In this document: positions 1 through 64,000 of the stretch, piece by piece | How the letters are laid out: every line of letters begins with the position of its first letter | How positions within the stretch are numbered: position 1 is the first letter of the stretch | NCBI GenBank assembly: GCA_963662175.1 | Contig: OY759218.1 | Location: 10,904,001-10,968,000 of the forward strand | Reading direction: 5' to 3' | Length of the DNA: 64,000 nt | Origin: Aradus depressus | Taxonomy: Eukaryota; Arthropoda; Insecta; Hemiptera; Aradidae | Program-made: the position numbers and the translations under genes | The notes under the pieces: generated by a model | Seen by the model: only the letters and a program-made list of their open reading frames with translations | Database searches by the model: none | What the model was told of the DNA's origin: nothing

Positions 1-87
1 GACTTCTTTGAATTTGGCAAGCAGCCCTGGGGATTAGGGGGTAAGAAATAGGTAACCTACCAAAATATGCCAAGTTCAAGCCTCACT

Positions 88-190
88 TCACTTCAGGACT
101 CCAGTTTGCTTCAGGACCAGCTCACTTCAGGACTTCAGTTCACTTCAGGACTTCAACTCACTTCAGAACTTCAGTTCACTTCAGAACTTC
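88..190. repeat. Short tandem repeat, unit about 18 bp
   Basis: Imperfect tandem copies built on cacttcaggacttcagtt, with A/G and C/T variants. The repeat keeps a plus-strand frame open from 67 to 396 that is rich in Leu, Gln, Thr and Ser; I read that frame as a by-product, not a gene. Confidence 0.7.
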
Positions 191-639
191 AAATCTTCCA
201 GGGTTTGGCGATATCTCAACACGAGGACGCTGTGCATGCATTGCCACATCTAATCTCAGGATCACTAGACCACAACTGCCAAGATCTGTATATTACAAGT
301 TTTCAATATTCTTTTCCTTACCGTTTTGAAAAATTTGAATTATTATTACAAAAAAATCAAATAAATTGGACGTGGTGGGGTCATTTTTTCTTTTAAATGG
401 TCGATTTGAAAAAATGTACATTAAAAATGCAAAAATGAATTTCTTTTCTCATCCATCTCGGTCAAAGAAAATTTAATTAAATTGTTACATTATAAATAGG
501 TAATTTAAAAGTGGAGCATTAAAAAAAAATTAAATATTTTCCGATTTGGCTCAAACTATGTAGCACGTAGAGGTCGTACTCAATACATTTTTTGTATCAA
601 CTATTTCAGGTAATTTAGAGGGTTGAATTTTAGGTCAAC
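191..639. other. Intergenic AT-rich DNA, nothing recognised
   Basis: No coding remnant, tRNA-like box or inverted terminus was seen on either strand. Confidence 0.5.
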
Positions 640-860
640 AGTGACATATTTCGAGTCTTGACTCAAAAACTCGAATAACTGCCGTTGTAATGAATGTATC
701 AACACAAAATTTTAAATGTGAATTCTTTGTTTTGTGAGTCAACTATTGAATATTGGCGCTAATGGTCGACTGGTTTTGGAGAGGGAGCGGAAACTTATTT
801 GATTAATTCGTTCTGGGGAAGTGCATTGTCGGTGATTCACCGACGACTTATTTTTCATTG
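640..860 (+). repeat. Dispersed repeat family A, copy 1
   Basis: Family A is an unclassified dispersed repeat found at least ten times in this window. Its marks are the module gaatgtatcgacacaaaatt (degenerate here as gaatgtatcaacacaaaatt at about 694), a purine-rich tract, and a terminal block reading ggggaagt, then about 10 bases, then the hairpin cggtgattcaccg followed by acgactt (817-850 here). No protein is encoded. Confidence 0.6.
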
Positions 861-1049
861 ATTTATGATGTTCATGAAATCGTAGCTAACAAAAAACAAG
901 CCCTGCGTATTCAGAACATTTTGGATTCTTTAACAAGAAAACTCAAACGGGGGATGAACTTAAAAAAAATCGTAATCCTGTTTTGCATTTCCCGTCTTTG
1001 TAGCTAACAAATATGACTTGTCATAATGAAAAACAAAATAAATGTAAGA

Positions 1050-1388
1050 GGGCGCCGGTAGCTCAGTGGTTTGCGTGCTTGCTTACTGGATGGGTCCCGA
1101 GCCTGTACGATATCAGGTATGCGTGCTGCCTTACTGGATGGGTCCCGAGCCTGTACGATATCAGGTATGCGTGCTGCCTTACTGGATGGGTCCCGAGCCT
1201 TTCTAAATGTACGATATCAGGTACTCGTTAAAGACCCTTACACTAGGTGAATATATGTAGGTAGGCAATATTTAGGACTCCCCAATAGAGTCGGGCTCAT
1301 ATCCACCAGAGTGACGAAAGAGCACACTGGTAATAGGCAATATAACCTTGTAGTTAAAGCCCGGGCATGAGTCATAATAACTAACTAA
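1050..1388 (+). mobile_element. tRNA-derived SINE, family 1, rearranged copy
   Basis: The 5' end ggcgccggtagctcagtgg (1051) is a tRNA-like start with a Pol III A-box shape. The body (gtacctg..tcgggctcat..ccaccagagtgacgaaagagc..gcccgggcatgagtcataa) matches five other copies in the window. The tail is ctaactaa, a short variable repeat. This copy has lost its B box and carries a 48-bp segment three times (from 1073, 1121 and 1169). The open frame 1013-1231 comes from that triplication. Confidence 0.85.
1073..1204 (+). repeat. 48-bp triplication inside SINE copy
   Basis: Units start at 1073, 1121 and 1169 and read gcgtgctgccttactggatg onward to tcaggtat. The unit joins the tRNA-like head to an internal SINE segment, so it arose after the B-box region was deleted. 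Confidence 0.85.
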
Positions 1389-1884
1389 AAAATTAATTGT
1401 GAATACCTAACATGGAAATGTGCTATTTTTATGCAGCTTCAACGTGCAGGGACTTTTTATTCTAAAAATTGGAATTCGCTCTGAAAAAAAGCTTTGTGCT
1501 TTGAAGGTATCTCATTTAAGAGTTGTTCCAATTACTCAACTGTGGATGCGGTCTCATTGTTTGTCTGACCGAAAACCAGCCAATACTCATGTTTGCTAAA
1601 CTTCTACTCTCATAGTGAGCGACCAAAAAAAAAATATTAAAAAAATTGGAACCACCAAAGTCATGCTGTTTGTAAAAGATAGGCAGGGGGATGGAAATGC
1701 TTGCATCCCGCGGTTCTGGACCCCATACTGTGAAAGAAACAAGCTCAGGGTATATTTCCGTTGTAAACAATGAAATTTTGTTAAAATGTGAATACAGTTT
1801 AATCAAATGTACCCAAACATTCTGTTGTTATCAGCTTAAATATTCGTGAGTTTTTCTTTTTTATGTATAGCCTACTTTACGCTA
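1389..1884. other. No recognisable feature
   Basis: A minus-strand frame (1516-1806) exists, but it resembles no family and has no supporting context. I see nothing else. Confidence 0.5.
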
Positions 1885-2100
1885 AACGGAGTATAGGGGA
1901 AGTTATGTAATCGGTCAGAAATTTGATGCAAAATGTTCAATGGAATTTCATGTTTTTTGACACCCTGATTCCAAAAATGAAAAAAAAAACAATCTCTCTG
2001 AGTATGAGTTAACACGAATTTCTTCCGATGTAATGAATGTATCGACACGAAATTACATATGGGTATCCAGAACCCTCTAAGGACTACAGTTTTCACAGTT
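1885..2100 (+). repeat. Dispersed repeat family A, copy 2
   Basis: It starts with the family A leader gtataggggaagttatgtaa followed by tcggtcagaaatt. It then carries accctgattccaaaaatga and the internal module aatgaatgtatcgacacgaaa, and ends in the ccagaaccctctaaggac block. Confidence 0.65.
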
Positions 2101-2142
2101 TTTCGTAAAAATCTGATTATCTATTGGTCTTCGAGAAAATGT

Positions 2143-2187
2143 GTCTATATATATATATATATATACATATATATATAATATATATTA
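2143..2187. repeat. AT dinucleotide microsatellite
   Basis: An interrupted (AT)n run. The next 500 bp is AT-rich with a direct repeat of aaacagtRgRgttatgaata at about 2463 and 2522, and nothing else recognisable. Confidence 0.8.
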
Positions 2188-2877
2188 CAATAAATAACGA
2201 GTATCTGATCCCGGGAATGAGTAATTAACTACAACAATGCCAATTTGAAATGAGTGAGAGGTAGGAGCGGGCGGATCTGTAAAAATGTGGTTGGTATAAG
2301 AAAGTTCTGTTACGGCCAGGTATTTTTTATTGTAACTGATTGTAATAAAAAAAATAAACAAAAAAAACCCCTAATAGTAAACATAAAAAATATATAATTG
2401 ATATATTGTTTTATTCATAATTTCACTTACAGAAATTACCCAACTTATTGACGAAATAACAAAACAGTAGAGTTATGAATAAAATAGAATTGGGAATAGA
2501 ATAGAATTCATAAAATAACAAAACAGTGGGGTTATGAATAGAATAGAATATTGTTCGGGTTGAAGCCTGGAATCCAGGTAGAGCCACTTAGAGAATAAAC
2601 TTAGAAGTAACATCGGGGTTTAATAAGTAAAGTGGAAAGTTTTAATCGAGAGAGGGTTTGTTACCAAAGCCACAAGTTATAATTTTCATGAATGTATAAA
2701 AATCTTTTCTCTTCAAAATCTATTGTAGGTACATGAGAACTGAAGAGAACAAAAGGAGGCAAGTCGTTGCAACATTTCTGAACGAATTGATGCCTTCAAA
2801 TATGCATACATTCCAAATATAGCCGCTAGGAAGGAGAGATCAGGATTGTGGTCGAATAAAACAAACTTGTTCAATTT

Positions 2878-2918
2878 CTGCCAACCTTTCGGCACTGAGT
2901 GTACCTTCTTCAGGGCCT
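2878..2918 (-). ncRNA. Degenerate hammerhead-ribozyme-like motif
   Basis: On the minus strand: gcc, then CTGAAGA, one extra A, helix II GGTAC/GTGCC with loop actca, GAAA, then GGTT and GGC. Helix I can pair gcc with ggc. Helix III is no longer self-complementary, so this copy is probably inactive. Confidence 0.45.
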
Positions 2919-3470
2919 GTATTAACATCTATAGGTACATTATCAGTAAGGTTACTTATATAAGATACAATTACGTAAAACTAAATGTGACTAAACCAAT
3001 ATAATAATATTCAAATTATTTGCAACAAAACAAACTAAAATATTATATCTAAACACAAACAAGTATAACAACTTCTAAGTTGTTATTTCAAAAAAGAAGT
3101 TTGTTTTATTTATTTAAACAACTACCTATAACATGAAGTGAGAGTATATACATAATTTCATACTTTAACCATATTGATATATGTTTGTTTTATTTTAAAT
3201 TGTGTGAAAATTATATTCATGATGTTGGTTCGTTTAGGAGATTTACTTTATGTGTGACATCATATTTTGTTTTGTTTAAATATTATGTATATATTTTTTT
3301 TAAACCTCTGTTGGCTCAGGATGTTGCTTTTGTTTAGATATATTATATTATTTGTTTTTGTTTAATTATTTTTAAATTTTGACTCATAATATTCGATTTT
3401 ATTCGGTTATATATCTAAACACAAAATATAATATTTTAGTTTGTTTTGTTGTAAATAATTTAAATATTAA

Positions 3471-3829
3471 TTGACGGGGTTAGAATCAAAGTGGTCCAAG
3501 TGACATTTTTAAAACCTTGAAGAAACCGGGCATTAAGTTCTTAACTGATTTAAAATATCTATAATTTATCGAAATCGGAAATATTTTGTCTTCTGCTTTT
3601 ATGGTGAATGTTCCTGTTAGCCAACCATAAAATCAAGTAAAAATCTTAATTTAAAGGTCACTATAGATATGTTTAAGTTACTTGTTAATGTCACCAAAAT
3701 GGAATAAGTGATTTGCCACTAGATCTCAGCACTGGCTAGGATTTCACTTGTAAAACTTTTTTCCTGAACAGAACTATCATTTTTGTACGATCATTTATGC
3801 ACGAAAAATTTTGATTCTAACCCCGTCAA
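3471..3829. mobile_element. MITE with perfect 20-bp terminal inverted repeats
   Basis: The left end TTGACGGGGTTAGAATCAAA (3471-3490) is matched exactly in reverse complement at 3810-3829. The 359-bp element has no coding content. It interrupts one arm of the surrounding inverted repeat: the flanks, roughly aatatta on the left and ttgttggtttagtcac on the right, rejoin to match the partner arm near 2985. The superfamily is not clear and the target duplication is short and ambiguous. Confidence 0.85.
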
Positions 3830-3915
3830 TTTGTTGGTTTAGTCACATTTAGTTTTAGTGTCTTATCATTATTCAAATCTAGCATATATAACTCGTTACT
3901 AATGTATGTCAATTC

Positions 3916-3956
3916 AGGCCCAGAAGAAGGCACACTCAGTGCCGAAAGATTGGCAG
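3916..3956 (+). ncRNA. Degenerate hammerhead-ribozyme-like motif
   Basis: Partner of the motif at 2878-2918. The core is CAGAAGA instead of CTGAAGA. Helix II GGCAC/GTGCC is well paired, followed by GAAA, GATT and GGC. The U4-to-A change in the core predicts loss of cleavage. Confidence 0.4.
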
Positions 3957-4194
3957 AAATTTTACAAGTTTTTTTTTATATCGACCAGAAGACTGATATC
4001 TCATCCTTCCTATTACATCCTTGGTTAATCCTTCCCTAATTGATAGCATCCTATTACACCAGTTGCTCCATTTAATATTGTTTTTAATAAATGAGAAAAC
4101 TATAATAACACGAAGTTTGATTATTCGTATTACTACCCCAGCTGTATGCAGGGAAAGGGGAAGTTAAATTATAGGTCAGATATTCCATGTTGAG

Positions 4195-4778
4195 TGGACA
4201 TGACTTCTGCTAAGACTATTAGACAAAAGATCCAAACTAACTTTGACAACAAAACGACTTATATACAACGCAATACTCAAACCTATGTAGACTTACGGAC
4301 TTGAACTCTGGGGTTCTGCCAAGGCTTCCAATCTCCAGCGCATCCAATCCCTTCAATCCAAAATCCTTCGTACAATAGCCAATGCTCCTTACTACGTCTG
4401 CAACAAAACCCTTCACACTGACCTTAACGTACCTTTCATCACTGAAGTCGCTAAATCCAAATACAAAAAATTATTTTCCCTTCTTAGTTCCCACAATAAT
4501 CCTCTAGTCCGTGCCCTCCATTCTGCCATACTTCCCCAACGACGGCTTAAGCGTCAATGGCCTAGAGACCTCCTGAGCAGAAGCAGTGACAGTGACAGTG
4601 ATTAGCTATAAAGGAGAAAAAAACAAAAAAACAGTGACTAGGGAGTGTCACCACTGGGTGATTTCTCCCCTCTTGACATAGCCATTACCCCTATATTAGC
4701 ACATTTGCTTGTTGTATTTATTTGTATACAGTTGTAAATAGCTATTTGTAAATTTAAAAAAAAAAAAAAAAAAAAGAG
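4195..4778 (+). pseudogene. Jockey-like LINE, 5'-truncated C-terminal end of ORF2 with poly-A
   Basis: The plus-strand frame at about 4255-4605 reads RLIYNAILKPM, stop, TYGLELWGSAKASNLQRI and so on. This matches the segment after the reverse transcriptase in Jockey-clade ORF2 (consensus of the type LKPIWTYGIQLWGTAS). The stop (TAG) replaces the conserved Trp codon. The frame ends with RRLKRQWPRDLL and a Ser/Asp-rich tail at about 4605. A 3' UTR and an A-run at 4757-4778 follow, as expected for a target-primed insertion truncated at its 5' end. A second copy lies at 21,640-22,230 on the minus strand and keeps the Trp. Confidence 0.85.
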
Positions 4779-4784
4779 AACATG

Positions 4785-5165
4785 ATAACGCCCGTTAGAA
4801 TAAATACATCAACAGAAAATTGTGCATATGTGTTAGAAAGATGTTGTGGGACGAAATTTCTCATAGAAATAAAATATGTCTTCCATGAATGAACCACTGA
4901 AAACCGGTTCTGGTATAAAAAAAAAAAAAAAAAAAGTAGGGAGAAGACAACGTCTTTTACTTACTTATATGTGAAAATTGTGTGTATGGATCCGGAACCC
5001 CATAAAAACAACCTATCGAAAGGAAGGGGGGACACCTTAAAACCTGTTTTGAATTTGGATCCAGAACCTCATAAGAATGGCGTATTGAATTTGAGCCAAA
5101 TCGAGTCGAAGGGGAGGGAAATCAATAGCCGGTGACTCACCGATGACGTACGTACACAGAGAAAT
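4785..5165 (+). repeat. Dispersed repeat family A, copy 3
   Basis: A degenerate copy. It has aataaatacatcaacagaaa, two ccggaacc/ccagaacc-cataa blocks (about 4990 and 5060) and the terminal hairpin block ccggtgactcaccgatgac at about 5131. Confidence 0.55.
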
Positions 5166-5794
5166 GTGAACGCATTGAATAATACTTTTTTGGAAAAATT
5201 GCCATAATATTTTTTCTTCAAGGGGATGAAAAGTTTCGAATGTCTCGCGCCGTCTTCTAGCTCAAAGCTAAGATTTAAACATCCGAAAGCTATCAAGCTT
5301 TTCTTGTTTATTTTGTAAAATCGTATATTTTTCCCGAATCCTTGGGCCTGAGAGTTTTAAAATGAGGTAACGTGCCCGCCCCGTGGCTCACATCTTGAAA
5401 ATATGGTCTTATTTTATTGCTTTAATATTCTTAAAAGCGAAACTGAAGCAGCATTATAGGCTTTAGATAAGTAAGTGGGGGAAGCTGACATTCACTTCCG
5501 TAACGCATTTTCGTGACATGGCTCGCCTCATTCCACCTCCACCTGGACTCCCGTTGAAGATGACTCCACGGATATGGAAGGAAAATATATTTTTGCTCGG
5601 CATACTTTTAAAGGTAGACTGAAATCATACAGAAACCTGTGTCATTTCGCGACGAGCTGGCTAATGCTTGCTCAGATGTATAAGTAATGGCAACTCCGGA
5701 TGTAGAAAGCAATCCTTTCCAGTGTCAAAACCTACTCCATTATTTCACATCTTCTCTCTCTAAATTTTGCTCTGTGATGACAATAAAAAAAAAA
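5166..5794. other. No recognisable feature
   Basis: The minus-strand frame at 5069-5296 has no family resemblance. No repeat boundary or coding remnant was found. Confidence 0.45.
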
Positions 5795-6128
5795 TAGTCG
5801 TAAGTGAATCACCGACTATGAACTTCCCCAGAACGAATTAATGAATTAACTTGTTGCTCCTTCTCATGAAATTAGTTTACCGTTTGCGCTAATATTCAAT
5901 AGTTAACCTACATAGGGGCCCTAAATCCTCATACTAAATTTTGTGCCAATAAATTCAATTCATCGGCAGCTTTTAGGATTTTGGAATTGAGCCCCCTCCC
6001 CTGAACACCCCCTCCCCCTGTCCTTCTGTCTACTCCGCTGAAAATCGATAGGTGTCGTCCTAATCTGGAGGTAGGAAAACATTTATGGCCTATTACATAA
6101 CTTCCCCTATACTTCGAGAAGTAACAAA
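5795..6128 (-). repeat. Dispersed repeat family A, copy 4 (minus)
   Basis: It reads from the reverse of the terminal block (gtgaatcaccgac, then aacttccccagaacgaatta) at 5800 to the reverse of the leader (cataacttcccctatactt at about 6098). It is therefore close to a full-length unit of about 330 bp and gives the best view of the family's extent. Confidence 0.65.
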
Positions 6129-7301
6129 TCGATTGATAGAATTTTCATGAAATTTCACAAGTAAAATAATTATAAGCCCGGTCTCGCCCAAACACAAAAT
6201 AAATGCTATTTGAACTACAAGATCGTTACTAACCTGTTTAAAGTTAATAGGCTGACTCCCAAGTAACCAGCTTTAATTTACTAAAATGCAATTTTAATAT
6301 AATTTTGTTTTCAAATATTCACCGTCATTGTTGGGTGATATGAGCATCTGACCTCAACTTAAAATGTTCCGTATTTTTACCGTCAAAATTTGTTTAAACA
6401 ATTTCAGTGAATTGTCTAATGATATGTTTTTGCTCAAACGTCTTCCGTTTTAGCGAAAAATATACAACAATTGCCAAACTACTGAATATCGAACTGTCAA
6501 AAATGTGTGCCAACTAAAACGAATATATAAACATAGCTTGTCCAAGTGAATTGGCACAATTCTGCATGCGCTAGTTGGATTAAGCAAAATGCCTGAGCGC
6601 GTAAAAACAGCTTAAGATCTAGAAAAAGGAGCAAACTATAGAATGCTCGTCTATCTACAGCGTTTAACAAAAATAAAACATTAAAAATAGAGGTAATGTT
6701 ATAACAATAATCAGTACCTTAAACCAGAACAGAAAAGAGTAGAAAATCCTTGACTGAAGAGAAATTTGAGTTACACGCTGGTGACAAATTGTGGGACTGG
6801 AGTAATTATAACAGAATCTAACCTCCCGGGAAAAGTTGCCTTCTCTTTGATAAATGGGGCTTTAATGTGATTGAATAAATAACTCTGAGAGATGTTTGTA
6901 GGCTAGCAACAATTATATTTATATGATACTGAAAACATACATGAAATATGGAATTTGGAAGAAGCTAAATAAGGGGGAGAAGACAGATGTATAGGACTGA
7001 CTGTTAGCCTGATTACCGCGATATGTAGGGATCATCTTACTGTATATCTACTACAATGTTAGCGATCAATCCAGAGACGCTAGCCACAGTACCATCCAAG
7101 ATCCATCTAGCGATACCATTACTTGGAGACTTTATCAAATTGGAGTGACAGTTTTGGTGAATAAAGGATAATTGGCTTCAAAAACATTAATAATTTCATA
7201 AATACACATTTGTGGGGTATTAACCAAGAGCAGGGGTAAATAACTATTTATAAATATCCTACCCACTGGGTGTTATCCGGGCCAAATTTAGCGTTCAAAT
7301 A
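6129..7301. other. Gene-free stretch
   Basis: AT-rich. A possible TATA-type stretch (gaatatataaacatagc, about 6521) lies ahead of a very short open frame. No transposase, reverse transcriptase or repeat terminus was recognised. Confidence 0.4.
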
Positions 7302-7309
7302 TCAAACTA

Positions 7310-7745
7310 ATTGTGGTTCGAAACCCTCGACCCCCAAGATGCTTTGAGACGTGATAAAGAAACTGTTTGTGTTTGTCGCTAGTGGGTGAACTATAAACCC
7401 AGTGGTTATTGGTTCGAAAGCTTTGACCCTGGTCCAAGAATGATTTGAGGCGTGGCGTGTTAAGACACTGTTTGTGTTTGTCGCTAGTGGGTGAACTATA
7501 AGCCCAGTGGTTATTGGTTCGAAACCTTCGACCCTGGTCCAAGAATGATTTGAGGCGCGGCGTGTTAAGACACTGTTTGTGTTTGTCGCTAGTGGGTGAA
7601 CTATAGCCCGGTGGTTATTGGTTCGAAACCTTTGACCCTGGTCCAAGAATGATTTGAGGCGTGGTGTGTTAAGACACTGTTTGTGTTTGTCGCTAGTGGG
7701 TGAAATATAAGCCCGGTGGTTATTGGTTCGAAACCCTCGACCCAT
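7310..7745 (+). repeat. 105-bp tandem repeat carrying a Pol III B-box-like motif
   Basis: About four units with period 104-105 bp: gtttgtcgctagtgggtgaa starts at 7371, 7476, 7581 and 7685. Each full unit contains ggttcgaaacc, a perfect match to the tRNA T-arm/B-box consensus, preceded by agcccRgtggtta, which resembles an A box but is too close for a normal tRNA. The long minus-strand frame 7302-7940 (35-residue periodicity) is a by-product of the unit length. Confidence 0.8.
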
Positions 7746-9218
7746 GTCCAAGTCTCCACCTAATTTGAAGGTAAACTCAGCCATGGAGTGAGAGCTGAGG
7801 TGAGTTATTGTTGGAAGAGCCTCTGCCCCTGTTTGTTGTTGACTCCGCATATCAAACCAAGACCAGCCTTCATTTAGCCTCCCTTCCCTATTACATATTA
7901 AGAGTATTTGGTTGGGTTTTCCTCCAGATTCTGTATACATGTTGAATGATGCAACGCGCCCCCGCCACTCACTACATTAGCCTCCGACCAGGGATTTATT
8001 AATAAACCAAGTTCCTTTTATTTGAACTTGGGTTCCCGGAATTTGCCTCGTCTTTCACAGTCATAACCGCAGGAAACAGAATTAATAAATAATCCCTTAT
8101 TTATTGGTATTATCAATTTACAATTATTTACAAATTTGATTATCAATTTTTATGTAAAACACAATATTTCTAAAGAATTCGCTGCAAATAGTATAAATAA
8201 ATAAAAATAATGAATATAATTGTCCTCAAAAATTCTACTCTCGTATATAATAAATATAAAATGTATCAATATTAGAAAATAAGACATTTTTGAAACCAGA
8301 CCCATTACTGGGTATTGTACTCTCCCGAGGTTTGCCACCAGTCCTTGCAGATCCAGCCCTGTCCCGTCTGGCCACCAGACAATCCGCTCATCTCTTCTTC
8401 TGTCGACACACAATCCTCTTCCTCCAGCTCGGCTCCCAGTCTGACCCTTTCCTGGTCTATCTATCTCCCGTCCTACGTCTTCCCAAAGTGGACCCACCCG
8501 ATGTTCGCCACCAGTCCACAATCCTCTTTCACTCTGACCCTCTCGGAGTCCATCTTCTGTTCTCCGTCCTCCAGAGATGATTATAACGGCTTTAGAATGA
8601 TCAGCTCATTATATTATCAACTCACTCCATTGTGCGTCACTTCCGTTGTACGTTCGTCACAAACGAAATAACAGTTCGGGTTTCGTGAGGCACAACTATT
8701 TAAAAGAAGTTTCACTTCAATATAATAACATTAAATTATTATATACATGATACAATATAAATTTTTATTAACGTTATAACTAATTTACATATCGTAAGGT
8801 GCTAAGATGAACCAACTCTCTCTTTGTAGTTCTCTTGACATTATTATGAAACAATTACATAACTACACAATTTATTAGTTATATAACTTAACACAGAAAA
8901 TATAATATCACCTCTTAATTATGGAAACCCTTTCAATACTTGTAGGTTTTCCAAGAAAACATATTTTACCAATTTGATTCGTTTACCAGCCTGGATTAGG
9001 GAAAGAATATCTCAATATTTTTTATCAAAAAATATCATGTCATCACATCGATACACAATAATATCGGGACGCAAAGTATCAATATATTGATTGTTATATT
9101 TTTTAAATATATTATCGATGAAAGATTTAAACATATAGAAGTACAAATAATGTTTTATTTATTTCATGAATATAATGTTTTATATCCATTGTTGGGTTGT
9201 GTATGGTGATTTTCAAGT
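7746..9218. other. Gene-free stretch with a GC-richer block
   Basis: 7746-7945 continues out of the tandem repeat and may be the body of a tRNA-derived SINE. 8290-8580 is C-rich and open in several frames on both strands, but matches nothing I recognise. From 8690 onward the DNA is strongly AT-rich and featureless. Confidence 0.4.
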
Positions 9219-9226
9219 ATATATAT

Positions 9227-9302
<76 letters not shown>
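9219..9302. repeat. AT microsatellite at the left edge of the LTR element
   Basis: A long (AT)n run with aa interruptions. A shorter (AT)n run follows the right LTR at 16,722-16,743. The retrotransposon therefore probably inserted within a microsatellite, and its target duplication cannot be resolved. Confidence 0.85.
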
Positions 9303-9305
<3 letters not shown>

Positions 9306-10635
9306 AGCATGTCTACCCTATAGATAATGCTCAGAACTGGCGATGTCTACGAGAGGATCGCGATCGCTAGGAGCAAAGTATGGGTTGTGGGGTATCAAAT
9401 TAAAGAGGATTGCATTTGGAAGAGCATGCTCGGAACCAGCGATGCTTGCGAGAGAATCGCGATCGCTGGGAGCGAAAATAAAGAATAATAGAGACACAAT
9501 GGAAAGGAAGCCAAGATAATTGTCTACATCCGGTGTATAAGGAATAAGCAGTAAAGGTTTTTTTTCTTACTCCAGGTTTTCACACAACTAGAGGCAGATG
9601 TTAATTGGTAATATGCGATTGGCTGGAAATAAAATGGGCGGAGTCCGACGACGAATCAAGTCTCGAGAACTGTCCCCTACCACGGTCGGATATCGGAAGC
9701 CACTCCCCGTTTTACTCAGTCTTCACTCATGTCTTGGTGGATCACCACGTTCCTTTCTTTGTAAAGTTTAGTTTGAATATGTGAAATTAACTGTCTTCAC
9801 TCATGTCTTGGTGGATCACCACGTTCCTTTCTTTGTAAAGTTTAGTTTGAATATGTGAAATTATCTTTCTTCGTTCATGTTTTGGGTGATCACCACGTAT
9901 CTTTTCTATAAGTAATATCAGTTAGAATATGTGAAATTAACTTTCTTTGCTCATGTCTTGGTGGATCACCACGTATCTTTTCTATAAGTAAAGTTTAGTT
10001 TGAATATGTGAAATTACTAACAGTCTTCGTTCATGTCTTGGGTGATCACCACGTATCTTTTCTATAAGTAATATCAGTTTGAATATGTGAATTAGTCGTA
10101 GAGACACACTTTGATTTTGGACGGTGCAAAGTCAGTGGGGGTGTAACTTCTGGTGTGCCCTCGAAACTACGCAGATCTTCAGGGACTATGTGAATAGACG
10201 ATTTCTACGAGAAGTCCAGAAAGGGTGATCACGCCGTCATTCGCCATGGATATCGTATCGAGGTACCTCGTAATTAAGTTATAATTCAGTCCTTCAGACA
10301 CACGGCCAAATTATATATATTCAATTGTTGTTTTGTAAATATGTTCTTATTAAAATAAATATGTTAAAGTTATAGGTTTGATTCATTTCATTCCCCCCCA
10401 CTCATGCTTCTTCTGGTTGACAACAGTAATTAATTATTGTTAATTACTGATGTCAACTAACCGTTAGGAACTTGTAACCGTTCTTCCCGTGGGAGTGCTT
10501 TCAGCTATTCAGGCATTGTTTAATTAAAGTCGCGATTTAAATAATTTTCAATTTTAATAATTTTTCGATCTCAATTTTATTTATTTTATTAATTACGTGA
10601 TTTGCACTCACACAGGGAGGGAAATGGTTATTAAT
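9303..10635 (+). repeat. 5' LTR (1,333 bp)
   Basis: It begins tgtagcatgtctaccc and ends ggttattaat just before the primer-binding site. It contains paired blocks rich in gcgatcgc near 9358 and 9460, five 75-bp tandem repeats, and a probable AATAAA polyadenylation signal at about 10,354-10,359. Confidence 0.93.
9717..10092 (+). promoter_or_regulatory. Five ~75-bp tandem repeats in the LTR, candidate U3 enhancer array
   Basis: Each unit contains ttcatgtcttgg or a variant, then gatcaccacgt, then a gaatatgtgaaatta end. The spacing is 74-77 bp. The same array is present in the right LTR. Tandem arrays in U3 often act as enhancers; that role is an inference here. Confidence 0.65.
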
Positions 10636-10653
10636 TGGCGCCCGAACAGGGAC
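10636..10653 (+). promoter_or_regulatory. Primer-binding site, tRNA-Lys type
   Basis: tggcgcccgaacagggac starts immediately after the LTR. From knowledge of retroviral primers, this 18-mer is the complement of the 3' end of tRNA-Lys(UUU), CCA included, the same site used by lentiviruses and reported for some Gypsy elements. Confidence 0.93.
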
Positions 10654-11064
10654 TTGATTTGTTTATTAATTATGCCAATTAGTATAATTAATGAACCCCA
10701 CTAATCGGTCCCTTATTAATTAATTAATTTTTTTAATTAAAAAATTTTTTTTTTTTGCTTTTTAACGTAAATTCCAGCCTATTGGGCTAAAATGTTATAT
10801 TTTCACTTAAAGTCGGTATTTAGAATCAAAACTGAAGAAGGATGGGTGAGGGTAGGGACAATGAATGACATCATTTATTGAAATAATTTTATTTTTTTTT
10901 GTTTTTGATTTTTTTTTTTTATGTAGATTTAGTAGGCATTTATTTTACATATTATAACTATTGTTGTATTGTGATGCCATCTGACAGGTCACCATAGAAA
11001 TTAGGTTAGCACCAGACCTCCCGTATAATTCATTTAATTGTTTTGATATATATTTCTTATCAGA
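10654..11064. other. 5' untranslated leader of the LTR element
   Basis: T-rich, with long T runs (10,741-10,756 and 10,890-10,920), and no coding content. A packaging signal would be expected here but cannot be identified by eye. Confidence 0.6.
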
Positions 11065-12648
11065 ATGGAAGGGAAAGGGAAGTCGGACTTAGAGCCGATA
11101 CAGACACGGTCTAGGAAAACTATCCGTACGCCCCCGGAGTCCCCGGTAGAAAATCCTAAATTTGACCTAGAGGCGATGTTTAAGGCCATGCAGGAACAGA
11201 TGGGAAACTTGGGAAAGGATTTAAAAGCGGACATGCAGGAACAGATTTCGGGACTAGGACAACAGGGAAAGGCCATGCAGGAACAGATAGGACAGCAGAC
11301 TTCGGAGATAAAGGAACAAATTTCGGCAATGGCAAATAATATCGAATCCATTAATCGCGATATGGGCACTCTACGATCTGAGTCCGGAGAATTGAGAACT
11401 AGACAGGATAATTTAGAAGGGAAATATGACAAACATGTTTCTGAAGTTAGGGACATGGTAGATGTCTGTCATCATGAAATGACAGGTAGGATCATGTCAG
11501 AAACACAACGTTTAGATAAGGAGGTCGAGGAAATAAATTCGAACCAAAATCTTTTTCGTACCGATTGTGAGAAGAGATTCGCCAATATCTCGAAGAGAAT
11601 AGATACTGTTTCGGGTCAAAATCAGGTCTCAACCCCAAAACATAATGACCAAGTGACGTTCCCCATCCCTGAAGAACATAAGGATTGGTATACAGGTCAG
11701 ACCTTTGCTCGCGAACAACCTAGTAACGTCACTTTCCAAAATACGTATATAAAAAATTACGAACGTAACAAGGTAACGTTCCGTAACAATGTGTTGGATT
11801 TACCCAACCATTTCATATCAAATTTAGAAATTGCATATAGTCACATTGGAGAATTTTATAATCTGAACGAATTTATAAAGTCACATTTAAAGGGCGAGGG
11901 TCTGGATTGGTTCCTTGTAAAGTCAGGAAGTATCCGCTCTTTTGATGAATTCGTCAATGCGTTCAAAGATAGGTTCTGCGGGGAGAAATATGACGTTATA
12001 GTCCGTAGGGAACTTGATACCCAAGGCTATGCCGATCATATGGATAAAACACCCAGCGAACATTTTTCAAAATTAGTGTCACGACTCCAGGATAGTACAT
12101 ATAAAATTCCGGAAGGCTACGTATGTGAACTATTAAGCAAACATTATGGAGAGACGGTCGAAAATTCAGTTAGGATCCAGGGAATAATCTCTATTGAGAG
12201 ACTACATGAGCAAATAATTAGGATAGGTACTAACATAATTAGACGTGATTGTAAATTAAAGGATAGTTCTTGGAAAGGCGGGGAAAGACAGTACCGACCA
12301 GATAGTCTTCCGAAAAACAATAACTTTCCCAAACAAGACCTACCTCGTTACAATTCTGGGAATGCACGGGGAACCTCTCACTACAATCAAGAGAGAGGGA
12401 ATCAATTTAGCCGAGGCCCTTCCCGCGAGTCAAATCCAAATTACGATCGGCCACGTAATTACTATGACTCAAATCAGAATTATAATCGACCACCTAATTA
12501 TAGGGATAACCAGTCGAAACCTAACGTAAGAAACATGGTGGTAGTGACCGACAACAATGTCAATACAGACATGAAAGAAATAAAGCAATCCCTTGGAGAG
12601 TTGGCTAACAACCTGAAACCAATTGTTGACCACTTGATAAAAAACTAA
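11065..12648 (+). CDS. gag: Gag-like structural protein of the LTR element (527 aa)
   Basis: An uninterrupted frame from ATG 11065 to TAA 12648. Residues about 35-190 are a long predicted coiled coil with repeated MQEQI/MQEQM units. About 240-400 resembles a retrotransposon gag (capsid) domain, with the segment LKGEGLDWFLVKSGSIRSFD and then VNAFKDRFCG. About 410-500 is a basic, Asn/Arg/Tyr/Pro-rich tail with repeated NYDRPRNYY and NYNRPPNYRD-type units and no CCHC knuckle. It should form the particle and bind the RNA. Its intactness beside a missing pol suggests that gag function is kept or that the insertion is recent. The upstream minus-strand frame at 11034-11456 is a shadow. Confidence 0.88.
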   Translation: MEGKGKSDLEPIQTRSRKTIRTPPESPVENPKFDLEAMFKAMQEQMGNLGKDLKADMQEQISGLGQQGKAMQEQIGQQTSEIKEQISAMANNIESINRDMGTLRSESGELRTRQDNLEGKYDKHVSEVRDMVDVCHHEMTGRIMSETQRLDKEVEEINSNQNLFRTDCEKRFANISKRIDTVSGQNQVSTPKHNDQVTFPIPEEHKDWYTGQTFAREQPSNVTFQNTYIKNYERNKVTFRNNVLDLPNHFISNLEIAYSHIGEFYNLNEFIKSHLKGEGLDWFLVKSGSIRSFDEFVNAFKDRFCGEKYDVIVRRELDTQGYADHMDKTPSEHFSKLVSRLQDSTYKIPEGYVCELLSKHYGETVENSVRIQGIISIERLHEQIIRIGTNIIRRDCKLKDSSWKGGERQYRPDSLPKNNNFPKQDLPRYNSGNARGTSHYNQERGNQFSRGPSRESNPNYDRPRNYYDSNQNYNRPPNYRDNQSKPNVRNMVVVTDNNVNTDMKEIKQSLGELANNLKPIVDHLIKN

Positions 12649-12662
12649 GTAGCAGGAGTGGG

Positions 12663-13574
12663 ATGAACAAACTTAAAACTATGGGGGGAGGTAAATTTAA
12701 ATTCAAGGGGGACATACGCAGTTTGCTTGGTACAGAGATGATGACGAGATTGACAGGGGACATTGACCTACATACTAACGTTGACAATAGATGTCCCACT
12801 CCTGTAAAGGTAAAGACAGACAGTAACAACGGACTGACATTGATGAAGCTTCAAGGGTACCAAGAAGGTAGCGGTTTAGGAAGACACGGTAATGGACGTT
12901 TGGAACCAGTTTTTATCAGCACGAGAAGACCACTTCAAGGATTAGGTTACGAGTACAAATTTTTTGATATCAGATCACCAGTTAACGTAGAATCAATAGC
13001 AAAGACATCCTTACCAATCACTGCTAAGCAGGAAGAGCCCATCGACAAACAAACATACCCCGACAATACTATGACTGCCCCAGATCACGTAAATTCATCA
13101 AGTATAAAAGAGGACGAAATCACAGACAGACTGACAGGGAATGACAAAAACATAACTTTCCCAGATGACGTCAGAATATCATCTCTGATGCAGGAGTTTT
13201 CTGTCCTACTTAGAAACGAGGACGAAGTAACAGACATATCGACAGACAATGACCACATAATCCGCTACCCGACTAATGGCAACCCCACTTGTGAAGAACA
13301 TCCGCAGGTGAACTTCATCAAAGACAATAGGATAACTGACATTTCGGGACTACACCAACAGACTACGTTAGAAATTGGCGATCAGGTGTTAGTACAATCT
13401 CTGCGGATATCCACCGGTAAGAGGGAAATATTACTATTACTATTCTGGGAAGGACCTTACCAGATTTTAGACAAGGAAAGTCCTCAAATTTTTATTTTAG
13501 GACATCTCGGCAGCGACGTAGCGGAAGGAGGAATATTTTATATGATCTTACAGAAGCCGTGTATTAGCGGATAA
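12663..13574 (+). CDS. G-patch / integrase-tail remnant frame (303 aa)
   Basis: It starts 15 bp after the gag stop in a different frame, so translation would need reinitiation, frameshifting or splicing. Residues about 58-95 fit a G-patch (LQGYQEGSGLGRHGNG, then PLQGLGYEYK); in betaretroviruses this glycine-rich RNA-binding domain follows the protease. The middle is acidic with repeated ITD motifs. Residues about 238-280 (GDQVLVQSLRIS..WEGPYQIL) match the SH3-like C-terminal tail of Gypsy integrases. Everything normally between these parts is missing. I read it as a pol polyprotein with a large in-frame internal deletion. Whether the fusion is translated or useful is unknown. Confidence 0.7.
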   Translation: MNKLKTMGGGKFKFKGDIRSLLGTEMMTRLTGDIDLHTNVDNRCPTPVKVKTDSNNGLTLMKLQGYQEGSGLGRHGNGRLEPVFISTRRPLQGLGYEYKFFDIRSPVNVESIAKTSLPITAKQEEPIDKQTYPDNTMTAPDHVNSSSIKEDEITDRLTGNDKNITFPDDVRISSLMQEFSVLLRNEDEVTDISTDNDHIIRYPTNGNPTCEEHPQVNFIKDNRITDISGLHQQTTLEIGDQVLVQSLRISTGKREILLLLFWEGPYQILDKESPQIFILGHLGSDVAEGGIFYMILQKPCISG

Positions 13575-15372
13575 ATTTACAAGCAGGCTAGAGAAGCGCT
13601 AGGGCTCTCTTTGAGATTAACGATCTTACTTCAGCCGAGTTGGGGGGGCGATTATTGCAGACGAGATCGCGGCCCTAGAGTCAGGGAAGAGATTTGTGAC
13701 GTCTCTATGGGTGTCCATCCCCAGCTATCCCAGGAACAGTTAGACAAAGTCACACATACATAAAACAGACACTATTTTTATTATTTGGGAATTATTTATT
13801 ATTTTACACTAACGGCCAACACCTCATTATACAACAACACACAAAGAATCACACATACACATTTATTGGGGACACGGGATTTATTATTTAGTTATTTTTT
13901 TTTGTAAATAGGATAAGGCAGACGGGGACATTCTGGCACTCCCCTGGGGCTTAACATCGAGCATACCCCCCTTAGTCGAGCTCAAAGATTCCGAAGTGAA
14001 TCGCCAGGTTGTAGATATAATTTTAGATAATAAGTTAGTTTTAGTTGTTTTATATAAATTTAGTAATAGGGCATTTTTTTATAATAGTAGGTAATTTAGA
14101 TAATAAGTTAGGAAAGTTTATTTTTGTTCATATATTTAGTAAGAGTATTTTTTTTTAAATAGTATTAGCAATTTGTTTATGATGTTGGGATAATTTAGTT
14201 TAGATAGGTTTGTGGCTTCATTTGAAATTGACATAATTGTAGGACGGGGCAGACGGTATATGGATTGGCCATCCATGGGAATATACCTACGTATTTAAAT
14301 TTGATTAGGAGACGCGGATCTGAGTAGGCTGACAGCGAGGCGATGGCACACACATTTGTAGGTAGTCAGGTATGGTAAATGTACTTCCAATTGTATTTGT
14401 CTGTTTTGTTTTGTATTTTTAAATAATATTTGTATTAGTATCCGACCGTGTGTATCTATTGAAAATGTCACATTGACCCATATTTTATCTAGTGACCATG
14501 ATGGGCTATGTTAACCCAATGAGAGCCTTGTAAATATATTTGTCACATATATCCAGGTATGGACCTTACTTATTATGATAGAGTGTCGACCACGGTAGGT
14601 CAAAAGGTCAATTTTTTTATTTTAGTTAAGAAATCCTAAGGCAAGGAGCCGAAGCATACATGACTAAAGGGGGAGATATATTATAAACTGGAGGGGATAC
14701 CCAGAATTGAATATTTAATTATCGTACACACGGAGAAGGGGCCACTCCATTGATGCTTGTAGAATCCATTTAAAGGGGCGGGATTTTGTTTAATTATTTT
14801 TTTTATGCCATGAACTGACTGTTGAACTGAAGAAAGGGTTTCGCTACTTGATTAATGCGGATGCCGGAATTTACATATATTTATGAAACTGAGATGGGAT
14901 TTGAGTGGGCTTATTTTTCTATTTTATATTTCGTCGTCGTTCCGGCAGAAGGTAAATACCTGTCGAAGGCCTAAGGAGGCATATGGTTAGGGTTTGGTCA
15001 ACCCAAATTTTTGTTGAAGCGGATTAGGTATATGGGAATTCAGTTGAAACATTGTCGAGGCGTGGGGCCTTTTTGGATGTTTTAACTAGTCTAGTGAATG
15101 TATGCTAGAAATAGAATCATCGTTATTTGCCAATGGAGAGGGTTAACTCCAAGAAGTACAGCGTAAAGTAAAATCATGCTTTGGTCACGCATGCATAGGC
15201 AAGCCATGCCGATTCGAAAGGAAATTTAAAATCATGTTTTGGTCACGCATGATAATGGGGTCGATACCTGAGTATTTGGTTAAGTGTATATGCTCAGTGA
15301 ACGAGCAAGTGTTAAGTGAAACTAATAAAATATGTGACTTCCAATGGTCATTTAGCCGACATATTTTATTTT
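13575..15372. other. Non-coding 3' internal region of the LTR element
   Basis: 1.8 kb without a significant open frame. It holds a 20-bp direct repeat around 15,170-15,245 (aaatcatgYtttggtcacgc). No env remnant was recognised. Confidence 0.6.
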
Positions 15373-15388
15373 AACGGGAACGGGGGAT
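15373..15388 (+). promoter_or_regulatory. Polypurine tract
   Basis: aacgggaacgggggat directly precedes the right LTR, in the expected position for plus-strand priming. Confidence 0.85.
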
Positions 15389-15390
15389 AT

Positions 15391-16723
15391 TGTAGCATGT
15401 CTACCCTATAGATAATGCTCAGAACTGGCGATGTCTACGAGAGGATCGCGATCGCTAGGAGCAAAGTATGGGTTGTGGGGTATCAAATTAAAGAGGATTG
15501 CATTTGGAAGAGCATGCTCGGAACCAGCGATGCTTGCGAGAGAATCGCGATCGCTGGGAGCGAAAATAAAGAATAATAGAGACACAATGGAAAGGAAGCC
15601 AAGATAATTGTCTACATCCGGTGTATAAGGAATAAGCAGTAAAGGTTTTTTTTCTTACTCCAGGTTTTCACACAACTAGAGGCAGATGTTAATTGGTAAT
15701 ATGCGATTGGCTGGAAATAAAATGGGCGGAGTCCGACGACGAATCAAGTCTCGAGAACTGTCCCCTACCACGGTCGGATATCGGAAGCCACTCCCCGTTT
15801 TACTCAGTCTTCACTCATGTCTTGGTGGATCACCACGTTCCTTTCTTTGTAAAGTTTAGTTTGAATATGTGAAATTAACTGTCTTCACTCATGTCTTGGT
15901 GGATCACCACGTTCCTTTCTTTGTAAAGTTTAGTTTGAATATGTGAAATTATCTTTCTTCGTTCATGTTTTGGGTGATCACCACGTATCTTTTCTATAAG
16001 TAATATCAGTTAGAATATGTGAAATTAACTTTCTTTGCTCATGTCTTGGTGGATCACCACGTATCTTTTCTATAAGTAAAGTTTAGTTTGAATATGTGAA
16101 ATTACTAACAGTCTTCGTTCATGTCTTGGGTGATCACCACGTATCTTTTCTATAAGTAATATCAGTTTGAATATGTGAATTAGTCGTAGAGACACACTTT
16201 GATTTTGGACGGTGCAAAGTCAGTGGGGGTGTAACTTCTGGTGTGCCCTCGAAACTACGCAGATCTTCAGGGACTATGTGAATAGACGATTTCTACGAGA
16301 AGTCCAGAAAGGGTGATCACGCCGTCATTCGCCATGGATATCGTATCGAGGTACCTCGTAATTAAGTTATAATTCAGTCCTTCAGACACACGGCCAAATT
16401 ATATATATTCAATTGTTGTTTTGTAAATATGTTCTTATTAAAATAAATATGTTAAAGTTATAGGTTTGATTCATTTCATTCCCCCCCACTCATGCTTCTT
16501 CTGGTTGACAACAGTAATTAATTATTGTTAATTACTGATGTCAACTAACCGTTAGGAACTTGTAACCGTTCTTCCCGTGGGAGTGCTTTCAGCTATTCAG
16601 GCATTGTTTAATTAAAGTCGCGATTTAAATAATTTTCAATTTTAATAATTTTTCGATCTCAATTTTATTTATTTTATTAATTACGTGATTTGCACTCACA
16701 CAGGGAGGGAAATGGTTATTAAT
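15391..16723 (+). repeat. 3' LTR (1,333 bp)
   Basis: Same length as the left LTR. I compared it block by block and saw no difference, including the run of seven C near 16,482. It ends ggttattaat and runs into an (AT)n tract. Confidence 0.93.
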
Positions 16724-17018
16724 ATATATATATATATATATATGATGGATAAAATTAAAGCACCACTCAATTCAGTAGTTTAAAATTAAAACTATTATCT
16801 CTCTCCTTAATATTATTTAACTATTGATAATTAGCAGTTATTATTGTACGCGTAAACTGTAAATAACGCTTTGTTTACTCTTATACCGATTTAGTAATCC
16901 CTTTTTCACAAACAGCAGCATTTTGCCCTCCATTTTAGTACACTTAGAATTCGTTTCCAGTTGGTTTTTTTCTTTAGTTGATTTTATTCGTAATTTCAAA
17001 CGTTTTTAATTTCTTTAA

Positions 17019-17687
17019 ATGGCCCCAGTCAGACATTTGAGTGAGTACGATAGTGTTAGGGGTGTAACATTAATAGAGGAAGGGTACAGCCAGCGTGAAG
17101 TAGTTAAGAGACTGGGTGTATATCACTCGATCATAGGCGGGGCTCTTAGATGCTTTAGAGAAACAGGGCGTCACACTAGGAGGCGGGGACAGGGTCTACC
17201 TAGGTCTGCAAACGAGAGAGACGACAGGTACATCCGTCACTTGGCTTTGTGAAACAGCAGCGTCACTGGAAATGATTTGAGAAGTCTCATAAGGCAAGTT
17301 CGAAATGTATTCATTTCCAGCAGGACTGTGAGAAGAAGGCTCAATGAAGCTAATCTTAGGGCCCGACACGCTGCCCGTGGCACTCTCCTAACCACAGTTC
17401 ACAAAATGGCCAGGATTCGTTTTGCACGTGAACATGTGAATTGGAATTTGGGAAACTCGCAGAGAGTACTCTTCACAGATGAGGTAAGAGTAGGTCGTAA
17501 TTTCACGTGGAGACGTACAGAGGAGAGGTACGCCCCATGCTGTATGATTCCCCAGGTGACATTTCATGGTGGCTCATTGATGTTCTGGGGTGGCATTTCC
17601 TTCGACGGTCGTACCGAGTCGGTTGTTGTGCGAGGAAGGTCTCTAACCTCACAGAGGTACTTGGAAGAGATGCAGTCATTTGTCTGA
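17019..17687 (+). pseudogene. Tc1-like transposase, stop codon and 3' truncation
   Basis: MAPVRHLSEYDSVRGVTLIEE begins a typical Tc1-family paired helix-turn-helix (GYSQREVVKRLGV), followed by the basic linker. An in-frame TGA (17,250-17,252) sits where relatives have Arg (LAL-stop-NSSVTG); it fits a CpG-type CGA to TGA change. The frame resumes with RQVRNVFISSRTVRRRLNEA, contains the first catalytic Asp (VLFTDEVRVG) and ends at 17,687 soon after GGISFDGRTESV. The second Asp and final Glu are absent. A candidate left terminus lies at about 16,744-16,790, but no matching right terminus was found. Confidence 0.88.
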
Positions 17688-17739
17688 GTTATGATTTGAA
17701 ATTCCGCACATGGCGTGGGAGCTGAAATGGCCTATATTA

Positions 17740-19167
17740 TATGTCTGTTTGAGTACTGTAGTGCCTTAGTTCTAACCACAAGACAATTTCTTTTTTCTGT
17801 GAAAGCACATTAGAAATGTGCAAAGACAAGGGTAATAATAGGAAGAGGAAGTTAAGCCGAGGGTATTAAGGAATAGAAGGTAGGTCAGTTGCAAGGGGCA
17901 GAGGGCAGATTAGGGACGTGCCCCTGCAGTCTCTATGATTAGACCACCCTTCCCCACAGACAATTCCCTTACCTGTAATTTCAGCTAACCCTTCCCTCTT
18001 CTCTCCTAATTCTATTCCTTCAATTCCGCTACTGTCATTAGCCCACTATACCCCCAACTGGTCTATTTTACTCCTTATCATACCTTACACACTTCACCTC
18101 CTGTCAATTGAAATTCTATGGTTAGGGTAAAGTCTCTAATAACGACTCTCCAAACGTTGACCACAAAACTGAAACAGTCAGACTTTCTTATAAAGAGGAA
18201 GCGATACCGACCAACAATAGCGTCTTTTTCAATTCCGTTACTGTCAGCCCACTATATCCCCAACTGGTCAATTTTACTCCTTAACATAACTTATAATATA
18301 AGTATTGGATATATATTATATATCCAATCAATATAATTCTGTAGTCAGGGTAAAGCCTCTATTAACCATTCTCCAAACGTTGACCACTAAACTGAAATAA
18401 TCGGACTTTAACGAGGAAGCGACCCATGTATTTGTGACAGACTGAATATTGTCATCTTATTCAAGTGAAGGTTTGTCCTTTATGCAGTTCAGTAAAGCGT
18501 CTACCAAACACTCTCAGAAAATTGATCACTGGACTACAAATGTTCGCCTCTATTTTCTTCTAATAAGAAAGTGGATGATGTTTTTGGAACAGACTGAGGA
18601 ATATCACCCTTATTAGTCTTCAGGTGAAAGTTTGTCCATCAGGTTGGACAGTGAAAGGCGTAATGATCACTCTTCAAACATTGACCATTTTAATTCAATG
18701 GACGATGTTTTTAAAACAGAAGTAAGAAAGCCACCCATTCCCTATAAAAATTGAACTCAAGTGTTTTCGAGATTTTCTCTCCAAAAAAATAAACCAAGGA
18801 GCGGTTGGGTAATCCATTTGAAGACAGTTATGTCACCGAGGGGCTTGGAGTGATAAATTAATTCGGTTCTTATCAGTCAGTTAAAACAGATAGATTATTG
18901 GTTATGGAAAGAGATCGGGGCTGCGGTGACATAGTACCTTTCGGGAAATGTAACCACTACAAATATAAATGTGGGGGGGGACTAGAAATTCATGGTTTCC
19001 GTACCACAGTTCACCGCCACTTTCTACCCTGAATCAGCCGTGTATAATTTAGACCTTTAGATAAGGTGATCAGACGATACGGATTATCCGAGACACTCAC
19101 AGATTTCGGCCCTATGTTCCGACTTTTTGGAGGAATTTAAAGATTGTTTGACCAAGATTTAACGAAA
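17740..19167. other. Degenerate ~200-bp repeats, no genes
   Basis: The blocks ttcaattccgYtactgtca..cccactata (18,018 and 18,226) and gtaaagYctctaat..ctccaaacgttgaccac (18,128, 18,350, weaker at 18,490 and 18,650) recur, suggesting an old tandem array. attggatatata..tatatccaat at about 18,304 is a perfect small palindrome. Confidence 0.5.
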
Positions 19168-19953
19168 CCACACTAGGAAGAACGGATTCCCTAGGCATAT
19201 GGAAGACCCTGGTCACACTAGCAGGAGCGGAATACCTAGGCATACGGAAGACCCTGGCCACACTAGGAGGAGCGGATTACCTAAGCATACGGAAGACCCT
19301 GGCTACACTAGGAGGAGCAGATTATCTAGGCATACGGAAGACCCTGGCCACACTAGGAGGAGCGGATTACCTAGGCATACGGAAGACCCTGGCCACACTA
19401 GGAGGAGCGGATTACCTAAGCATATGGAAGACCCTGGCTACACTAGGAGGAGCAGATTATCTAGGCATACGGAAGACCCTGGCCACACTAGGAGGAGCGG
19501 ATTACCTAAGCATACGGAAGACCCTGGCCACACTAGGAGGAGCGGATTACCTAAGCATACGGAAGACCCTGGCCACACTAGAAGGAGCGGATTACCTAGG
19601 CATACGAAAGACCCTGGCCACACTAGGAGGAGCGGATTACCTAGGCATACGGAAGACTTTGGCCACACTAGGAGGAGCGGATTACCTAGGCATACGGAAG
19701 ACCCTGGCCACACTAGGAGAAGCGGATTACCTAAGCATACGGAAGACCCTGGCCACACTAGAAGGAGCGGATTACCTAGGCATACGAAAGACCCTGGCCA
19801 CACTAGGAGGAGCGGATTACCTAGGCATACGGAAGACCCTGGCCACACTAGGAGAAGCGGATTACCTAAGCATACGGAAGACCCTGGCCACACTAGAAGG
19901 AGCAGATTACCTAGGCATACGAAAGACCCTGGCCACACTAGGAGGAGCGGAAT
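19168..19953. repeat. 45-bp minisatellite, about 17.5 copies
   Basis: The unit core is cacactaggaggagcggatt, then acctaRgcatacggaagaccctggc. Because 45 is a multiple of three, frames stay open on both strands; they encode a 15-residue repeat of the type HTEDPGHTRRSGLPR on the plus strand. Variants are ordered: a 135-bp (three-unit) block with ctacacta/cagattatct is repeated at the left, and a different three-unit block with cactagaagg/catacgaaag is repeated at the right. This is higher-order structure. I do not regard it as a gene. Confidence 0.93.
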
Positions 19954-21600
19954 CATTTAAGATTTGGACAATGCTCTATTTGATTCTTTGAAAAGTAACG
20001 TACCTGGTGAATTTTGATGTGGAGTAAGAGAATCAGTAATTTGAATTTTTTTATTGTTATGACAATTCATTGTAATAACTGAAACTATAAAAACGATAAA
20101 ATTTATTAAACTATGAATTTAGACATTTAGCTTGACAGAATTAAAATTTATAATACAAATTTTCTCGTAGAGCTGGTACTAAAATGTAAAATAGATTGAA
20201 ATTAAGCTGAGGTTGGAACCAAGAGTCGGGGCTAAACGGCCCCAGACACTATAACCATAACATATAATACTTGGCGGCGGAACGCTACCGCGTTTCTAAA
20301 TAACTACATGAAGTATATTTTATAATATACACTATTAGCCATAACTATTGCAGCAGCTGGGACCAGTGTAGATTGTGTAATACACAATTTGAAGATAATT
20401 ATTGCACTCTATTCACGCAATAAATGCTAGATTTAAAAATCTTGAACGGCTTCTGTACATAATGAATAGATTCGATGTCGAGAATGAACAGCTTATGGTC
20501 TGCTGTACGACGGGCCTTGGGTGGAGCTGATACCCGGGACAGGATCGTGCCTGGGACTCGACCTACGGACAAAGACCGGCAACCTGCTAGGCACACCTGG
20601 TGGCCCACAGTAGAACAGCTAGCCAGCGCCTCACCTTGATCCCGAGCTTCCCGCTGCGCCAAAGAAAGACAAAGAAGAAATTAAGGTGGGCTGTGGGCCT
20701 CAGCCAACCACATCTAAAGATTTGAATTTTTTGTATTATATAATAAACAGTAAGGCCCTTTTCCCCGACGACTCGGCGAACGGGTATATGAAGCCTCCAC
20801 CAGAGGCCGGCGCACCCAAAAAAAGATTTAAAAAAAGGATTTTTAGAATATCTGAGATACACGGGACATATTAACTTCCATTAAAGCAGAACATAATACG
20901 TATAACAACATTTGAGCTGGAGATCCCGAAAAATCATAACCTGGGCTTGAAAGGAAAGTAATCCGTATAAGTAAAATGGCTTCAATTTTCTTCCGATTTC
21001 GGTCAAAATCTGATCAGATTTGAAATAGCACATATGACATCTTCATCTCAAATTCCAAGTTCATTGCTACAGTCGTTTCTGGGTTAGAGCGCTCACGAAG
21101 TTCAAATCACATACACACACAGACGCACAGACAGATATCATCACGTAAATGGTCATAACCATTTCTGGGGAGCATGAAACCTGAAAGCCGATCTCGAATT
21201 TTAGAATACTTTCTTATGTATAGGAAAGTAAAAATTAACCAAATTTAATTATTTATAGTATGCTATATATAGGTATATATGTGTGTATATATAATACTGA
21301 ATCTATTTCATATAGAAATTAATGACAGTTCTTTAAACCCTGGAAATGTACGAAAGTAGATTCATCATAATTATTTACTATGGATTATTTAACTCTCATC
21401 CCTAGATTAAACTAGGCAAGATTTTTTTGTTTTGTTCTGTTTTTATTAACCACAAGTTAGGAGTTGTGAGGCTTGTGGATTATTCACCTCTGATCCCCCC
21501 GCCCGGTTATGCTAAGTTAAGGGCTTGGGGATTTTACTCACTAAAAAAAAAAAAAAAGGTCGGTGATTCCACCTCAATGTATTTTCTTTTTTTTTTTCTT
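19954..21600. other. No genes; possible SINE and LINE-tail debris
   Basis: 20,490-20,700 is markedly GC-richer; its minus strand holds ctggctagctgttc and ggtcgagtccc, which could be decayed A and B boxes of a SINE. 20,900-21,230 has the look of a LINE 3' end (acacacacagacgcacagac, then gaaacctgaaagcc, ending tataggaaagtaaaa). Neither can be assigned firmly. Confidence 0.4.
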
Positions 21601-21639
21601 TTTTATTTCACAAATAGATATTTAAAACTGTATAAAAAA

Positions 21640-22230
21640 TAAATACAACAAGAAAATGTGCTAAGAGAGATAATGACAGTGTCAAAATGTCAAGAGGGGA
21701 GAAATCACCCAGTGGTGACCCTAGTCACTGATTTACTCTCATTTGTAACTAATCACTGTCACTGTTGCTGCTAAGATAGTCTCTAGGTCATTGACGCTTA
21801 AGCCGTCGTTGGGGAAGTATGGCAGAATGGAGGGCAGGGACGAGAAGATTATTGTGGAAACTAAGAGAGGACAATAATGTTTTATACTTACGTTAACGTC
21901 AGTCAAGAATATTGTTGGAGACGTAGTAAGGAGTATTGGCTATTGTACGAAGGATTTTGGATTAAAAGGATTGGATGCGCTGGAGATTGGAAGCCTTGGC
22001 AGAACCCCAGAGATCAAGTCCGTAAGTCCACATAGGTTTGAGTACTGCATTGTATATAATTAGTTTTGTTTTCAAAGTTAATTTTGATCTTTTGTCTAGT
22101 AGTCTTAGTAACAGTTTATATCGTCTGTTCATTCTGCCTTATCAGTCTCGTGTGAGGATTCCAAGTTAGTCGTTTGTCGAGTATGTGGCATAGATGGCGG
22201 GCTTCGTTTTTTAAAGAGATGGGATTGTTG
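21640..22230 (-). pseudogene. Jockey-like LINE, C-terminal end of ORF2 (minus)
   Basis: Second copy of the element at 4,195. The minus strand reads LLLRLLDKRSKLTL, then AVLKPMWTYGLDLWGSAKA, so the conserved Trp is intact, followed by LPQRRLK near the end. The frame is broken in between: ttttaatcc puts a stop after IQS, and the segment around 21,880-21,910 is shifted. The 3' UTR (tgacactgtcattatctctc region) extends to about 21,640. Confidence 0.8.
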
Positions 22231-22321
22231 TGAGGTTACACTTGAGGGCAGGCATTATTATTTTTTAGTTATGATCTTCACAAACAGACAGACTGACAAG
22301 GAATTTTTTTTTTCATTTTTT

Positions 22322-22819
22322 GAAGGACAGAGCAAGGTCCGGAGAATGGTCTGTCAACATGGCGGCCTTTAGAGCCCATAAAAAGACACAATATTCATCA
22401 ATTAGAAGGACAGAGCAAAGTCCCGAGAATGATCTGTCATCATGGCGGCCTTTAGATCCCATAAAAAGACACAATATTCATCAATTTGAAGGACAGAGTA
22501 AGGTCCCGAGAATGGTCTGTCAACATGGCGGCCTTTAGAGCCCATAAAAAGACACAATATTCATCAATTTGAAGGACAGAGCAAGGTCCCGAGAATGGTC
22601 TGTCAACATGGCGGTCTTTAGAGCCCATAAAAAGACACAATATTCATCAATTTGAAGGACAGAGCAAGGTCCTGAGAATGGTCTGTCAACATGGCGGCCT
22701 TTAGAGCCCATAAAAAGACACAATATTCATCAATTTTAAGGACAGAGCAAGGTCCTGAGAATGGTCTGTCAACATGGCGGCCTTTAGAGCCCATAAAAAG
22801 ACACATATTCATCAATTTA
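22322..22819. repeat. 83-bp minisatellite, 6 copies
   Basis: Units of gaaggacagagcaaggtccc..gagaatggtctgtcaacatggcggc..cacaatattcatcaattt, starting at about 22,322, 22,405, 22,488, 22,571, 22,654 and 22,737. They are more than 90% alike by eye. 83 is not a multiple of three, so the overlapping short frames shift from unit to unit and are not genes. Confidence 0.93.
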
Positions 22820-23966
22820 TTCGTCCTGGATAAAAAGAACGATGATAATATTTTAAAAAATGGTCTTATTTTTATTTTTACGATCTAAAACATGAGAAAA
22901 AAAAACGCGAATTCGTATTTCCTCATGATTACACAACTTTCCCCCGTGCGAAAGATTTACACGGGTATTATTTCATGCAAAGAAGGCAACCGAGGTGGGC
23001 CTTCGCAATAAAAAGAAAAAAAAATATATGTAACACAACGTTCCTAGTAATCCTTTTGGTCTGGGATTTATTCGACGATAAATTTAAATTTATATCAACA
23101 TAAATACGGCTTCCGGAAAAGAAATTTTATCATACAAACAAAATATGTTTACTACGTCTTATGTAATGCATAAAAAAATATATATCAGATGACACGGCAG
23201 TGTCTCTGGCCAAGTCCGAAAAAAATGTCGAAAGACAATGCTGTGTTACTTTTCTCGTGACACCAAATGCCACTTTTTGCATAGAAAAAAGTATATTATT
23301 CATTAACAAAATGATGTTTTTTCCGAGATAGCCGTCTGGAGACGATAAAATACATTGAGGAAATTGATAATAACAAGAAAAAAGTTTGTGTTTGTTATTA
23401 AGAACTTGGCCGTGCTTTTCAGTTTTACTGATTTTAACTAATGTAACTATTCTAAAAAGATTAGCCGAAATCTGTGATGAAAAGTTTTACGTTTTTAGTG
23501 TCTGGCTCAGCGGTGGATCATGTTGCCATCACAAGTAGAGGGTTCGAATCCCACCGAGTCAAATGACCTTATTTAACTTCTTATATATTCTGGTACAATT
23601 TTTAAAAACTGACAAACCATTTATGATAAACAGATAAATTAACAGAATTTTTTCTTTATATATAATCATTAACATTTAAAAATGCAACAAGTAAAAATAC
23701 TTCAGAAAGAAAATAATTGTTATTTTTAAAAAAATATTAGAAGCTTTACATATTATTAAAAATAGATTTCACATGTAATTTCAAAACTGGAACGTTATCT
23801 AATATCGGTCAGTAAATACTTAATAGAGACTAAAATATATTGACATACTCTCGTATATTTTCATACATTTTTTTCATAATTAAAAATAAAACACGTAAAA
23901 CGATAGTTATAATAACTCATAAAGCTACACTGAACTTTTCAATAAAAGAATAAATAAATATATATA
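22820..23966. other. AT-rich DNA with one tRNA-like remnant
   Basis: No coding remnant. The only structured segment is the tRNA-like stretch at about 23,505-23,570, listed separately. Confidence 0.45.
23505..23570 (+). repeat. tRNA-like remnant (decayed tRNA or SINE head)
   Basis: tggctcagcggtgg resembles an A box, and gggttcgaatcccacc is a good B box/T arm with one mismatch in the stem. The presumed acceptor strands do not pair, so a working tRNA is unlikely. No other copy was found in the window. Confidence 0.4.
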
Positions 23967-24145
23967 CATGGGGGACTTGGTGGCCGTGTGGGCTAGAGCG
24001 TAGGGCTTTGGTCTCACCATGGTTTGCGGGTTCGAATCCCGTTTGGAAGAGAGTTTTATTTCGTTAATGGATGTTGAAAATAACTAAATATAACACCATT
24101 ATAGAGAGAGATATGGCTATTATGCATTGTATATAAGGCCAATAA
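23967..24145 (+). mobile_element. tRNA-derived SINE, family 2
   Basis: The head tggtggccgtgtgggctaga then gcg, plus the B box gcgggttcgaatcccg, look derived from a class II (Leu/Ser-type) tRNA. The tail contains atatggctattatgcattgt and ataaggccaa, shared with the copies at 46,065 (minus) and 47,746 (plus). Confidence 0.75.
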
Positions 24146-24150
24146 AAAAT

Positions 24151-25270
24151 ATATATACATAAACCTAGTTCGCAAAGTTTATAGTAATAAAATAGCCTCA
24201 CATGTAATCGTTGATTTAGTTTAGTATGATGATTTTAATTATATAAAAAATGTATCTATATTGTCATGTTCTGTTCTTTGCGACTTTCTACGAAAATATA
24301 AATACTTATTTTGTTCTAGTCACATGCACAGACCACAACCTCAGGGTTCTTTTTATTGGAATGATTATGGGTGAAAAGTGATATCATAAAAAATACGCAA
24401 GACATTTAAACTTTTAAAATCCATATTTTAATTTAATTTTCTTTTTTTTTTTTAGTTATTAAGACAAGCTTACAATTATTTCTTATTCAACCGTATTATA
24501 TTTTTTATAAAATATACAAATTATCAAATGGAAACTGCGCATTGATTAGCTTACTTGCTGTATACTTTCATTGATGAGATGATTTTGGCTTCTTAATGAT
24601 CGAGCTCCATGTGGGTACCTCCACGTTGGTCTCATAAGCTCATCCTCGGGAATTCATTTATACTTTTGTCACGAATTCCGTGTAGCCATCATCAACTTCA
24701 TTACCACCCACTCCATAACTTCACTTGTTTAATTTTTTTCTTTGCGCACACAGAGAGATCACTACCTCCTCTCTCACTTTATCACATACGACTCCATTGT
24801 TTTTCGTACCATGGCTCTCCAGATTATATAATACCTAATCAGTATCTCATTATAAATTTATTTAAAATTTACTTAGCTCCGATATTTTTATTTTTATTTA
24901 TTTTTTTATTTATTGTGAATTTATGAGTTTTTAATCTAATTATCATCAACATGTGGTATCGATTAACTTTTTTAGTCAATCGATATCACTCCTTTTTTTA
25001 ATCAATTAGATTACTACATACCAAATAGATTCACCCCCCCCTTAATTTATTATTTAAAACCATAAAGTCATGTAGTTGTCAAAACGACACACTACAATAT
25101 ATATCATATATATATTACATAAAAAAAATATTCATTTCTGTTTGCAAACATTCATTAAAATAACCAAACCAGACATCTCATTATTTCATAAAAAGTTTAT
25201 AGTTAAATTAATTTGTAGATATAATTAAAAGTTTTGTCTGAAAATGGTCGAAATATTTTTTTTATTATAA
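24151..25270. other. AT-rich and pyrimidine-rich DNA, no genes
   Basis: 24,600-25,080 is pyrimidine-rich and ends gattcaccccccc, with atgtagttgtcaaa after it. A similar arrangement at 38,250-38,515 (gattcaccc, C runs, atgtagtggtcaaa) suggests a shared but unrecognised repeat 3' end. Confidence 0.4.
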
Positions 25271-25279
25271 AAAAGAAAC

Positions 25280-25485
25280 AAAGTATGTTCTTAAAATATT
25301 GTCTATTTCACAAAATATACATAATATGTAATAGCAATACCGAAAGTACTCCCATATATTATATATATATCTTGTATTTTCTTATTACGTGTTTCACAAT
25401 ATCTCTGCAGAAAATTTCAAATATCAATAATTTTTTTTGTTTGATCAGAGATTCGTCATGTTATACAAAAGGCTTAGAGAACATC
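25280..25485 (+). repeat. PLE terminal-repeat fragment with partial hammerhead
   Basis: aatattgtctatttcacaaa, then ataccgaaagtactccc, then the tail cacaatatctctgcagaaaa, all shared with the units at 31.8, 41.35 and 62.7 kb. The CTGANGA half is lost. Confidence 0.6.
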
Positions 25486-25874
25486 AATTTCAGTATGTAC
25501 ATATGTTTGTTTCAGCTTCACGGAAAAACTTTTTTATAATTTAATCATTTTTATTTTCAATTATAGTTTTGTCATTGTTATTGGAAGTAAATATTTCAGA
25601 ACAAACAAATACCTAACTGCAAGCCACGGGGAGTTTCTAGTTTAAATTCCAACCCCTTCCTTATCTATCTCATGCCCCTATATGTACAGTTCCAACTCAG
25701 CAAACTTTTCTTAATATATTTATAACTAAACCAGAGGATGGTGTAATGCTGCAACCAGTCGTTTTAATATAACATTTTTAGTAGAATAGGTAATATTTCA
25801 TAAAATAATTTTATTTTATTTATTTATAAATCAATAGGTGTCTTACCCAGGGTCTTCTTAATTGTCATGGAAAA

Positions 25875-25983
25875 TTGCGTGTTGATACATTCTTTACAAC
25901 AGTTATTAGGGTTTTTGAGTTGAGCCCTCGTTATCTCCCTTCTCTATGGCCCATTTGTCTGTACATAATTTCGTATCAATTCA
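25875..25983 (-). repeat. Dispersed repeat family A, fragment (minus)
   Basis: ttgatacattctttacaaca, then gttattagggtttttgagtt and the pyrimidine-rich tract, then ataatttcgtatcaattcat: the reverse of the family's central modules. Confidence 0.5.
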
Positions 25984-26086
25984 TACCTCCCAGATGAAAA
26001 ATAAACGAAGGGCCTCGGCCGGGTTTCGAACCCGCGATCTCGAGCTCAGTAAGCAAGCACGCATACCACTGAGCTACCGGCGCTCT
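25984..26086 (-). mobile_element. SINE family 1, tRNA-like head only (minus)
   Basis: Read on the minus strand, the head runs gcgccggtagctcagtggta to cgcgggttcgaaacccggcc. Both Pol III boxes are intact and the T stem is fully paired. Only about 25 bp of body follows. It is the best-preserved head of this SINE in the window and might be mistaken for a tRNA gene; the acceptor stem does not close properly. Confidence 0.8.
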
Positions 26087-26525
26087 CAAGCATTGCATCC
26101 ATAATCTTCTCACAAAATGTTGTTGTTTAAGTAACAATTAATTTAAACTTGACGCAGCCCCCCCCCCCTTCCCCTCCCACATATGCCTACCGTTGCTATG
26201 TGATATAACAGGCCGGAAGATGAGAAGAAAACCCTCCGCCCTAAGCGAATATTAGAGAAGCAGGCAAGATTTACGTTTACTGGCGGGCACACATTCTGTA
26301 GTTTCTATATTAAAGTGTCTGGAAAAGAAAATAATGTACCATATTCTGAACTAAGCCTGTACTGCAAATTGTGGCGGAACCTCTAAATGGTTAACTCGGT
26401 TGTCTATCCGTCAGTCCAGTCTATCACAATCTTGTATCTCTGGAACCGATAGATCTACCGGCTTCAAATTTCGCAGGGGTTTATATATCCCTTGTGCCAA
26501 CCTAAATATTAATAATATGTAAAAA
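26087..26525. other. No genes recognised
   Basis: It includes a C run at 26,157-26,168. The stretch tctctggaaccgatagatct (26,436) is reminiscent of LINE 3' UTRs but cannot be assigned. Confidence 0.4.
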
Positions 26526-26527
26526 AA

Positions 26528-26946
26528 ATGTTCAAGATAAATAATACTAATAATAACAAAATAGTAAAAATGTTCAAGATAAATAATACTAATAATAACA
26601 AAATAGTAAAAATGTTCAAGATAAATAATACTAATAATAACAAAATAGTAAAAATGTTCAAGATAAATAACACTAATAACAAAATAGTGAAAATGTTCAA
26701 GATAAATAATACTAATAATAACAAAATAGTAAAAATGTTCAAGATAAATAATACTAATAATAACAAAATAGTAAAAATGTTCAAGATAAATAATACTAAT
26801 AATAACAAAATAGTAAAAATGTTCAAGATAAATAATACTAATAATAACAAAATAGTAAAAATGTTCAAGATAAATAATACTAATAATAACAAAATAGTAA
26901 AAATGTTCAAGATAAATAATACTAATAATAACAAAATAGTAAAAAA
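26528..26946. repeat. 42-bp minisatellite, 10 copies
   Basis: The unit is atgttcaagataaataatac then taataataacaaaatagtaaaa. One copy (about 26,654) is 39 bp and carries aacactaataac and gtgaaa changes. The unit is a multiple of three, so both strands stay open for 141 codons (MFKINNTNNNKIVK repeat); this is not a gene. Confidence 0.93.
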
Positions 26947-27500
26947 TTATTAGAAATAAACCATAAAATAAAAATAAAAATACATGAAACTCGGCGAGGA
27001 CAGCCAGAAAAATTGAGACAACATGTAGGCATGAAATTTGCAGGCTATTTCAAGGATGGTCCAATAGATTATAGGCTATATGGCATCTAGAAATTTCAAT
27101 TAGATGGGGGAATGGGCGGCACATAATTTCAAAGAACCATTGCATTCGAACATATATTTCAAAAATACAGGCTAACGTATATTCCAAAAGTACAGGCTAT
27201 CTTAGGGATGGCCCAACTCAAAATATAGGCTAAATTACAGTTCAAAAATTCAAATGGGGAGGCGCTGATAGGGGAGTGAAAAAAACGGTGTCCCACCCCC
27301 CATTACCATTTCCCTCAAAAGAAAATATTCCCCGCCACATGGCTTATATTTTTTTTATTCTGTTGACTCATCCCAATGATATCCTGAAGCCGATTATACC
27401 CCATGGCCGGGCAAAGAATAAAAAGTTTCTTTCCCTCTACTTTGTCCCACACCCCCTCACAAAAAAAATATATATTCGAATTTGCCTGCTTTATTTACAT
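26947..27500. other. No genes recognised
   Basis: The phrases caggctat/caggctaa and aaaatacaggctaacgtata recur two to four times between 27,040 and 27,240, suggesting a small decayed tandem repeat. No coding resemblance. Confidence 0.4.
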
Positions 27501-27504
27501 AGAC

Positions 27505-27745
27505 AAACCAGTGATATAACCAACATGGATATACGGACTGGAACTATGAGGCTCATCCCAGAATTCCAACATTAATAGAAAACACACCTGTCAGTTGAAT
27601 GTCTTCCGACGAAATGTCAATGCTCCCTTTTAAGTCACCAACGACGCCTTATTCTTATTCTAAGCTGAATTCTCATCCTAATCCATAAGCTCAGCACTTG
27701 TCCTTAGTGTTATCCCGACAACACTTGTCGCTGGCCTCGCGACCT
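27505..27745 (+). pseudogene. Jockey-like LINE ORF2 C-terminal fragment
   Basis: PTWIYGLELstopGSSQNSNI matches the WTYGLELWG segment of the Jockey copies at 4.2 and 22.0 kb, again with Trp changed to stop. NVNAPF (relative: IVNAPWY) follows before another stop. CRWPRDLL at about 27,727 matches RQWPRDLL of the first copy, in another frame. It is therefore an old, frameshifted tail of a related element. Confidence 0.65.
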
Positions 27746-29363
27746 CCTGTGAACCCCATCTAATTTCCTTCTCAGTTTCCTTCTACTCATGTATATTTAG
27801 TTATTATTGTCATATTGCCATTTATTATTTTACATTGTCCTATTATCCATAATTGTCAACAAATTTACTCATGGTCATGATCGATCGTAAATATGCATAA
27901 TAAAAAAAAAAAATTAATAAAAAAATTAAATTTAAAAAATATATACTATAATCGGAATTGTATTTATACTTTATACAAGAGTATTAGCGATTGTATGAAT
28001 GTTATGTAAGAAAGAATTGAAAAACAAATGGATAATATAAGTACAACAAAAAGAATCTTATAGAATGACGTAGAACGTTTATAAATAAATCATTTTATCC
28101 ACGTGGAAAATATTTTGTAAAAAGTTGCTTATTTAAAAATATATTTTAACTTAGGTAGAAACTAATCTATAAAGTAAATTTAGGAAAATTAGTAGGAAAT
28201 GTCAAGCTTTCCATTTAAGATCTTGTGGCATTTTGTCAAATCTATATTATTCCAGAATAAACTGCAAAATAACACAAAATAGTCAATCCTGGGATGTGCT
28301 TAGATTATTAATTCCGTGCTGCATTTGCTTCAAAACAATTATTATTAATGTTTTACAGAATAAAATACAAAAGAATACTATAATCTTCTTGAAAATACAT
28401 TATTGGATGTTTTTTTTTTTTTTTTTTTAATAAAGTTACGAACATTATTTTATTAGTTTTTTATTTATTTTCTTCTAGGTTCATTTTGTATTTACCTATT
28501 TTTTAAGGTAATAAATCTATTTTCTGATGTAACAAATATTTTAAATATTTTTGTTGTATATTTATCACTAGCTATTAAGTTTCAATTTTCTTATTCCTTT
28601 ACTCGCTATAAGATTTATATATATAAAAACAATGAATTACATACGTATACATTAGGATTAACTTTATAATAGCAGTTTGAAATTTTTCTAAAACTTTATT
28701 TTGCATATTTTGCAATTAAATCTTGTTTTGATTACAACTAGATGTATTCTATTAGTTGTTATTTATTGTTGCTGTTATTAATAACAGTGAAGTAGATGCG
28801 CAAAGGTACTTTTATTTATTTATATGTTTATATGCCCAAAAATAACATTGAAACAAAGAATGGCCACAATATTTAAAAAGAAAAGAAACTAAAAGTAGAT
28901 GTAGAAATTTGTTTGGAAGATTTTTTTTTTTATTATAAATAATTTGATTTTCATTTCATATTGATTTGTTGATTTTATTTATAATGTAAGGTTAAGTAAA
29001 ATAAACCCAAATATTCGTTCTATTATTCTATGCTATTCATTTTCCCTGTGAACCCATTAAGACAATTTATACCTTTGGATTAGATTGAACATTTTTGAAA
29101 ATTTAGGAAAACAATATATATATGTAATCTCATTATTATATTTAAAATAAATCCAAATGAAATAATTATTAATTGAAATTTTTTAAAATACCTGTACTTT
29201 CTTCAAAATTGCACGTCTTGAACTTTCGATATATTTTTTTAGGGCCCTTTTCAAAAATTACTGTAGAAATCAAAATTTAATTAAAGACCAGCTATAATTT
29301 CTACAGGAAATGTAATTTTAATATTTGTATAATATCAAGTTGAATTTAATATACCTTACTTGT
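27746..29363. other. Strongly AT-rich, no genes
   Basis: Homopolymer and AT runs only (for example T runs at 28,411-28,428 and 28,921-28,932). No repeat boundary or coding remnant. Confidence 0.5.
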
Positions 29364-29888
29364 AATAATCTTTCAATATTGGTCATTAAGGCAATTAAGG
29401 TATTTATATTTTAAAGAATATTTTCTTTATTTCATTTCAGACGTTTCGACACTTATTTTATCGACACATCAATTCTAAATACAGAATGATAGGTAAGTAT
29501 ATAAAATTACTATTCCATTCATGTATTATATAACATTAATTGTCGTCAAATATACTAATAATTTCACATTTGTCAATTTCACCTTTACATCATTCAAATT
29601 CCAATACTACAAAAAAATTAAAAAAAAAGGTTTTTTATTTATAGTATTGGAATTTGAAAGATGTAAAGGTGAAATTGACAAATGTGAAATTATTAGAAAA
29701 TTTGACTACAATTAATGTTATATAATAAATGAATGGAATAGTAATTTTATATACTTACCTATCATTCTGTATTTAGAATTGATGTGTCGATAAAATAAGT
29801 GTCGAAACGTCTGAAATGAAATAAAGAAAATATTCTTTAAAATATAAATACCTTAATTGCCTTAATGACCAATATTGAAAGATTATTA
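29364..29888. repeat. 0.52-kb palindrome with ~240-bp arms
   Basis: 29,364-29,605 (aataatctttcaatattggt onward) is repeated in reverse complement at about 29,643-29,888, with a spacer of some 35 bp. It contains gtgtcgaaacgtctgaaatg on the right arm, resembling the GAAACGT part of the hammerhead-type units, but the CTGANGA half is not there. It may be a divergent member of the same fold-back family. No clean target duplication was found. Confidence 0.85.
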
Positions 29889-31190
29889 TTTGTTTATTTA
29901 TTATTAATGTTATTAATTAAATTATTATTTATATATTAATTTTTATTTAATATCATTTATTAATTATCACAATTTATTGAGATGAATAGTGAATGGAACT
30001 TCAAAATTTAAGTTTTTTCCAGGAAACATATTTATAAGCTTTACATTTTTTTTTTTTTTTTTTTTTTTTGGCATAATTTTACTGGAGTAAAATTAAGTAA
30101 ATTATTTAGTTATGACTAGAAGTATAGGTCGACTCAATAAATATGTTATGTGAAAAGACGATTTTGATTGACATCAAAAAAAAAAGTTAACATAAAGAAT
30201 AAATAAATTATATATGTATATATCTGTAATTGTTATATCCCAAAAAATAAATGGGAGAAATGTAGCCATGATAAATATATTATACAGAAATATAGTACAT
30301 TTGTCGTTATATTAGCGAGGTCGGTGATCCAAAGATCTACTGGTTTATTAATTAACTTTAAACGCGAAACCATTTCTCGAAATAAGCTTTTCTTAGTCCA
30401 AGGTTTCTCAGAGGCTCATATATATTTTTTTTAAATTTTGAAATATAAATAAGAAAATGAGGGGTCTGAAAATACAGACAGTTTACAATCGATGTGCTCT
30501 AAATTATTTGGAACCCTCGAATTGACTGTCGCCTCTTCAAGATATAATTGCAGACCCCTCGGCAAAATAATTAATGAAATGAATTCATCAGATATGCCCT
30601 ACCGACTGTTCATATTGATTCTTCGGTAAACAATCCTAACCGCTCATTAAATATTCAAAATGCAACTCATTAAGCTAGACGTCTTGTTAGTAGATACCAA
30701 AAGTTGATAACATTTTTCAAAGACGCGCATACAGAAACTACATCTTTCAATGGTAGGTATTCAGCTTTTTTTTTTATTTTCCCTTCACGGCAAGTGATGT
30801 TGACTAGATACAAAGACGAGAAATGCTAAAAGCATTTACTTTAGATAGATAACGGCAACAATTAGCTAAACAATGATAAATGGTAGGTTTACATACGAGA
30901 GAGCATTTACTTTTCCTATTGTCTTCAATAAATCAATTCCTAAACTTTCCAGTAGTTATTGTTATTATTAATAATAATAAACTGTCTTTATTACTTTGCC
31001 AAAAATACAATTCAAAATTATGGATAACATTTTGACAGATACCTCTGGTACATACCATCGGGGGAAGTTCAAAGGCTATAATTTTTACTTTATTCTCTAT
31101 ATATAACAAAAGATTCAAGTAGCATAATTTAAAAAAAATAAGAAAGTAAAAAAAAAAAAAAAATTCCTGCCTTTACATTTTAAATACAAA
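29889..31190. other. AT-rich, no genes
   Basis: A T run at 30,049-30,069. 30,420-30,620 is somewhat less AT-rich but carries no recognisable element. Confidence 0.45.
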
Positions 31191-31227
31191 AAATAATATT
31201 ATTGAAATACTCTACTCATAATTTTCT

Positions 31228-31565
31228 ACTTTAGATTAATTAGTAAATTTAAATCTAAATGACCATTCAAATACCGCAACAATTCACATTTTGACAAATA
31301 ATCAGGACTAAAATATATAATCCTATATTTCCGCAAGGCCGGACAACTGCACATAAAATGAAAAACTGATTCTACTTCATCTGTAGCACACAATGAACAT
31401 ATTTGTTGATCCTCTGTTGTGCCTTTTATAGTTCAAATTTAATAACTCCGTTCTTATTTTAAATATCCAGCTAACATCTTCAATCTTTAAATTATCATTA
31501 AAATATGCAGCTTCATTTATTAAATCATAATCAGCCAAATTATTAGTTATTGTTATTAAGTGAAT
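31228..31565 (-). pseudogene. Non-LTR retrotransposon, C-terminal zinc-finger segment
   Basis: The minus strand encodes a segment of the type IRTELLNLNYK, then CSLCATDEVESVFHFMCSC, then PALRKYRIIYF, ending at a TAG at 31,228. C-x2-C-x9-H-x3-C followed by CPALR is the usual C-terminal knuckle of many LINE polymerases. One base is out of frame near 31,425 (just before the knuckle). A T run downstream on the plus strand (31,149-31,163) would be the A-rich tail. The clade cannot be settled from this tail. Confidence 0.75.
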
Positions 31566-31825
31566 ACTTTAAAGACTAAGATAATTCTCTGTTTTGTTTG
31601 ATTTAATATTCTAGTTTACTCCCTGTTGGGGCAGAAAGGACAAGCTACCTACGGATTCCATCTTTTTTCTAACTCTAAAATACATTCTAGTGCAATAAAC
31701 TGAAAGTTTTATACGATCAGATTTTTAAAAAAATATTGCCTTATTCTAAGTTGCATTTATTGAATATAAAAAATTTCTTAAGGCATATCTTATCTGGAAT
31801 GGCTCATAATATTGCAAAAAATTTA

Positions 31826-32062
31826 AAGAAAAACGCATGTTTCTTTTAAAATATTGTCTATTTCACAAAATATATGGGGGTACTTTCGAAAAAAGGGGGT
31901 ACTTTTTAAAAAATACTGTATTTGTTAAGTCGTGGCTGAAATACCGGAAGTACTCCCGTATATTTTATATATTTTGTGAAATAGACAATATTTATAAAAA
32001 TATGCGTTTTTCTTTATATTTTTTATTGTTTTACAATATCTCTGCAAAAATGTTAAATATCA
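31826..32062. repeat. PLE terminal-repeat palindrome, decayed hammerhead
   Basis: The left arm (aaagaaaaacgcatgtttct, then attgtctatttcacaaaata) pairs with the right arm ending atgcgtttttcttt. The right side continues with the one-sided tail acaatatctctgcaaaaatg, then ttaaatatc. The central ggctgaaataccggaagtac is a shortened hammerhead with helix II deleted. Two GGGGGTACTTT copies sit in the left arm. Confidence 0.7.
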
Positions 32063-32350
32063 TTTACTAATTAATATAAGTTGTTCGTTAAAGGTAAGGC
32101 GCTATTATTCTGAACAGCATCTTGGCTTCTAATGGACGTAGATTTTCTACCCCAAATTAAATACAACACTAATGTGATGATGTGAAATGAAGTGACTAAG
32201 AAAACTTGATAAAGTTGTCAAGAAGCCTCAACATTGGAGTAACGGCTCGGTTATCATAACTAGTTAGCTGAAGCAATTAGGAAACAGGGGGTTGACCCAA
32301 AACAAGAAGAACACTGACCCAGGAAAGCAGAGCAGATTTTCCGAAGAAGG

Positions 32351-32506
32351 TGTACAGAATTTGGGCCCCTTAAAAGATGATGTAGAGCCAGCAGTTGTCA
32401 GTCCTGGACTCCATGATGCGCAGCCGATCCTCTGCTTCGTCAAGTGAGTCTCTAATTTGTTTGGGCCTCTTAAAAGTTGATGTAGACCCAGCAATTGTCT
32501 GTGTGA
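32351..32506. repeat. Two-copy direct repeat, ~47 bp, spaced 100 bp
   Basis: tttgggccYcttaaaagWtg then atgtagaSccagcaRttgtc occurs at about 32,360 and 32,459, immediately left of the fold-back unit at 32,518. Function unknown. Confidence 0.7.
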
Positions 32507-32577
32507 TTTAAGTTCCTTAAATAAAACAACTTATTTTTGAAATATTGTCTATTTCACTAAAGATATATATATATATA

Positions 32578-32613
32578 ACTACCGGTTTCGGCCTTACACC
32601 ATCGTCAGGTCTA
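32578..32613 (-). ncRNA. Hammerhead-ribozyme-like motif (left arm)
   Basis: Mirror image of the motif at 32,628-32,663 and identical in the core. Confidence 0.6.
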
Positions 32614-32627
32614 GTTATGAACTTATA

Positions 32628-32663
32628 GACCTGACGATGGTGTAAGGCCGAAACCGGTAGTTA
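32628..32663 (+). ncRNA. Hammerhead-ribozyme-like motif (right arm)
   Basis: gac / CTGACGA / extra T / helix II GGT-gtaag-GCC / GAAA / CCGG / T A / GTT. CCGG is self-complementary, so helix III can form only between two copies (dimer) or be minimal; UA gives an allowed NUH cleavage site. Helix I pairs gac with gtt (one wobble). The core letters fit the published hammerhead consensus except for the single unpaired T before helix II. Confidence 0.6.
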
Positions 32664-32826
32664 TATATATATATATATCTTTAGTGGAATAGACAATATT
32701 TCAAAAATAATTTTGTTTTATTTAATTATTACAAGTTTTCACAATATGTCCGCGTTCCTCAACTTAGAAATTGAAGTTCCTGCTAGATTGTAGGTTATTA
32801 GTCGTAAAAATAGTGATGGTAAAGTA

Positions 32827-33369
32827 TTATTGCAAATGCGAATCTAAATATCGACGAGAACTGTGGATGTTGACCTGGCAGTTTAGGTAGGGAGAAGCAT
32901 TTAAATTTGTACGGATTTTTCGGATTGCTTCACGCAAACGGCGTTGCATTTGTAGGTAATACTCATCCTTATTGAACATTTGACCTTTTGGCAAGAACAC
33001 AGGGCGCTCGTCATTTTCAACGTCTTCACGGCCTTCTTGAAAGCGCTTATACCACTCGTAAACCCTAGTTTTACTCATAGCAGACTCACCAAAAGCAATA
33101 TTTAACATTTCTAAAACTTTACTGCACTTTATTCCATTTTTATAGCAAAATTTAAAGCAAATTTTCTGATCCAATCTGTATATTCGCCGATCGTACCAAA
33201 ACGCATGTAACCACTTTGACATCTGACAGCAGACTAAACATACGGTTTGGTTAACAATGACAGATACTTTTCAGACATGTTTACTAACACAACGAAAAAA
33301 TCGCGCGAATAGGACTAAAACAACCCGGGAAATTATAAAATTTCTGTTACTTTTTGAACACACCTCGTA
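32827..33369 (-). pseudogene. Mariner transposase with large internal deletion
   Basis: The minus strand from 33,222 encodes the mariner DNA-binding half (KICFKFCYKNGIKCSKVLEM, then MSKTRVYEWYKRFQEGREDV, then ENDERP). It then jumps directly to FLPKGQMFNKDEYYLQMQRR and LREAIRK, which in relatives lies just before the second catalytic Asp. The first Asp and about 130-170 residues are gone, and the frame leaves the family after IRTNLNA. One terminus is visible: acgaggtgtgttcaaaaagt in reverse complement at about 33,349-33,368, next to TA. The other terminus was not found. It is non-functional. Confidence 0.85.
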
Positions 33370-33589
33370 CATACTTAGTATGTATAAGAAATAAGGGCTA
33401 TATGACATAATATCAAAGTATAAGTCTCACCCCTCTTAGCGCCTCTATATACGGTGTATTTATAATAAAAAGAGTGTACGCATTTTTATTTTTCTTCTTG
33501 CAATTTGATAGTCTTTCCTAATTTCTTATATATACTATATATTCTACTATAAACCCCATTCTTTACCTGACACAGGTATATTTAATGAT

Positions 33590-33711
33590 GTTTAACATTT
33601 TTGCAGAGATATTGTGAAACACTTGATAAAAATAAATAAAACGTATGTTTTTTAAAAAATATTGTCTATTTCACAAGTAATATATAATATGGGAGTACTT
33701 TCTTCACTACT
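33590..33711 (-). repeat. PLE terminal-repeat fragment (minus)
   Basis: Read on the minus strand: gaaagtactcccatat, then gtgaaatagacaatattttt, then the tail cacaatatctctgcaaaaat. It lies immediately upstream of the PLE coding remnant but in the opposite orientation to it, a typical PLE terminal arrangement. The CTGANGA half is missing. Confidence 0.6.
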
Positions 33712-34513
33712 TCACAGAGCCTACACAATACCATTAAACGAAGACAACAGAAACACAGAGTTGGGCATCATTAATAATATAGGCAAATGAAAACGGATAC
33801 AATAGTCACATTATTGATAAGATAAGACGTAAAGTCATAAACAGAATACATTTAAAAGACATTTCAAAATTAGACACAACAAATAATACAGGGACTAAAA
33901 AATGGGTGGGATTACCGTATTTTGGAAAAATTTCTGAACAGATAGGAAATATACTTAAAAAGAGGACTTTTGGGTAGGTTTCAGAACTAATAATACTATA
34001 CACAAACATCGCAACAACACTAAGGACAACATAAAAACAGAAGAAAAAAGCGGGGTTTACCAACTAAAATGTAGTTCTTGTAATTTTGTTTATCAAACCG
34101 GGAGACAATTTAAGAATAGGGTGAAAGAACACGTATCAGAAATAGGGCTAAACACCGACACATCATATAAATCAGTAAAATCAACTTTCGCACAACACAT
34201 CAACGAAAACAAACACCATTTCGATATAAATACAGGCATACAATACCTACATTTTTGTGACAAAGGTACATTACTCAACTCACTGGAACAACTAGAAATA
34301 AACAGAGCGCTACAAAAAGGAAATTGTATGAACGATCAGACCAATCTTAAATACTCACCCCTTTTTATCGCCAATAATATAATCCTCCAGTCTCTGTGTA
34401 TACGTACTTACTCTCTCAAAAAACTGTATATTTTATTTTATAAAACTTTTTATTTTATTTTTATTCATATATTAACAATTGCTATCTTTAATTCACTTCA
34501 TATATGCATTTAA
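33712..34513 (+). pseudogene. Penelope-like element, C-terminal GIY-YIG region
   Basis: Frame segments read LHRAYTIPLNEDNRNTELGI, then the linker FRTNNTI, then GVYQLKCSSCNF-VYQTGRQF, then NRVKEHVSEIGLNTDTS and so on to a stop. PLE proteins end in a GIY-YIG endonuclease preceded by exactly such an LHRA segment. The usual YIGQTGR motif is YQTGR here, as if two codons were lost. A one-base shift at about 33,965 (ttttgggtag) and a stop at about 33,788 break the frame. The reverse transcriptase is absent (5' truncation). It shares its 3' UTR to about 34,700 with the copy at 61.74-62.69 kb. Confidence 0.85.
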
Positions 34514-34700
34514 TCAACACATACTGTTTCAAATATTTTATTTTTAAGATCCCAATTTGGGACGAAATGTCATTTTTTATGTTTTTACATATTTCAAATA
34601 TTGACTGTACAGAAGGGATAGGAAAACCCCGTAGGGGCTGAAAAAGGATACCTACCTACCGCTTGGATTGTAAACTACCTAGTTGAACTTTAGTATTTGT
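34514..34700 (+). repeat. PLE 3' untranslated region
   Basis: tttgggacgaaatgtcattt, then gtaggggctgaaaaaggata, then agtatttgttaagt. The same segment appears at 61,735-61,915 (minus) and, diverged, at 48,063-48,207. In the latter it runs into the hammerhead-like pLTR, showing the normal order coding-UTR-ribozyme. Confidence 0.75.
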
Positions 34701-35118
34701 TAAGTTGTGTGAAAATAGGTCCTGTCGTTCAGACTGTTTGAATAATCATCAGGTTTTCCCGACAAAGTTGTCTCTATGCTGCTCTTTCTTTACAAAAAAA
34801 TGTTGTTTAACTTTGGCAAAAAAATGTATGGAACAAAAAATAATAGAAACGAAAAAGTCTTTCATATCCACTCAGGCAATTTTTAACGTAGTAATTTTCT
34901 ATACTATACAATAGTAACTGAGAAAACATAAAATAACTTTTTCTGTCTCCAAGTAAACTCCTTTAAGTGACTTTGTAATCACATGTATTCTAAATGTTAA
35001 TCCTGAATGGGCAGATTCAAAATATATGAAGTTTGGTTGAAATATATTCAGCGTTTTTCCCCTGATGAAATGACAAACCGACAAACAAACAGAAACGAAA
35101 GCTAAAACCTAAAGTATC
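34701..35118. other. No gene; LINE 3'-end-like stretch
   Basis: 34,980-35,100 (gaagtttggttgaaatatat, ttcagcgttttt, gatgaaatgacaaaccgaca) resembles the 3' ends of RTE-type LINEs and their SINEs. This rests on memory of those families. No tail or target duplication was seen. Confidence 0.4.
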
Positions 35119-35128
35119 GTCTTAGTTT

Positions 35129-35194
35129 CTAAGTTGAGGAAAGCGGAAATATTGTGGAACTTGTAATAAATAAATAAAACAAACTTATTTATTG
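35129..35194 (-). mobile_element. 66-bp, severely 5'-truncated fold-back tail with 10-bp duplication
   Basis: On the minus strand it reads cttatttattgg-side to the tail ttccacaatatttccgcttt, then cctcaacttag, which is the one-sided tail of fold-back unit 1. It is flanked by GTCTTAGTTT at 35,119-35,128 and 35,195-35,204. It shows that the tail end is the constant (3') end of the insertions. Confidence 0.65.
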
Positions 35195-35204
35195 GTCTTA
35201 GTTT

Positions 35205-36100
35205 GACGTGAAACCAAGGCCAATCACATCCCATTAACCGAAAGTTGAACATTTCAATGTTTTTAAATTAACTACGAGTAGACAATCAGAAATTCTTCAA
35301 TTTTCCGAGAATGAATATAGTTTAGACTGTGTTAAGGGTCAAACACTTGAGATACAAAACATTAACTATAGGAGGAGCGATGACTATTTATTTCTCTTAG
35401 GCTTTATTATATTATTGTTATTATACATAATTTATTGTTGTAACAACAGCGATAATAATTTTCTGGTGCCGGGGCAATAAGGTAAATAAGTAGCATGGCT
35501 GATTCAAAAACGTTTATTCGAGAAATGAAGACATAGAAATCAGAGGTAAGTGTGTGCAACTTCACCTGCGGGAGGAGTACTGGGCCCAAGCTATCATACA
35601 AGGGGGGTCAGGCAATTCTCGGCTCAAACGGGACCAGAGGATAGATAGCAACCCCGACGATTGGGTGTAGAAGGACTCAATTTATACTGATTCCGAACAA
35701 AGAGAGGACTGCCTGCTTACCTTAGATCTTTATCTAAGGACATGGCTAGTGACGATGGGATTTAGTAGGTATGCGTAGTGTCTAGGCTAGAGAGTGTAAT
35801 GTAAGAGTTGATATGGACCAAGGGAGAAGTGAAGACAATCTAGCTGAGTCGGCCTTACTGTATAGCTTGCACATCAGGCTGCTGCCTCACAAAGGGACAA
35901 AGAGAGTAGCATGTATGCCACACTATAAGGGTAATTAGTACTTTATAGAAATAACAGAATAAACATAACTTTTAAGTCTAAAAACTATTTTATTAGTCAC
36001 TGAAACAATATTCTACGGAAATAAAAATGTTCTGCTATTTGTTCTAGTAGTTTCTGATATTAAAATTATATTAATTCAAAAGAAGCGGATGATCTTTACA
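35205..36100. other. No genes recognised
   Basis: A moderately GC-richer block (35,560-35,930) contains a hairpin, ccttagatctttatctaagg, at about 35,719. No family match on either strand. Confidence 0.4.
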
Positions 36101-36129
36101 GCATGGATAGCCAAATGCGCAAAGAGGAA

Positions 36130-36425
36130 TGACTGGAGCTGGAGCTGGATGAATAGCACCATGAGCACATCAAGGAAAAGGATCAGTTCAGAAGAAAAAG
36201 TAAAAATCAAGAGTATGATCGTACTAAGCCAAGCGTTCGTTCACTTGCCGAAAAAATAGACATAGAAAAGACTCAAGTTTCAGACACTTAAAAAAAACGG
36301 GACGTAATTTTAAAAATGTGTTCAGAAAATATTAAAAACCAAAAAATTAAAAATGTTATACGATCGGGTAAAACTTTGCAAATCGAGACCTGCGTTCTGG
36401 AATGGTTTATTAGCGCAAAATCACA
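36130..36425 (+). pseudogene. Tigger/pogo-like transposase, N-terminal fragment
   Basis: It carries MSTSRKRISSEEKVKIK, then, in other frames, RSLAEKIDIEKTQVSD and ENIKNQKIKNVIRSGKTLQI followed by CVLEWFI. This is the CENP-B-type double helix-turn-helix. It has the same two frame breaks as the copy at 39,839 (before SVRSLAEK and at the A run after QVSD), so both descend from an already broken source. It ends abruptly at about 36,415. Confidence 0.8.
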
Positions 36426-36599
36426 CATGTACGTACATATAATAAATCAATGTTCAGTATGTACATACTTGTCAATTTAATAAATGTTATCAACAAAATT
36501 CATACGTGTTTCATTCCTTAGTTCACCTAAAAGCACTTTTTTTTATGCTTTGATATATTTTTTCTCATTAATTGATGATTTCCGTCATCCGGCGTCACG

Positions 36600-36805
36600 T
36601 CGGTCCCGGCAACGCCCGATAAGGGAGAGTCTACTGTACTAAGATTATAACTAATTCTGAACATTTTCACTGTTCGCGTCCGCTATTTAGAGGCTCCGCT
36701 AATAAGCGAGTGAAATGTGTTAAAAATCCTATCTCAATGTTGGGGCAACTGGTATTGTCCGGTATTGAGAGGTGTCCGTTAGTAGAGGTTTCACTATAGT
36801 AAGTA
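36600..36805. mobile_element. Pogo/Tigger-type element ends
   Basis: Two right-end-like termini: cgataagggagagtctactg (about 36,617) and gtgtccgttagtagaggttt, then cactata (about 36,775). Such ...tctactgta and ...tttcactata ends with Watson-Crick runs of tccg are typical of pogo/Tigger inverted repeats. No left partners were found, so these are fragments. Confidence 0.55.
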
Positions 36806-37238
36806 TAAATTGTAAGTAAGTCAACATTGATTACAAGAAAAAGTATGTAATTCTCATGACTTTTTGTTTCTGAATGGTTGGAAACAGATTCAAAGGAAAA
36901 TATAATGAAGTGAAAATGAATCGAACATGCTGTAATCAACTGCTATTGTTGTTATAAATTAAGGGAAGGGGGGCACCATTATGACCACCCAGTGGAATTT
37001 GCTTAAAAATTCCCTGCTAAACTTAATAACCACAAATAACAAAACGTTAAATTTTTAATATGTAACGTTATTTATCAGAATTTATTCTGCTGTCAGCTTG
37101 GGTCAGAATGAAGGTTATCAGGTTATGAGGTGAACTGAAATTTTTATAGACATTACTTATGTAAAAGATTAAAAACAATAAGCAAAAAATATTAATTTGT
37201 ATCCTAAATAATACTTTTTCTTTTAGTATTTATATATA
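36806..37238. other. No genes recognised
   Basis: AT-rich, with short uninformative frames only. Confidence 0.45.
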
Positions 37239-37586
37239 TAGGTTAGGTTAGGTTTTATTACTCATGCCCGGGCTTTAACTACGAGGTCATATCGCCTACT
37301 ACCAGAGCGCTCTTTCGTCACTCTGGTGGACATGAGCCCGACTCTACTGTGGGAGTCCTAAATTTTGCCTACTCTAAATTTTTGTTTACAAAGGATAGGG
37401 GTCTTTAACGAGTACCTGACATCGTACAGGCTCGGGACCATCGCTTAACGTCCCATCCGAAGGACGGCGTGCTTAAGTTTATTTTACCTCCCAGATAAAA
37501 TAAACTAAGGGCCACCGGTCGGGTTACGAACCCACGTTCTTGAGCTCAGAAGTCAAGCACGCATACCACTGAGCTACCGGCGCCCT
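37239..37586 (-). mobile_element. tRNA-derived SINE family 1, near full length (minus)
   Basis: The head ggcgccggtagctcagtggt (reverse complement, ending 37,586) and T arm gtgggttcgtaacccg are followed by the full body and the tail cctaacctaaccta. It is flanked by tatatatatag on both sides, a plausible target duplication. Best full-length reference for the family, about 345 bp. The gttaggttagg tail could be mistaken for insect telomere repeat but belongs to the SINE. Confidence 0.88.
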
Positions 37587-38513
37587 CTATATATATATAG
37601 TTATAACAGTTATTTTACTAAAGGGAAAATTATTAATTAAAGAAATTTTATTTTTAAATTACTTAATAAAATAGGATCGGTGGATTCTTTTATGATGACA
37701 TATTGAGTGGAAAGTGACGTACAAAGAGGAATGATACAACCATTACTTTACACAAATTTTAATTGTATATTTTATAATATTTTCACTCCAAAGACAATAA
37801 ATCTACTAAAACTCTATATAAAACAATTATATTTTGTGAAAAATATCAAAATTACAAAAAACTTTTTCCTATATCTGTTCTCTACCCTATGACTCTAAAA
37901 AATTTCTTTTATAATAAAAGTTTATTATTATTTTTTTTATTAGTAAAAACTATTTCGTTTTTTTACTTGCGGTCTCGTGTTGAGATGAGGATGAATTTGG
38001 ATGAGTGTTCTCTGCAGGGAATTGAATCTTTCCTTGTTATTTGCTTACATTCAGGTATACAATCTCACCACATCTGCCAACAATCTGGGAACATCTATTC
38101 CAGCATCAGTAGATCCTGTTGTGCTTGAATTTCACCAAATCACAATACTCGACTACCACTCAATCACAGGGAAGAGCTACAGACAAACACGCTTCTCTCC
38201 ACACACTCTGTCTGCCATTGTTTTTTAACCGGTCACTGGATTTTTTACAGATTTAATTTTTTTTTTTTATATTATTTTATTTAAGTTCAATTTTCTCCTC
38301 ATCCATTTCTATTTTCTTTTCTATTTTTATTATTTTTTTAAACTACTTTTTTATTTCATTAAATTTATTAATCTAGTTTTAATTAATCCCTGATACTAAT
38401 TGATTCACCCAATCAATCGATTCTAATTAATTTTTTATATCATACTAAGTACCCCCCACAAGTCCCCCCCCCAATACGATACATTTTCAGAAAGTTATGT
38501 AGTGGTCAAAGGA
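37587..38513. other. No confirmed gene
   Basis: A plus-strand frame at 38,001-38,228 (VDPVVLEFHQITILDYHSIT) ends just before a pyrimidine-rich, C-run-containing stretch that resembles 24,900-25,080. It could be the 3' end of an unrecognised LINE; I cannot place it. Confidence 0.35.
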
Positions 38514-38702
38514 TAGTCCCGAGCCTGTATGATGTCAGGTACTCCCTACCCAAGGTGAATAAAAATTTAGGGTATGCAAAATTTAGAACTCCCAGACAAG
38601 AGTCGGGCTCATGTCCACCAGAGTGACGAAAGAGCGCTCTGGTAGTAGGCGGTATGACCTCGTAGTCAAAGCCCGGACATGAGTTATAAAAACTGACTAA
38701 CT
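38514..38702 (+). mobile_element. SINE family 1, 5'-truncated copy
   Basis: It starts inside the body (cccgagcctgtatgatgtca) and runs to the tail gactaactg. The tRNA head is missing. Confidence 0.8.
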
Positions 38703-39038
38703 GTATACAGGGTTTCCAAGATATACCGGCCAATAACTCAAAAACTGATCAAGAGAACTTTTCAAAGGACCAAAGTAGTAGGTCTTGTGAATACGTATTC
38801 AGAAACTCAAAATTCTCATGAGGCAGGGCATAAACATAATTTTGAGAAGACATATTTTATCTTTTCAAAAGTACTAAAAAAAAGTCGTCGGTAAGTCACC
38901 GGCAATGTACTTCCCCAGAACGAATTAACCAATTAACTTTTCTCTCCCTCTTCAAAACCATTCTACAGTTTGCGCTAATATTCAACAGTTATTATTAAAA
39001 TTCTGGGGGTATTGAGGGTCAGTCAATGAAGAAAACAC

Positions 39039-39094
39039 TATTCAAATGCCAACGTTTCGATATATTTCATATCATCATCAGGGCTATGAATATA
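39039..39094 (-). ncRNA. Hammerhead-ribozyme-like motif, unit 2 left arm
   Basis: Mirror of the motif at 39,189-39,242, with the same core, helix II and two-part helix I. Confidence 0.65.
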
Positions 39095-39188
39095 GATGGT
39101 TGAGGAGAAGGCATGAAGACTGTGAGGTCTTACGTTCAACTCTCAACTCGTAAGATCTCAGTCTTCATGCCTTCTCCTCAACCATCTA

Positions 39189-39242
39189 TATTCATAGCCC
39201 TGATGATGATATGAAATATATCGAAACGTTGGCATTTGAATA
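39189..39242 (+). ncRNA. Hammerhead-ribozyme-like motif, unit 2 right arm
   Basis: Outer helix I TATTCA/TGAATA (39,189-39,194 with 39,237-39,242), an internal loop (ta against att), inner helix I GCC/GGC (39,197-39,199 with 39,231-39,233), core CTGATGA (39,200-39,206), one extra T, helix II GATAT/ATATC with a gaaat loop, GAAA (39,223-39,226), CG, then TT. Helix III is only ACGT between copies, and the cleavage-site base would be U. The internal loop in helix I plus a helix II loop matches the tertiary contact layout of natural type I hammerheads. Confidence 0.7.
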
Positions 39243-39599
39243 GTGTTTTCTTCATTGACTGACCCTCAATACCCCCAGAATTTTGAATTCTACAGTCGCT
39301 AGCAAACATCTTCAACAGTTAACTTACATAAGGGCTCCTAAATTCTCATAGTAAATTTTGTGTCGATAAATTCATTACCTCGGCAGTTATTAAGGTTTTT
39401 GAATTGAGCCCCCTCCCCTGAACTGAAAAGTAATGTTTCGTTCTTATTGGATTTTGAATCCACATATGAAATTTTAGGAATAGATAATTAAAAATACACA
39501 ATTGGTTCGTCAAACTTCACTATTCTTAAATACTCGACTAGTTTCGCCGTGTTAAGGCATTATTAAGAATCACTATGACTTTGGATTTTTGATATTATT

Positions 39600-39665
39600 T
39601 TGCGAGCGCCGGACAAGAGAGCGTGCCGGTTAACAGAACTCTGGATAAGGGAGAGTCTACTGTTT
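39600..39665. mobile_element. Pogo/Tigger-type terminal fragment
   Basis: gcgccggacaagagagcgtg, then ggataagggagagtctactg, resembles the end at 36,617. It may be the left boundary of the Tigger copy that follows. Confidence 0.5.
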
Positions 39666-39838
39666 TAACCTCCTAATAGCGGACCGCGGGGCCAAGTTTC
39701 CTCTTTTTCTCCGAATCAATTCTAATGTTTGAATCTCGGAATATTCGCCACTTGTGTTTACATTTTTTCCAATGAACAACATCCGGTTTCCATACTCTCA
39801 AAACAAAATAAATTCTGTTCTTCTCTGGCCTGCACCAT

Positions 39839-40312
39839 GAGCACATCAAGGAAAAGGATCAGTTCAGAAGAAAAAGTAAAATTCAAGAGTGTGATCGTAC
39901 TAAGCCAAGCGTTCGTTCACTTGCCGAAAAAATAGACATAGAAAAGACTCAAGTTTCAGACACTTAAAAAAAACGGGACGCAATTTTAAAAATGTGTTCA
40001 GAAAATATTAAAAACCAAAAAATTAAAAATGTTATACGATCGGGTAAAACTTTGCAAATCGAGACCTGCGTTCTGGAATGGTTTATTCGCTCAAAATCAA
40101 ATAAGATCCAGATAAATGGATTAATACAAGAAAAAGGCCGAGATGTCGCGGAGCGTTTGCAAATAAACAACATAAAAAATTCGGGATTTTTTTCTTATCT
40201 AACGGGATGCTATTAGAGTTAAGATGGCTGCAGACATTCAAATGAAGTTATCAACCAAACTTTCCGTGGTAAACGAACATCAGACGAAAATTGAGGACTA
40301 CTTCAAAAGGAA
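39839..40312 (+). pseudogene. Tigger/pogo-like transposase, DDE domain deleted, PIP-box-like end kept
   Basis: The N-terminal CENP-B-like region is spread over three frames: MSTSRKRISSEEKV, then RSLAEKIDIEKTQVSD, then KNQKIKNVIRSGKTLQIETC and VLEWFIRSKSNKIQINGLIQ to DVAERLQI. Then, after only about 90 bp, comes ATGGCTGCA-led MAADIQMKLSTKL to HQTKIEDYFKRK. QTKIEDYF (40,280-40,303) fits the PCNA-interacting PIP-box pattern Q-x-x-I-x-x-(F/Y)-F; pogo transposase is known to carry one near its C-terminus. The whole catalytic domain in between is lost. Confidence 0.75.
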
Positions 40313-40332
40313 AGATAAAAAAAAAAGTACAT

Positions 40333-40730
40333 AGAATATACGGTACTTATGTATTAACGCCACCGCAGCAAATCAATCAACATGTATTTGTAAATCAAAA
40401 ATTATTAAAGCTATTTATTTATTTTTGGACTTTATATTTATTATTAGCATGTATAATTATTGGTTTTGTAATATGCGGGCGCACCGCCCGCTTGATTGAT
40501 AATCTGACCCTCCCGTCGTTCAAATCATAATAGTTAGTTCTGGTTTTAAGACTTTATATATTTGCGCATTTGCAATGCGATTAGTACGTTAATACGCCGA
40601 TGCGATTAATGCGTTAATACGCCGCCGCGCAATAAATAAATAGCTTTAATAATTTTTAATTTACAAATACATGTTGATTGATTTGCTGCGGTGGCGTTAA
40701 TACGTAAGTACCGAATATACTAACATATAT
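40333..40730. mobile_element. MITE with ~90-bp inverted repeats and GC hairpin interior
   Basis: The left arm tacggtacttatgtattaac, then gccaccgcagcaaatcaatc, to ctatttattta is matched in reverse complement at about 40,630-40,730. The interior has a perfect GCGGGCG/CGCCCGC hairpin (40,475-40,491) and the 17-mer CCCTCCCGTCGTTCAAA (40,508-40,524), which recurs in an unrelated MITE at 60.37 kb. It lies inside the Tigger copy. Confidence 0.8.
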
Positions 40731-40839
40731 GTATATATGTATTATATTATTTTGTTCATTGAAAACCTTTGTTTTACATTTAAAAAAAATTTAATTGGAG
40801 GTTGTACATATTTTACTTAACCATTTCTCAAATCCTTTA

Positions 40840-40915
40840 TTTAACGGACACCGCAGAATAACGGACAAAAAACGATATCGATTGCCGGATTTTCGATCAT
40901 CGACTGTACATATTA
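40840..40915. mobile_element. Probable right end of the Tigger copy
   Basis: tatttaacggacaccgcaga, then ataacggacaaaaaacg and atcgactgta, has the repeated acggac spacing of pogo/Tigger inverted repeats. Confidence 0.5.
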
Positions 40916-41417
40916 ACAACTTTACTGTATAATATTATTTATTAAAATAATTTTTATGAATTATAGGAAAAAACGTTTCTATGATATTTTTATGATTTTT
41001 TTTTTAATGTCCGCCATTATTGATTATTTTTCGCGTACCACCAACCAGCAACTCGCGTACCACCAATGGTACGCGTACCACAGGTTGGCCGTGGTATACA
41101 TACATGTGGTACACTACATCCTAGTTTGGATTTAACGTTTGGTTTACTAACTTTGTTTAGTATATCAATTGATTTACACGTATCGATATTGGAACCATTA
41201 GCTTCAGTCGATCTTTAATTGTTACGATGTATTTATTTATTTCATCTATCAGAACTGTTCTACCATTACTTATTTGTAATTTTTCTATTGCATCATCTTT
41301 TCTTATGATCTTCCCAGGTCTCCTTTTCGAGAGCTTTGTTTAATTCAAATGGACTTGAAAAATAAAATAAAACTTGTTTATTTAATATATTGTCTAATTT
41401 CACTAACTATATATACA

Positions 41418-41453
41418 TGGGAGTACTTTCGGTATTTCTACCATCCTCAGCCA
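41418..41453 (-). ncRNA. Hammerhead-ribozyme-like motif, unit 3 left arm
   Basis: Exact mirror of the motif at 41,489-41,524. Confidence 0.65.
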
Positions 41454-41488
41454 AAAGCATAAGAGATAAGTCTTATCTCTTATGCTTT

Positions 41489-41524
41489 TGGCTGAGGATG
41501 GTAGAAATACCGAAAGTACTCCCA
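41489..41524 (+). ncRNA. Hammerhead-ribozyme-like motif, unit 3 right arm
   Basis: tgg / CTGAGGA (41,492-41,498) / extra T / helix II GGTA-GAAA-TACC (41,500-41,511, a GNRA tetraloop) / GAAA (41,512-41,515) / GTAC / T C / cca. GTAC is self-complementary. UC is the most common natural hammerhead cleavage context. Helix I pairs tgg with cca. An identical sequence sits at 62,739-62,774 beside PLE coding DNA. Confidence 0.68.
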
Positions 41525-42245
41525 TGTATATATAGTTAGTGAAATTAGACAATATATTAAATAAACAAGTTTTATTTTATTTTTCAAGTCCATTTGAATT
41601 ATTTCACAATATCTCTGCAATAATGTCAGTTTTGATTTGTTTAATTCGTCAAGTTTTTGGTTACTAACATTTCTATATTTAAGACATTGAACAGTGTTTT
41701 TAATACTGTCCGGAATGCTAAATGACATGGTAATTCCTTCATGATCCGAGATCGCGGTTGATTCTATATTCACTTCAATTTGCTCTAATGGGATATTGGT
41801 TGCTACAGTCTAGGGCTCATGATTTATACTTCCCTATCCTCGTGGGTCCAATAGTTGTTATTGTTAAATTGAAAGAGGCAAGTAAGTAATTTTAGAAATT
41901 TAGATGCTGGGTTTTCCCCGGTGAAGAACACAGTTGTCACTACCGAGGACCATAAAACCTTTTTTCTGATTGATTACCCCTAGTGCCTGCTCTAGGTTAT
42001 GGAAAAATATACCTGGGTCACCATTCGGTCGTCTGTAAACGCAAAGAATATAATAATTCTTTGAATTCTTTTCAAAAAATTTAACCTTTGGACCGGACCA
42101 CTCAATGTGTTCCTCAACGCAAAAAATTTTTTAATTTTATTTTTGTATATGCTATTTGCGAGTTATGTTTTTTAAATATGCAAGCACCGCCGTGCTTTTT
42201 GTGTGACCTATTGAATGAGCTTACAATATTTTAGCCTTCTGTATT

Positions 42246-44320
42246 ATACAGGGTGTATCGCAAGCAGATGACAATACTCGGGGGGGTGAATGCCCCACTC
42301 AAGTACACTAAGAAACCGGGGTAACAAAAATCCGTTTCAAATTGGTGTAGAAAATAATGAGATTTTTAATTTTTTTTTTTTTAACCACGTTTTTTTAGCA
42401 AAATATCCGTAAATATCACTTTTTGGTTAAGGTAAAGTGAAATCTGACTACACTGTCGTAATCTACGTTAAATTTTCTAATAGGTGATATGTTTTTTGAC
42501 ATGAAAATCGAAAAGATTGAAATAGGAGGCTAACGTTTATTTCAAAAGAAACACCTGTTTAAATTGTTTGGCAAATTTTCAGTTTCCCGTAATTTGTTTT
42601 CTCTATTCGCTAGGATGTCCCAAATTCACCAAAAGTTAGCAAAAATATGGCCCTTTAAAAAAATACCTAATGTTGTTCTTTATTGTCGACCATTGCCGAA
42701 GTGAGACAGGAGAAAAGATGAAAAACATGGGTGAACCTAACTTACACAAAGCGAGACTTTTGACAAAATTAACAAAAATTGAAATTATTACATTAATCTT
42801 TCAGAGATAAAAAAAGTTTTGTACTGTACATTGTTTTGGAAAAATTATAACAATTGCTGAAACAGACCTCCATCTTCTCACAATTGACTCCTCGTTAGAA
42901 CGGATGTGGTGGCCCGTTGAATCTCAAGCCTGTTTGTTCCCATCTCCTCACAAACCTCTTGAATTCTCGCGATTAATTGGTCCCTATCATCAATAGATAC
43001 GCTGTACACACGGAACTTTAGAGTGCCCACACATCAAAATCTAATGGCGCCAGTTCAGGACTCCGAGCCGGCCATCTCACAGGTCCATACCGTCCAATCC
43101 ACCTTCCACAACGCGCCGGGTGCTCATGGACGGATCATTGTAAAAGCACTCTAAAATATCTCATTCATCGTCGACCGGCATAATTAGCAGGTTGTCTTGG
43201 AATCGAACCAGGTTCTCCCATAATCCGATAGGCATTTTCTACGGTTCGGCGATTCGGCCATCTTTGTCGATTTGGGAATAGATTTCGATAAATTTATTCT
43301 GCTAGCAGACTGTTGCCTCCAGCGGCCCTTAATCATATATCATGGTTACGTATTCCCGCGCTGTAAAAAACCGGCATGATTCTCTTAGACTAATGTCTCT
43401 CAACCGAATCTTTGCACAAAACTGTTTATTGGATCTAATAATGTTTACATTGGCTAATATGTCTAACGTTTTTTTTCAGTTTCAAAATCCATTGTACCGA
43501 TTAGGATTATTATTATTTTTTTTACTCTCTAATCTTCAACAGAAGCCAACAATAGGGAAAACAAAAATAACTTTATTAATTCAGAGGAAAAAAATAATTA
43601 TTTATTATTTCAGAGAATAATGGTAATTTGGTGAATTTAGAACATCCTAGCGAATGGAGAAAACAAATTACGGTAAATTGAAAATTTTCCAAAAATGTTG
43701 TTATAATTTCTTCAAAACAATGTACAGTACAAAACTTTTCTTATCTCTGAAAGACTAATGTAGTAATTTCAATTTTTTTTAGATAATGAATTAGTTAATT
43801 TTGTCAAAAGTCTCGCTTTGTGTAAGTTAGGTTCACCCATGTTTTTCATCTTTTCTCCTGTCTCACTTCGGCAATGGTCGACAATAAAGAACAACATTAG
43901 GTATTTTTTCAAAGGGCCATATTTTTGCTAACTTTTGGTGAATTTGGGACATCCTAGCGAATAGAGAAAACAAATTACGGGAAACTGAAAATTTGCCAAA
44001 CAATTTAAACAGGTGTTCCTTTTGAAATAAACGTTAGCCTCCTATTTCAATCTTTTCGATTTCCATGTCAAAAAACATGTCACCTATTAGAAAATTTAAC
44101 GTAGATTACGACAGTGTAGTCAGATTTCACTTTACCTTAACCAAAAAGTGATATTTACGGATATTTTGCTAAAAAAACGTGGTTAAAAAAAAAGTTAAAA
44201 ATCTCATTATTTTCTACACCAATTTGAAACGGATTTTTGTTACCCCGGTTTCTTAGTGTACTTGAGTGGGGCATTCACCCCCCCGAGTATTGTCATCTGC
44301 TTGCGATACACCCTGTATAC
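42246..44320. mobile_element. DNA transposon with ~600-bp terminal inverted repeats, coding core deleted
   Basis: The left end tatacagggtgtatcgcaag (42,246) and right end cttgcgatacaccctgtata (to 44,320) are exact inverses. The inverted match extends to about 42,850 and back from about 43,690, with small differences. A segment of the right arm (aaattacggtaaattgaaaa near 43,670) is repeated at 43,973, giving an extra duplication. The flanks fit TA-type target duplication. The interior carries transposase edges only (next entry). It is inserted in the LINE endonuclease domain. Confidence 0.88.
42879..43300 (-). pseudogene. DUF4817-type transposase, N- and C-terminal edges fused
   Basis: On the minus strand, LFPNRQRWPNRRTVENAYRI then MGEPGSI matches the N-terminal helix-turn-helix region of a transposase family common in arthropods. 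It is followed almost at once by GRWIGRYGPVRWPARSPELA and PLDFDVWAL, then, after a one-base shift at about 43,020, LKFRVYSVSIDDRDQLIARI to TRSQL and a stop at 42,879. RSPxLxPLDFxxWG is the conserved C-terminal block of the same family. All DDE residues lie in the missing part. The assignment rests on motif recall. Confidence 0.75.
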
Positions 44321-44760
44321 AGCCATCTGTAACTCATTGAGCCAGTGTTCAGTAAGACAAATAAAATTATTTGGTTTCGAGAATTGTGAAATAAGTATAT
44401 TTGTAATTCTAATTTTTTATTGCTTAAGCATTGAATATTTTGGTATAATACCGTTACGAGATTTGAATCTATTTTAGCCCTATCTTTATTTTTGGTATTT
44501 TCTTTGGTATATTGCTTCACTAATTATTTCCTGGGCAGAGACATTGAGTTGCTAAATAGGCAGCGACCTTTTGAGGGGTAGGGTTATTTTAGCTAAACCA
44601 GCACAGAAAACTTGGTTGCCAGACCTATCGAAATGTAGGCCGTGCGTGGTGTAATAATTTCGAGAAAAATCAGAATTAGGCTTTATATACAGGTAAAATT
44701 CGTCAAGCTGCATACATCTATGACATATTTCTCTATCCAGCAACGTGTGGAAGTTATTAA
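44320..44760 (-). pseudogene. LINE: esterase-like tail and start of endonuclease (split copy)
   Basis: 44,743-44,555 (minus) encodes FYLYIKPNSDFSRNYYTTHG, then LHFDRSGNQVFCAGLAKI. HGLHxxxxGxxxxA is the end of the SGNH-esterase-like segment found upstream of the endonuclease in several LINE clades. 44,520-44,330 encodes NLVTVLYQNIQCLSNKKLEL, the first strand and helix of the endonuclease. The frame then runs into the inserted transposon and resumes at 42,245. Confidence 0.65.
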
Positions 44761-44799
44761 TACTATCAGTGAAATTAAAAATAAAGCGAAAAAATAATA

Positions 44800-45118
44800 A
44801 TAAATAAAGAATATTTATCGAACAAAATAATCAAAAGACTTCCCAAAAATATCACAGAGCCTCTGAGTATCGTAATCACTCATTGTCTTGAATCAGGTTG
44901 TTTTCCTAACTCACTGAAACTAGCGAGAATAAAACCACTATTCAAAAAAGGTGATTAACTATTAACAGAAAATTATAGACCGATCTTACTGCTCCCAACA
45001 ATTTCAAAAATTGTTGAGAAAATAATGTTCAAAATACATTGATTTCTTGGAAATTAATATACTGCTAACTGGCGAACAATTCGGTTTTAGAAAAAATTAA
45101 TCGACTTCAAATGCCACT
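44800..45118 (+). pseudogene. LINE reverse transcriptase fragment
   Basis: A plus-strand reading with two stops: IIKRLPKNITEPLSIVITHC, then LESGCFPNSLKLARIKPLFK, then ENYRPILLLPTISKIVEKI, then GEQFGFRKN. These are RT domain 1-2 motifs (KPxxKKGD, NYRPIxLLPxxSKxxE, Q.GFR). It is in the opposite orientation to the endonuclease fragments next to it, so probably another copy. The YADD region is absent. Confidence 0.82.
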
Positions 45119-46064
45119 TTTGAATTTTAAATTTTAAAATTTTTTAAATTTGTCTTGTATATTGTAAGTTTTTCTCTGTAGACAGTTTAGAGTTTCTGTC
45201 AAGAATCCTGTATAGTTGTCCGAAACGTCTGTTCAGGTACTTATGAACTAGAAATTTAAGATGAAGATGACTGGAAGATGGATTAAATTTTGGCCAAAAT
45301 CGTTCTATTTGAAAAGTTCTATTTTTAAAATGTCTTACTATTATAGTTTGAGGCGAAAATTGGAGTCATCAGAATCATACCATAGGATAGTTTCATTTGT
45401 GTAGGCCACGCCAGTATGTACAACTCAAAACAATGGAGAAATTGGGACTTGTTGAGTAGGTCGGGCAAGGCTATGTTTCAGCTCACTTGAACAGTTAAAG
45501 GGTTGAAGAGAAAAACGGTGAGTGTCACTAACCCTAAGGGCCAGAGAAGGAAGTGGAGTAAATTATTAGTGAGTATGCCCAGCCGGGGCAATGAATAATG
45601 ATCCTATCCGGGTCGGCATTTGAGAGGAAAAAGTTGCAAATCTCTCCTTGAGTAATGAAACCCCTAGGTTTAGCCGAAGCCAGGGACCGCTTCCATTTGA
45701 TGGAGTGCGGGTGATTTGCTCCACTCTTCGGGGAACCAAACCCGGGTCATGTTCGATAGGCCATTGAAAGAGAGGATAGAAGGTACAGGGGAACCCTGAC
45801 TATCCGAACAGAAGGGGGCGAACGCCTTTTCGAATAACTGAATTTTTTGGATAATCAAAAGTGCCAAACAATTAGTCAATTTTCGGCCCAGTACGACTCT
45901 TTTGAGGTTTCGATTTTAATAAATAATTTGCAATAATTCACAAAAAATAGAAAACATACCAAATAAAATTAAAATATTTCTAGACTAAATTCTACTAAGT
46001 AGCTTGCAAAAACACAGAATTTCAGGTCTTGCCAATTTTTTTTTTTTTTTTTTTTGGCTTTATG
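45119..46064. other. No gene; pogo-type debris
   Basis: 45,790-45,870 (ctgactatccgaacagaagg, then ttttcgaataactga and ttggataatc) resembles a decayed pogo/Tigger end. 45,400-45,790 is less AT-rich but unassigned. A T run lies at 46,036-46,057. Confidence 0.4.
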
Positions 46065-46266
46065 TACGGTACCTATGTACAAAGTACAAGTGTACGAGTA
46101 CATATTAGCCATGTCAATGTGTTGTTTATCGACATCCATCGCCTCGGGAGGGAGTTCTATCTACGAAATAAAACTCACTCCCGGACGTGATTCGAACCCG
46201 CAAACCATGGTGAGACCATGCGACCAAAACCCTACGCTCTAGCCCGCACGGCCACCATGACCCCCA
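46065..46266 (-). mobile_element. tRNA-derived SINE family 2 (minus)
   Basis: The minus-strand head ggtggccgtgcgggctagag, then a variable-arm-like segment with an inverted ggtctcaccatgg, then a B box variant gcgggttcgaatcacg, then the body cggacgtgagt..cgaggcgatgg. Short frames on both strands across it are artefacts. Confidence 0.78.
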
Positions 46267-46382
46267 TTTAGCGATGGTGACTGTCTGTGTGTAAGAGATT
46301 GGAACGTGCTCCAACACAGAAACGATTGTAGCTATGAAGTGGAAATTTAAGAGTAAATCTATTCGAAAAGTTCTATTATTTA

Positions 46383-46494
46383 AATTGTTTAATATTATAT
46401 TTTCTTGAAGTTTAATTTTCGACTAAAATATTTGTAATGTTACAAATATTTCAGTCGAAACATAAACTTCAAGAAAATATAATAATAAACAATT
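46383..46494. repeat. Small palindrome, ~54-bp arms
   Basis: attgtttaatattatatttt, then cttgaagttta to atatttgta, is mirrored by tacaaatatttcagtcgaaa to aacaatt. It sits just left of the PLE-type terminal fragment and may belong to it. Confidence 0.7.
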
Positions 46495-46699
46495 TTAATG
46501 ACTGTTCAGTGAAAATGTTCCGAATGTTGAAGCAAAACTTGGACCCCCTCCGCCTAAGGACTTCCGAAGGGGGCAGGGTGACAGCTCTCAGGTAACCTGA
46601 GCACTGTATAGATAGATATAACAACCTAGCAAACTGAAATGACATTTTAAACTTTTTGTTGACCATGGTTTAAGCCGAAACCGGTACACTATATACACA

Positions 46700-47030
46700 G
46701 TAGAGTGCCGCTAATCCGGACCCCCGATTATCCGGACATTCGGTGGATCTTTTCGGTTATGTGTCAGGGATTCTAAAAACGTTTCTACCGAAACCACTTA
46801 CTCTTTGTAAATCCACTTGATGTAACCGAAGAAATAAAATGTTGACCCTCCCGTCGGTCCTTTTACTGAAACAGTCCAGATTCTCCTGATATAGAGAAAC
46901 ATATAGTTCAAATGGAAAATTTTTTAGAATCCCTGACACACAACCGAAAATATCCCATTCGGTTAATCCGGACTTTCGGTGATCCGGACGGGGTCCGGTC
47001 CCGTCTAGTCCGGATTAGCGGCACTCTACT
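46700..47030. mobile_element. Pogo-type MITE (331 bp), itself interrupted
   Basis: Inverted ends agtagagtgccgctaatccg and cggattagcggcactctact. Typical pogo/Tigger terminal sequence. It contains a second MITE at 46,745-46,955. Confidence 0.85.
46745..46955. mobile_element. hAT-type MITE (211 bp) with conserved short frame
   Basis: Inverted ends ggatcttttcggttatgtg and its complement near 46,930-46,955, with perfect 8-bp flanks CATTCGGT at 46,737-46,744 and 46,956-46,963, as for hAT elements. The minus strand is open for about 60 codons (GRVNILFLRLHQVDLQRVSG in the middle). The copy at 62,785 keeps the same frame open. It contains ccctcccgtcggtcc (46,846-46,860). Confidence 0.8.
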
Positions 47031-47284
47031 ATATTTTTGTGTAATTAGAAAATACAAAAGTTAAACGAATTCTTCGTCTTTATTTATTTTTATTAGCTTT
47101 CCACTACATCGACAAAGATTATAAAATGTATTCGAATATTGATGAAGAAAGAGTCATTAGCCCCGTTCTTGGCAATATGAAGTAGATATTCCGTAGATAA
47201 ACGTAATAAGTGCGGTCTTCTTCTTCGGCCTGACTTCCATTCATTTCCACGTCTTTGTTTTTCAATATAACGCTTTTTACTTCC

Positions 47285-47745
47285 TCAGTTATATGGAGTA
47301 TAGGGGAAGTTATATAATCGGTCAGAAATTCGATGTTGAATTTTCACCGAAATTTCATGTTATTCAACACCTTAATTAGAAGTCCGTGAACACGATAACT
47401 TCCGATAAAAGAATGTATCGACACAAAATTTTGTATGTGTATCCAGAACCATATAAGGACGACAGCTGTTGATTCTCAGCCAAATCGGAAAGAAGGGAAG
47501 TAGGGGGAGGCTTAACACAAAAACTCTAATAACTGCCATGACATGAAATGTAAATTCTTAGGACAACAACGATTAATTTTCAGCGGAATCTGCTGAAAGA
47601 GAGTGGTGGATCAGAGGGGCTCGAGTCAACCGATGTAATGAACGTATCCACATGAAATTTTATATTCAAATTCAAAACTCCATAAGGATGGCACATTAAT
47701 TGTCCGTGAAATTATCGAAGGGAAGGGGGAGACCAGAGAAAAGGG
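47285..47745 (+). repeat. Dispersed repeat family A, copy with repeated inner modules
   Basis: Leader ggagtataggggaagttata, then three successive modules gaatgtatcgacacaaaatt (47,412), a weaker one near 47,530, and gaacgtatccacatgaaatt (47,640). The spacing of about 115 bp shows the family is built from internal tandem modules. Confidence 0.65.
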
Positions 47746-47940
47746 GGCCATGGTGGCCGTGCGGGCTAGAGCGTAGTGCTCTGGTCGCATGGTCTCACCA
47801 TGGTTTGCGGGATCGAATCCCGTCCGGGATTGAGTTTTATTCAGTAGATAGAACTCCCTCCCGGGGCCATGGATGTCGTAAAAAACTAGATACACAGTGA
47901 CATGGCTAATATGCATTGTACATAAGGTCAAAAAAAAAAA
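47746..47940 (+). mobile_element. tRNA-derived SINE family 2
   Basis: ggtggccgtgcgggctagag, then gcgggatcgaatcccgtcc, then body ctcccggggccatggatgtc and tail atatgcattgtacataaggt. It ends in an A run. Confidence 0.8.
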
Positions 47941-48062
47941 CTAATGATATACCTCGTATATTGTTATGCATACATATTTGTATTTTAATCAGCATATACA
48001 ATTTCAAAATTTTTCTTTTATTATTAGATTCAATCTGACACGAAATTTTATTTTAAATGTTT

Positions 48063-48207
48063 TCCTTATTTTTAAGACAAGAGGAACAGGAAAAAACCCC
48101 GTGGGGGCTGAAAAATGGGAATGTTTGGATTGTCAAACTGATTGAACTTCCATTTAGTATTTCTAAGGTCATGGCTGAAAATGGTAGCAATGCCCAAAGT
48201 GCTCACA
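48063..48207 (+). repeat. PLE 3' UTR running into a mutated hammerhead
   Basis: accccgtgggggctgaaaaa to agtatttctaaggtcatgg, then CTGAAAA / TGGTAGCAATGCC / CAAA / GTGC / T C. Two core letters are altered (G8 and the G of GAAA). The repeat continues at 49,248 (ttttatatattttgtgaaat) after an inserted element. Confidence 0.65.
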
Positions 48208-49247
48208 TATAAACTCCTCATTAAAAGTATTGCAACACCCAATTTTTTCTCATTTCTTAACAACTATCAGCAATAACTGACTCCTTTCGTAAAATAGTCA
48301 CACTTTTTACTCGATGTACCGTAGAGATAGTCCATCCTCACAAAGCAACAGCTCGGGTAGCTTCTTTCACACTAAGATTCATTATGTTAATGAAAAAAAA
48401 CCTCCAATGTTTAAAAGAAATATGGCTGAGGCCCTAAACAACCGAGAGAATTGCCAATAAACTGAAGAATTTAAAACTGGAGAGATTAAGGACTAAGAGA
48501 TTTCAGTATTAGTGCAACAATTCTCAATCCCCAAACGTGGATAATTGTCTTTGTTATTCAAGGACATACTGAAGACAAAATAAATAAAGCAGGCCACGAT
48601 TTTAATTAGAAGTAAATATTTACAGAAAACACTATTCAAATGCCAACTTTTCGATATATTTTATATCATCATCAGGGCCTACAAACATGGGGGGGAAATC
48701 AAGTTTAGAATCAAAAATAAACAAAAATTTTTTGTTGATAAACATTACTGAACGTTAGAAATACCTGATAACAAGTTAAAAATTGAAACTGACTTACTAT
48801 GAACACATTACTTAACATTAAAATTAAATATGAATACATTACTAAACATAAACATTAATAATGGAAATAGATATAGAAATAGAAATTAATAGACAATAGA
48901 AATTAATGTTTATGTTTAGTAATGTATTCATATTTGATTTTTATGTTTAGAAATGTATTCATAGTAAGTCAGTTTCAACTTTTAACTTGTTATAATGAAT
49001 TTCTAACGTTCAGTAATGTTTATCAACAAAAAAATGTTTGTTTATTTTTTATTCTAATCTTGATTTCCGCCCCATGTTTGTAGGCCCTGATGTTGATATA
49101 AAATATATCGAAACGTTGGCATTTGAATAGTGTTTTCTTCCATCTTGGACTGACCCTCAATATTCCTACAATTAGAATCTACAGTTGCAAATCAACATCT
49201 ACATTTACAGAAATATCTAGGTGTTGCAATACTTTTGATGGGTGTAT
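48208..49247. mobile_element. Tc1/mariner-type non-autonomous element
   Basis: Inverted ends cattaaaagtattgcaacac (left) and gtgttgcaatacttttgatg (right), next to TA. It splits a PLE terminal repeat. No transposase frame was found; about half its length is fold-back unit 4. Confidence 0.75.
48629..49202. mobile_element. Fold-back hammerhead unit 4 (574 bp)
   Basis: Arms of about 250 bp (48,629-48,880 and 48,903-49,150), then the one-sided tail attagaatctacagttgcaa, then atcaacatctac. It is flanked by perfect 11-bp duplications ATTTACAGAAA at 48,618-48,628 and 49,203-49,213. The left ribozyme motif (48,633-48,685, minus) has a changed helix III (GAAAAGTT). The right one (49,082-49,128, plus) has CTGATGT in the core. 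Both are probably damaged. Confidence 0.85.
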
Positions 49248-49319
49248 TTTATATATTTTGTGAAATAGACAATATTTTTAAAAGATCATATGTTTTTCAT
49301 TATACTTTTTACCCTAATA

Positions 49320-49495
49320 ACGAATAATATAAATGAATGTATCGACACAAAATTTAGTATGGATTCAGAATATATTGGATATGTTAGCCAAATATTGAGT
49401 TTTAGCCCGGTCTTTGGAGGTAGAAGGAAAAGTAATTCGTTATTTCGAAATGGGGAAGTATATAGCAGGTGAATAACCGACGACTTTTTTTTTAA
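49320..49495 (+). repeat. Dispersed repeat family A, fragment
   Basis: aatgaatgtatcgacacaaa, then gccaaatattgagttttagc, ending in the hairpin-type block aggtgaataaccgacgactt. Confidence 0.55.
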
Positions 49496-50045
49496 GTGTA
49501 TTTGATTTAGTTGCCTACAACTGTCACTATCACTACTGGACAGACTGCAGCCAGCACTCGGCTTTGATCTAACGTTGATGTTCGCACTTCTCTGTTTCAT
49601 ATGCATTAGGCTTTAATGGTTTTTTATTTACTTTTTGTGGCTGAGAGCTTCAGAGTTTCGGACGAATGATGGTTATCAGAGGCTGAATGCACTATCCAGA
49701 TGCACCATACTCGACTGAGATAAAAAAATAAAATAAATAAAATAGCATTATTGACATTCTTTTAGAACAAAAGCCTCTCCTTTTGGAGGTTTTGAGTCTA
49801 TTAATCTTTCAACAGAAGAAATCAGAAAAGCAATCCGAAAGGAAATCAGAAAATAAATTTTAAAATGAATGAAAAAGAAATGGAAAAAAAGGAAAATGAC
49901 AACTAGTTGATATTGAATTTTAACGATTGTTCCTAAATTAAATTATTTCTTCTAGTTACTTCTTGAATAAAGATAAAAAAAAATAAAAATAAAAGTAAAA
50001 AGTAAAAATGAAAGTTATTTCTTAAATAATACTGTAACAGATTTG
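49496..50045. other. No genes recognised
   Basis: Purine-rich toward the right (49,820-50,030). No family match. Confidence 0.4.
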
Positions 50046-50047
50046 TT

Positions 50048-50239
50048 TCATCTTTCTCTGTTGCTGACCACTGTGCATATCTCCCTCCACCGCAGTCCTC
50101 GTCTTCCTTTTGCTCTTCTTCTGTCTCTAGGAATCCACTCCGTGCAGACTTTAGCCCATCGTCGAGGACCCATCCTTGTCGCATGCCCGGTCCTTCTCCA
50201 CTTCAACAAGTGTGCTTCCTTCTGGACTGACGTATCCAA
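50048..50239 (-). pseudogene. LINE polymerase C-terminal fragment
   Basis: The minus strand encodes KWRRTGHATRMGPRRWAKVC, then TEWIPRDRRRAKGRRGLRWR. This fits the conserved W-x-GHxxRM..RW..x..EW.PR..x+R.GRP..RW block that follows the reverse transcriptase in several LINE groups. It is short and isolated; the clade is uncertain. Confidence 0.72.
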
Positions 50240-50284
50240 TTACCAAGTTACGTTTAACGAAATAATTATTATTATTATTTAAAT

Positions 50285-50461
50285 TTTACTTCCCCAGCTA
50301 TATGAAGTATAGGGGAAGTTACGTAAGGGGTCAGAAATTCGACATTGAATTTTCACCGGAATTTCAATAGGTGGGAGGCTTAACACGAAAACTCTATCAA
50401 CTACCATTATAATGAATGTACTGACACGAAATTTCATATGTAAATTCAAAATCTCCATAAG
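50285..50461 (+). repeat. Dispersed repeat family A, split by a SINE
   Basis: Starts with the leader hairpin cttccccagctatatgaagt, then ataggggaagtta. The family sequence resumes after the SINE at about 50,790 (ctccataacgacgac). Confidence 0.6.
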
Positions 50462-50779
50462 TTAGTTATTAAGACTCAAGCCCGGACTTTAACTACAAGG
50501 ACATATCGCCTACTACCAAAGCGCTCTTTCGTCACTATGGTGTACATGAGCCCAACTCTACAGTGGGAGTCCTAAATGTTGCCTACCCTAAATTTTTATT
50601 CACCTAGGGTAGGGGTCTTTAACGAGTACCTGACATCGGACATGCTTGGGACCATCAAAGGACGGCGTGCTTAAGATAAATTTACCTCCTAGATAAAATA
50701 AACTAATGGCTTCAGCCGGGTTTCGAACTCACGATCTTGGGGTAAGTAAGCAAGCATACCATTGAGCTACCGGCGCCCT
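50462..50779 (-). mobile_element. tRNA-derived SINE family 1 (minus)
   Basis: Head ggcgccggtagctcaatggt and B box gtgagttcgaaacccg (minus), body, tail ataactaact. Flanked by ctccataa on both sides, a likely target duplication inside family A. Confidence 0.85.
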
Positions 50780-50971
50780 TAAAAAAAACTCCATAACGAC
50801 GACACCTATACATTTTCAGCGAAATCAGTCTAAGGGAAAGGGAGATCAGAGAAGGGGATCCACACAAAATATTTAATAATTAATATACTCGTAATTATTC
50901 AGAAGCCACAACGTAAGTCGAATATTAAGTTGTAGGAATATTGAGGGTCAGTCAAAGATGCAAGAAAACTT

Positions 50972-51022
50972 TATTCAAATGCCAACGTTTCGATTTATTT
51001 TATATCATCATCAGGGCCTACA
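50972..51022 (-). ncRNA. Hammerhead-ribozyme-like motif, unit 5 left arm
   Basis: GCC / CTGATGA / extra T / GATAT-aaaat-AAATC (one helix II mismatch) / GAAA / CG / TT / GGC. Confidence 0.55.
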
Positions 51023-51423
51023 AACATGGGGCGGAAATCAAGATTAGAATCAAAAATAAACAAAAAATTTTTTTGTTGATAAACATTACTGAACGTTAAA
51101 AAATACATTATAACAAGTTGAAAATTGAAACTGACTTACTATGAATAATTACTAAACATTAAAATTAAATATGAATACATTACTAAACATAAACATTAAT
51201 AATGGAAATAGACGTAATGTTTATGTTTAGTAATGTATTTATATTAATGTTGTTATTAATGTTTATGTTTAGTAATGTATTCATATTTAATTTTAATGTT
51301 TAGTAATTATTCATAGTGTCAGTTTCAATTTTTAACTTGTTATAATGTATTTTTTAACGTTCAGTAATGTTTAACAACAAAAAAATTTTTGATTCTAATC
51401 TTGATTTCCGCCCCATGTTTGTA

Positions 51424-51470
51424 GACCCTGATGATGATATAAAATATATCGAAACGTTGGCATTTGAATA
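51424..51470 (+). ncRNA. Hammerhead-ribozyme-like motif, unit 5 right arm
   Basis: ACC / CTGATGA / extra T / GATAT-aaaat-ATATC / GAAA / CG / TT / GGC. Helix II is fully paired; inner helix I has one mismatch (acc against ggc). Confidence 0.55.
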
Positions 51471-51541
51471 AAGTTTTCTTCCATCTTTGAGTGACCCTTA
51501 ATATTCCTACAATTAGAATCTACAGTCGCTAATCAACATCA

Positions 51542-51645
51542 AATATTAAGTTTTAGCCTAAATGGTCGATTGGCGTTGGAGTGAGAGCGAAAACATAAAG
51601 TGCTGGGGATGTACATAGCCGGTGATTCATCGATGCCTTTCTTTA
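51542..51645 (+). repeat. Dispersed repeat family A, 3' part
   Basis: aatattaagttttagcctaa, then ggggatgtacatagccggtg and attcatcgatgcc. This is the continuation of the copy interrupted by unit 5. Confidence 0.6.
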
Positions 51646-52029
51646 GATTGAAGATGGTTTGAGATCCGTCCAATGAAATATCGAGACCTGTTACGGCAAT
51701 TATACTTTGAGTTGTATTGACACAACAAAATCGAAGTTGGGATTTCATCTTTTAAATCACAGTGGAATAGCTGGATAATAATTACTTTTCTAATTAAGAG
51801 GGTGGTCATTGGGAATGTCCATTGGCTAGTTAAATACGGATCCCCTGTTATTAACTGACTGGTCTGCTATTTAATAATGGAGGTTTGTCTTCGTGACGGT
51901 TCAACCAATCTTCTCCCCTCATTAAACAGAAACACATTAAAACTATTTTCTCGCTTTGGATTTTTTTTAAAATATTGCAACTTGTTACCTCCCCCTCCCC
52001 AATACTATTTTATAGTATACTTAAAGTTT
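51646..52029. other. No genes recognised
   Basis: Short frames only; no repeat boundary seen. Confidence 0.4.
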
Positions 52030-53235
52030 TGAACGGGACAGTCCCATTTTTAGGTTGCCTGTCCCATTGTCCCCAAACACAGCTTCGAGACGCTGAAATG
52101 TCGCGTTTTCAAAAAGCAACCCATAGTAACAAATTCTGAAAAAAAGGCGCGATAAATAAAAAAAATCCAACGGTAGCGTCAAGTAGCGCGGCATCTAGAT
52201 AGCGCCAATCGAAAGAATTAACAGGTTAGGTTTTATGACTCATGCCCGGGCTCGTCACTCTGGTGGACATGAGCCCCGAATCAACTGTGAGAGTCCTAAA
52301 TTTTGCCTACCCTAAATTTTTTATTCACCTAGGGCAGGTGTTATTAAAGAGTACCTGACATCGTACAGCCTCGGGACCATCGCTTAACGTCCCATCCGAA
52401 GGACGACGTGCTTAAGTTTATTTTACCTCCTAGATAAAATAAACTAAGGGCCTCGGTCGGGTTTCGAACCCACGTTCTTGAGTTCAGAAGGCAAGCACGC
52501 ATACCACTGAGCTACCGGCGCCCTCTCGAATTAACAGTGATTGAGAGTAAACAGCATTTCTTGTGATGTAATATTATACGTGTGATAATTTAAATTTCTT
52601 GTACTCGAACCCTTCATTCCAACAATGCCTAATCGTAAGTGCACTTTTAATGTTAACTTACAAACCCAAGTACCCGTTTATATTAATAAAACAAAGAAGT
52701 ACTCCATCGGACGTCAGATGTGAAAAGTGTCGTTAGAATTTAGAGTGCCAAATGATATTGAGCAACATTTAAGATCAGAAAAACATAAAAATTCCGGATC
52801 TTGCTGCCGCTTCGAGTTCATTGATGCTTAAAAAAAAAAAAAAGGGATTCACCAACTTCGAAACATCTGGAAGTTGCTGCGACCGAAGGCGCCTGGGCTT
52901 TTCATACGGTGCACGAGAACCACAGTTTTTACTTATTTCTAACTACAGTGACAGAATGGAACACAGGAATGTTTCACCGGAAAGTCGTTGTGTGGATTTG
53001 TTCAGACAATTTCACACCAACAATTTGGATCAGACCAACTTTCATATAATTATTGAATACATTTTATGTTTGCCGGCACTAATGCACCCGTAGAAAGGGT
53101 CTTTTCTCTTATGAATAAATTGTGGACTAGCGAATAAACAGTTGCAAATCGCAGTTCTTAAGCAATCTTAATTACCAAAGAAAATTGTAAGAAATCCTGC
53201 CAAGAATTTCATTCTTATTTGAAATCAACACCAAA
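52030..53235 (+). pseudogene. hAT-like transposon, internally deleted
   Basis: 52,625-52,815 encodes MPNRKCTFNVNLQTQVPVYI, then, in another frame, SDVRCEKCR and FRVPNDIEQHLRSEKHK. This is a BED-like C2..H2 finger seen at the start of a large hAT-like group. 52,865-52,930 gives TEGAWAFHTVHENHSF, and 53,065-53,120 gives LCLPGTNAPVERVFSLMNK then LWTSE, the hAT dimerisation block. About 400 residues between them are missing and several frameshifts occur. The upstream 52,033-52,080 (acgggacagtcccattttta) may be the left end. A SINE splits the 5' part. Confidence 0.8.
52222..52524 (-). mobile_element. tRNA-derived SINE family 1 (minus), inside the hAT remnant
   Basis: Full head and tail, with an internal deletion of about 40 bp after gcccgggctc. 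Flanked by GAATTAACAG at about 52,216 and 52,528, a 10-bp target duplication. Confidence 0.88.
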
Positions 53236-53399
53236 TTTCTTAAGAAAATTTGTTCTTCAGAAAAATGTAAGACCAAAAACTTTTTTTATTTTCACGTGTT
53301 CATTCCTGTTCTTTTCATTAATAAAAGCAAACTATAAAGAAATATGCATTTTCTTGAATACACTGTACTTGACTACTGAGCTTAATCTTGGCTGAGGCC

Positions 53400-54040
53400 T
53401 TCTGACTTATCCTTCCCCAGCTACACGAAGTATAGCAAAGATTATGTAATCACTCAAAAATTCGATTCCTGTTTTCAACGGAATTTCATGTTTTCCGACC
53501 CCCTGGATCCAAAAATGAACGAAGACTTCGGTGAATCACTAGCTATGTACTTCCTCAGCATCCTTCGACTTATTTCGCAGAAAATTAATAGGTGTCATCC
53601 TATGCCCATTTATGCAACCCTTTAGAAATTCGATGTTGAATTATCAACGAAATTTCATACTCTCCCTTTAAAGGTAATCGACGGTTTTGGCTAAAACTCA
53701 ATATTTGACTTACATAGAGGTATCTGAATCGTCATACTAAATTTTCTGTCGATACTTTACTATTACATCGGCAGGGTTTGAGTCGAACCACTTCTCTGGT
53801 CCCTCCTTCCCTTCGGCCGATTTCGCGAAAAATTTATAAACATCGTCCTTATGGGGCTGTGAGTATACATATGAACGTTCATGTGAATACATTCATTACA
53901 ACAGCAGTTATTAGAGTTTTTGTGTCAAGCCTCCCCCCAACCCCTCCCTTCCCTTTTGGAAGAAAAGCGAAAACTTAATTCATTAATTCATGCTGGGGAA
54001 GTACATTGCTGATGACTTACCGACGACACTTCTTCATCTG
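53400..54040. repeat. Dispersed repeat family A, compound copy
   Basis: The left leader (cttccccagctacacgaagt) and terminal-type blocks occur in both orientations (gaatcactagctatgtactt at 53,528, and ggggaagtacattgctgatg at about 53,994). Two or more copies are therefore joined. The short open frame at 53,778-53,978 is not a gene. Confidence 0.5.
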
Positions 54041-54044
54041 GGAG

Positions 54045-54160
54045 GTAACAAAACCTTGAGAATGCCGTCCTTCGGAGGGTACGTTAAGTAGCTGTCACGA
54101 GTCTATGAGACATCAGGAACTCCTCCCTAGTTTAACCTTAATAGGCCACATTTTGGCTCT
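54045..54160 (+). mobile_element. SINE family 1 body fragment
   Basis: atctgggaggtaa, then gccgtccttcggagggtacg, then gagacatcaggaactcctcc, a diverged piece of the body. Confidence 0.6.
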
Positions 54161-55012
54161 CGATAGAAGTAACTTTAACTAGGTTAGTTTTCGGTTAATA
54201 ACTTTAAATAAAATTATTTTAGAAATGGGTTAACATTTTCAATTATTTCTCTTTGAAATTGAGGAAGAATATCCTTAATTTGAGACGAGTTCAATGTTCT
54301 CTTGATGAAGGTGGTTTGTAAACAAAGAACTAAGTCGTAAGTCGGCCTTAGGCCTCCAAACAATTTATTTATTTCATTCTGTTGACGTTTCACCGTAAAT
54401 AACAATAAGTAAAGGTGATGTCGGTGAGAGAAGATGCTACAAAATAATAACAAAATAAACCGACAAGCGATAGACCGGCTTACAGTGCCGCATTAACCTA
54501 TAAGCAATAGTTTAGGGCATCACGTCTCGGGGGCTCCAAGTCCGCAATGCTATTTTTGAAATATTTATTTATCAATTTTTATTTTTATTTTTTCGTAAAT
54601 CTGCTAACATTTTTAATTAAAAATGGAACTAATATGTTAAATGTAAAAACATTTATAGGTCGCATAATTTTTTTCTAAGCCTGCCGTAAACTTCGGATGG
54701 AAGACCAAATATCAAATCTTGGTTATGATGATACTGAGGAAGAAGAAGTATTTGACGAAGAAGTGCACGTATAAGATGAACGAATGGCGTATTTGGACGA
54801 AAGAGAAATTTATTGTTTTAATAAATTAATTTTGAAAAAAATGATTTTCTTATTTACCCGCTTAGATAATTTCATCTTCCTTTTGTTCAATCGAGCTTTA
54901 GTATTGAAGTTGCCATTATAAGTATGATTAATCATACGAATAGTGAGGCGAGGCACCATAAGCTCAGATTGCTTAGGGCATCGAATAGTCTTAATCCGGC
55001 ACTGCCGGCTGA
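54161..55012. other. No assignable gene
   Basis: 54,699-54,770 encodes a short acidic stretch (MEDQISNLGYDDTEEEEVFD) with a stop soon after. It could be a transposase remnant, but there is no family evidence. Confidence 0.35.
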
Positions 55013-55510
55013 TGAATCGAGGCTCAACGGCTGTTGCAGTGGATCCCAGGACATTGCGGTTTCCATGGGAATGAGGAGGCGGACCCACTAGCCAAGACAG
55101 GCTCCCTCATGGAACAGGTCGAACACCCCCTGACTATGGAAGCCGCGAAGCGTATAGTGAAGGGTTCCCTCAAGAATCTGATGAAGCTGGAGCACAGTGC
55201 GCGGGTGTTGGGGGAGACAGGGGGCCGGCTGCCACCAGACCTACCTCGAGGAGACTCGGTGGCCTGCTTCCGACTGCTGACTGGGCACGATTTTCTTCAG
55301 GGACACCTTCATCGTAGAGGACAATCCCAACTGCGTCCTCTGCGAGAGAGAGCAGCAGATGACAGCGCAGCATCTTGACATGTGCCCTGCTCTTCAGGAC
55401 GTCATAACTGCTAATAGAGGAGACTGCACTACGACGAAAAAATCTGCAGTGTACTGGGCTGCTAGGAGACGCATGGCGGAACTTGTAAACGTATCGGCGT
55501 AGGAAAAAAA
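55013..55510 (+). pseudogene. LINE C-terminal region: RNase H end plus zinc knuckle
   Basis: LLQWIPGHCGFHGNEEADPL, then AKTGS is the last RNase H motif (the conserved His and Asp are visible). GDSVACFRLLTGHDFLQGHL follows, and after a frameshift near 55,322, VEDNPNCVLCEREQQMTAQH, then LDMCPAL, then VYWAARRRMAELVNVSA and a stop. RNase H followed by C-x2-C-x10-H-x3-C is the I/LOA/R1-type arrangement. The element is truncated at its 5' end near 55,013, and its 3' end is A-rich. Its GC content is well above its surroundings, suggesting a fairly recent insertion. Confidence 0.87.
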
Positions 55511-55614
55511 TTAAATAAAATAATAAATCAACTACATATATACAAAACAATAAATAAAATATGTACAGATATATACAAGTGTATATACAATTCCCTATAC
55601 ATATTGGTTTTCAA

Positions 55615-55915
55615 CTAAATCGGTACATTGGTTACAGAGGAAAACCGAAAACAGATGATTGATTCGCCCTGGAGAAGTACCTGCATTATAGGTGATTCAC
55701 CGACTTCTTTTTCATGCGCTTACAATTACAACATTCACGGGATACATTCATTCTATCGGGAGTTATCTTGTTCACAGACGTACATACAGACGACATTTTT
55801 TCTTCATATTTGGAATCTAGGGTCGGAAAACATGAAATTCCGTTGAAAACTCCGCATTAAATTTTTGTCAGATTACATAACTTCCCCTATACTTTGTTTA
55901 GCTGGGGAAGTAATA
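55615..55915. repeat. Dispersed repeat family A, two converging fragments
   Basis: 55,615-55,715 is a plus 3' part (ttcgccctggagaagtacct, then ggtgattcaccgacttc). 55,795-55,915 is a minus 5' part (tgaaattccgttgaaaa, then tacataacttcccctatact). Confidence 0.55.
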
Positions 55916-56275
55916 AAAACAAGTATTATTAGTAGGTATACAGGGGCTTAAACTGATGAAGTCTGGAGCTCCATAATATTCGGAGATCCCAAACTTTGTC
56001 GTTAACTATCTGGAAACAGTTGGAAGCTATGTCAGGAACTCCCGGATGCTTATCAATATAGGAAAATGTAAGAATTTTTCAATTTTTATTTAATTATCTC
56101 TAAGAAATCATCAGAAAATATTTTTAATGATTCATGTACAAACAAACCTGAAATAAACTCGAATAAAATGTTTTCTTTTTGTTTTCAAAATTTTTCTAAG
56201 ACTTGCCTTAGTTCTACTGAAGAATCAAAAAGAAAATGCAACTTATTGGTTAGTATAATAATAATAATAATAGTA
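55916..56275. other. No genes recognised
   Basis: It includes an ATA trinucleotide run at 56,251-56,270. Confidence 0.4.
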
Positions 56276-56390
56276 ATAACAGGTATGTTATGTGGCCATT
56301 ACAGGACTTTCCTACGCCAACAACTTCTGTACAGATCACTCTCCCCTTCCCCATCTCAATTTCATTTCATGCTGGCATTACTGGGTATAT
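56276..56390 (+). pseudogene. LINE fragment (plus), related to 57.5-58.0 kb
   Basis: MLCGHYRTFLRQQLLYRSLS matches GHFRTFLNQLLYRSL of the minus-strand frame at 57,997. Only about 35 codons are present. Confidence 0.55.
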
Positions 56391-56871
56391 AAAAGTAATA
56401 TGTTGGACTCAGCAGTTTTCTGTGTTTAATTGTACAGCGTTATTCTGAAAGAGACTTTCTTATACACATTAAATAAATTTGAGAGGCGGGAGAGGGATCT
56501 GTACAAAAGTTGCTTTAAAAAAGTACTGAAATGGCCATCACATATATATTTTTTCTCTCTTTATTTTATCCTTTTTAATAAATAACTATTAGATAGATAA
56601 ACTTTATTGCACAAAAGATTACAACCTCTATGGCAATGAGTGTTTTTGTTTTTATAAAATAAATATTCTTATAGTTAAGTATGTAAAATAAAATAAAATA
56701 AAAAATATCTATACAAAGAATTGTAAATAATAAGCAATATAACAACTAAATAAAATATACCAATAATAATGAAATAGTAAAAATGGACATGCTCTTTAAA
56801 TATGAATAGTGCAAGCAACCAGGATAAAAGAAACAATTCAAAAATTATATAAAACAAGATATGACATGAAC

Positions 56872-57415
56872 ATTAGGGTGGAACGAAAAAATCACCTTTT
56901 GATTTTTAATTTGGAATAGCGCAGAAAAGTTGCCTTTTAGTGTAGATAAGATAAATAAAAAATATGAAAAATATTGGAGTACGTCTTGAGGTGCCGCAAG
57001 GACCAGTTTAATGTGGCAATGAAGTAGAAACAAACATTTTGAAGCTGTAACATTTGTAATCATTAAGGATACAGAAGTAAGAAATACAAAGTTTGACATT
57101 ACAAAATATTTTTTATTTTTATTATATTTTATAATTAATAATTTTTTCCAATTCTAATGCTTATATATGTATTTAAAACCATCTTTTGTAACATTATATG
57201 TACGAGAAATTCATAAAAAAAAATTTATCAAAGTTTAAAATTTTTCAATTGTTTTACAAACTTTAAGCTCTTTGCGGCACCTCAAGATGTTGTAGTATTG
57301 CAACCAATTTTTTTTTTTATTCTTTTTGAACTTAAAAGGCAACTTTTCTCCACTATTACCAAACTAATAACTAAAAAAAATTTTAAAAGGCCATTTTCGT
57401 TCCACCCTAATGAAC
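56872..57415. mobile_element. MITE with long inverted repeats (TTAGGGTGG ends)
   Basis: attagggtggaacgaaaaa at the left is matched by ttcgttccaccctaat at the right. Pairing continues inward in blocks (cttgaggtgccgcaagga against ctttgcggcacctcaag; gaaaagttgccttttag against aaaaggcaacttttc). It is flanked by gaac on both sides. 544 bp, non-coding. Confidence 0.82.
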
Positions 57416-57493
57416 ATGACTAAATAAAAAAAAAATTATACTTAATAATAAAAAATATATAAATCCATCTTACATGCAACAAATTAAATTATG

Positions 57494-57997
57494 TTACTCT
57501 TTATTTTCAAGACAACAGTAAAAAAATAAAAATAAATTGTTAATTTTTCTAACTTCTAAATTATTTAAAATATGCACAAATGTTTCTGAATAATATTCTG
57601 TTTTATTGGTGAGATAATTGTGGAGAAATGCTTGCCTGGGGATACACAAGGAGGGACAATAGAACAAAAAGTGTATGAGGTCGTCCTTTTCGTCTAAGGT
57701 ACAGAGCCTGCAGTCACTTTCAGGACAAAACTCATACCTAAACCTTCCAAGTAATATTCTAAAATTTCTATTGGTATTGTGGAGACGGATTTGAGCTAGA
57801 AGTCGGAGTTTTTCAATATGGCAGTTTAATGAAAGATAGCTTTCCTCAGACCCTAAAGCACTGACCAATCGGTAGAGGGAATTGTATTTCGAATTTAATA
57901 TTGTATTTATATCCTCATTGACCAGTAGTGATCTGTACAAAAGTTGGTTCAAAAAAGTCCTGAAATGGCCATAACATATATATTTTTTTTTCTTCAT
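57494..57997 (-). CDS. LINE C-terminal segment, open for 167 codons
   Basis: The frame contains GHFRTFLNQLLYRSLLVNED, then LRLLAQIRLHNTNRNFRILL, then CRLCTLDEKDDLIHFLFYC followed by PSLCIPRQAFL. C-x2-C-x9-H-x4-C plus CPxLxxxR is the LINE C-terminal knuckle, as at 31.2 kb. It is much shorter than a full LINE polymerase; the reverse transcriptase is missing upstream. The first Met lies in an A-rich leader and is probably not a real start. An intact frame in such a fragment may be chance or youth. Confidence 0.7.
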   Translation of the reverse strand: MKKKKYICYGHFRTFLNQLLYRSLLVNEDINTILNSKYNSLYRLVSALGSEESYLSLNCHIEKLRLLAQIRLHNTNRNFRILLGRFRYEFCPESDCRLCTLDEKDDLIHFLFYCPSLCIPRQAFLHNYLTNKTEYYSETFVHILNNLEVRKINNLFLFFYCCLENKE

Positions 57998-58020
57998 TTT
58001 ATCCTTTTTAATAAAAAATC

Positions 58021-58360
58021 TATTAAAAAATAATAAAACCCTATTTTAAAATTCGTTGTTCTGAGTTACAATTTAACCATTTATTTTTCCTACAAAAATT
58101 GATTTTCCATTCTATGGGACACTATAACTTCGGGTGTATCCGAAAAATTTAAGGACACATTAGCGTTTGAAGAATTTAATAAGGACTAAAGAAAAAAGAA
58201 ATGAGTTTCAAAACGACAGGACGGTTTTCGGCATCTATCTCGCAAACTGGGCAACCTGCGAAAAATCGTATTGAGTATAAAATGTACCTTTCAGTTTTCT
58301 CTACAACTTGTATTTGAAGACAGTTTCTTTAGGTCATATATATATGCGGTACCTTGTAAA
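58021..58360. other. No genes recognised
   Basis: 58,080-58,340 is ordinary AT-rich sequence with no boundary or coding signal. Confidence 0.4.
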
Positions 58361-58377
58361 ATGTACTTATTATATAC

Positions 58378-59962
58378 TAGACTAAATATATTAGACTGAT
58401 TCAAAATGCACAACTTTTTTTGTTTGTTCTGCTCTTTTAGTATCTGAAAGAGGATACAAAAACATGAATTTTGGAAAAAAGGAAAAAAAAAAAAAAAATG
58501 TCGACCAATATAACAGGTCGCGCAAGTGAAAAATGGGATTTTTTTTATAAGTGTTAAAAATTATAGATATTTTAAAACACTTTAAGCAAAATAAAATATG
58601 TAGAGTTGATTTTTTGTTTCTTAATGACTCAATTCAAATTGTATTATATACCAAAAGTTATCAAGTTCAGTTTTATCGATGATTCTTAATGATTTTTTTT
58701 ATTATAAATTTATTTTTTCAATAAAAATTTATATAATTCAACTGGTACTCGTATAAAAAAATACATATTTTTCATCTAACGCTTTATTAACTAAAGAACA
58801 TAAAATTTAATGTTAATACATAATATGAAATCAAAATTTATAAATGTATTTTCAATCTTTTATCTCAATTACAATTTTTCGGCGCAATATAAATTAAATC
58901 GCAAACTTATTGCGCGAAGATCTTGATGTTGACATTACGATCGATTTGTTCGCGTTCGGAAAGGCTTTATGATGTTCTTTTATAACTTTGTACAAATATT
59001 GTTTTTGTTCCTCATTGTTGGTTAAAACCGAGTTGAACTTTTTGACGAGTCCAACGGCTCGTTCCGCATTGTCCTTGACAACACGCAATGAAGAGACTAG
59101 CTTTTCAGCTTTTTGGTAACTTTCACTAGTTTCCCATAAATCTGGACTGATTTAAAAAAAAATCGCAATTTAAGCCAAACCGATGGAAAAAATTGTTGGA
59201 ACGATCAGAAAAAAAATCTTGGATTTTACGTTTTTCCCAAAAAACTATTTCATCAGCTTTGTTGACATTGAACCTCAAACGCTTGAGAGTTTCTTCATCG
59301 TTGCTTGACTGTTTCGAGTTTTTGACGAAACATTCGAACCTTTCGGTTTTCCTGTTTTGTGTTGTTTGTTGTGTCTTCTATTCTTGCTTTTCTTCAAGTT
59401 CACCCACTCAGTGTTGATAGCCAAAAGTTTTTTGGTTGCGTTTTTGTTTAAAATAATCGGGACCTTATTCTTGTGATAAAAATTCAAAACCAGATTTATC
59501 ATTGACTTTGCTTAATGCCAAAGAGTCTATCGCGACGTGGTGATAATAGCAGAACACCTGTAACACTTCTCTGCTATTCGGTAAGTTCTGAGAACTAACA
59601 ATCGATTGAATCTCGTGTCCAACTAAATAAAAACTTCGACTGTGCGATGTTATTTTGACAACAATTTCGTGAATTCGTCAAAAGTACGAGTGACTGAGTA
59701 AACACAACATTCGAATGTATTTACATTCGTTCAAACTATATATAAGCGCCCCTAGCGTTCTTATTGTGAACTTATTTGAAATATTTGGCGAAAATATGAA
59801 AATTATTTTTAAAAATTACATTTTTGACTTGCGCGACCTGTTATATTAGTCGAAAAAATTTATATATTTTTTTTAAATTCATGTTTTTGTATTCTCTTAC
59901 AGTTACTAAAAGAGCAGAACAAACAAAAAAGTTGTGCATTTTGAATCAGTCTAGTATATATA
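58378..59962. mobile_element. TIR transposon with ~150-bp inverted repeats, coding region deleted
   Basis: actgattcaaaatgcacaac, then tttgtttgttctgctctttt to aacaggtcgcgcaagt (58,398-58,528) is mirrored at about 59,826-59,957 (acttgcgcgacctgttatat to gttgtgcattttgaatcagt). Internal minus-strand remnants are listed next. A TATA-like ttatatatagtttgaacg (minus, about 59,748) could be its promoter. Confidence 0.75.
58894..59502 (-). pseudogene. Remnant of an uncharacterised arthropod transposon protein
   Basis: Two minus-strand pieces. 59,502-59,275 reads ATKKLLAINTEWVNLKKSKN, then RRHNKQHKTGKPKG. 59,088-58,894 reads VVKDNAERAVGLVKKFNSVL, then TNNEEQKQYLYKVIKEHHKA. From memory, both resemble the N-terminal region and C-terminal NAER-V/LI--FN--T--EEQ--LL--V--H block of a large repeated protein family in aphids and other arthropods, of unassigned domain. 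The middle is missing. The assignment needs a database search. Confidence 0.5.
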
Positions 59963-60850
59963 CTAGTGTGGTCCTTAAACATACATTTTTTTTTTGTAAG
60001 GCTAAATTTCGGTTTTTTTGAGATAAAAAAACAAGAAAAACATGTTTTTCAAATTATATGTATATGTTGCAGTCAAAGTATGAATCCAGTCAATGTATAC
60101 ACAAACTAGTCAATGTATACATTTGCTGAATTCTCTAGTCGAAGTGTACATAAACTAAAATATGCGTACTTTCACTAGTGGATGTATACACTTACGTCTA
60201 TGCCTTAGTGAAAGTATAAATAGCTAGCATTAATAATGTACACTTTTACTAGTACTCATCCAGGAATTTAAGCTACATTATTTGGAGACAAATAAATCAC
60301 AATAGATGGTACCAAATTCAGGGGGAAGGTGTGCCGGCCTACGGCCGGCGGAACGATATATCTGCCCCTCCCGTCGTTCAAAACTCGGAGGCAATCAGGT
60401 TTTTGTGAAAGCAAAATTTAGATAGATATTTATATTGTAAAATAAATTTTGAAGTTTAGTTTTAGTTTTTTTTTTTTACAAAAACCTTTTTTTCTCATTT
60501 ATTTATACTTTCACTAAGGAACACTAGAAAATGTATACATTGTCTAGTAAATGTATACATTCTCTAGCAATAGTGTTCATTTTTATAATCAATTGATACT
60601 TCCACTAAAACGGCTAGTTAATGTATACATTGACTAGTTTGTGTATACATTCACTGGAAGTCACACTTTGACTGCGACATATATAATATATGGAAAATAT
60701 CGTTTTTTTTTTTAAATTCATTTATCTAGAGGCACAATAAATTACTTCAAAAAAATTTGAAAAACATGTTTTCCTTGTTTTTTTATCTCAAAAAACCGAA
60801 ATTCAGCCTTACAAAAAAAAAAGTATGTTTAAGGACCACCCTAATATATA
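59962..60850. mobile_element. Long-hairpin MITE with subterminal CTAGT/GTATAC array
   Basis: Left end gtggtccttaaacatac (59,969) and right end gtatgtttaaggaccac (to about 60,840), with long paired arms (gagataaaaaaacaagaaaa against ttgttttttatctc; gaaaaacatgttttcc-type). Between the arms, tagt-n-aatgtatacat motifs recur about a dozen times. The centre holds a GCCGGCC/GGCCGGC hairpin (60,333-60,349) and CCCTCCCGTCGTTCAAA (60,366-60,382). Confidence 0.8.
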
Positions 60851-60867
60851 CATAAGTATATGTATAA

Positions 60868-60952
60868 TCGGGAACTTGACACTACACTAATTGTAGTGTG
60901 GAGTATAATTATTATACTCCACACTACAATTAGTGTAGTGTCAAGTTCCCGA
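60868..60952. repeat. Perfect 85-bp palindrome
   Basis: Two 42-base arms (60,868-60,909 and 60,911-60,952) that are exact reverse complements around a single T. No loop. The sequence starts tcgggaacttgacactacac. Confidence 0.95.
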
Positions 60953-61734
60953 CAAGTAGAGGAAAGTTGGAAGTGGTTAGGAAAATTTCTTAGATAATAT
61001 TTCTGAAAGGGATCTCAAGGAATTAAAGCCCGTCCAATCAGGTTAACAGCCAGTTACCCTAACAACTAGAGCTCTACAGCTCTCTATATATATACATTAT
61101 TGGATGTATATATAAATATATATATATATATAAGTATACAACATTTAATTGGGTAACTTGGAAGGAGTGGCAGGGCAGTGAGGTCCGAGGTTTAGGGTCA
61201 TTACAACATCTAAGGCCTCAACGAATTTCCACTGAAAATCAAAGAAACATAATAAATCCAATTATATCCAGTTTGGACTTATGATTGAATAACTTCATAA
61301 TGGCCAAAGTGAGAGATTTTGGAAAACTTGGCTTCAAACCATATCAATCTGTACCAAAAAATATGCGGAAAATGTGAGGGTCAAATAAGGAAGAAACGTT
61401 TCCAATTGCCACACAATGAATTAACTGAAAATTAATAGGTGAGGATTAGAGGTATTAGTATGACTACTTCTATATTCATATGTGTATACAATTTCATTGA
61501 AAAATAACTGAAATGAAATATAAGGGCCAGGTGTTACCACAGGTGTTACCGGGCGGCGCCACCGTCTGCAGGAAAAACCATCTAGCAAAAGTCAATAGTT
61601 TCTAGTAAATTTTATTTTTCTATGACTAAACAAGTTTTTCTATTTAAAATAATAGTTTTTGTCACCAATGGTCAATTACAGATGAGTAATGGTGCTAAGT
61701 TGTCTTGCCATAAATTACTACCAACTTCAGCGAC
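60953..61734. other. No genes recognised
   Basis: An AT microsatellite at about 61,080-61,135. ccgggcggcgccaccgtctg near 61,548 is locally GC-rich. No element identified. Confidence 0.4.
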
Positions 61735-62690
61735 GACTTAACAAATACTAAATTGAAGTTCAACTAGGTCGTTTACAATCCAAACTGTAGGTAGGTATCC
61801 TTTTTCAGCCCCTACGGGGTTTTCCTATCCTTTCTGTACAGTTAATATTTGAAATATGTAAAAACATAAAAAATGACATTTTGTCCCAAATTGGGATCTT
61901 AAAAATAAAAAATTTGAAACAGTATGTGTTGATTAAATGCATATATGAAGTGAATTAAAGATAGCAATTGTTAATATATGAATAAAAATAAAATAAAAAG
62001 TTTTATAAAATAAAATATACAGTTTTTTGAGAGAGTAAGTACGTATACACAGAGACTGGAGGATTATATTATTGGCGATAAAGGGGGTGAGTATTTGAGA
62101 TTGGTCTCATCGTTCATACAATTTCCTTTTTGTAGCGCTCTGTTTATTTCTAGTTGTTCCAGTGAGTTGAGTAATGTACCTTTGTCACAAAAAAGTAGGT
62201 ATTGTATGCCTGTATTTATATCGAAATGGTGTTTGTTTTCGTTGATGTGTTGTGCGAAAGTTGATTTTACTGATTTATATGATGTGTCGGTGTTTAGCCC
62301 TATTTCTGATACGTGTTCTTTCACCCTATTCTTAAATTGTCTCCCGGTTTGATAAACAAAATTACAAGAACTACATTTTAATTGGTAAACCCCGCTTTTT
62401 TCTTCTGTTTTTATCTTGTCCTTAGAGTTGTTGAGATGTTTGTGTATAGTATTATTAGTTCTGAAACCTACCCAAAAGTCCTCTTTTTAAGTATATTTCC
62501 TATCTGTTCTGAAATTTTTCCAAAATACGGTAATCTCACCCATTTTTTAGTCCCTGTATTATTTGTTGTGTCTAATTTTGAAATGTCTTTTAAATGTATT
62601 CTGTTTATGACTTTACGTCTTATCTTATAAATAATGTGACTATTGTATCCGTTTTCTTTTGGTATATTATTAATGAACTTGAATGAAATA
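61735..62690 (-). pseudogene. Penelope-like element, GIY-YIG region (minus)
   Basis: A close copy of the PLE at 33.7 kb: same linker FRTNNTI, same GVYQLKC..VY-QTGRQF, same MKEHVSEIGLNTDTSYKSVK start of the long frame (62,324-62,064), same frameshift before the linker, and the same two-codon gap in the YIG motif. The 3' UTR extends to 61,735, where the sequence enters gtcgCTGAAGTTGGTAG, the truncated start of a hammerhead-bearing terminal repeat. Confidence 0.87.
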
Positions 62691-62695
62691 AAACT

Positions 62696-62784
62696 CGTTT
62701 ATTTGTGGTATTGTCTAATTTCACAGAATATATATACATGGGAGTACTTTCGGTATTTCTACCATCCTCAGCCAAAAGTATAAG
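62696..62784 (-). repeat. PLE upstream terminal repeat
   Basis: cataaccg-side MITE, then (minus strand) tatacttttggctgaggatg to agtactcccatgtatatata, then gtgaaattagacaat and aacgagttttatttcattca, leading into the PLE coding remnant in the same orientation. Confidence 0.75.
62739..62774 (-). ncRNA. Hammerhead-ribozyme-like motif beside PLE coding DNA
   Basis: Identical in core, helix II (GGTA-GAAA-TACC), helix III (GTAC) and helix I (tgg/cca) to the motifs of fold-back unit 3. Its position directly upstream of a PLE coding remnant ties the fold-back units to PLEs. Confidence 0.68.
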
Positions 62785-62993
62785 GGCTCTTTTCGGTTAT
62801 GTGTCAGGGATTCTAAAAAAATTTCCATTTGAACTATATGTTTCTCTATATGAGGAGAATCTGGACTGTTTGAGTAAAAGGAACGACGGGAGGGTCAACA
62901 TTTTATTTCTTCGGTTACATCAAGTGGATTTACCAAGAGTAAGTGGTTTCGGTAGAAAATTTTTCAGAATCCCTGACATAACCGAAAAGATCC
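62785..62993. mobile_element. hAT-type MITE, second copy (209 bp)
   Basis: Same element as 46,745-46,955 in opposite orientation. Ends ggctcttttcggttatgtg and cataaccgaaaagatcc. The plus-strand frame (GRVNILFLRLHQVDLPRVSG at its centre) is open from end to end. It interrupts the terminal repeat, whose sequence resumes with agagataagac. Target duplication not clean here. Confidence 0.78.
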
Positions 62994-63358
62994 AAAGAGA
63001 TAAGACAAACTAAAATATTACAGAATGTCAGCCTCTTAGTGGAACCCCTCACCATCACTCCTGGTGTTCCCCATGACGTCAGACATTCTTATCTATGCTA
63101 AACTGTCAAACTGTGAGATATTTTATGAAAAGAAGGTCACAATTTTTCAAATTTATGAACCCCTTCTAAGATCTACATAGGTAATATTGTAGACTATATA
63201 ATGTTTCCTATGCATTAACAATTAACAGGCGAATAATATAACATAGCAAAAAATCAAAATAATTGGTTCTAATTACAAACTAATTAAAATTAATATACTG
63301 TTAATTATATGTATCTATTGGTAAGAGGTAAATGCTATGTATATTTAAATGTGCACAT
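62994..63358. other. No genes recognised
   Basis: Ordinary AT-rich sequence. 63,030-63,090 (cccctcaccatcactcctgg) is locally GC-richer. Confidence 0.4.
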
Positions 63359-63464
63359 CGACTGGAGGGTTATATTATTGGTTACAGTAAGGGGGAATAT
63401 TTTAGATTGTGTTAATGGAAATCGAGGTTCTGTCGTGTGAAAGAAAATGCAAAATTTGGCCAAC

Positions 63465-63513
63465 GTTTCGAAAACTATTTATTTTCTTCTTCAGGGCCTA
63501 CAGAATATAAACA
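63465..63513 (-). ncRNA. Hammerhead-ribozyme-like motif, unit 6 left arm
   Basis: Mirror of 63,609-63,658. Confidence 0.58.
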
Positions 63514-63608
63514 AACAAATTAGACATTATGGACAATGATACAGACAGAGACTTCATAATAATTTGAAAAAGAGATGGTCCATAATGTCTAATTTGTTTG
63601 TTTATATT

Positions 63609-63658
63609 CTGTAGGCCCTGAAGAAGAAAATAAATAGTTTTCGAAACGTTGGCCAAAT
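63609..63658 (+). ncRNA. Hammerhead-ribozyme-like motif, unit 6 right arm
   Basis: GGCC / CTGAAGA / extra A / helix II GAAAA-TTTTC with a 7-base loop / GAAA / CG / TT / GGCC. Helix I is a 4-bp GGCC/GGCC pairing. The cleavage-site base would be U, as in units 2 and 5. Confidence 0.58.
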
Positions 63659-64000
63659 TTTGCATTTTCTTTCACACGACAGAACCTCGATTTCCATTAA
63701 CATTGAAAAGATACTGTCGACTCTATAAATCATTTTAGATTGGTTTGGTCGTTCATACAATTTCTTTTAAAGTTCTGTTTATTTCTCATTGTTCTAATGA
63801 GTTGAGTAATGGGCTTTTTTCACAGAAATGAAGGTATTTTATGCCTGTGTTTGAATCAAATGTATGTTTGTGTTGGTTGATGTGTTGTGCAAATGTTGAT
63901 TTTGTTATGTTGTGTCTAAGTTAGTATCTATTTCTGATACGTACGTACATATGTTCTTTGAGTCTATGTTTGAATTGTCTCCCAGTTTGTCCTGTATAGA

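Follow-up and report, generated by a model that had tools for sequence, protein, structure and literature searches.

Small palindromes with a tail at one end only are scattered over a 64,000-nucleotide stretch of the Aradus depressus genome (contig OY759218.1, positions 10,904,001 to 10,968,000 of the forward strand; hereafter the window, whose own numbering is used for coordinates). We propose that these units are probably insertion products of Penelope-like elements (PLEs), in which both 3' ends of the target prime on the 5' leader RNA of the element. In the genomic copies we document fixed ends, a stop at nt 1 in most arms, distinct junctions, arms of the same allele, empty sites and contiguity of pLTR and ORF. 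The fixed ends, the distinct junctions and the same-allele arms together argue that most palindromes were built at insertion from two cDNAs. Most insertions thus seem to create their palindrome anew, by copying from both sides of the cut, and the PLE enzyme is the most likely maker of the insertions.

Palindromic units and target duplications in the window

A preliminary description had reported six palindromes with inverted arms and a one-sided tail, and all six are present where it placed them. With two decayed copies, the window holds units U1 to U8, all on the + strand and all with the tail at one end only. U1 (32518..32770, family C) has arms at 32518-32613 and 32626-32718 and a tail at 32719-32770; its flanking copies, TTTAAGTTCCT (32507-32517) and TTGAAGTTCCT (32771-32781), differ by one mismatch. 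U2 (38992..39310, family A; locus L001 of the genome-wide sample) has arms at 38997-39125 and 39156-39284, a tail at 39285-39310 and the duplication TTCAACAGTTA at 38981-38991 and 39311-39321. In U3 (41346..41635, family B; arms 41341-41470 and 41472-41601, tail 41602-41635) the duplication TTTGTTTAATT(C), starting at 41335 and 41636, overlaps the left arm by 5-6 bp. U4 and U5 belong to the older family A'. U4 (48629..49202; arms 48624-48859 and 48902-49138, right end to 49202) lies between copies of ATTTACAGAAA at 48618-48628 and 49203-49213, and its left arm is truncated, being about 36 nt shorter than that of U5. The latter (50932..51541; arms 50930-51202 and 51253-51512, tail 51513-51541) is flanked by AATATTAAGTT at 50921-50931 and 51542-51552. 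U6 (63410..63731, family D; arms 63410-63537 and 63575-63702, tail 63703-63731) has an unambiguous duplication, ATTTTAGATTG, at 63399-63409 and 63732-63742. The decayed units U7 (31814..32062) and U8 (25260..25423, limits approximate) are of family B and keep the inverted pair and the one-sided tail. The right arm of U7 begins with PLE 3'UTR sequence; a convincing duplication is no longer found at its flanks, nor was one found for I2, a 255-bp palindrome, and the flanks of U8 match over 9 bp only, in low-complexity sequence.

The longest exact strings shared by the flanks of U1 to U6 measure 8, 11, 12, 11, 11 and 11 bp. The 8 bp of U1 alone are not significant (seen at 14% of random places); the match becomes 11 bp with one mismatch once the tail end is set from the independent copy at 35126-35190. 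Because the shared string also fits the arm for 6 bp in U3, 5 bp in U4 and 2 bp in U5, only U2 and U6 give a clean duplication length. When places of the same geometry were drawn at random, 1.4% gave an 11/11 match and 4.3% one of at least 10/11, so the set of six is not due to chance. In addition, the joined flanks of U2, U5 and U6 align without gaps across the junction to other copies of the respective host repeats that lack the insertion; these hold the 11-mer once and, in the closest copies, with one substitution. These empty sites lie at 5789-6006 and 855-663 for U2 (both single-copy), at 53854-53660 for U5 (68% alike) and at 34398-34131 and 62048-62314 for U6, whose host site is the EN-coding part of another PLE. 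The earlier view that the palindromes are insertions with target duplications is borne out.

The duplication had also been described as constant at 11 bp. This holds in the window set, allowing for the mismatch of U1 and the 12 bp of U3, but not genome-wide: among 29 scored units of the U2 family, 11 bp fits 13 and 12 bp fits 19, and no length fits all. Of these 29 units, 28 have a longest shared string of 10-15 bp and one has 5 bp; in 18 the value falls within 11-13 bp. The duplication is therefore narrow in length, yet not a constant 11 bp; a short target duplication is a feature that these units share with PLEs. Microhomology at both ends blurs the duplication length.

Arms, PLE copies and the hammerhead-like core

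Judged from their sequence, the arms are pLTRs, the terminal repeats of PLEs, as had been suggested. Firstly, in locus L031 the elements run in the order inverted nt 145-118, truncated ORF, 3'UTR, pLTR nt 1-174, so that a GIY-YIG ORF lies upstream of the pLTR and collinear with it; the ORF matches PF01541 with E 2.5e-4 and 21.7 bits, just missing the cut-off of 22.6. This locus carries the same ends as the leader dimers on a 5'-truncated PLE. Secondly, a PLE 3'UTR in the window runs directly into a family B pLTR core (47973..48215, + strand), a continuity that ties the arms to PLEs. Thirdly, the plan expected of a PLE, a pLTR with an inverted upstream copy and a tail of 30-40 bp at one end, is found here. 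The coding PLE copies examined are all 5'-truncated. One (33594..34740, + strand) comprises an antisense pLTR with outer tail (33594-33702), an EN-side ORF fragment (33959-34513) and a 3'UTR; a second (61731..62787, - strand) has a sense pLTR (62787-62669) followed by an ORF (62486-62064) and a 3'UTR; a third, divergent copy (63347..63989, - strand) is interrupted by U6. A single family C pLTR fragment with tail (35126..35190, - strand) is flanked by a 7-10 bp repeat, GTCTTAG(TTT). The PLE copies in the window gave no GIY-YIG Pfam match and matched I-TevI (1mk0) weakly (E 0.24-0.25). For the EN fragment, a protein search returned no relative at E<=0.001 and the single-sequence structure model was poor (mean pLDDT 40); a search of NCBIfam returned nothing relevant.

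Each arm had been said to carry a hammerhead-like core. A descriptor supports this for 10 of 12 arms and for one PLE copy (11 sites, against no match in 100 dinucleotide shuffles), but neither arm of U4 matches it, and the Rfam hammerhead models gave no match at the gathering score or at E<=10; Rfam scans yielded sub-threshold matches only, mostly of microRNA models on hairpins. The cores lie on the + strand in the right arms of U1 (32631..32659), U2 (39200..39230), U3 (41492..41521), U5 (51428..51458) and U6 (63618..63650), with their mirrors on the - strand at 32580-32608, 39051-39081, 41421-41450, 50984-51014 and 63462-63494, respectively; that of the second PLE copy is at 62742-62771. All 11 sites present the CUGANGA / stem II / GAAA core with stems I and III, a feature of type I hammerheads. 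Among seven cores, every helix has at least one pair that differs on both sides, while the first pairs of stems II and III are invariant and one stem I pair is non-standard in one core. An extra base follows CUGANGA in 11/11 cores, and stem III is a loopless palindrome of 2-3 bp. The U1 core was misplaced by MAFFT and that alignment was left out. DNA patterns for three core types and for the PLE endonuclease fragment had no match in viral_contigs, and one of them had none in genome_contigs either. Hammerhead cleavage was considered as the process that sets the unit ends and was dropped, since full arms contain the entire predicted core.

Ends and junctions across the genome

The U2 family was sampled at 39 loci. 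They cover every one of the 40 places scored among 1213 first-look candidates, since one locus has two right arms and was counted once; the query included the tail, so that tail-less units are invisible in this sample. The leader of the family is 174 nt long and starts, from nt 1, with AGTTGAACG. Right arms end at nt 170-174 in 39/39 loci; their start is nt 1 in 26 loci and never lies beyond nt 23. A left arm adjoins the right arm in 32 loci, its outer end being at nt 142-150 in 30, at nt 155 in one and at nt 107 in one; in none of the 32 is it at the distal site. The inner end of the left arm is at nt 1-4 in 22/32 units and farther in (nt 17-122) in the other 10. Seven loci have no adjoining left arm: three of them resemble single copies with flank repeats of 11-14 bp, and in L031 a short inverted arm lies at some distance. 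Family D, sampled at 15 of 40 scored places (1716 first-look candidates), has the same fixed ends: the tail end is fixed in 14/15 and a base short in the remaining one, and an inverted arm is present in 11/15, with its outer end at nt 128-134 in 9 of the 11. Its longest shared flank string is 11 bp in four cases, 12 bp in six and 14 bp in one; several of these strings, rich in A, sit a few bases away from the tail end. In family B, 4/7 loci have a common inner stop and differing junctions.

The two arms of a unit nearly always carry the same source allele. A G/A difference can be read in both arms of 29 units, which are A/A in 11, G/G in 17 and mixed in one (L018), that is, 28/29 have arms of the same allele. 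On the other side, 18 of 21 left arms, not all, have the right arm of their own unit as closest or tied closest match. The arms differ at 0-3 positions in 20 of 21 units. Such near-identity would also result if a singly primed cDNA folded at its 3' end, copied itself and joined the other target end, and self-priming has been proposed for inverted pLTRs of Adineta vaga (PMC3846280). However, copying by snap-back would begin in the middle of the palindrome and should lead to loss at the outer end, whereas the 10 units with an incomplete left arm lack its inner part and keep the outer end at nt 144-150. Moreover, the 12/32 units with both arms complete to nt 1 have 12 different fillers of 2-16 nt. 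We therefore regard snap-back as unlikely.

The preliminary description had taken the dimers for stand-alone mobile units. If the palindrome were itself a mobile, non-autonomous element, with the PLE enzyme copying transcripts of the whole unit, copies should have a common internal junction. Instead, 31 distinct junctions (inner ends plus filler) occur in the 32 units of the U2 family. The exception is the pair L001 and L006, 775 kb apart on the same contig, which have the same inner ends and 7-nt filler but different duplications, in favour of unit mobility. U4 and U5 also favour it, being alike over their whole length, including a short common stretch at the centre of the left arm; with this stretch included, four informative sites group by unit and three by side. 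When the centre and tail are left out, in contrast, the U4/U5 sites group 5 by unit, 0 by side and 1 crosswise. The unit, side and crosswise counts are 26, 0 and 2 for U2/U5 and 21, 0 and 0 for U2/U4. With the same-allele arms, these data mostly fail to bear out stand-alone movement. The spread of junctions refutes unit mobility as the main route, and we consider it quite improbable as an account of the units; it stands as a minor route, and the palindromes move as units seldom, if ever.

A weaker candidate is a DNA element, transposon or MITE, that ends in long inverted repeats. Mutator-like elements make duplications of 8-11 bp, and one that carries PLE-like sequence by chance would suit both the palindromic shape and the duplication of about 11 bp. 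The termini, however, are not mirror images (nt 142-150 on the left in 30/32, nt 170-174 on the right, where the extra tail lies), the arms correspond to the pLTR of a PLE and single-armed copies with flank repeats exist, all of which makes this origin highly implausible. No copy coding for a transposase between such arms was noticed in the loci examined. Assembly is known to be error-prone at palindromes, but fold-back artefacts are barely conceivable here given the target duplications, the empty sites, the junctions that differ at most loci and the fixed ends, in an assembly whose contigs reach 108 Mb.

A proposed two-strand priming on the leader RNA

Priming by both target ends, the reading that we favour, would proceed as follows. 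The target would be cut with a stagger, and both 3' ends would prime reverse transcription of the PLE 5' leader RNA, one strand starting at a fixed distal site (nt 174 in the U2 family) and the other at a fixed proximal site, nt 145, about 29 nt upstream. Both cDNAs would extend toward the RNA 5' end and be joined at nt 1 through a few filler or microhomologous bases, giving a head-to-head palindrome whose tail, on one side only, would be the interval between the two starts. We infer a transcript 5' end at nt 1, priming of both strands by the PLE protein in these insertions, and a target duplication that reflects the stagger of the cut. With synthesis starting internally and close to the RNA 5' end, a standard PLE mRNA could yield nothing but a leader dimer; a read-through transcript (ORF-3'UTR-pLTR) would yield a 5'-truncated PLE of greater length whose ends are the same, as in L031 and the long family D copies. 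Some observations run counter to the model: the common junction of L001 and L006 points to whole-palindrome copying or to a recurrent joint, the arms of L018 come from different alleles, 10/32 left arms end before reaching nt 1, 7/39 loci lack an adjoining left arm, and the anole PLE discussed below showed no strand difference in start site. A ready-made palindrome may thus be copied whole now and then, as in L001/L006.

We put forward more tentatively, at somewhat below even chances, that PLEs always insert by an asymmetric twin priming on a single RNA molecule. Two reverse transcriptases, as a dimer, would load on the same leader, the front one at the proximal and the rear one at the distal start, spaced by one enzyme footprint of about 29 nt; each would be fed by one strand of the staggered cut, and both would run off at a common capped 5' end. 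If so, the tail, the inverted pLTR, its one-sidedness, the same-allele arms and the leader dimers would all follow from one rule.

In LINE-1 twin priming, both cut strands prime on the element RNA, which leaves the 5' part inverted and microhomology where the pieces meet. There the two pieces do not overlap, whereas the A. depressus units copy the same stretch and so become palindromes. A close parallel is Poseidon PAc of Anolis carolinensis, whose protein cuts and extends both strands in vitro from two adjacent start sites inside the RNA, the genomic tail being the interval between them; its pLTR also has a hammerhead, and insertion is independent of ribozyme cleavage (PMC11167929). The PAc evidence comes from an in vitro assay, in which the strands did not differ in start site, and ours from genomic junctions, in which one strand is proximal and the other distal. 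PLEs of Adineta vaga (Pen2a and others) have inverted pLTRs that flank an ORF or captured DNA; the portion of PMC3846280 consulted here describes neither stand-alone leader dimers nor a common inner stop, nor a pairing of start sites. Retrozymes (PMC7229834) are likewise small, non-coding, hammerhead-bearing and retrotransposed, but they are direct repeated copies made via circular RNA, whereas the A. depressus units are inverted repeats with a common inner stop and ends that are not ribozyme-defined.

For PLEs, inverted pLTRs, tails and two-strand priming are thus already known, while leader dimers, strict start-site pairing and single-source arms look new. The units record how these little-understood elements insert: each short unit keeps both ends and the joint of its event, so that dozens of junctions can be read directly. 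They provide testable rules, namely two start sites, one inner stop, same-source arms and a narrow duplication, and call for caution in annotation, such palindromes being mostly by-products rather than a separate transposon family. They also suggest why small pLTR palindromes can be abundant near PLE genes.

Palindromic units of the window and their arms

The six palindromes of the preliminary description were all recovered: U1 (32518-32770; family C), U2 (38992-39310; family A), U3 (41346-41635; family B), U4 (48629-49202) and U5 (50932-51541; both family A'), and U6 (63410-63731; family D). Two more, decayed palindromes, U7 (31814-32062) and U8 (about 25260-25423), follow the same plan. The two arms of each unit are inverted with respect to one another, and one end carries an additional tail of some 26-52 bp; U4, whose left arm is truncated, has 64 bp on its tail side. 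U2, U4, U5 and U6 are flanked by duplications of 11 bp each, U1 by one of 11 bp with one mismatch, and U3 by 12 bp common to both flanks, 6 of which also fit the arm. At random places of equal geometry, 1.4% show an exact 11-mer match and 4.3% a match of at least 10/11. We looked for a convincing duplication at the flanks of U7 and U8 and found none. The tail lies on the right side of the + strand in 8/8 window palindromes (U1-U8, 25260-63731), an orientation that is local or due to chance, because the U2 family is evenly distributed genome-wide (20 + and 19 -).

For U2, U5 and U6, the flanks joined with one 11-mer align gap-free across the junction to unoccupied copies of the host repeat elsewhere in the window, which contain the 11-mer once each, the nearest matches with one substitution. 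U6 is inserted in the endonuclease (EN) part of another Penelope-like element (PLE). U2 (38981-39321) and U5 (50921-51552) occupy two members of a single repeat family, at points that differ by 2 bp; the members at 5789, 855, 49492 and 53660 are unoccupied. Other repeats of the window include a 255-bp palindrome (29363-29888; 97%, 16-nt centre) that has a GAAACGTC motif resembling a degenerate core, with no tail and no convincing duplication; inverted repeats of 403 bp, 99% alike and separated by 1 kb (42374-44193); a near-perfect hairpin (60866-60954) matching Rfam mir-556 below the gathering score; and tandem repeats keeping open reading frames in several frames (19152-19991 and 26411-27049).

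As judged from their sequence context, the arms are PLE terminal repeats (pLTRs). Firstly, family B pLTRs are found on two 5'-truncated PLE copies in the window, and another PLE 3'UTR (47973-48215) continues straight into the family B core. Secondly, the genomic locus L031 contains, in order, a GIY-YIG ORF (PF01541, E 2.5e-4, slightly below the cut-off), a 3'UTR and a complete family A leader, and in L060 a family D leader is preceded by an EN stretch 49% identical to the L031 ORF. The coding copies seen are truncated, so that none yielded a reverse-transcriptase domain.

The Rfam scan gave no hammerhead. A descriptor ordering stem I, CUGANGA, stem II, GAAA, a loopless palindromic stem III and H17 matched 11 sites, namely 10/12 arms of U1-U6 and one PLE copy, as against 0 matches on 100 shuffles; one extra base follows CUGANGA in 11/11 sites. 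Among 7 cores compared, every helix has at least one pair changing on both sides, two pairs are invariant, and the bases of one cell do not form a standard pair. A passage of a review (PMC6155905) describes PLE hammerheads as usually minimal, without helix III. Together, the descriptor result, the paired changes and these minimal forms make a hammerhead fold of the arm cores likely.

Ends and junctions genome-wide

We searched the genome (697.7 Mb, 74 contigs) for the U2 family with a query that included the tail, so that units without any tail are invisible. All 40 scored places among 1213 first-look candidates were examined, giving 39 loci with two right arms of one locus counted once. On a 174-nt sense leader, right arms, which carry the tail, end at nt 170-174 (39/39) and start at nt 1 (26/39) or at nt 23 at the latest (39/39). 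A left arm adjoins the right arm in 32/39 loci; its outer end lies at nt 142-150 in 30/32, at 155 and 107 in one each, and reaches the distal site in 0/32. Its inner end lies at nt 1-4 in 22/32 and deeper, at 17-122, in 10/32. At the junctions, the arms either overlap slightly or are separated by 0-18 nt of filler; scored on inner ends and filler, 31/32 junctions are distinct. One is common to U2 and L006, 775 kb apart with differing duplications: either the palindrome was copied whole or the joint recurred.

Seven of the 39 loci have no adjacent left arm (L038, L039, L040, L031, L004, L020 and L021). Three (L038, L039 and L040) occur as single copies, and their flank repeats measure 14, 12 and 11 bp respectively; L031 is a 5'-truncated PLE whose far end bears a short inverted arm (nt 145-118), with an exact flank match of 10 bp; and L004, a complex repeat, has an 11-bp duplication and a more distant left arm. 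This insertion (L004/L041, C4:48053000-48060000) has ATTAATTATAA as its duplication and contains one left arm, GGGTTAAAAGTGAGCA repeats and a pair of right arms separated by 272 bp. The U2-family units L028 and L033, on different contigs and with different junctions, have a near-equal flank (CTTTGG + ATTAGATTTAA) and may represent two insertion events at the same position of another repeat.

Most arms, both left and right, stop at nt 1. Element DNA extends upstream of nt 1 in L031, and the L035 right arm includes 14 bases from there; by these sequences, nt 1 is a stop point and not the repeat edge, and on the simplest reading we infer it to be the RNA 5' end. Around the proximal start (about nt 145 in family A), families A (39255-39310) and D (63672-63731) have a possible stem, GACTG/CAGTC and CGACAG/CTGTCG respectively, with the distal start about 12 nt beyond; this stem is a candidate for a recognition structure. 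In families B and C the folding differs.

Family D gave 40 scored places among 1716 candidates, and we analysed 15 loci from these places. A fixed tail end is common to 14/15, L062 being short by one base. In 11/15 we found an inverted arm no more than 1.5 kb upstream, and in 4/15 none was seen; the outer end of this arm is at nt 128-134 in 9/11 and at 116 and 120 in the other two. The arms are 40 to 1236 bp apart; therefore longer copies have the same ends too, and U6 is the short extreme. In the seven loci of family B, four have a common inner stop with differing joints.

Length of the target duplication

The preliminary description had proposed a fixed 11-bp duplication, which is not borne out genome-wide. 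In the 29/32 U2-family units scored, the longest common string measures 11-13 bp in 18 units, 14-15 bp in 8 and 10 bp in 2, and L032 has 5 bp (9 bp by another scoring). Once bases assignable to arm or tail are subtracted, 11 fits 13/29, 12 fits 19/29 and 13 fits 14/29, no single length fits all 29, and L007, L012 and L025 have exactly 12. The duplication length is therefore narrow yet not constant at 11. Family D flanks have longest common strings of 11 (n=4), 12 (n=6) and 14 bp (n=1), counted with no shuffle control; some are A-rich, the start of some lies 4-6 bases beyond the tail, and the arm may account for as many as 6 bases. Those of family B are 12, 13, 12 and 14 bp in four loci and 4-6 bp in three.

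Origin of the two arms

A common G/A difference readable in both arms of 29 units is A/A in 11, G/G in 17 and mixed in one (L018). Independent draws would leave about half of the units mixed; for at most one mixed unit, hand arithmetic with units taken as independent gives a probability much lower than one in a million. A second variable site is in both arms of 3/4 units, and a third in one arm each of 2 units, apparently through late mutation. For 18/21 left arms, the unit's own right arm is nearest or tied nearest. Both arms of a unit thus usually have one source; a single RNA molecule, two RNAs from one locus or later arm-to-arm conversion would each fit.

That the palindromes move as units, as had been suggested, fits poorly with this grouping of arms by unit and with the junctions: copying of a ready-made palindrome leaves 31 distinct junctions unexplained. 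Sites group by unit, by side and crosswise at 26, 0 and 2 for U2/U5 and, with centre and tail left out, at 5, 0 and 1 for U4/U5; for U2/U4 they are 21 to 0. With the centre included, U4/U5 sites divide into 4 by unit and 3 by side. Snap-back of a single cDNA does not account for 10 units whose left arm is incomplete on its inner side and yet has its outer end at the proximal site.

Inverted pLTRs, palindromes, one-sided 31-bp tails and 8-10 bp duplications appear in part of an account of Adineta vaga (PMC3846280), and inverted pLTRs with short 3' extensions in a section of a curation guide (PMC8969392). Among titles and abstract openings, our literature search found no description of leader dimers on their own or of a pairing of start sites; priority is not established. 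An anole PLE cuts and extends both strands in vitro from two internal start sites, the tail being the interval separating them (PMC11167929). There, the strands are reported not to differ in start site, whereas here none of the 32 left arms reaches the distal site. We propose that two cDNAs, one on each target strand, start at two fixed sites with about 29 nt between them, and that both run to the RNA 5' end and are joined there; such a scheme accounts for the observed features of the units.
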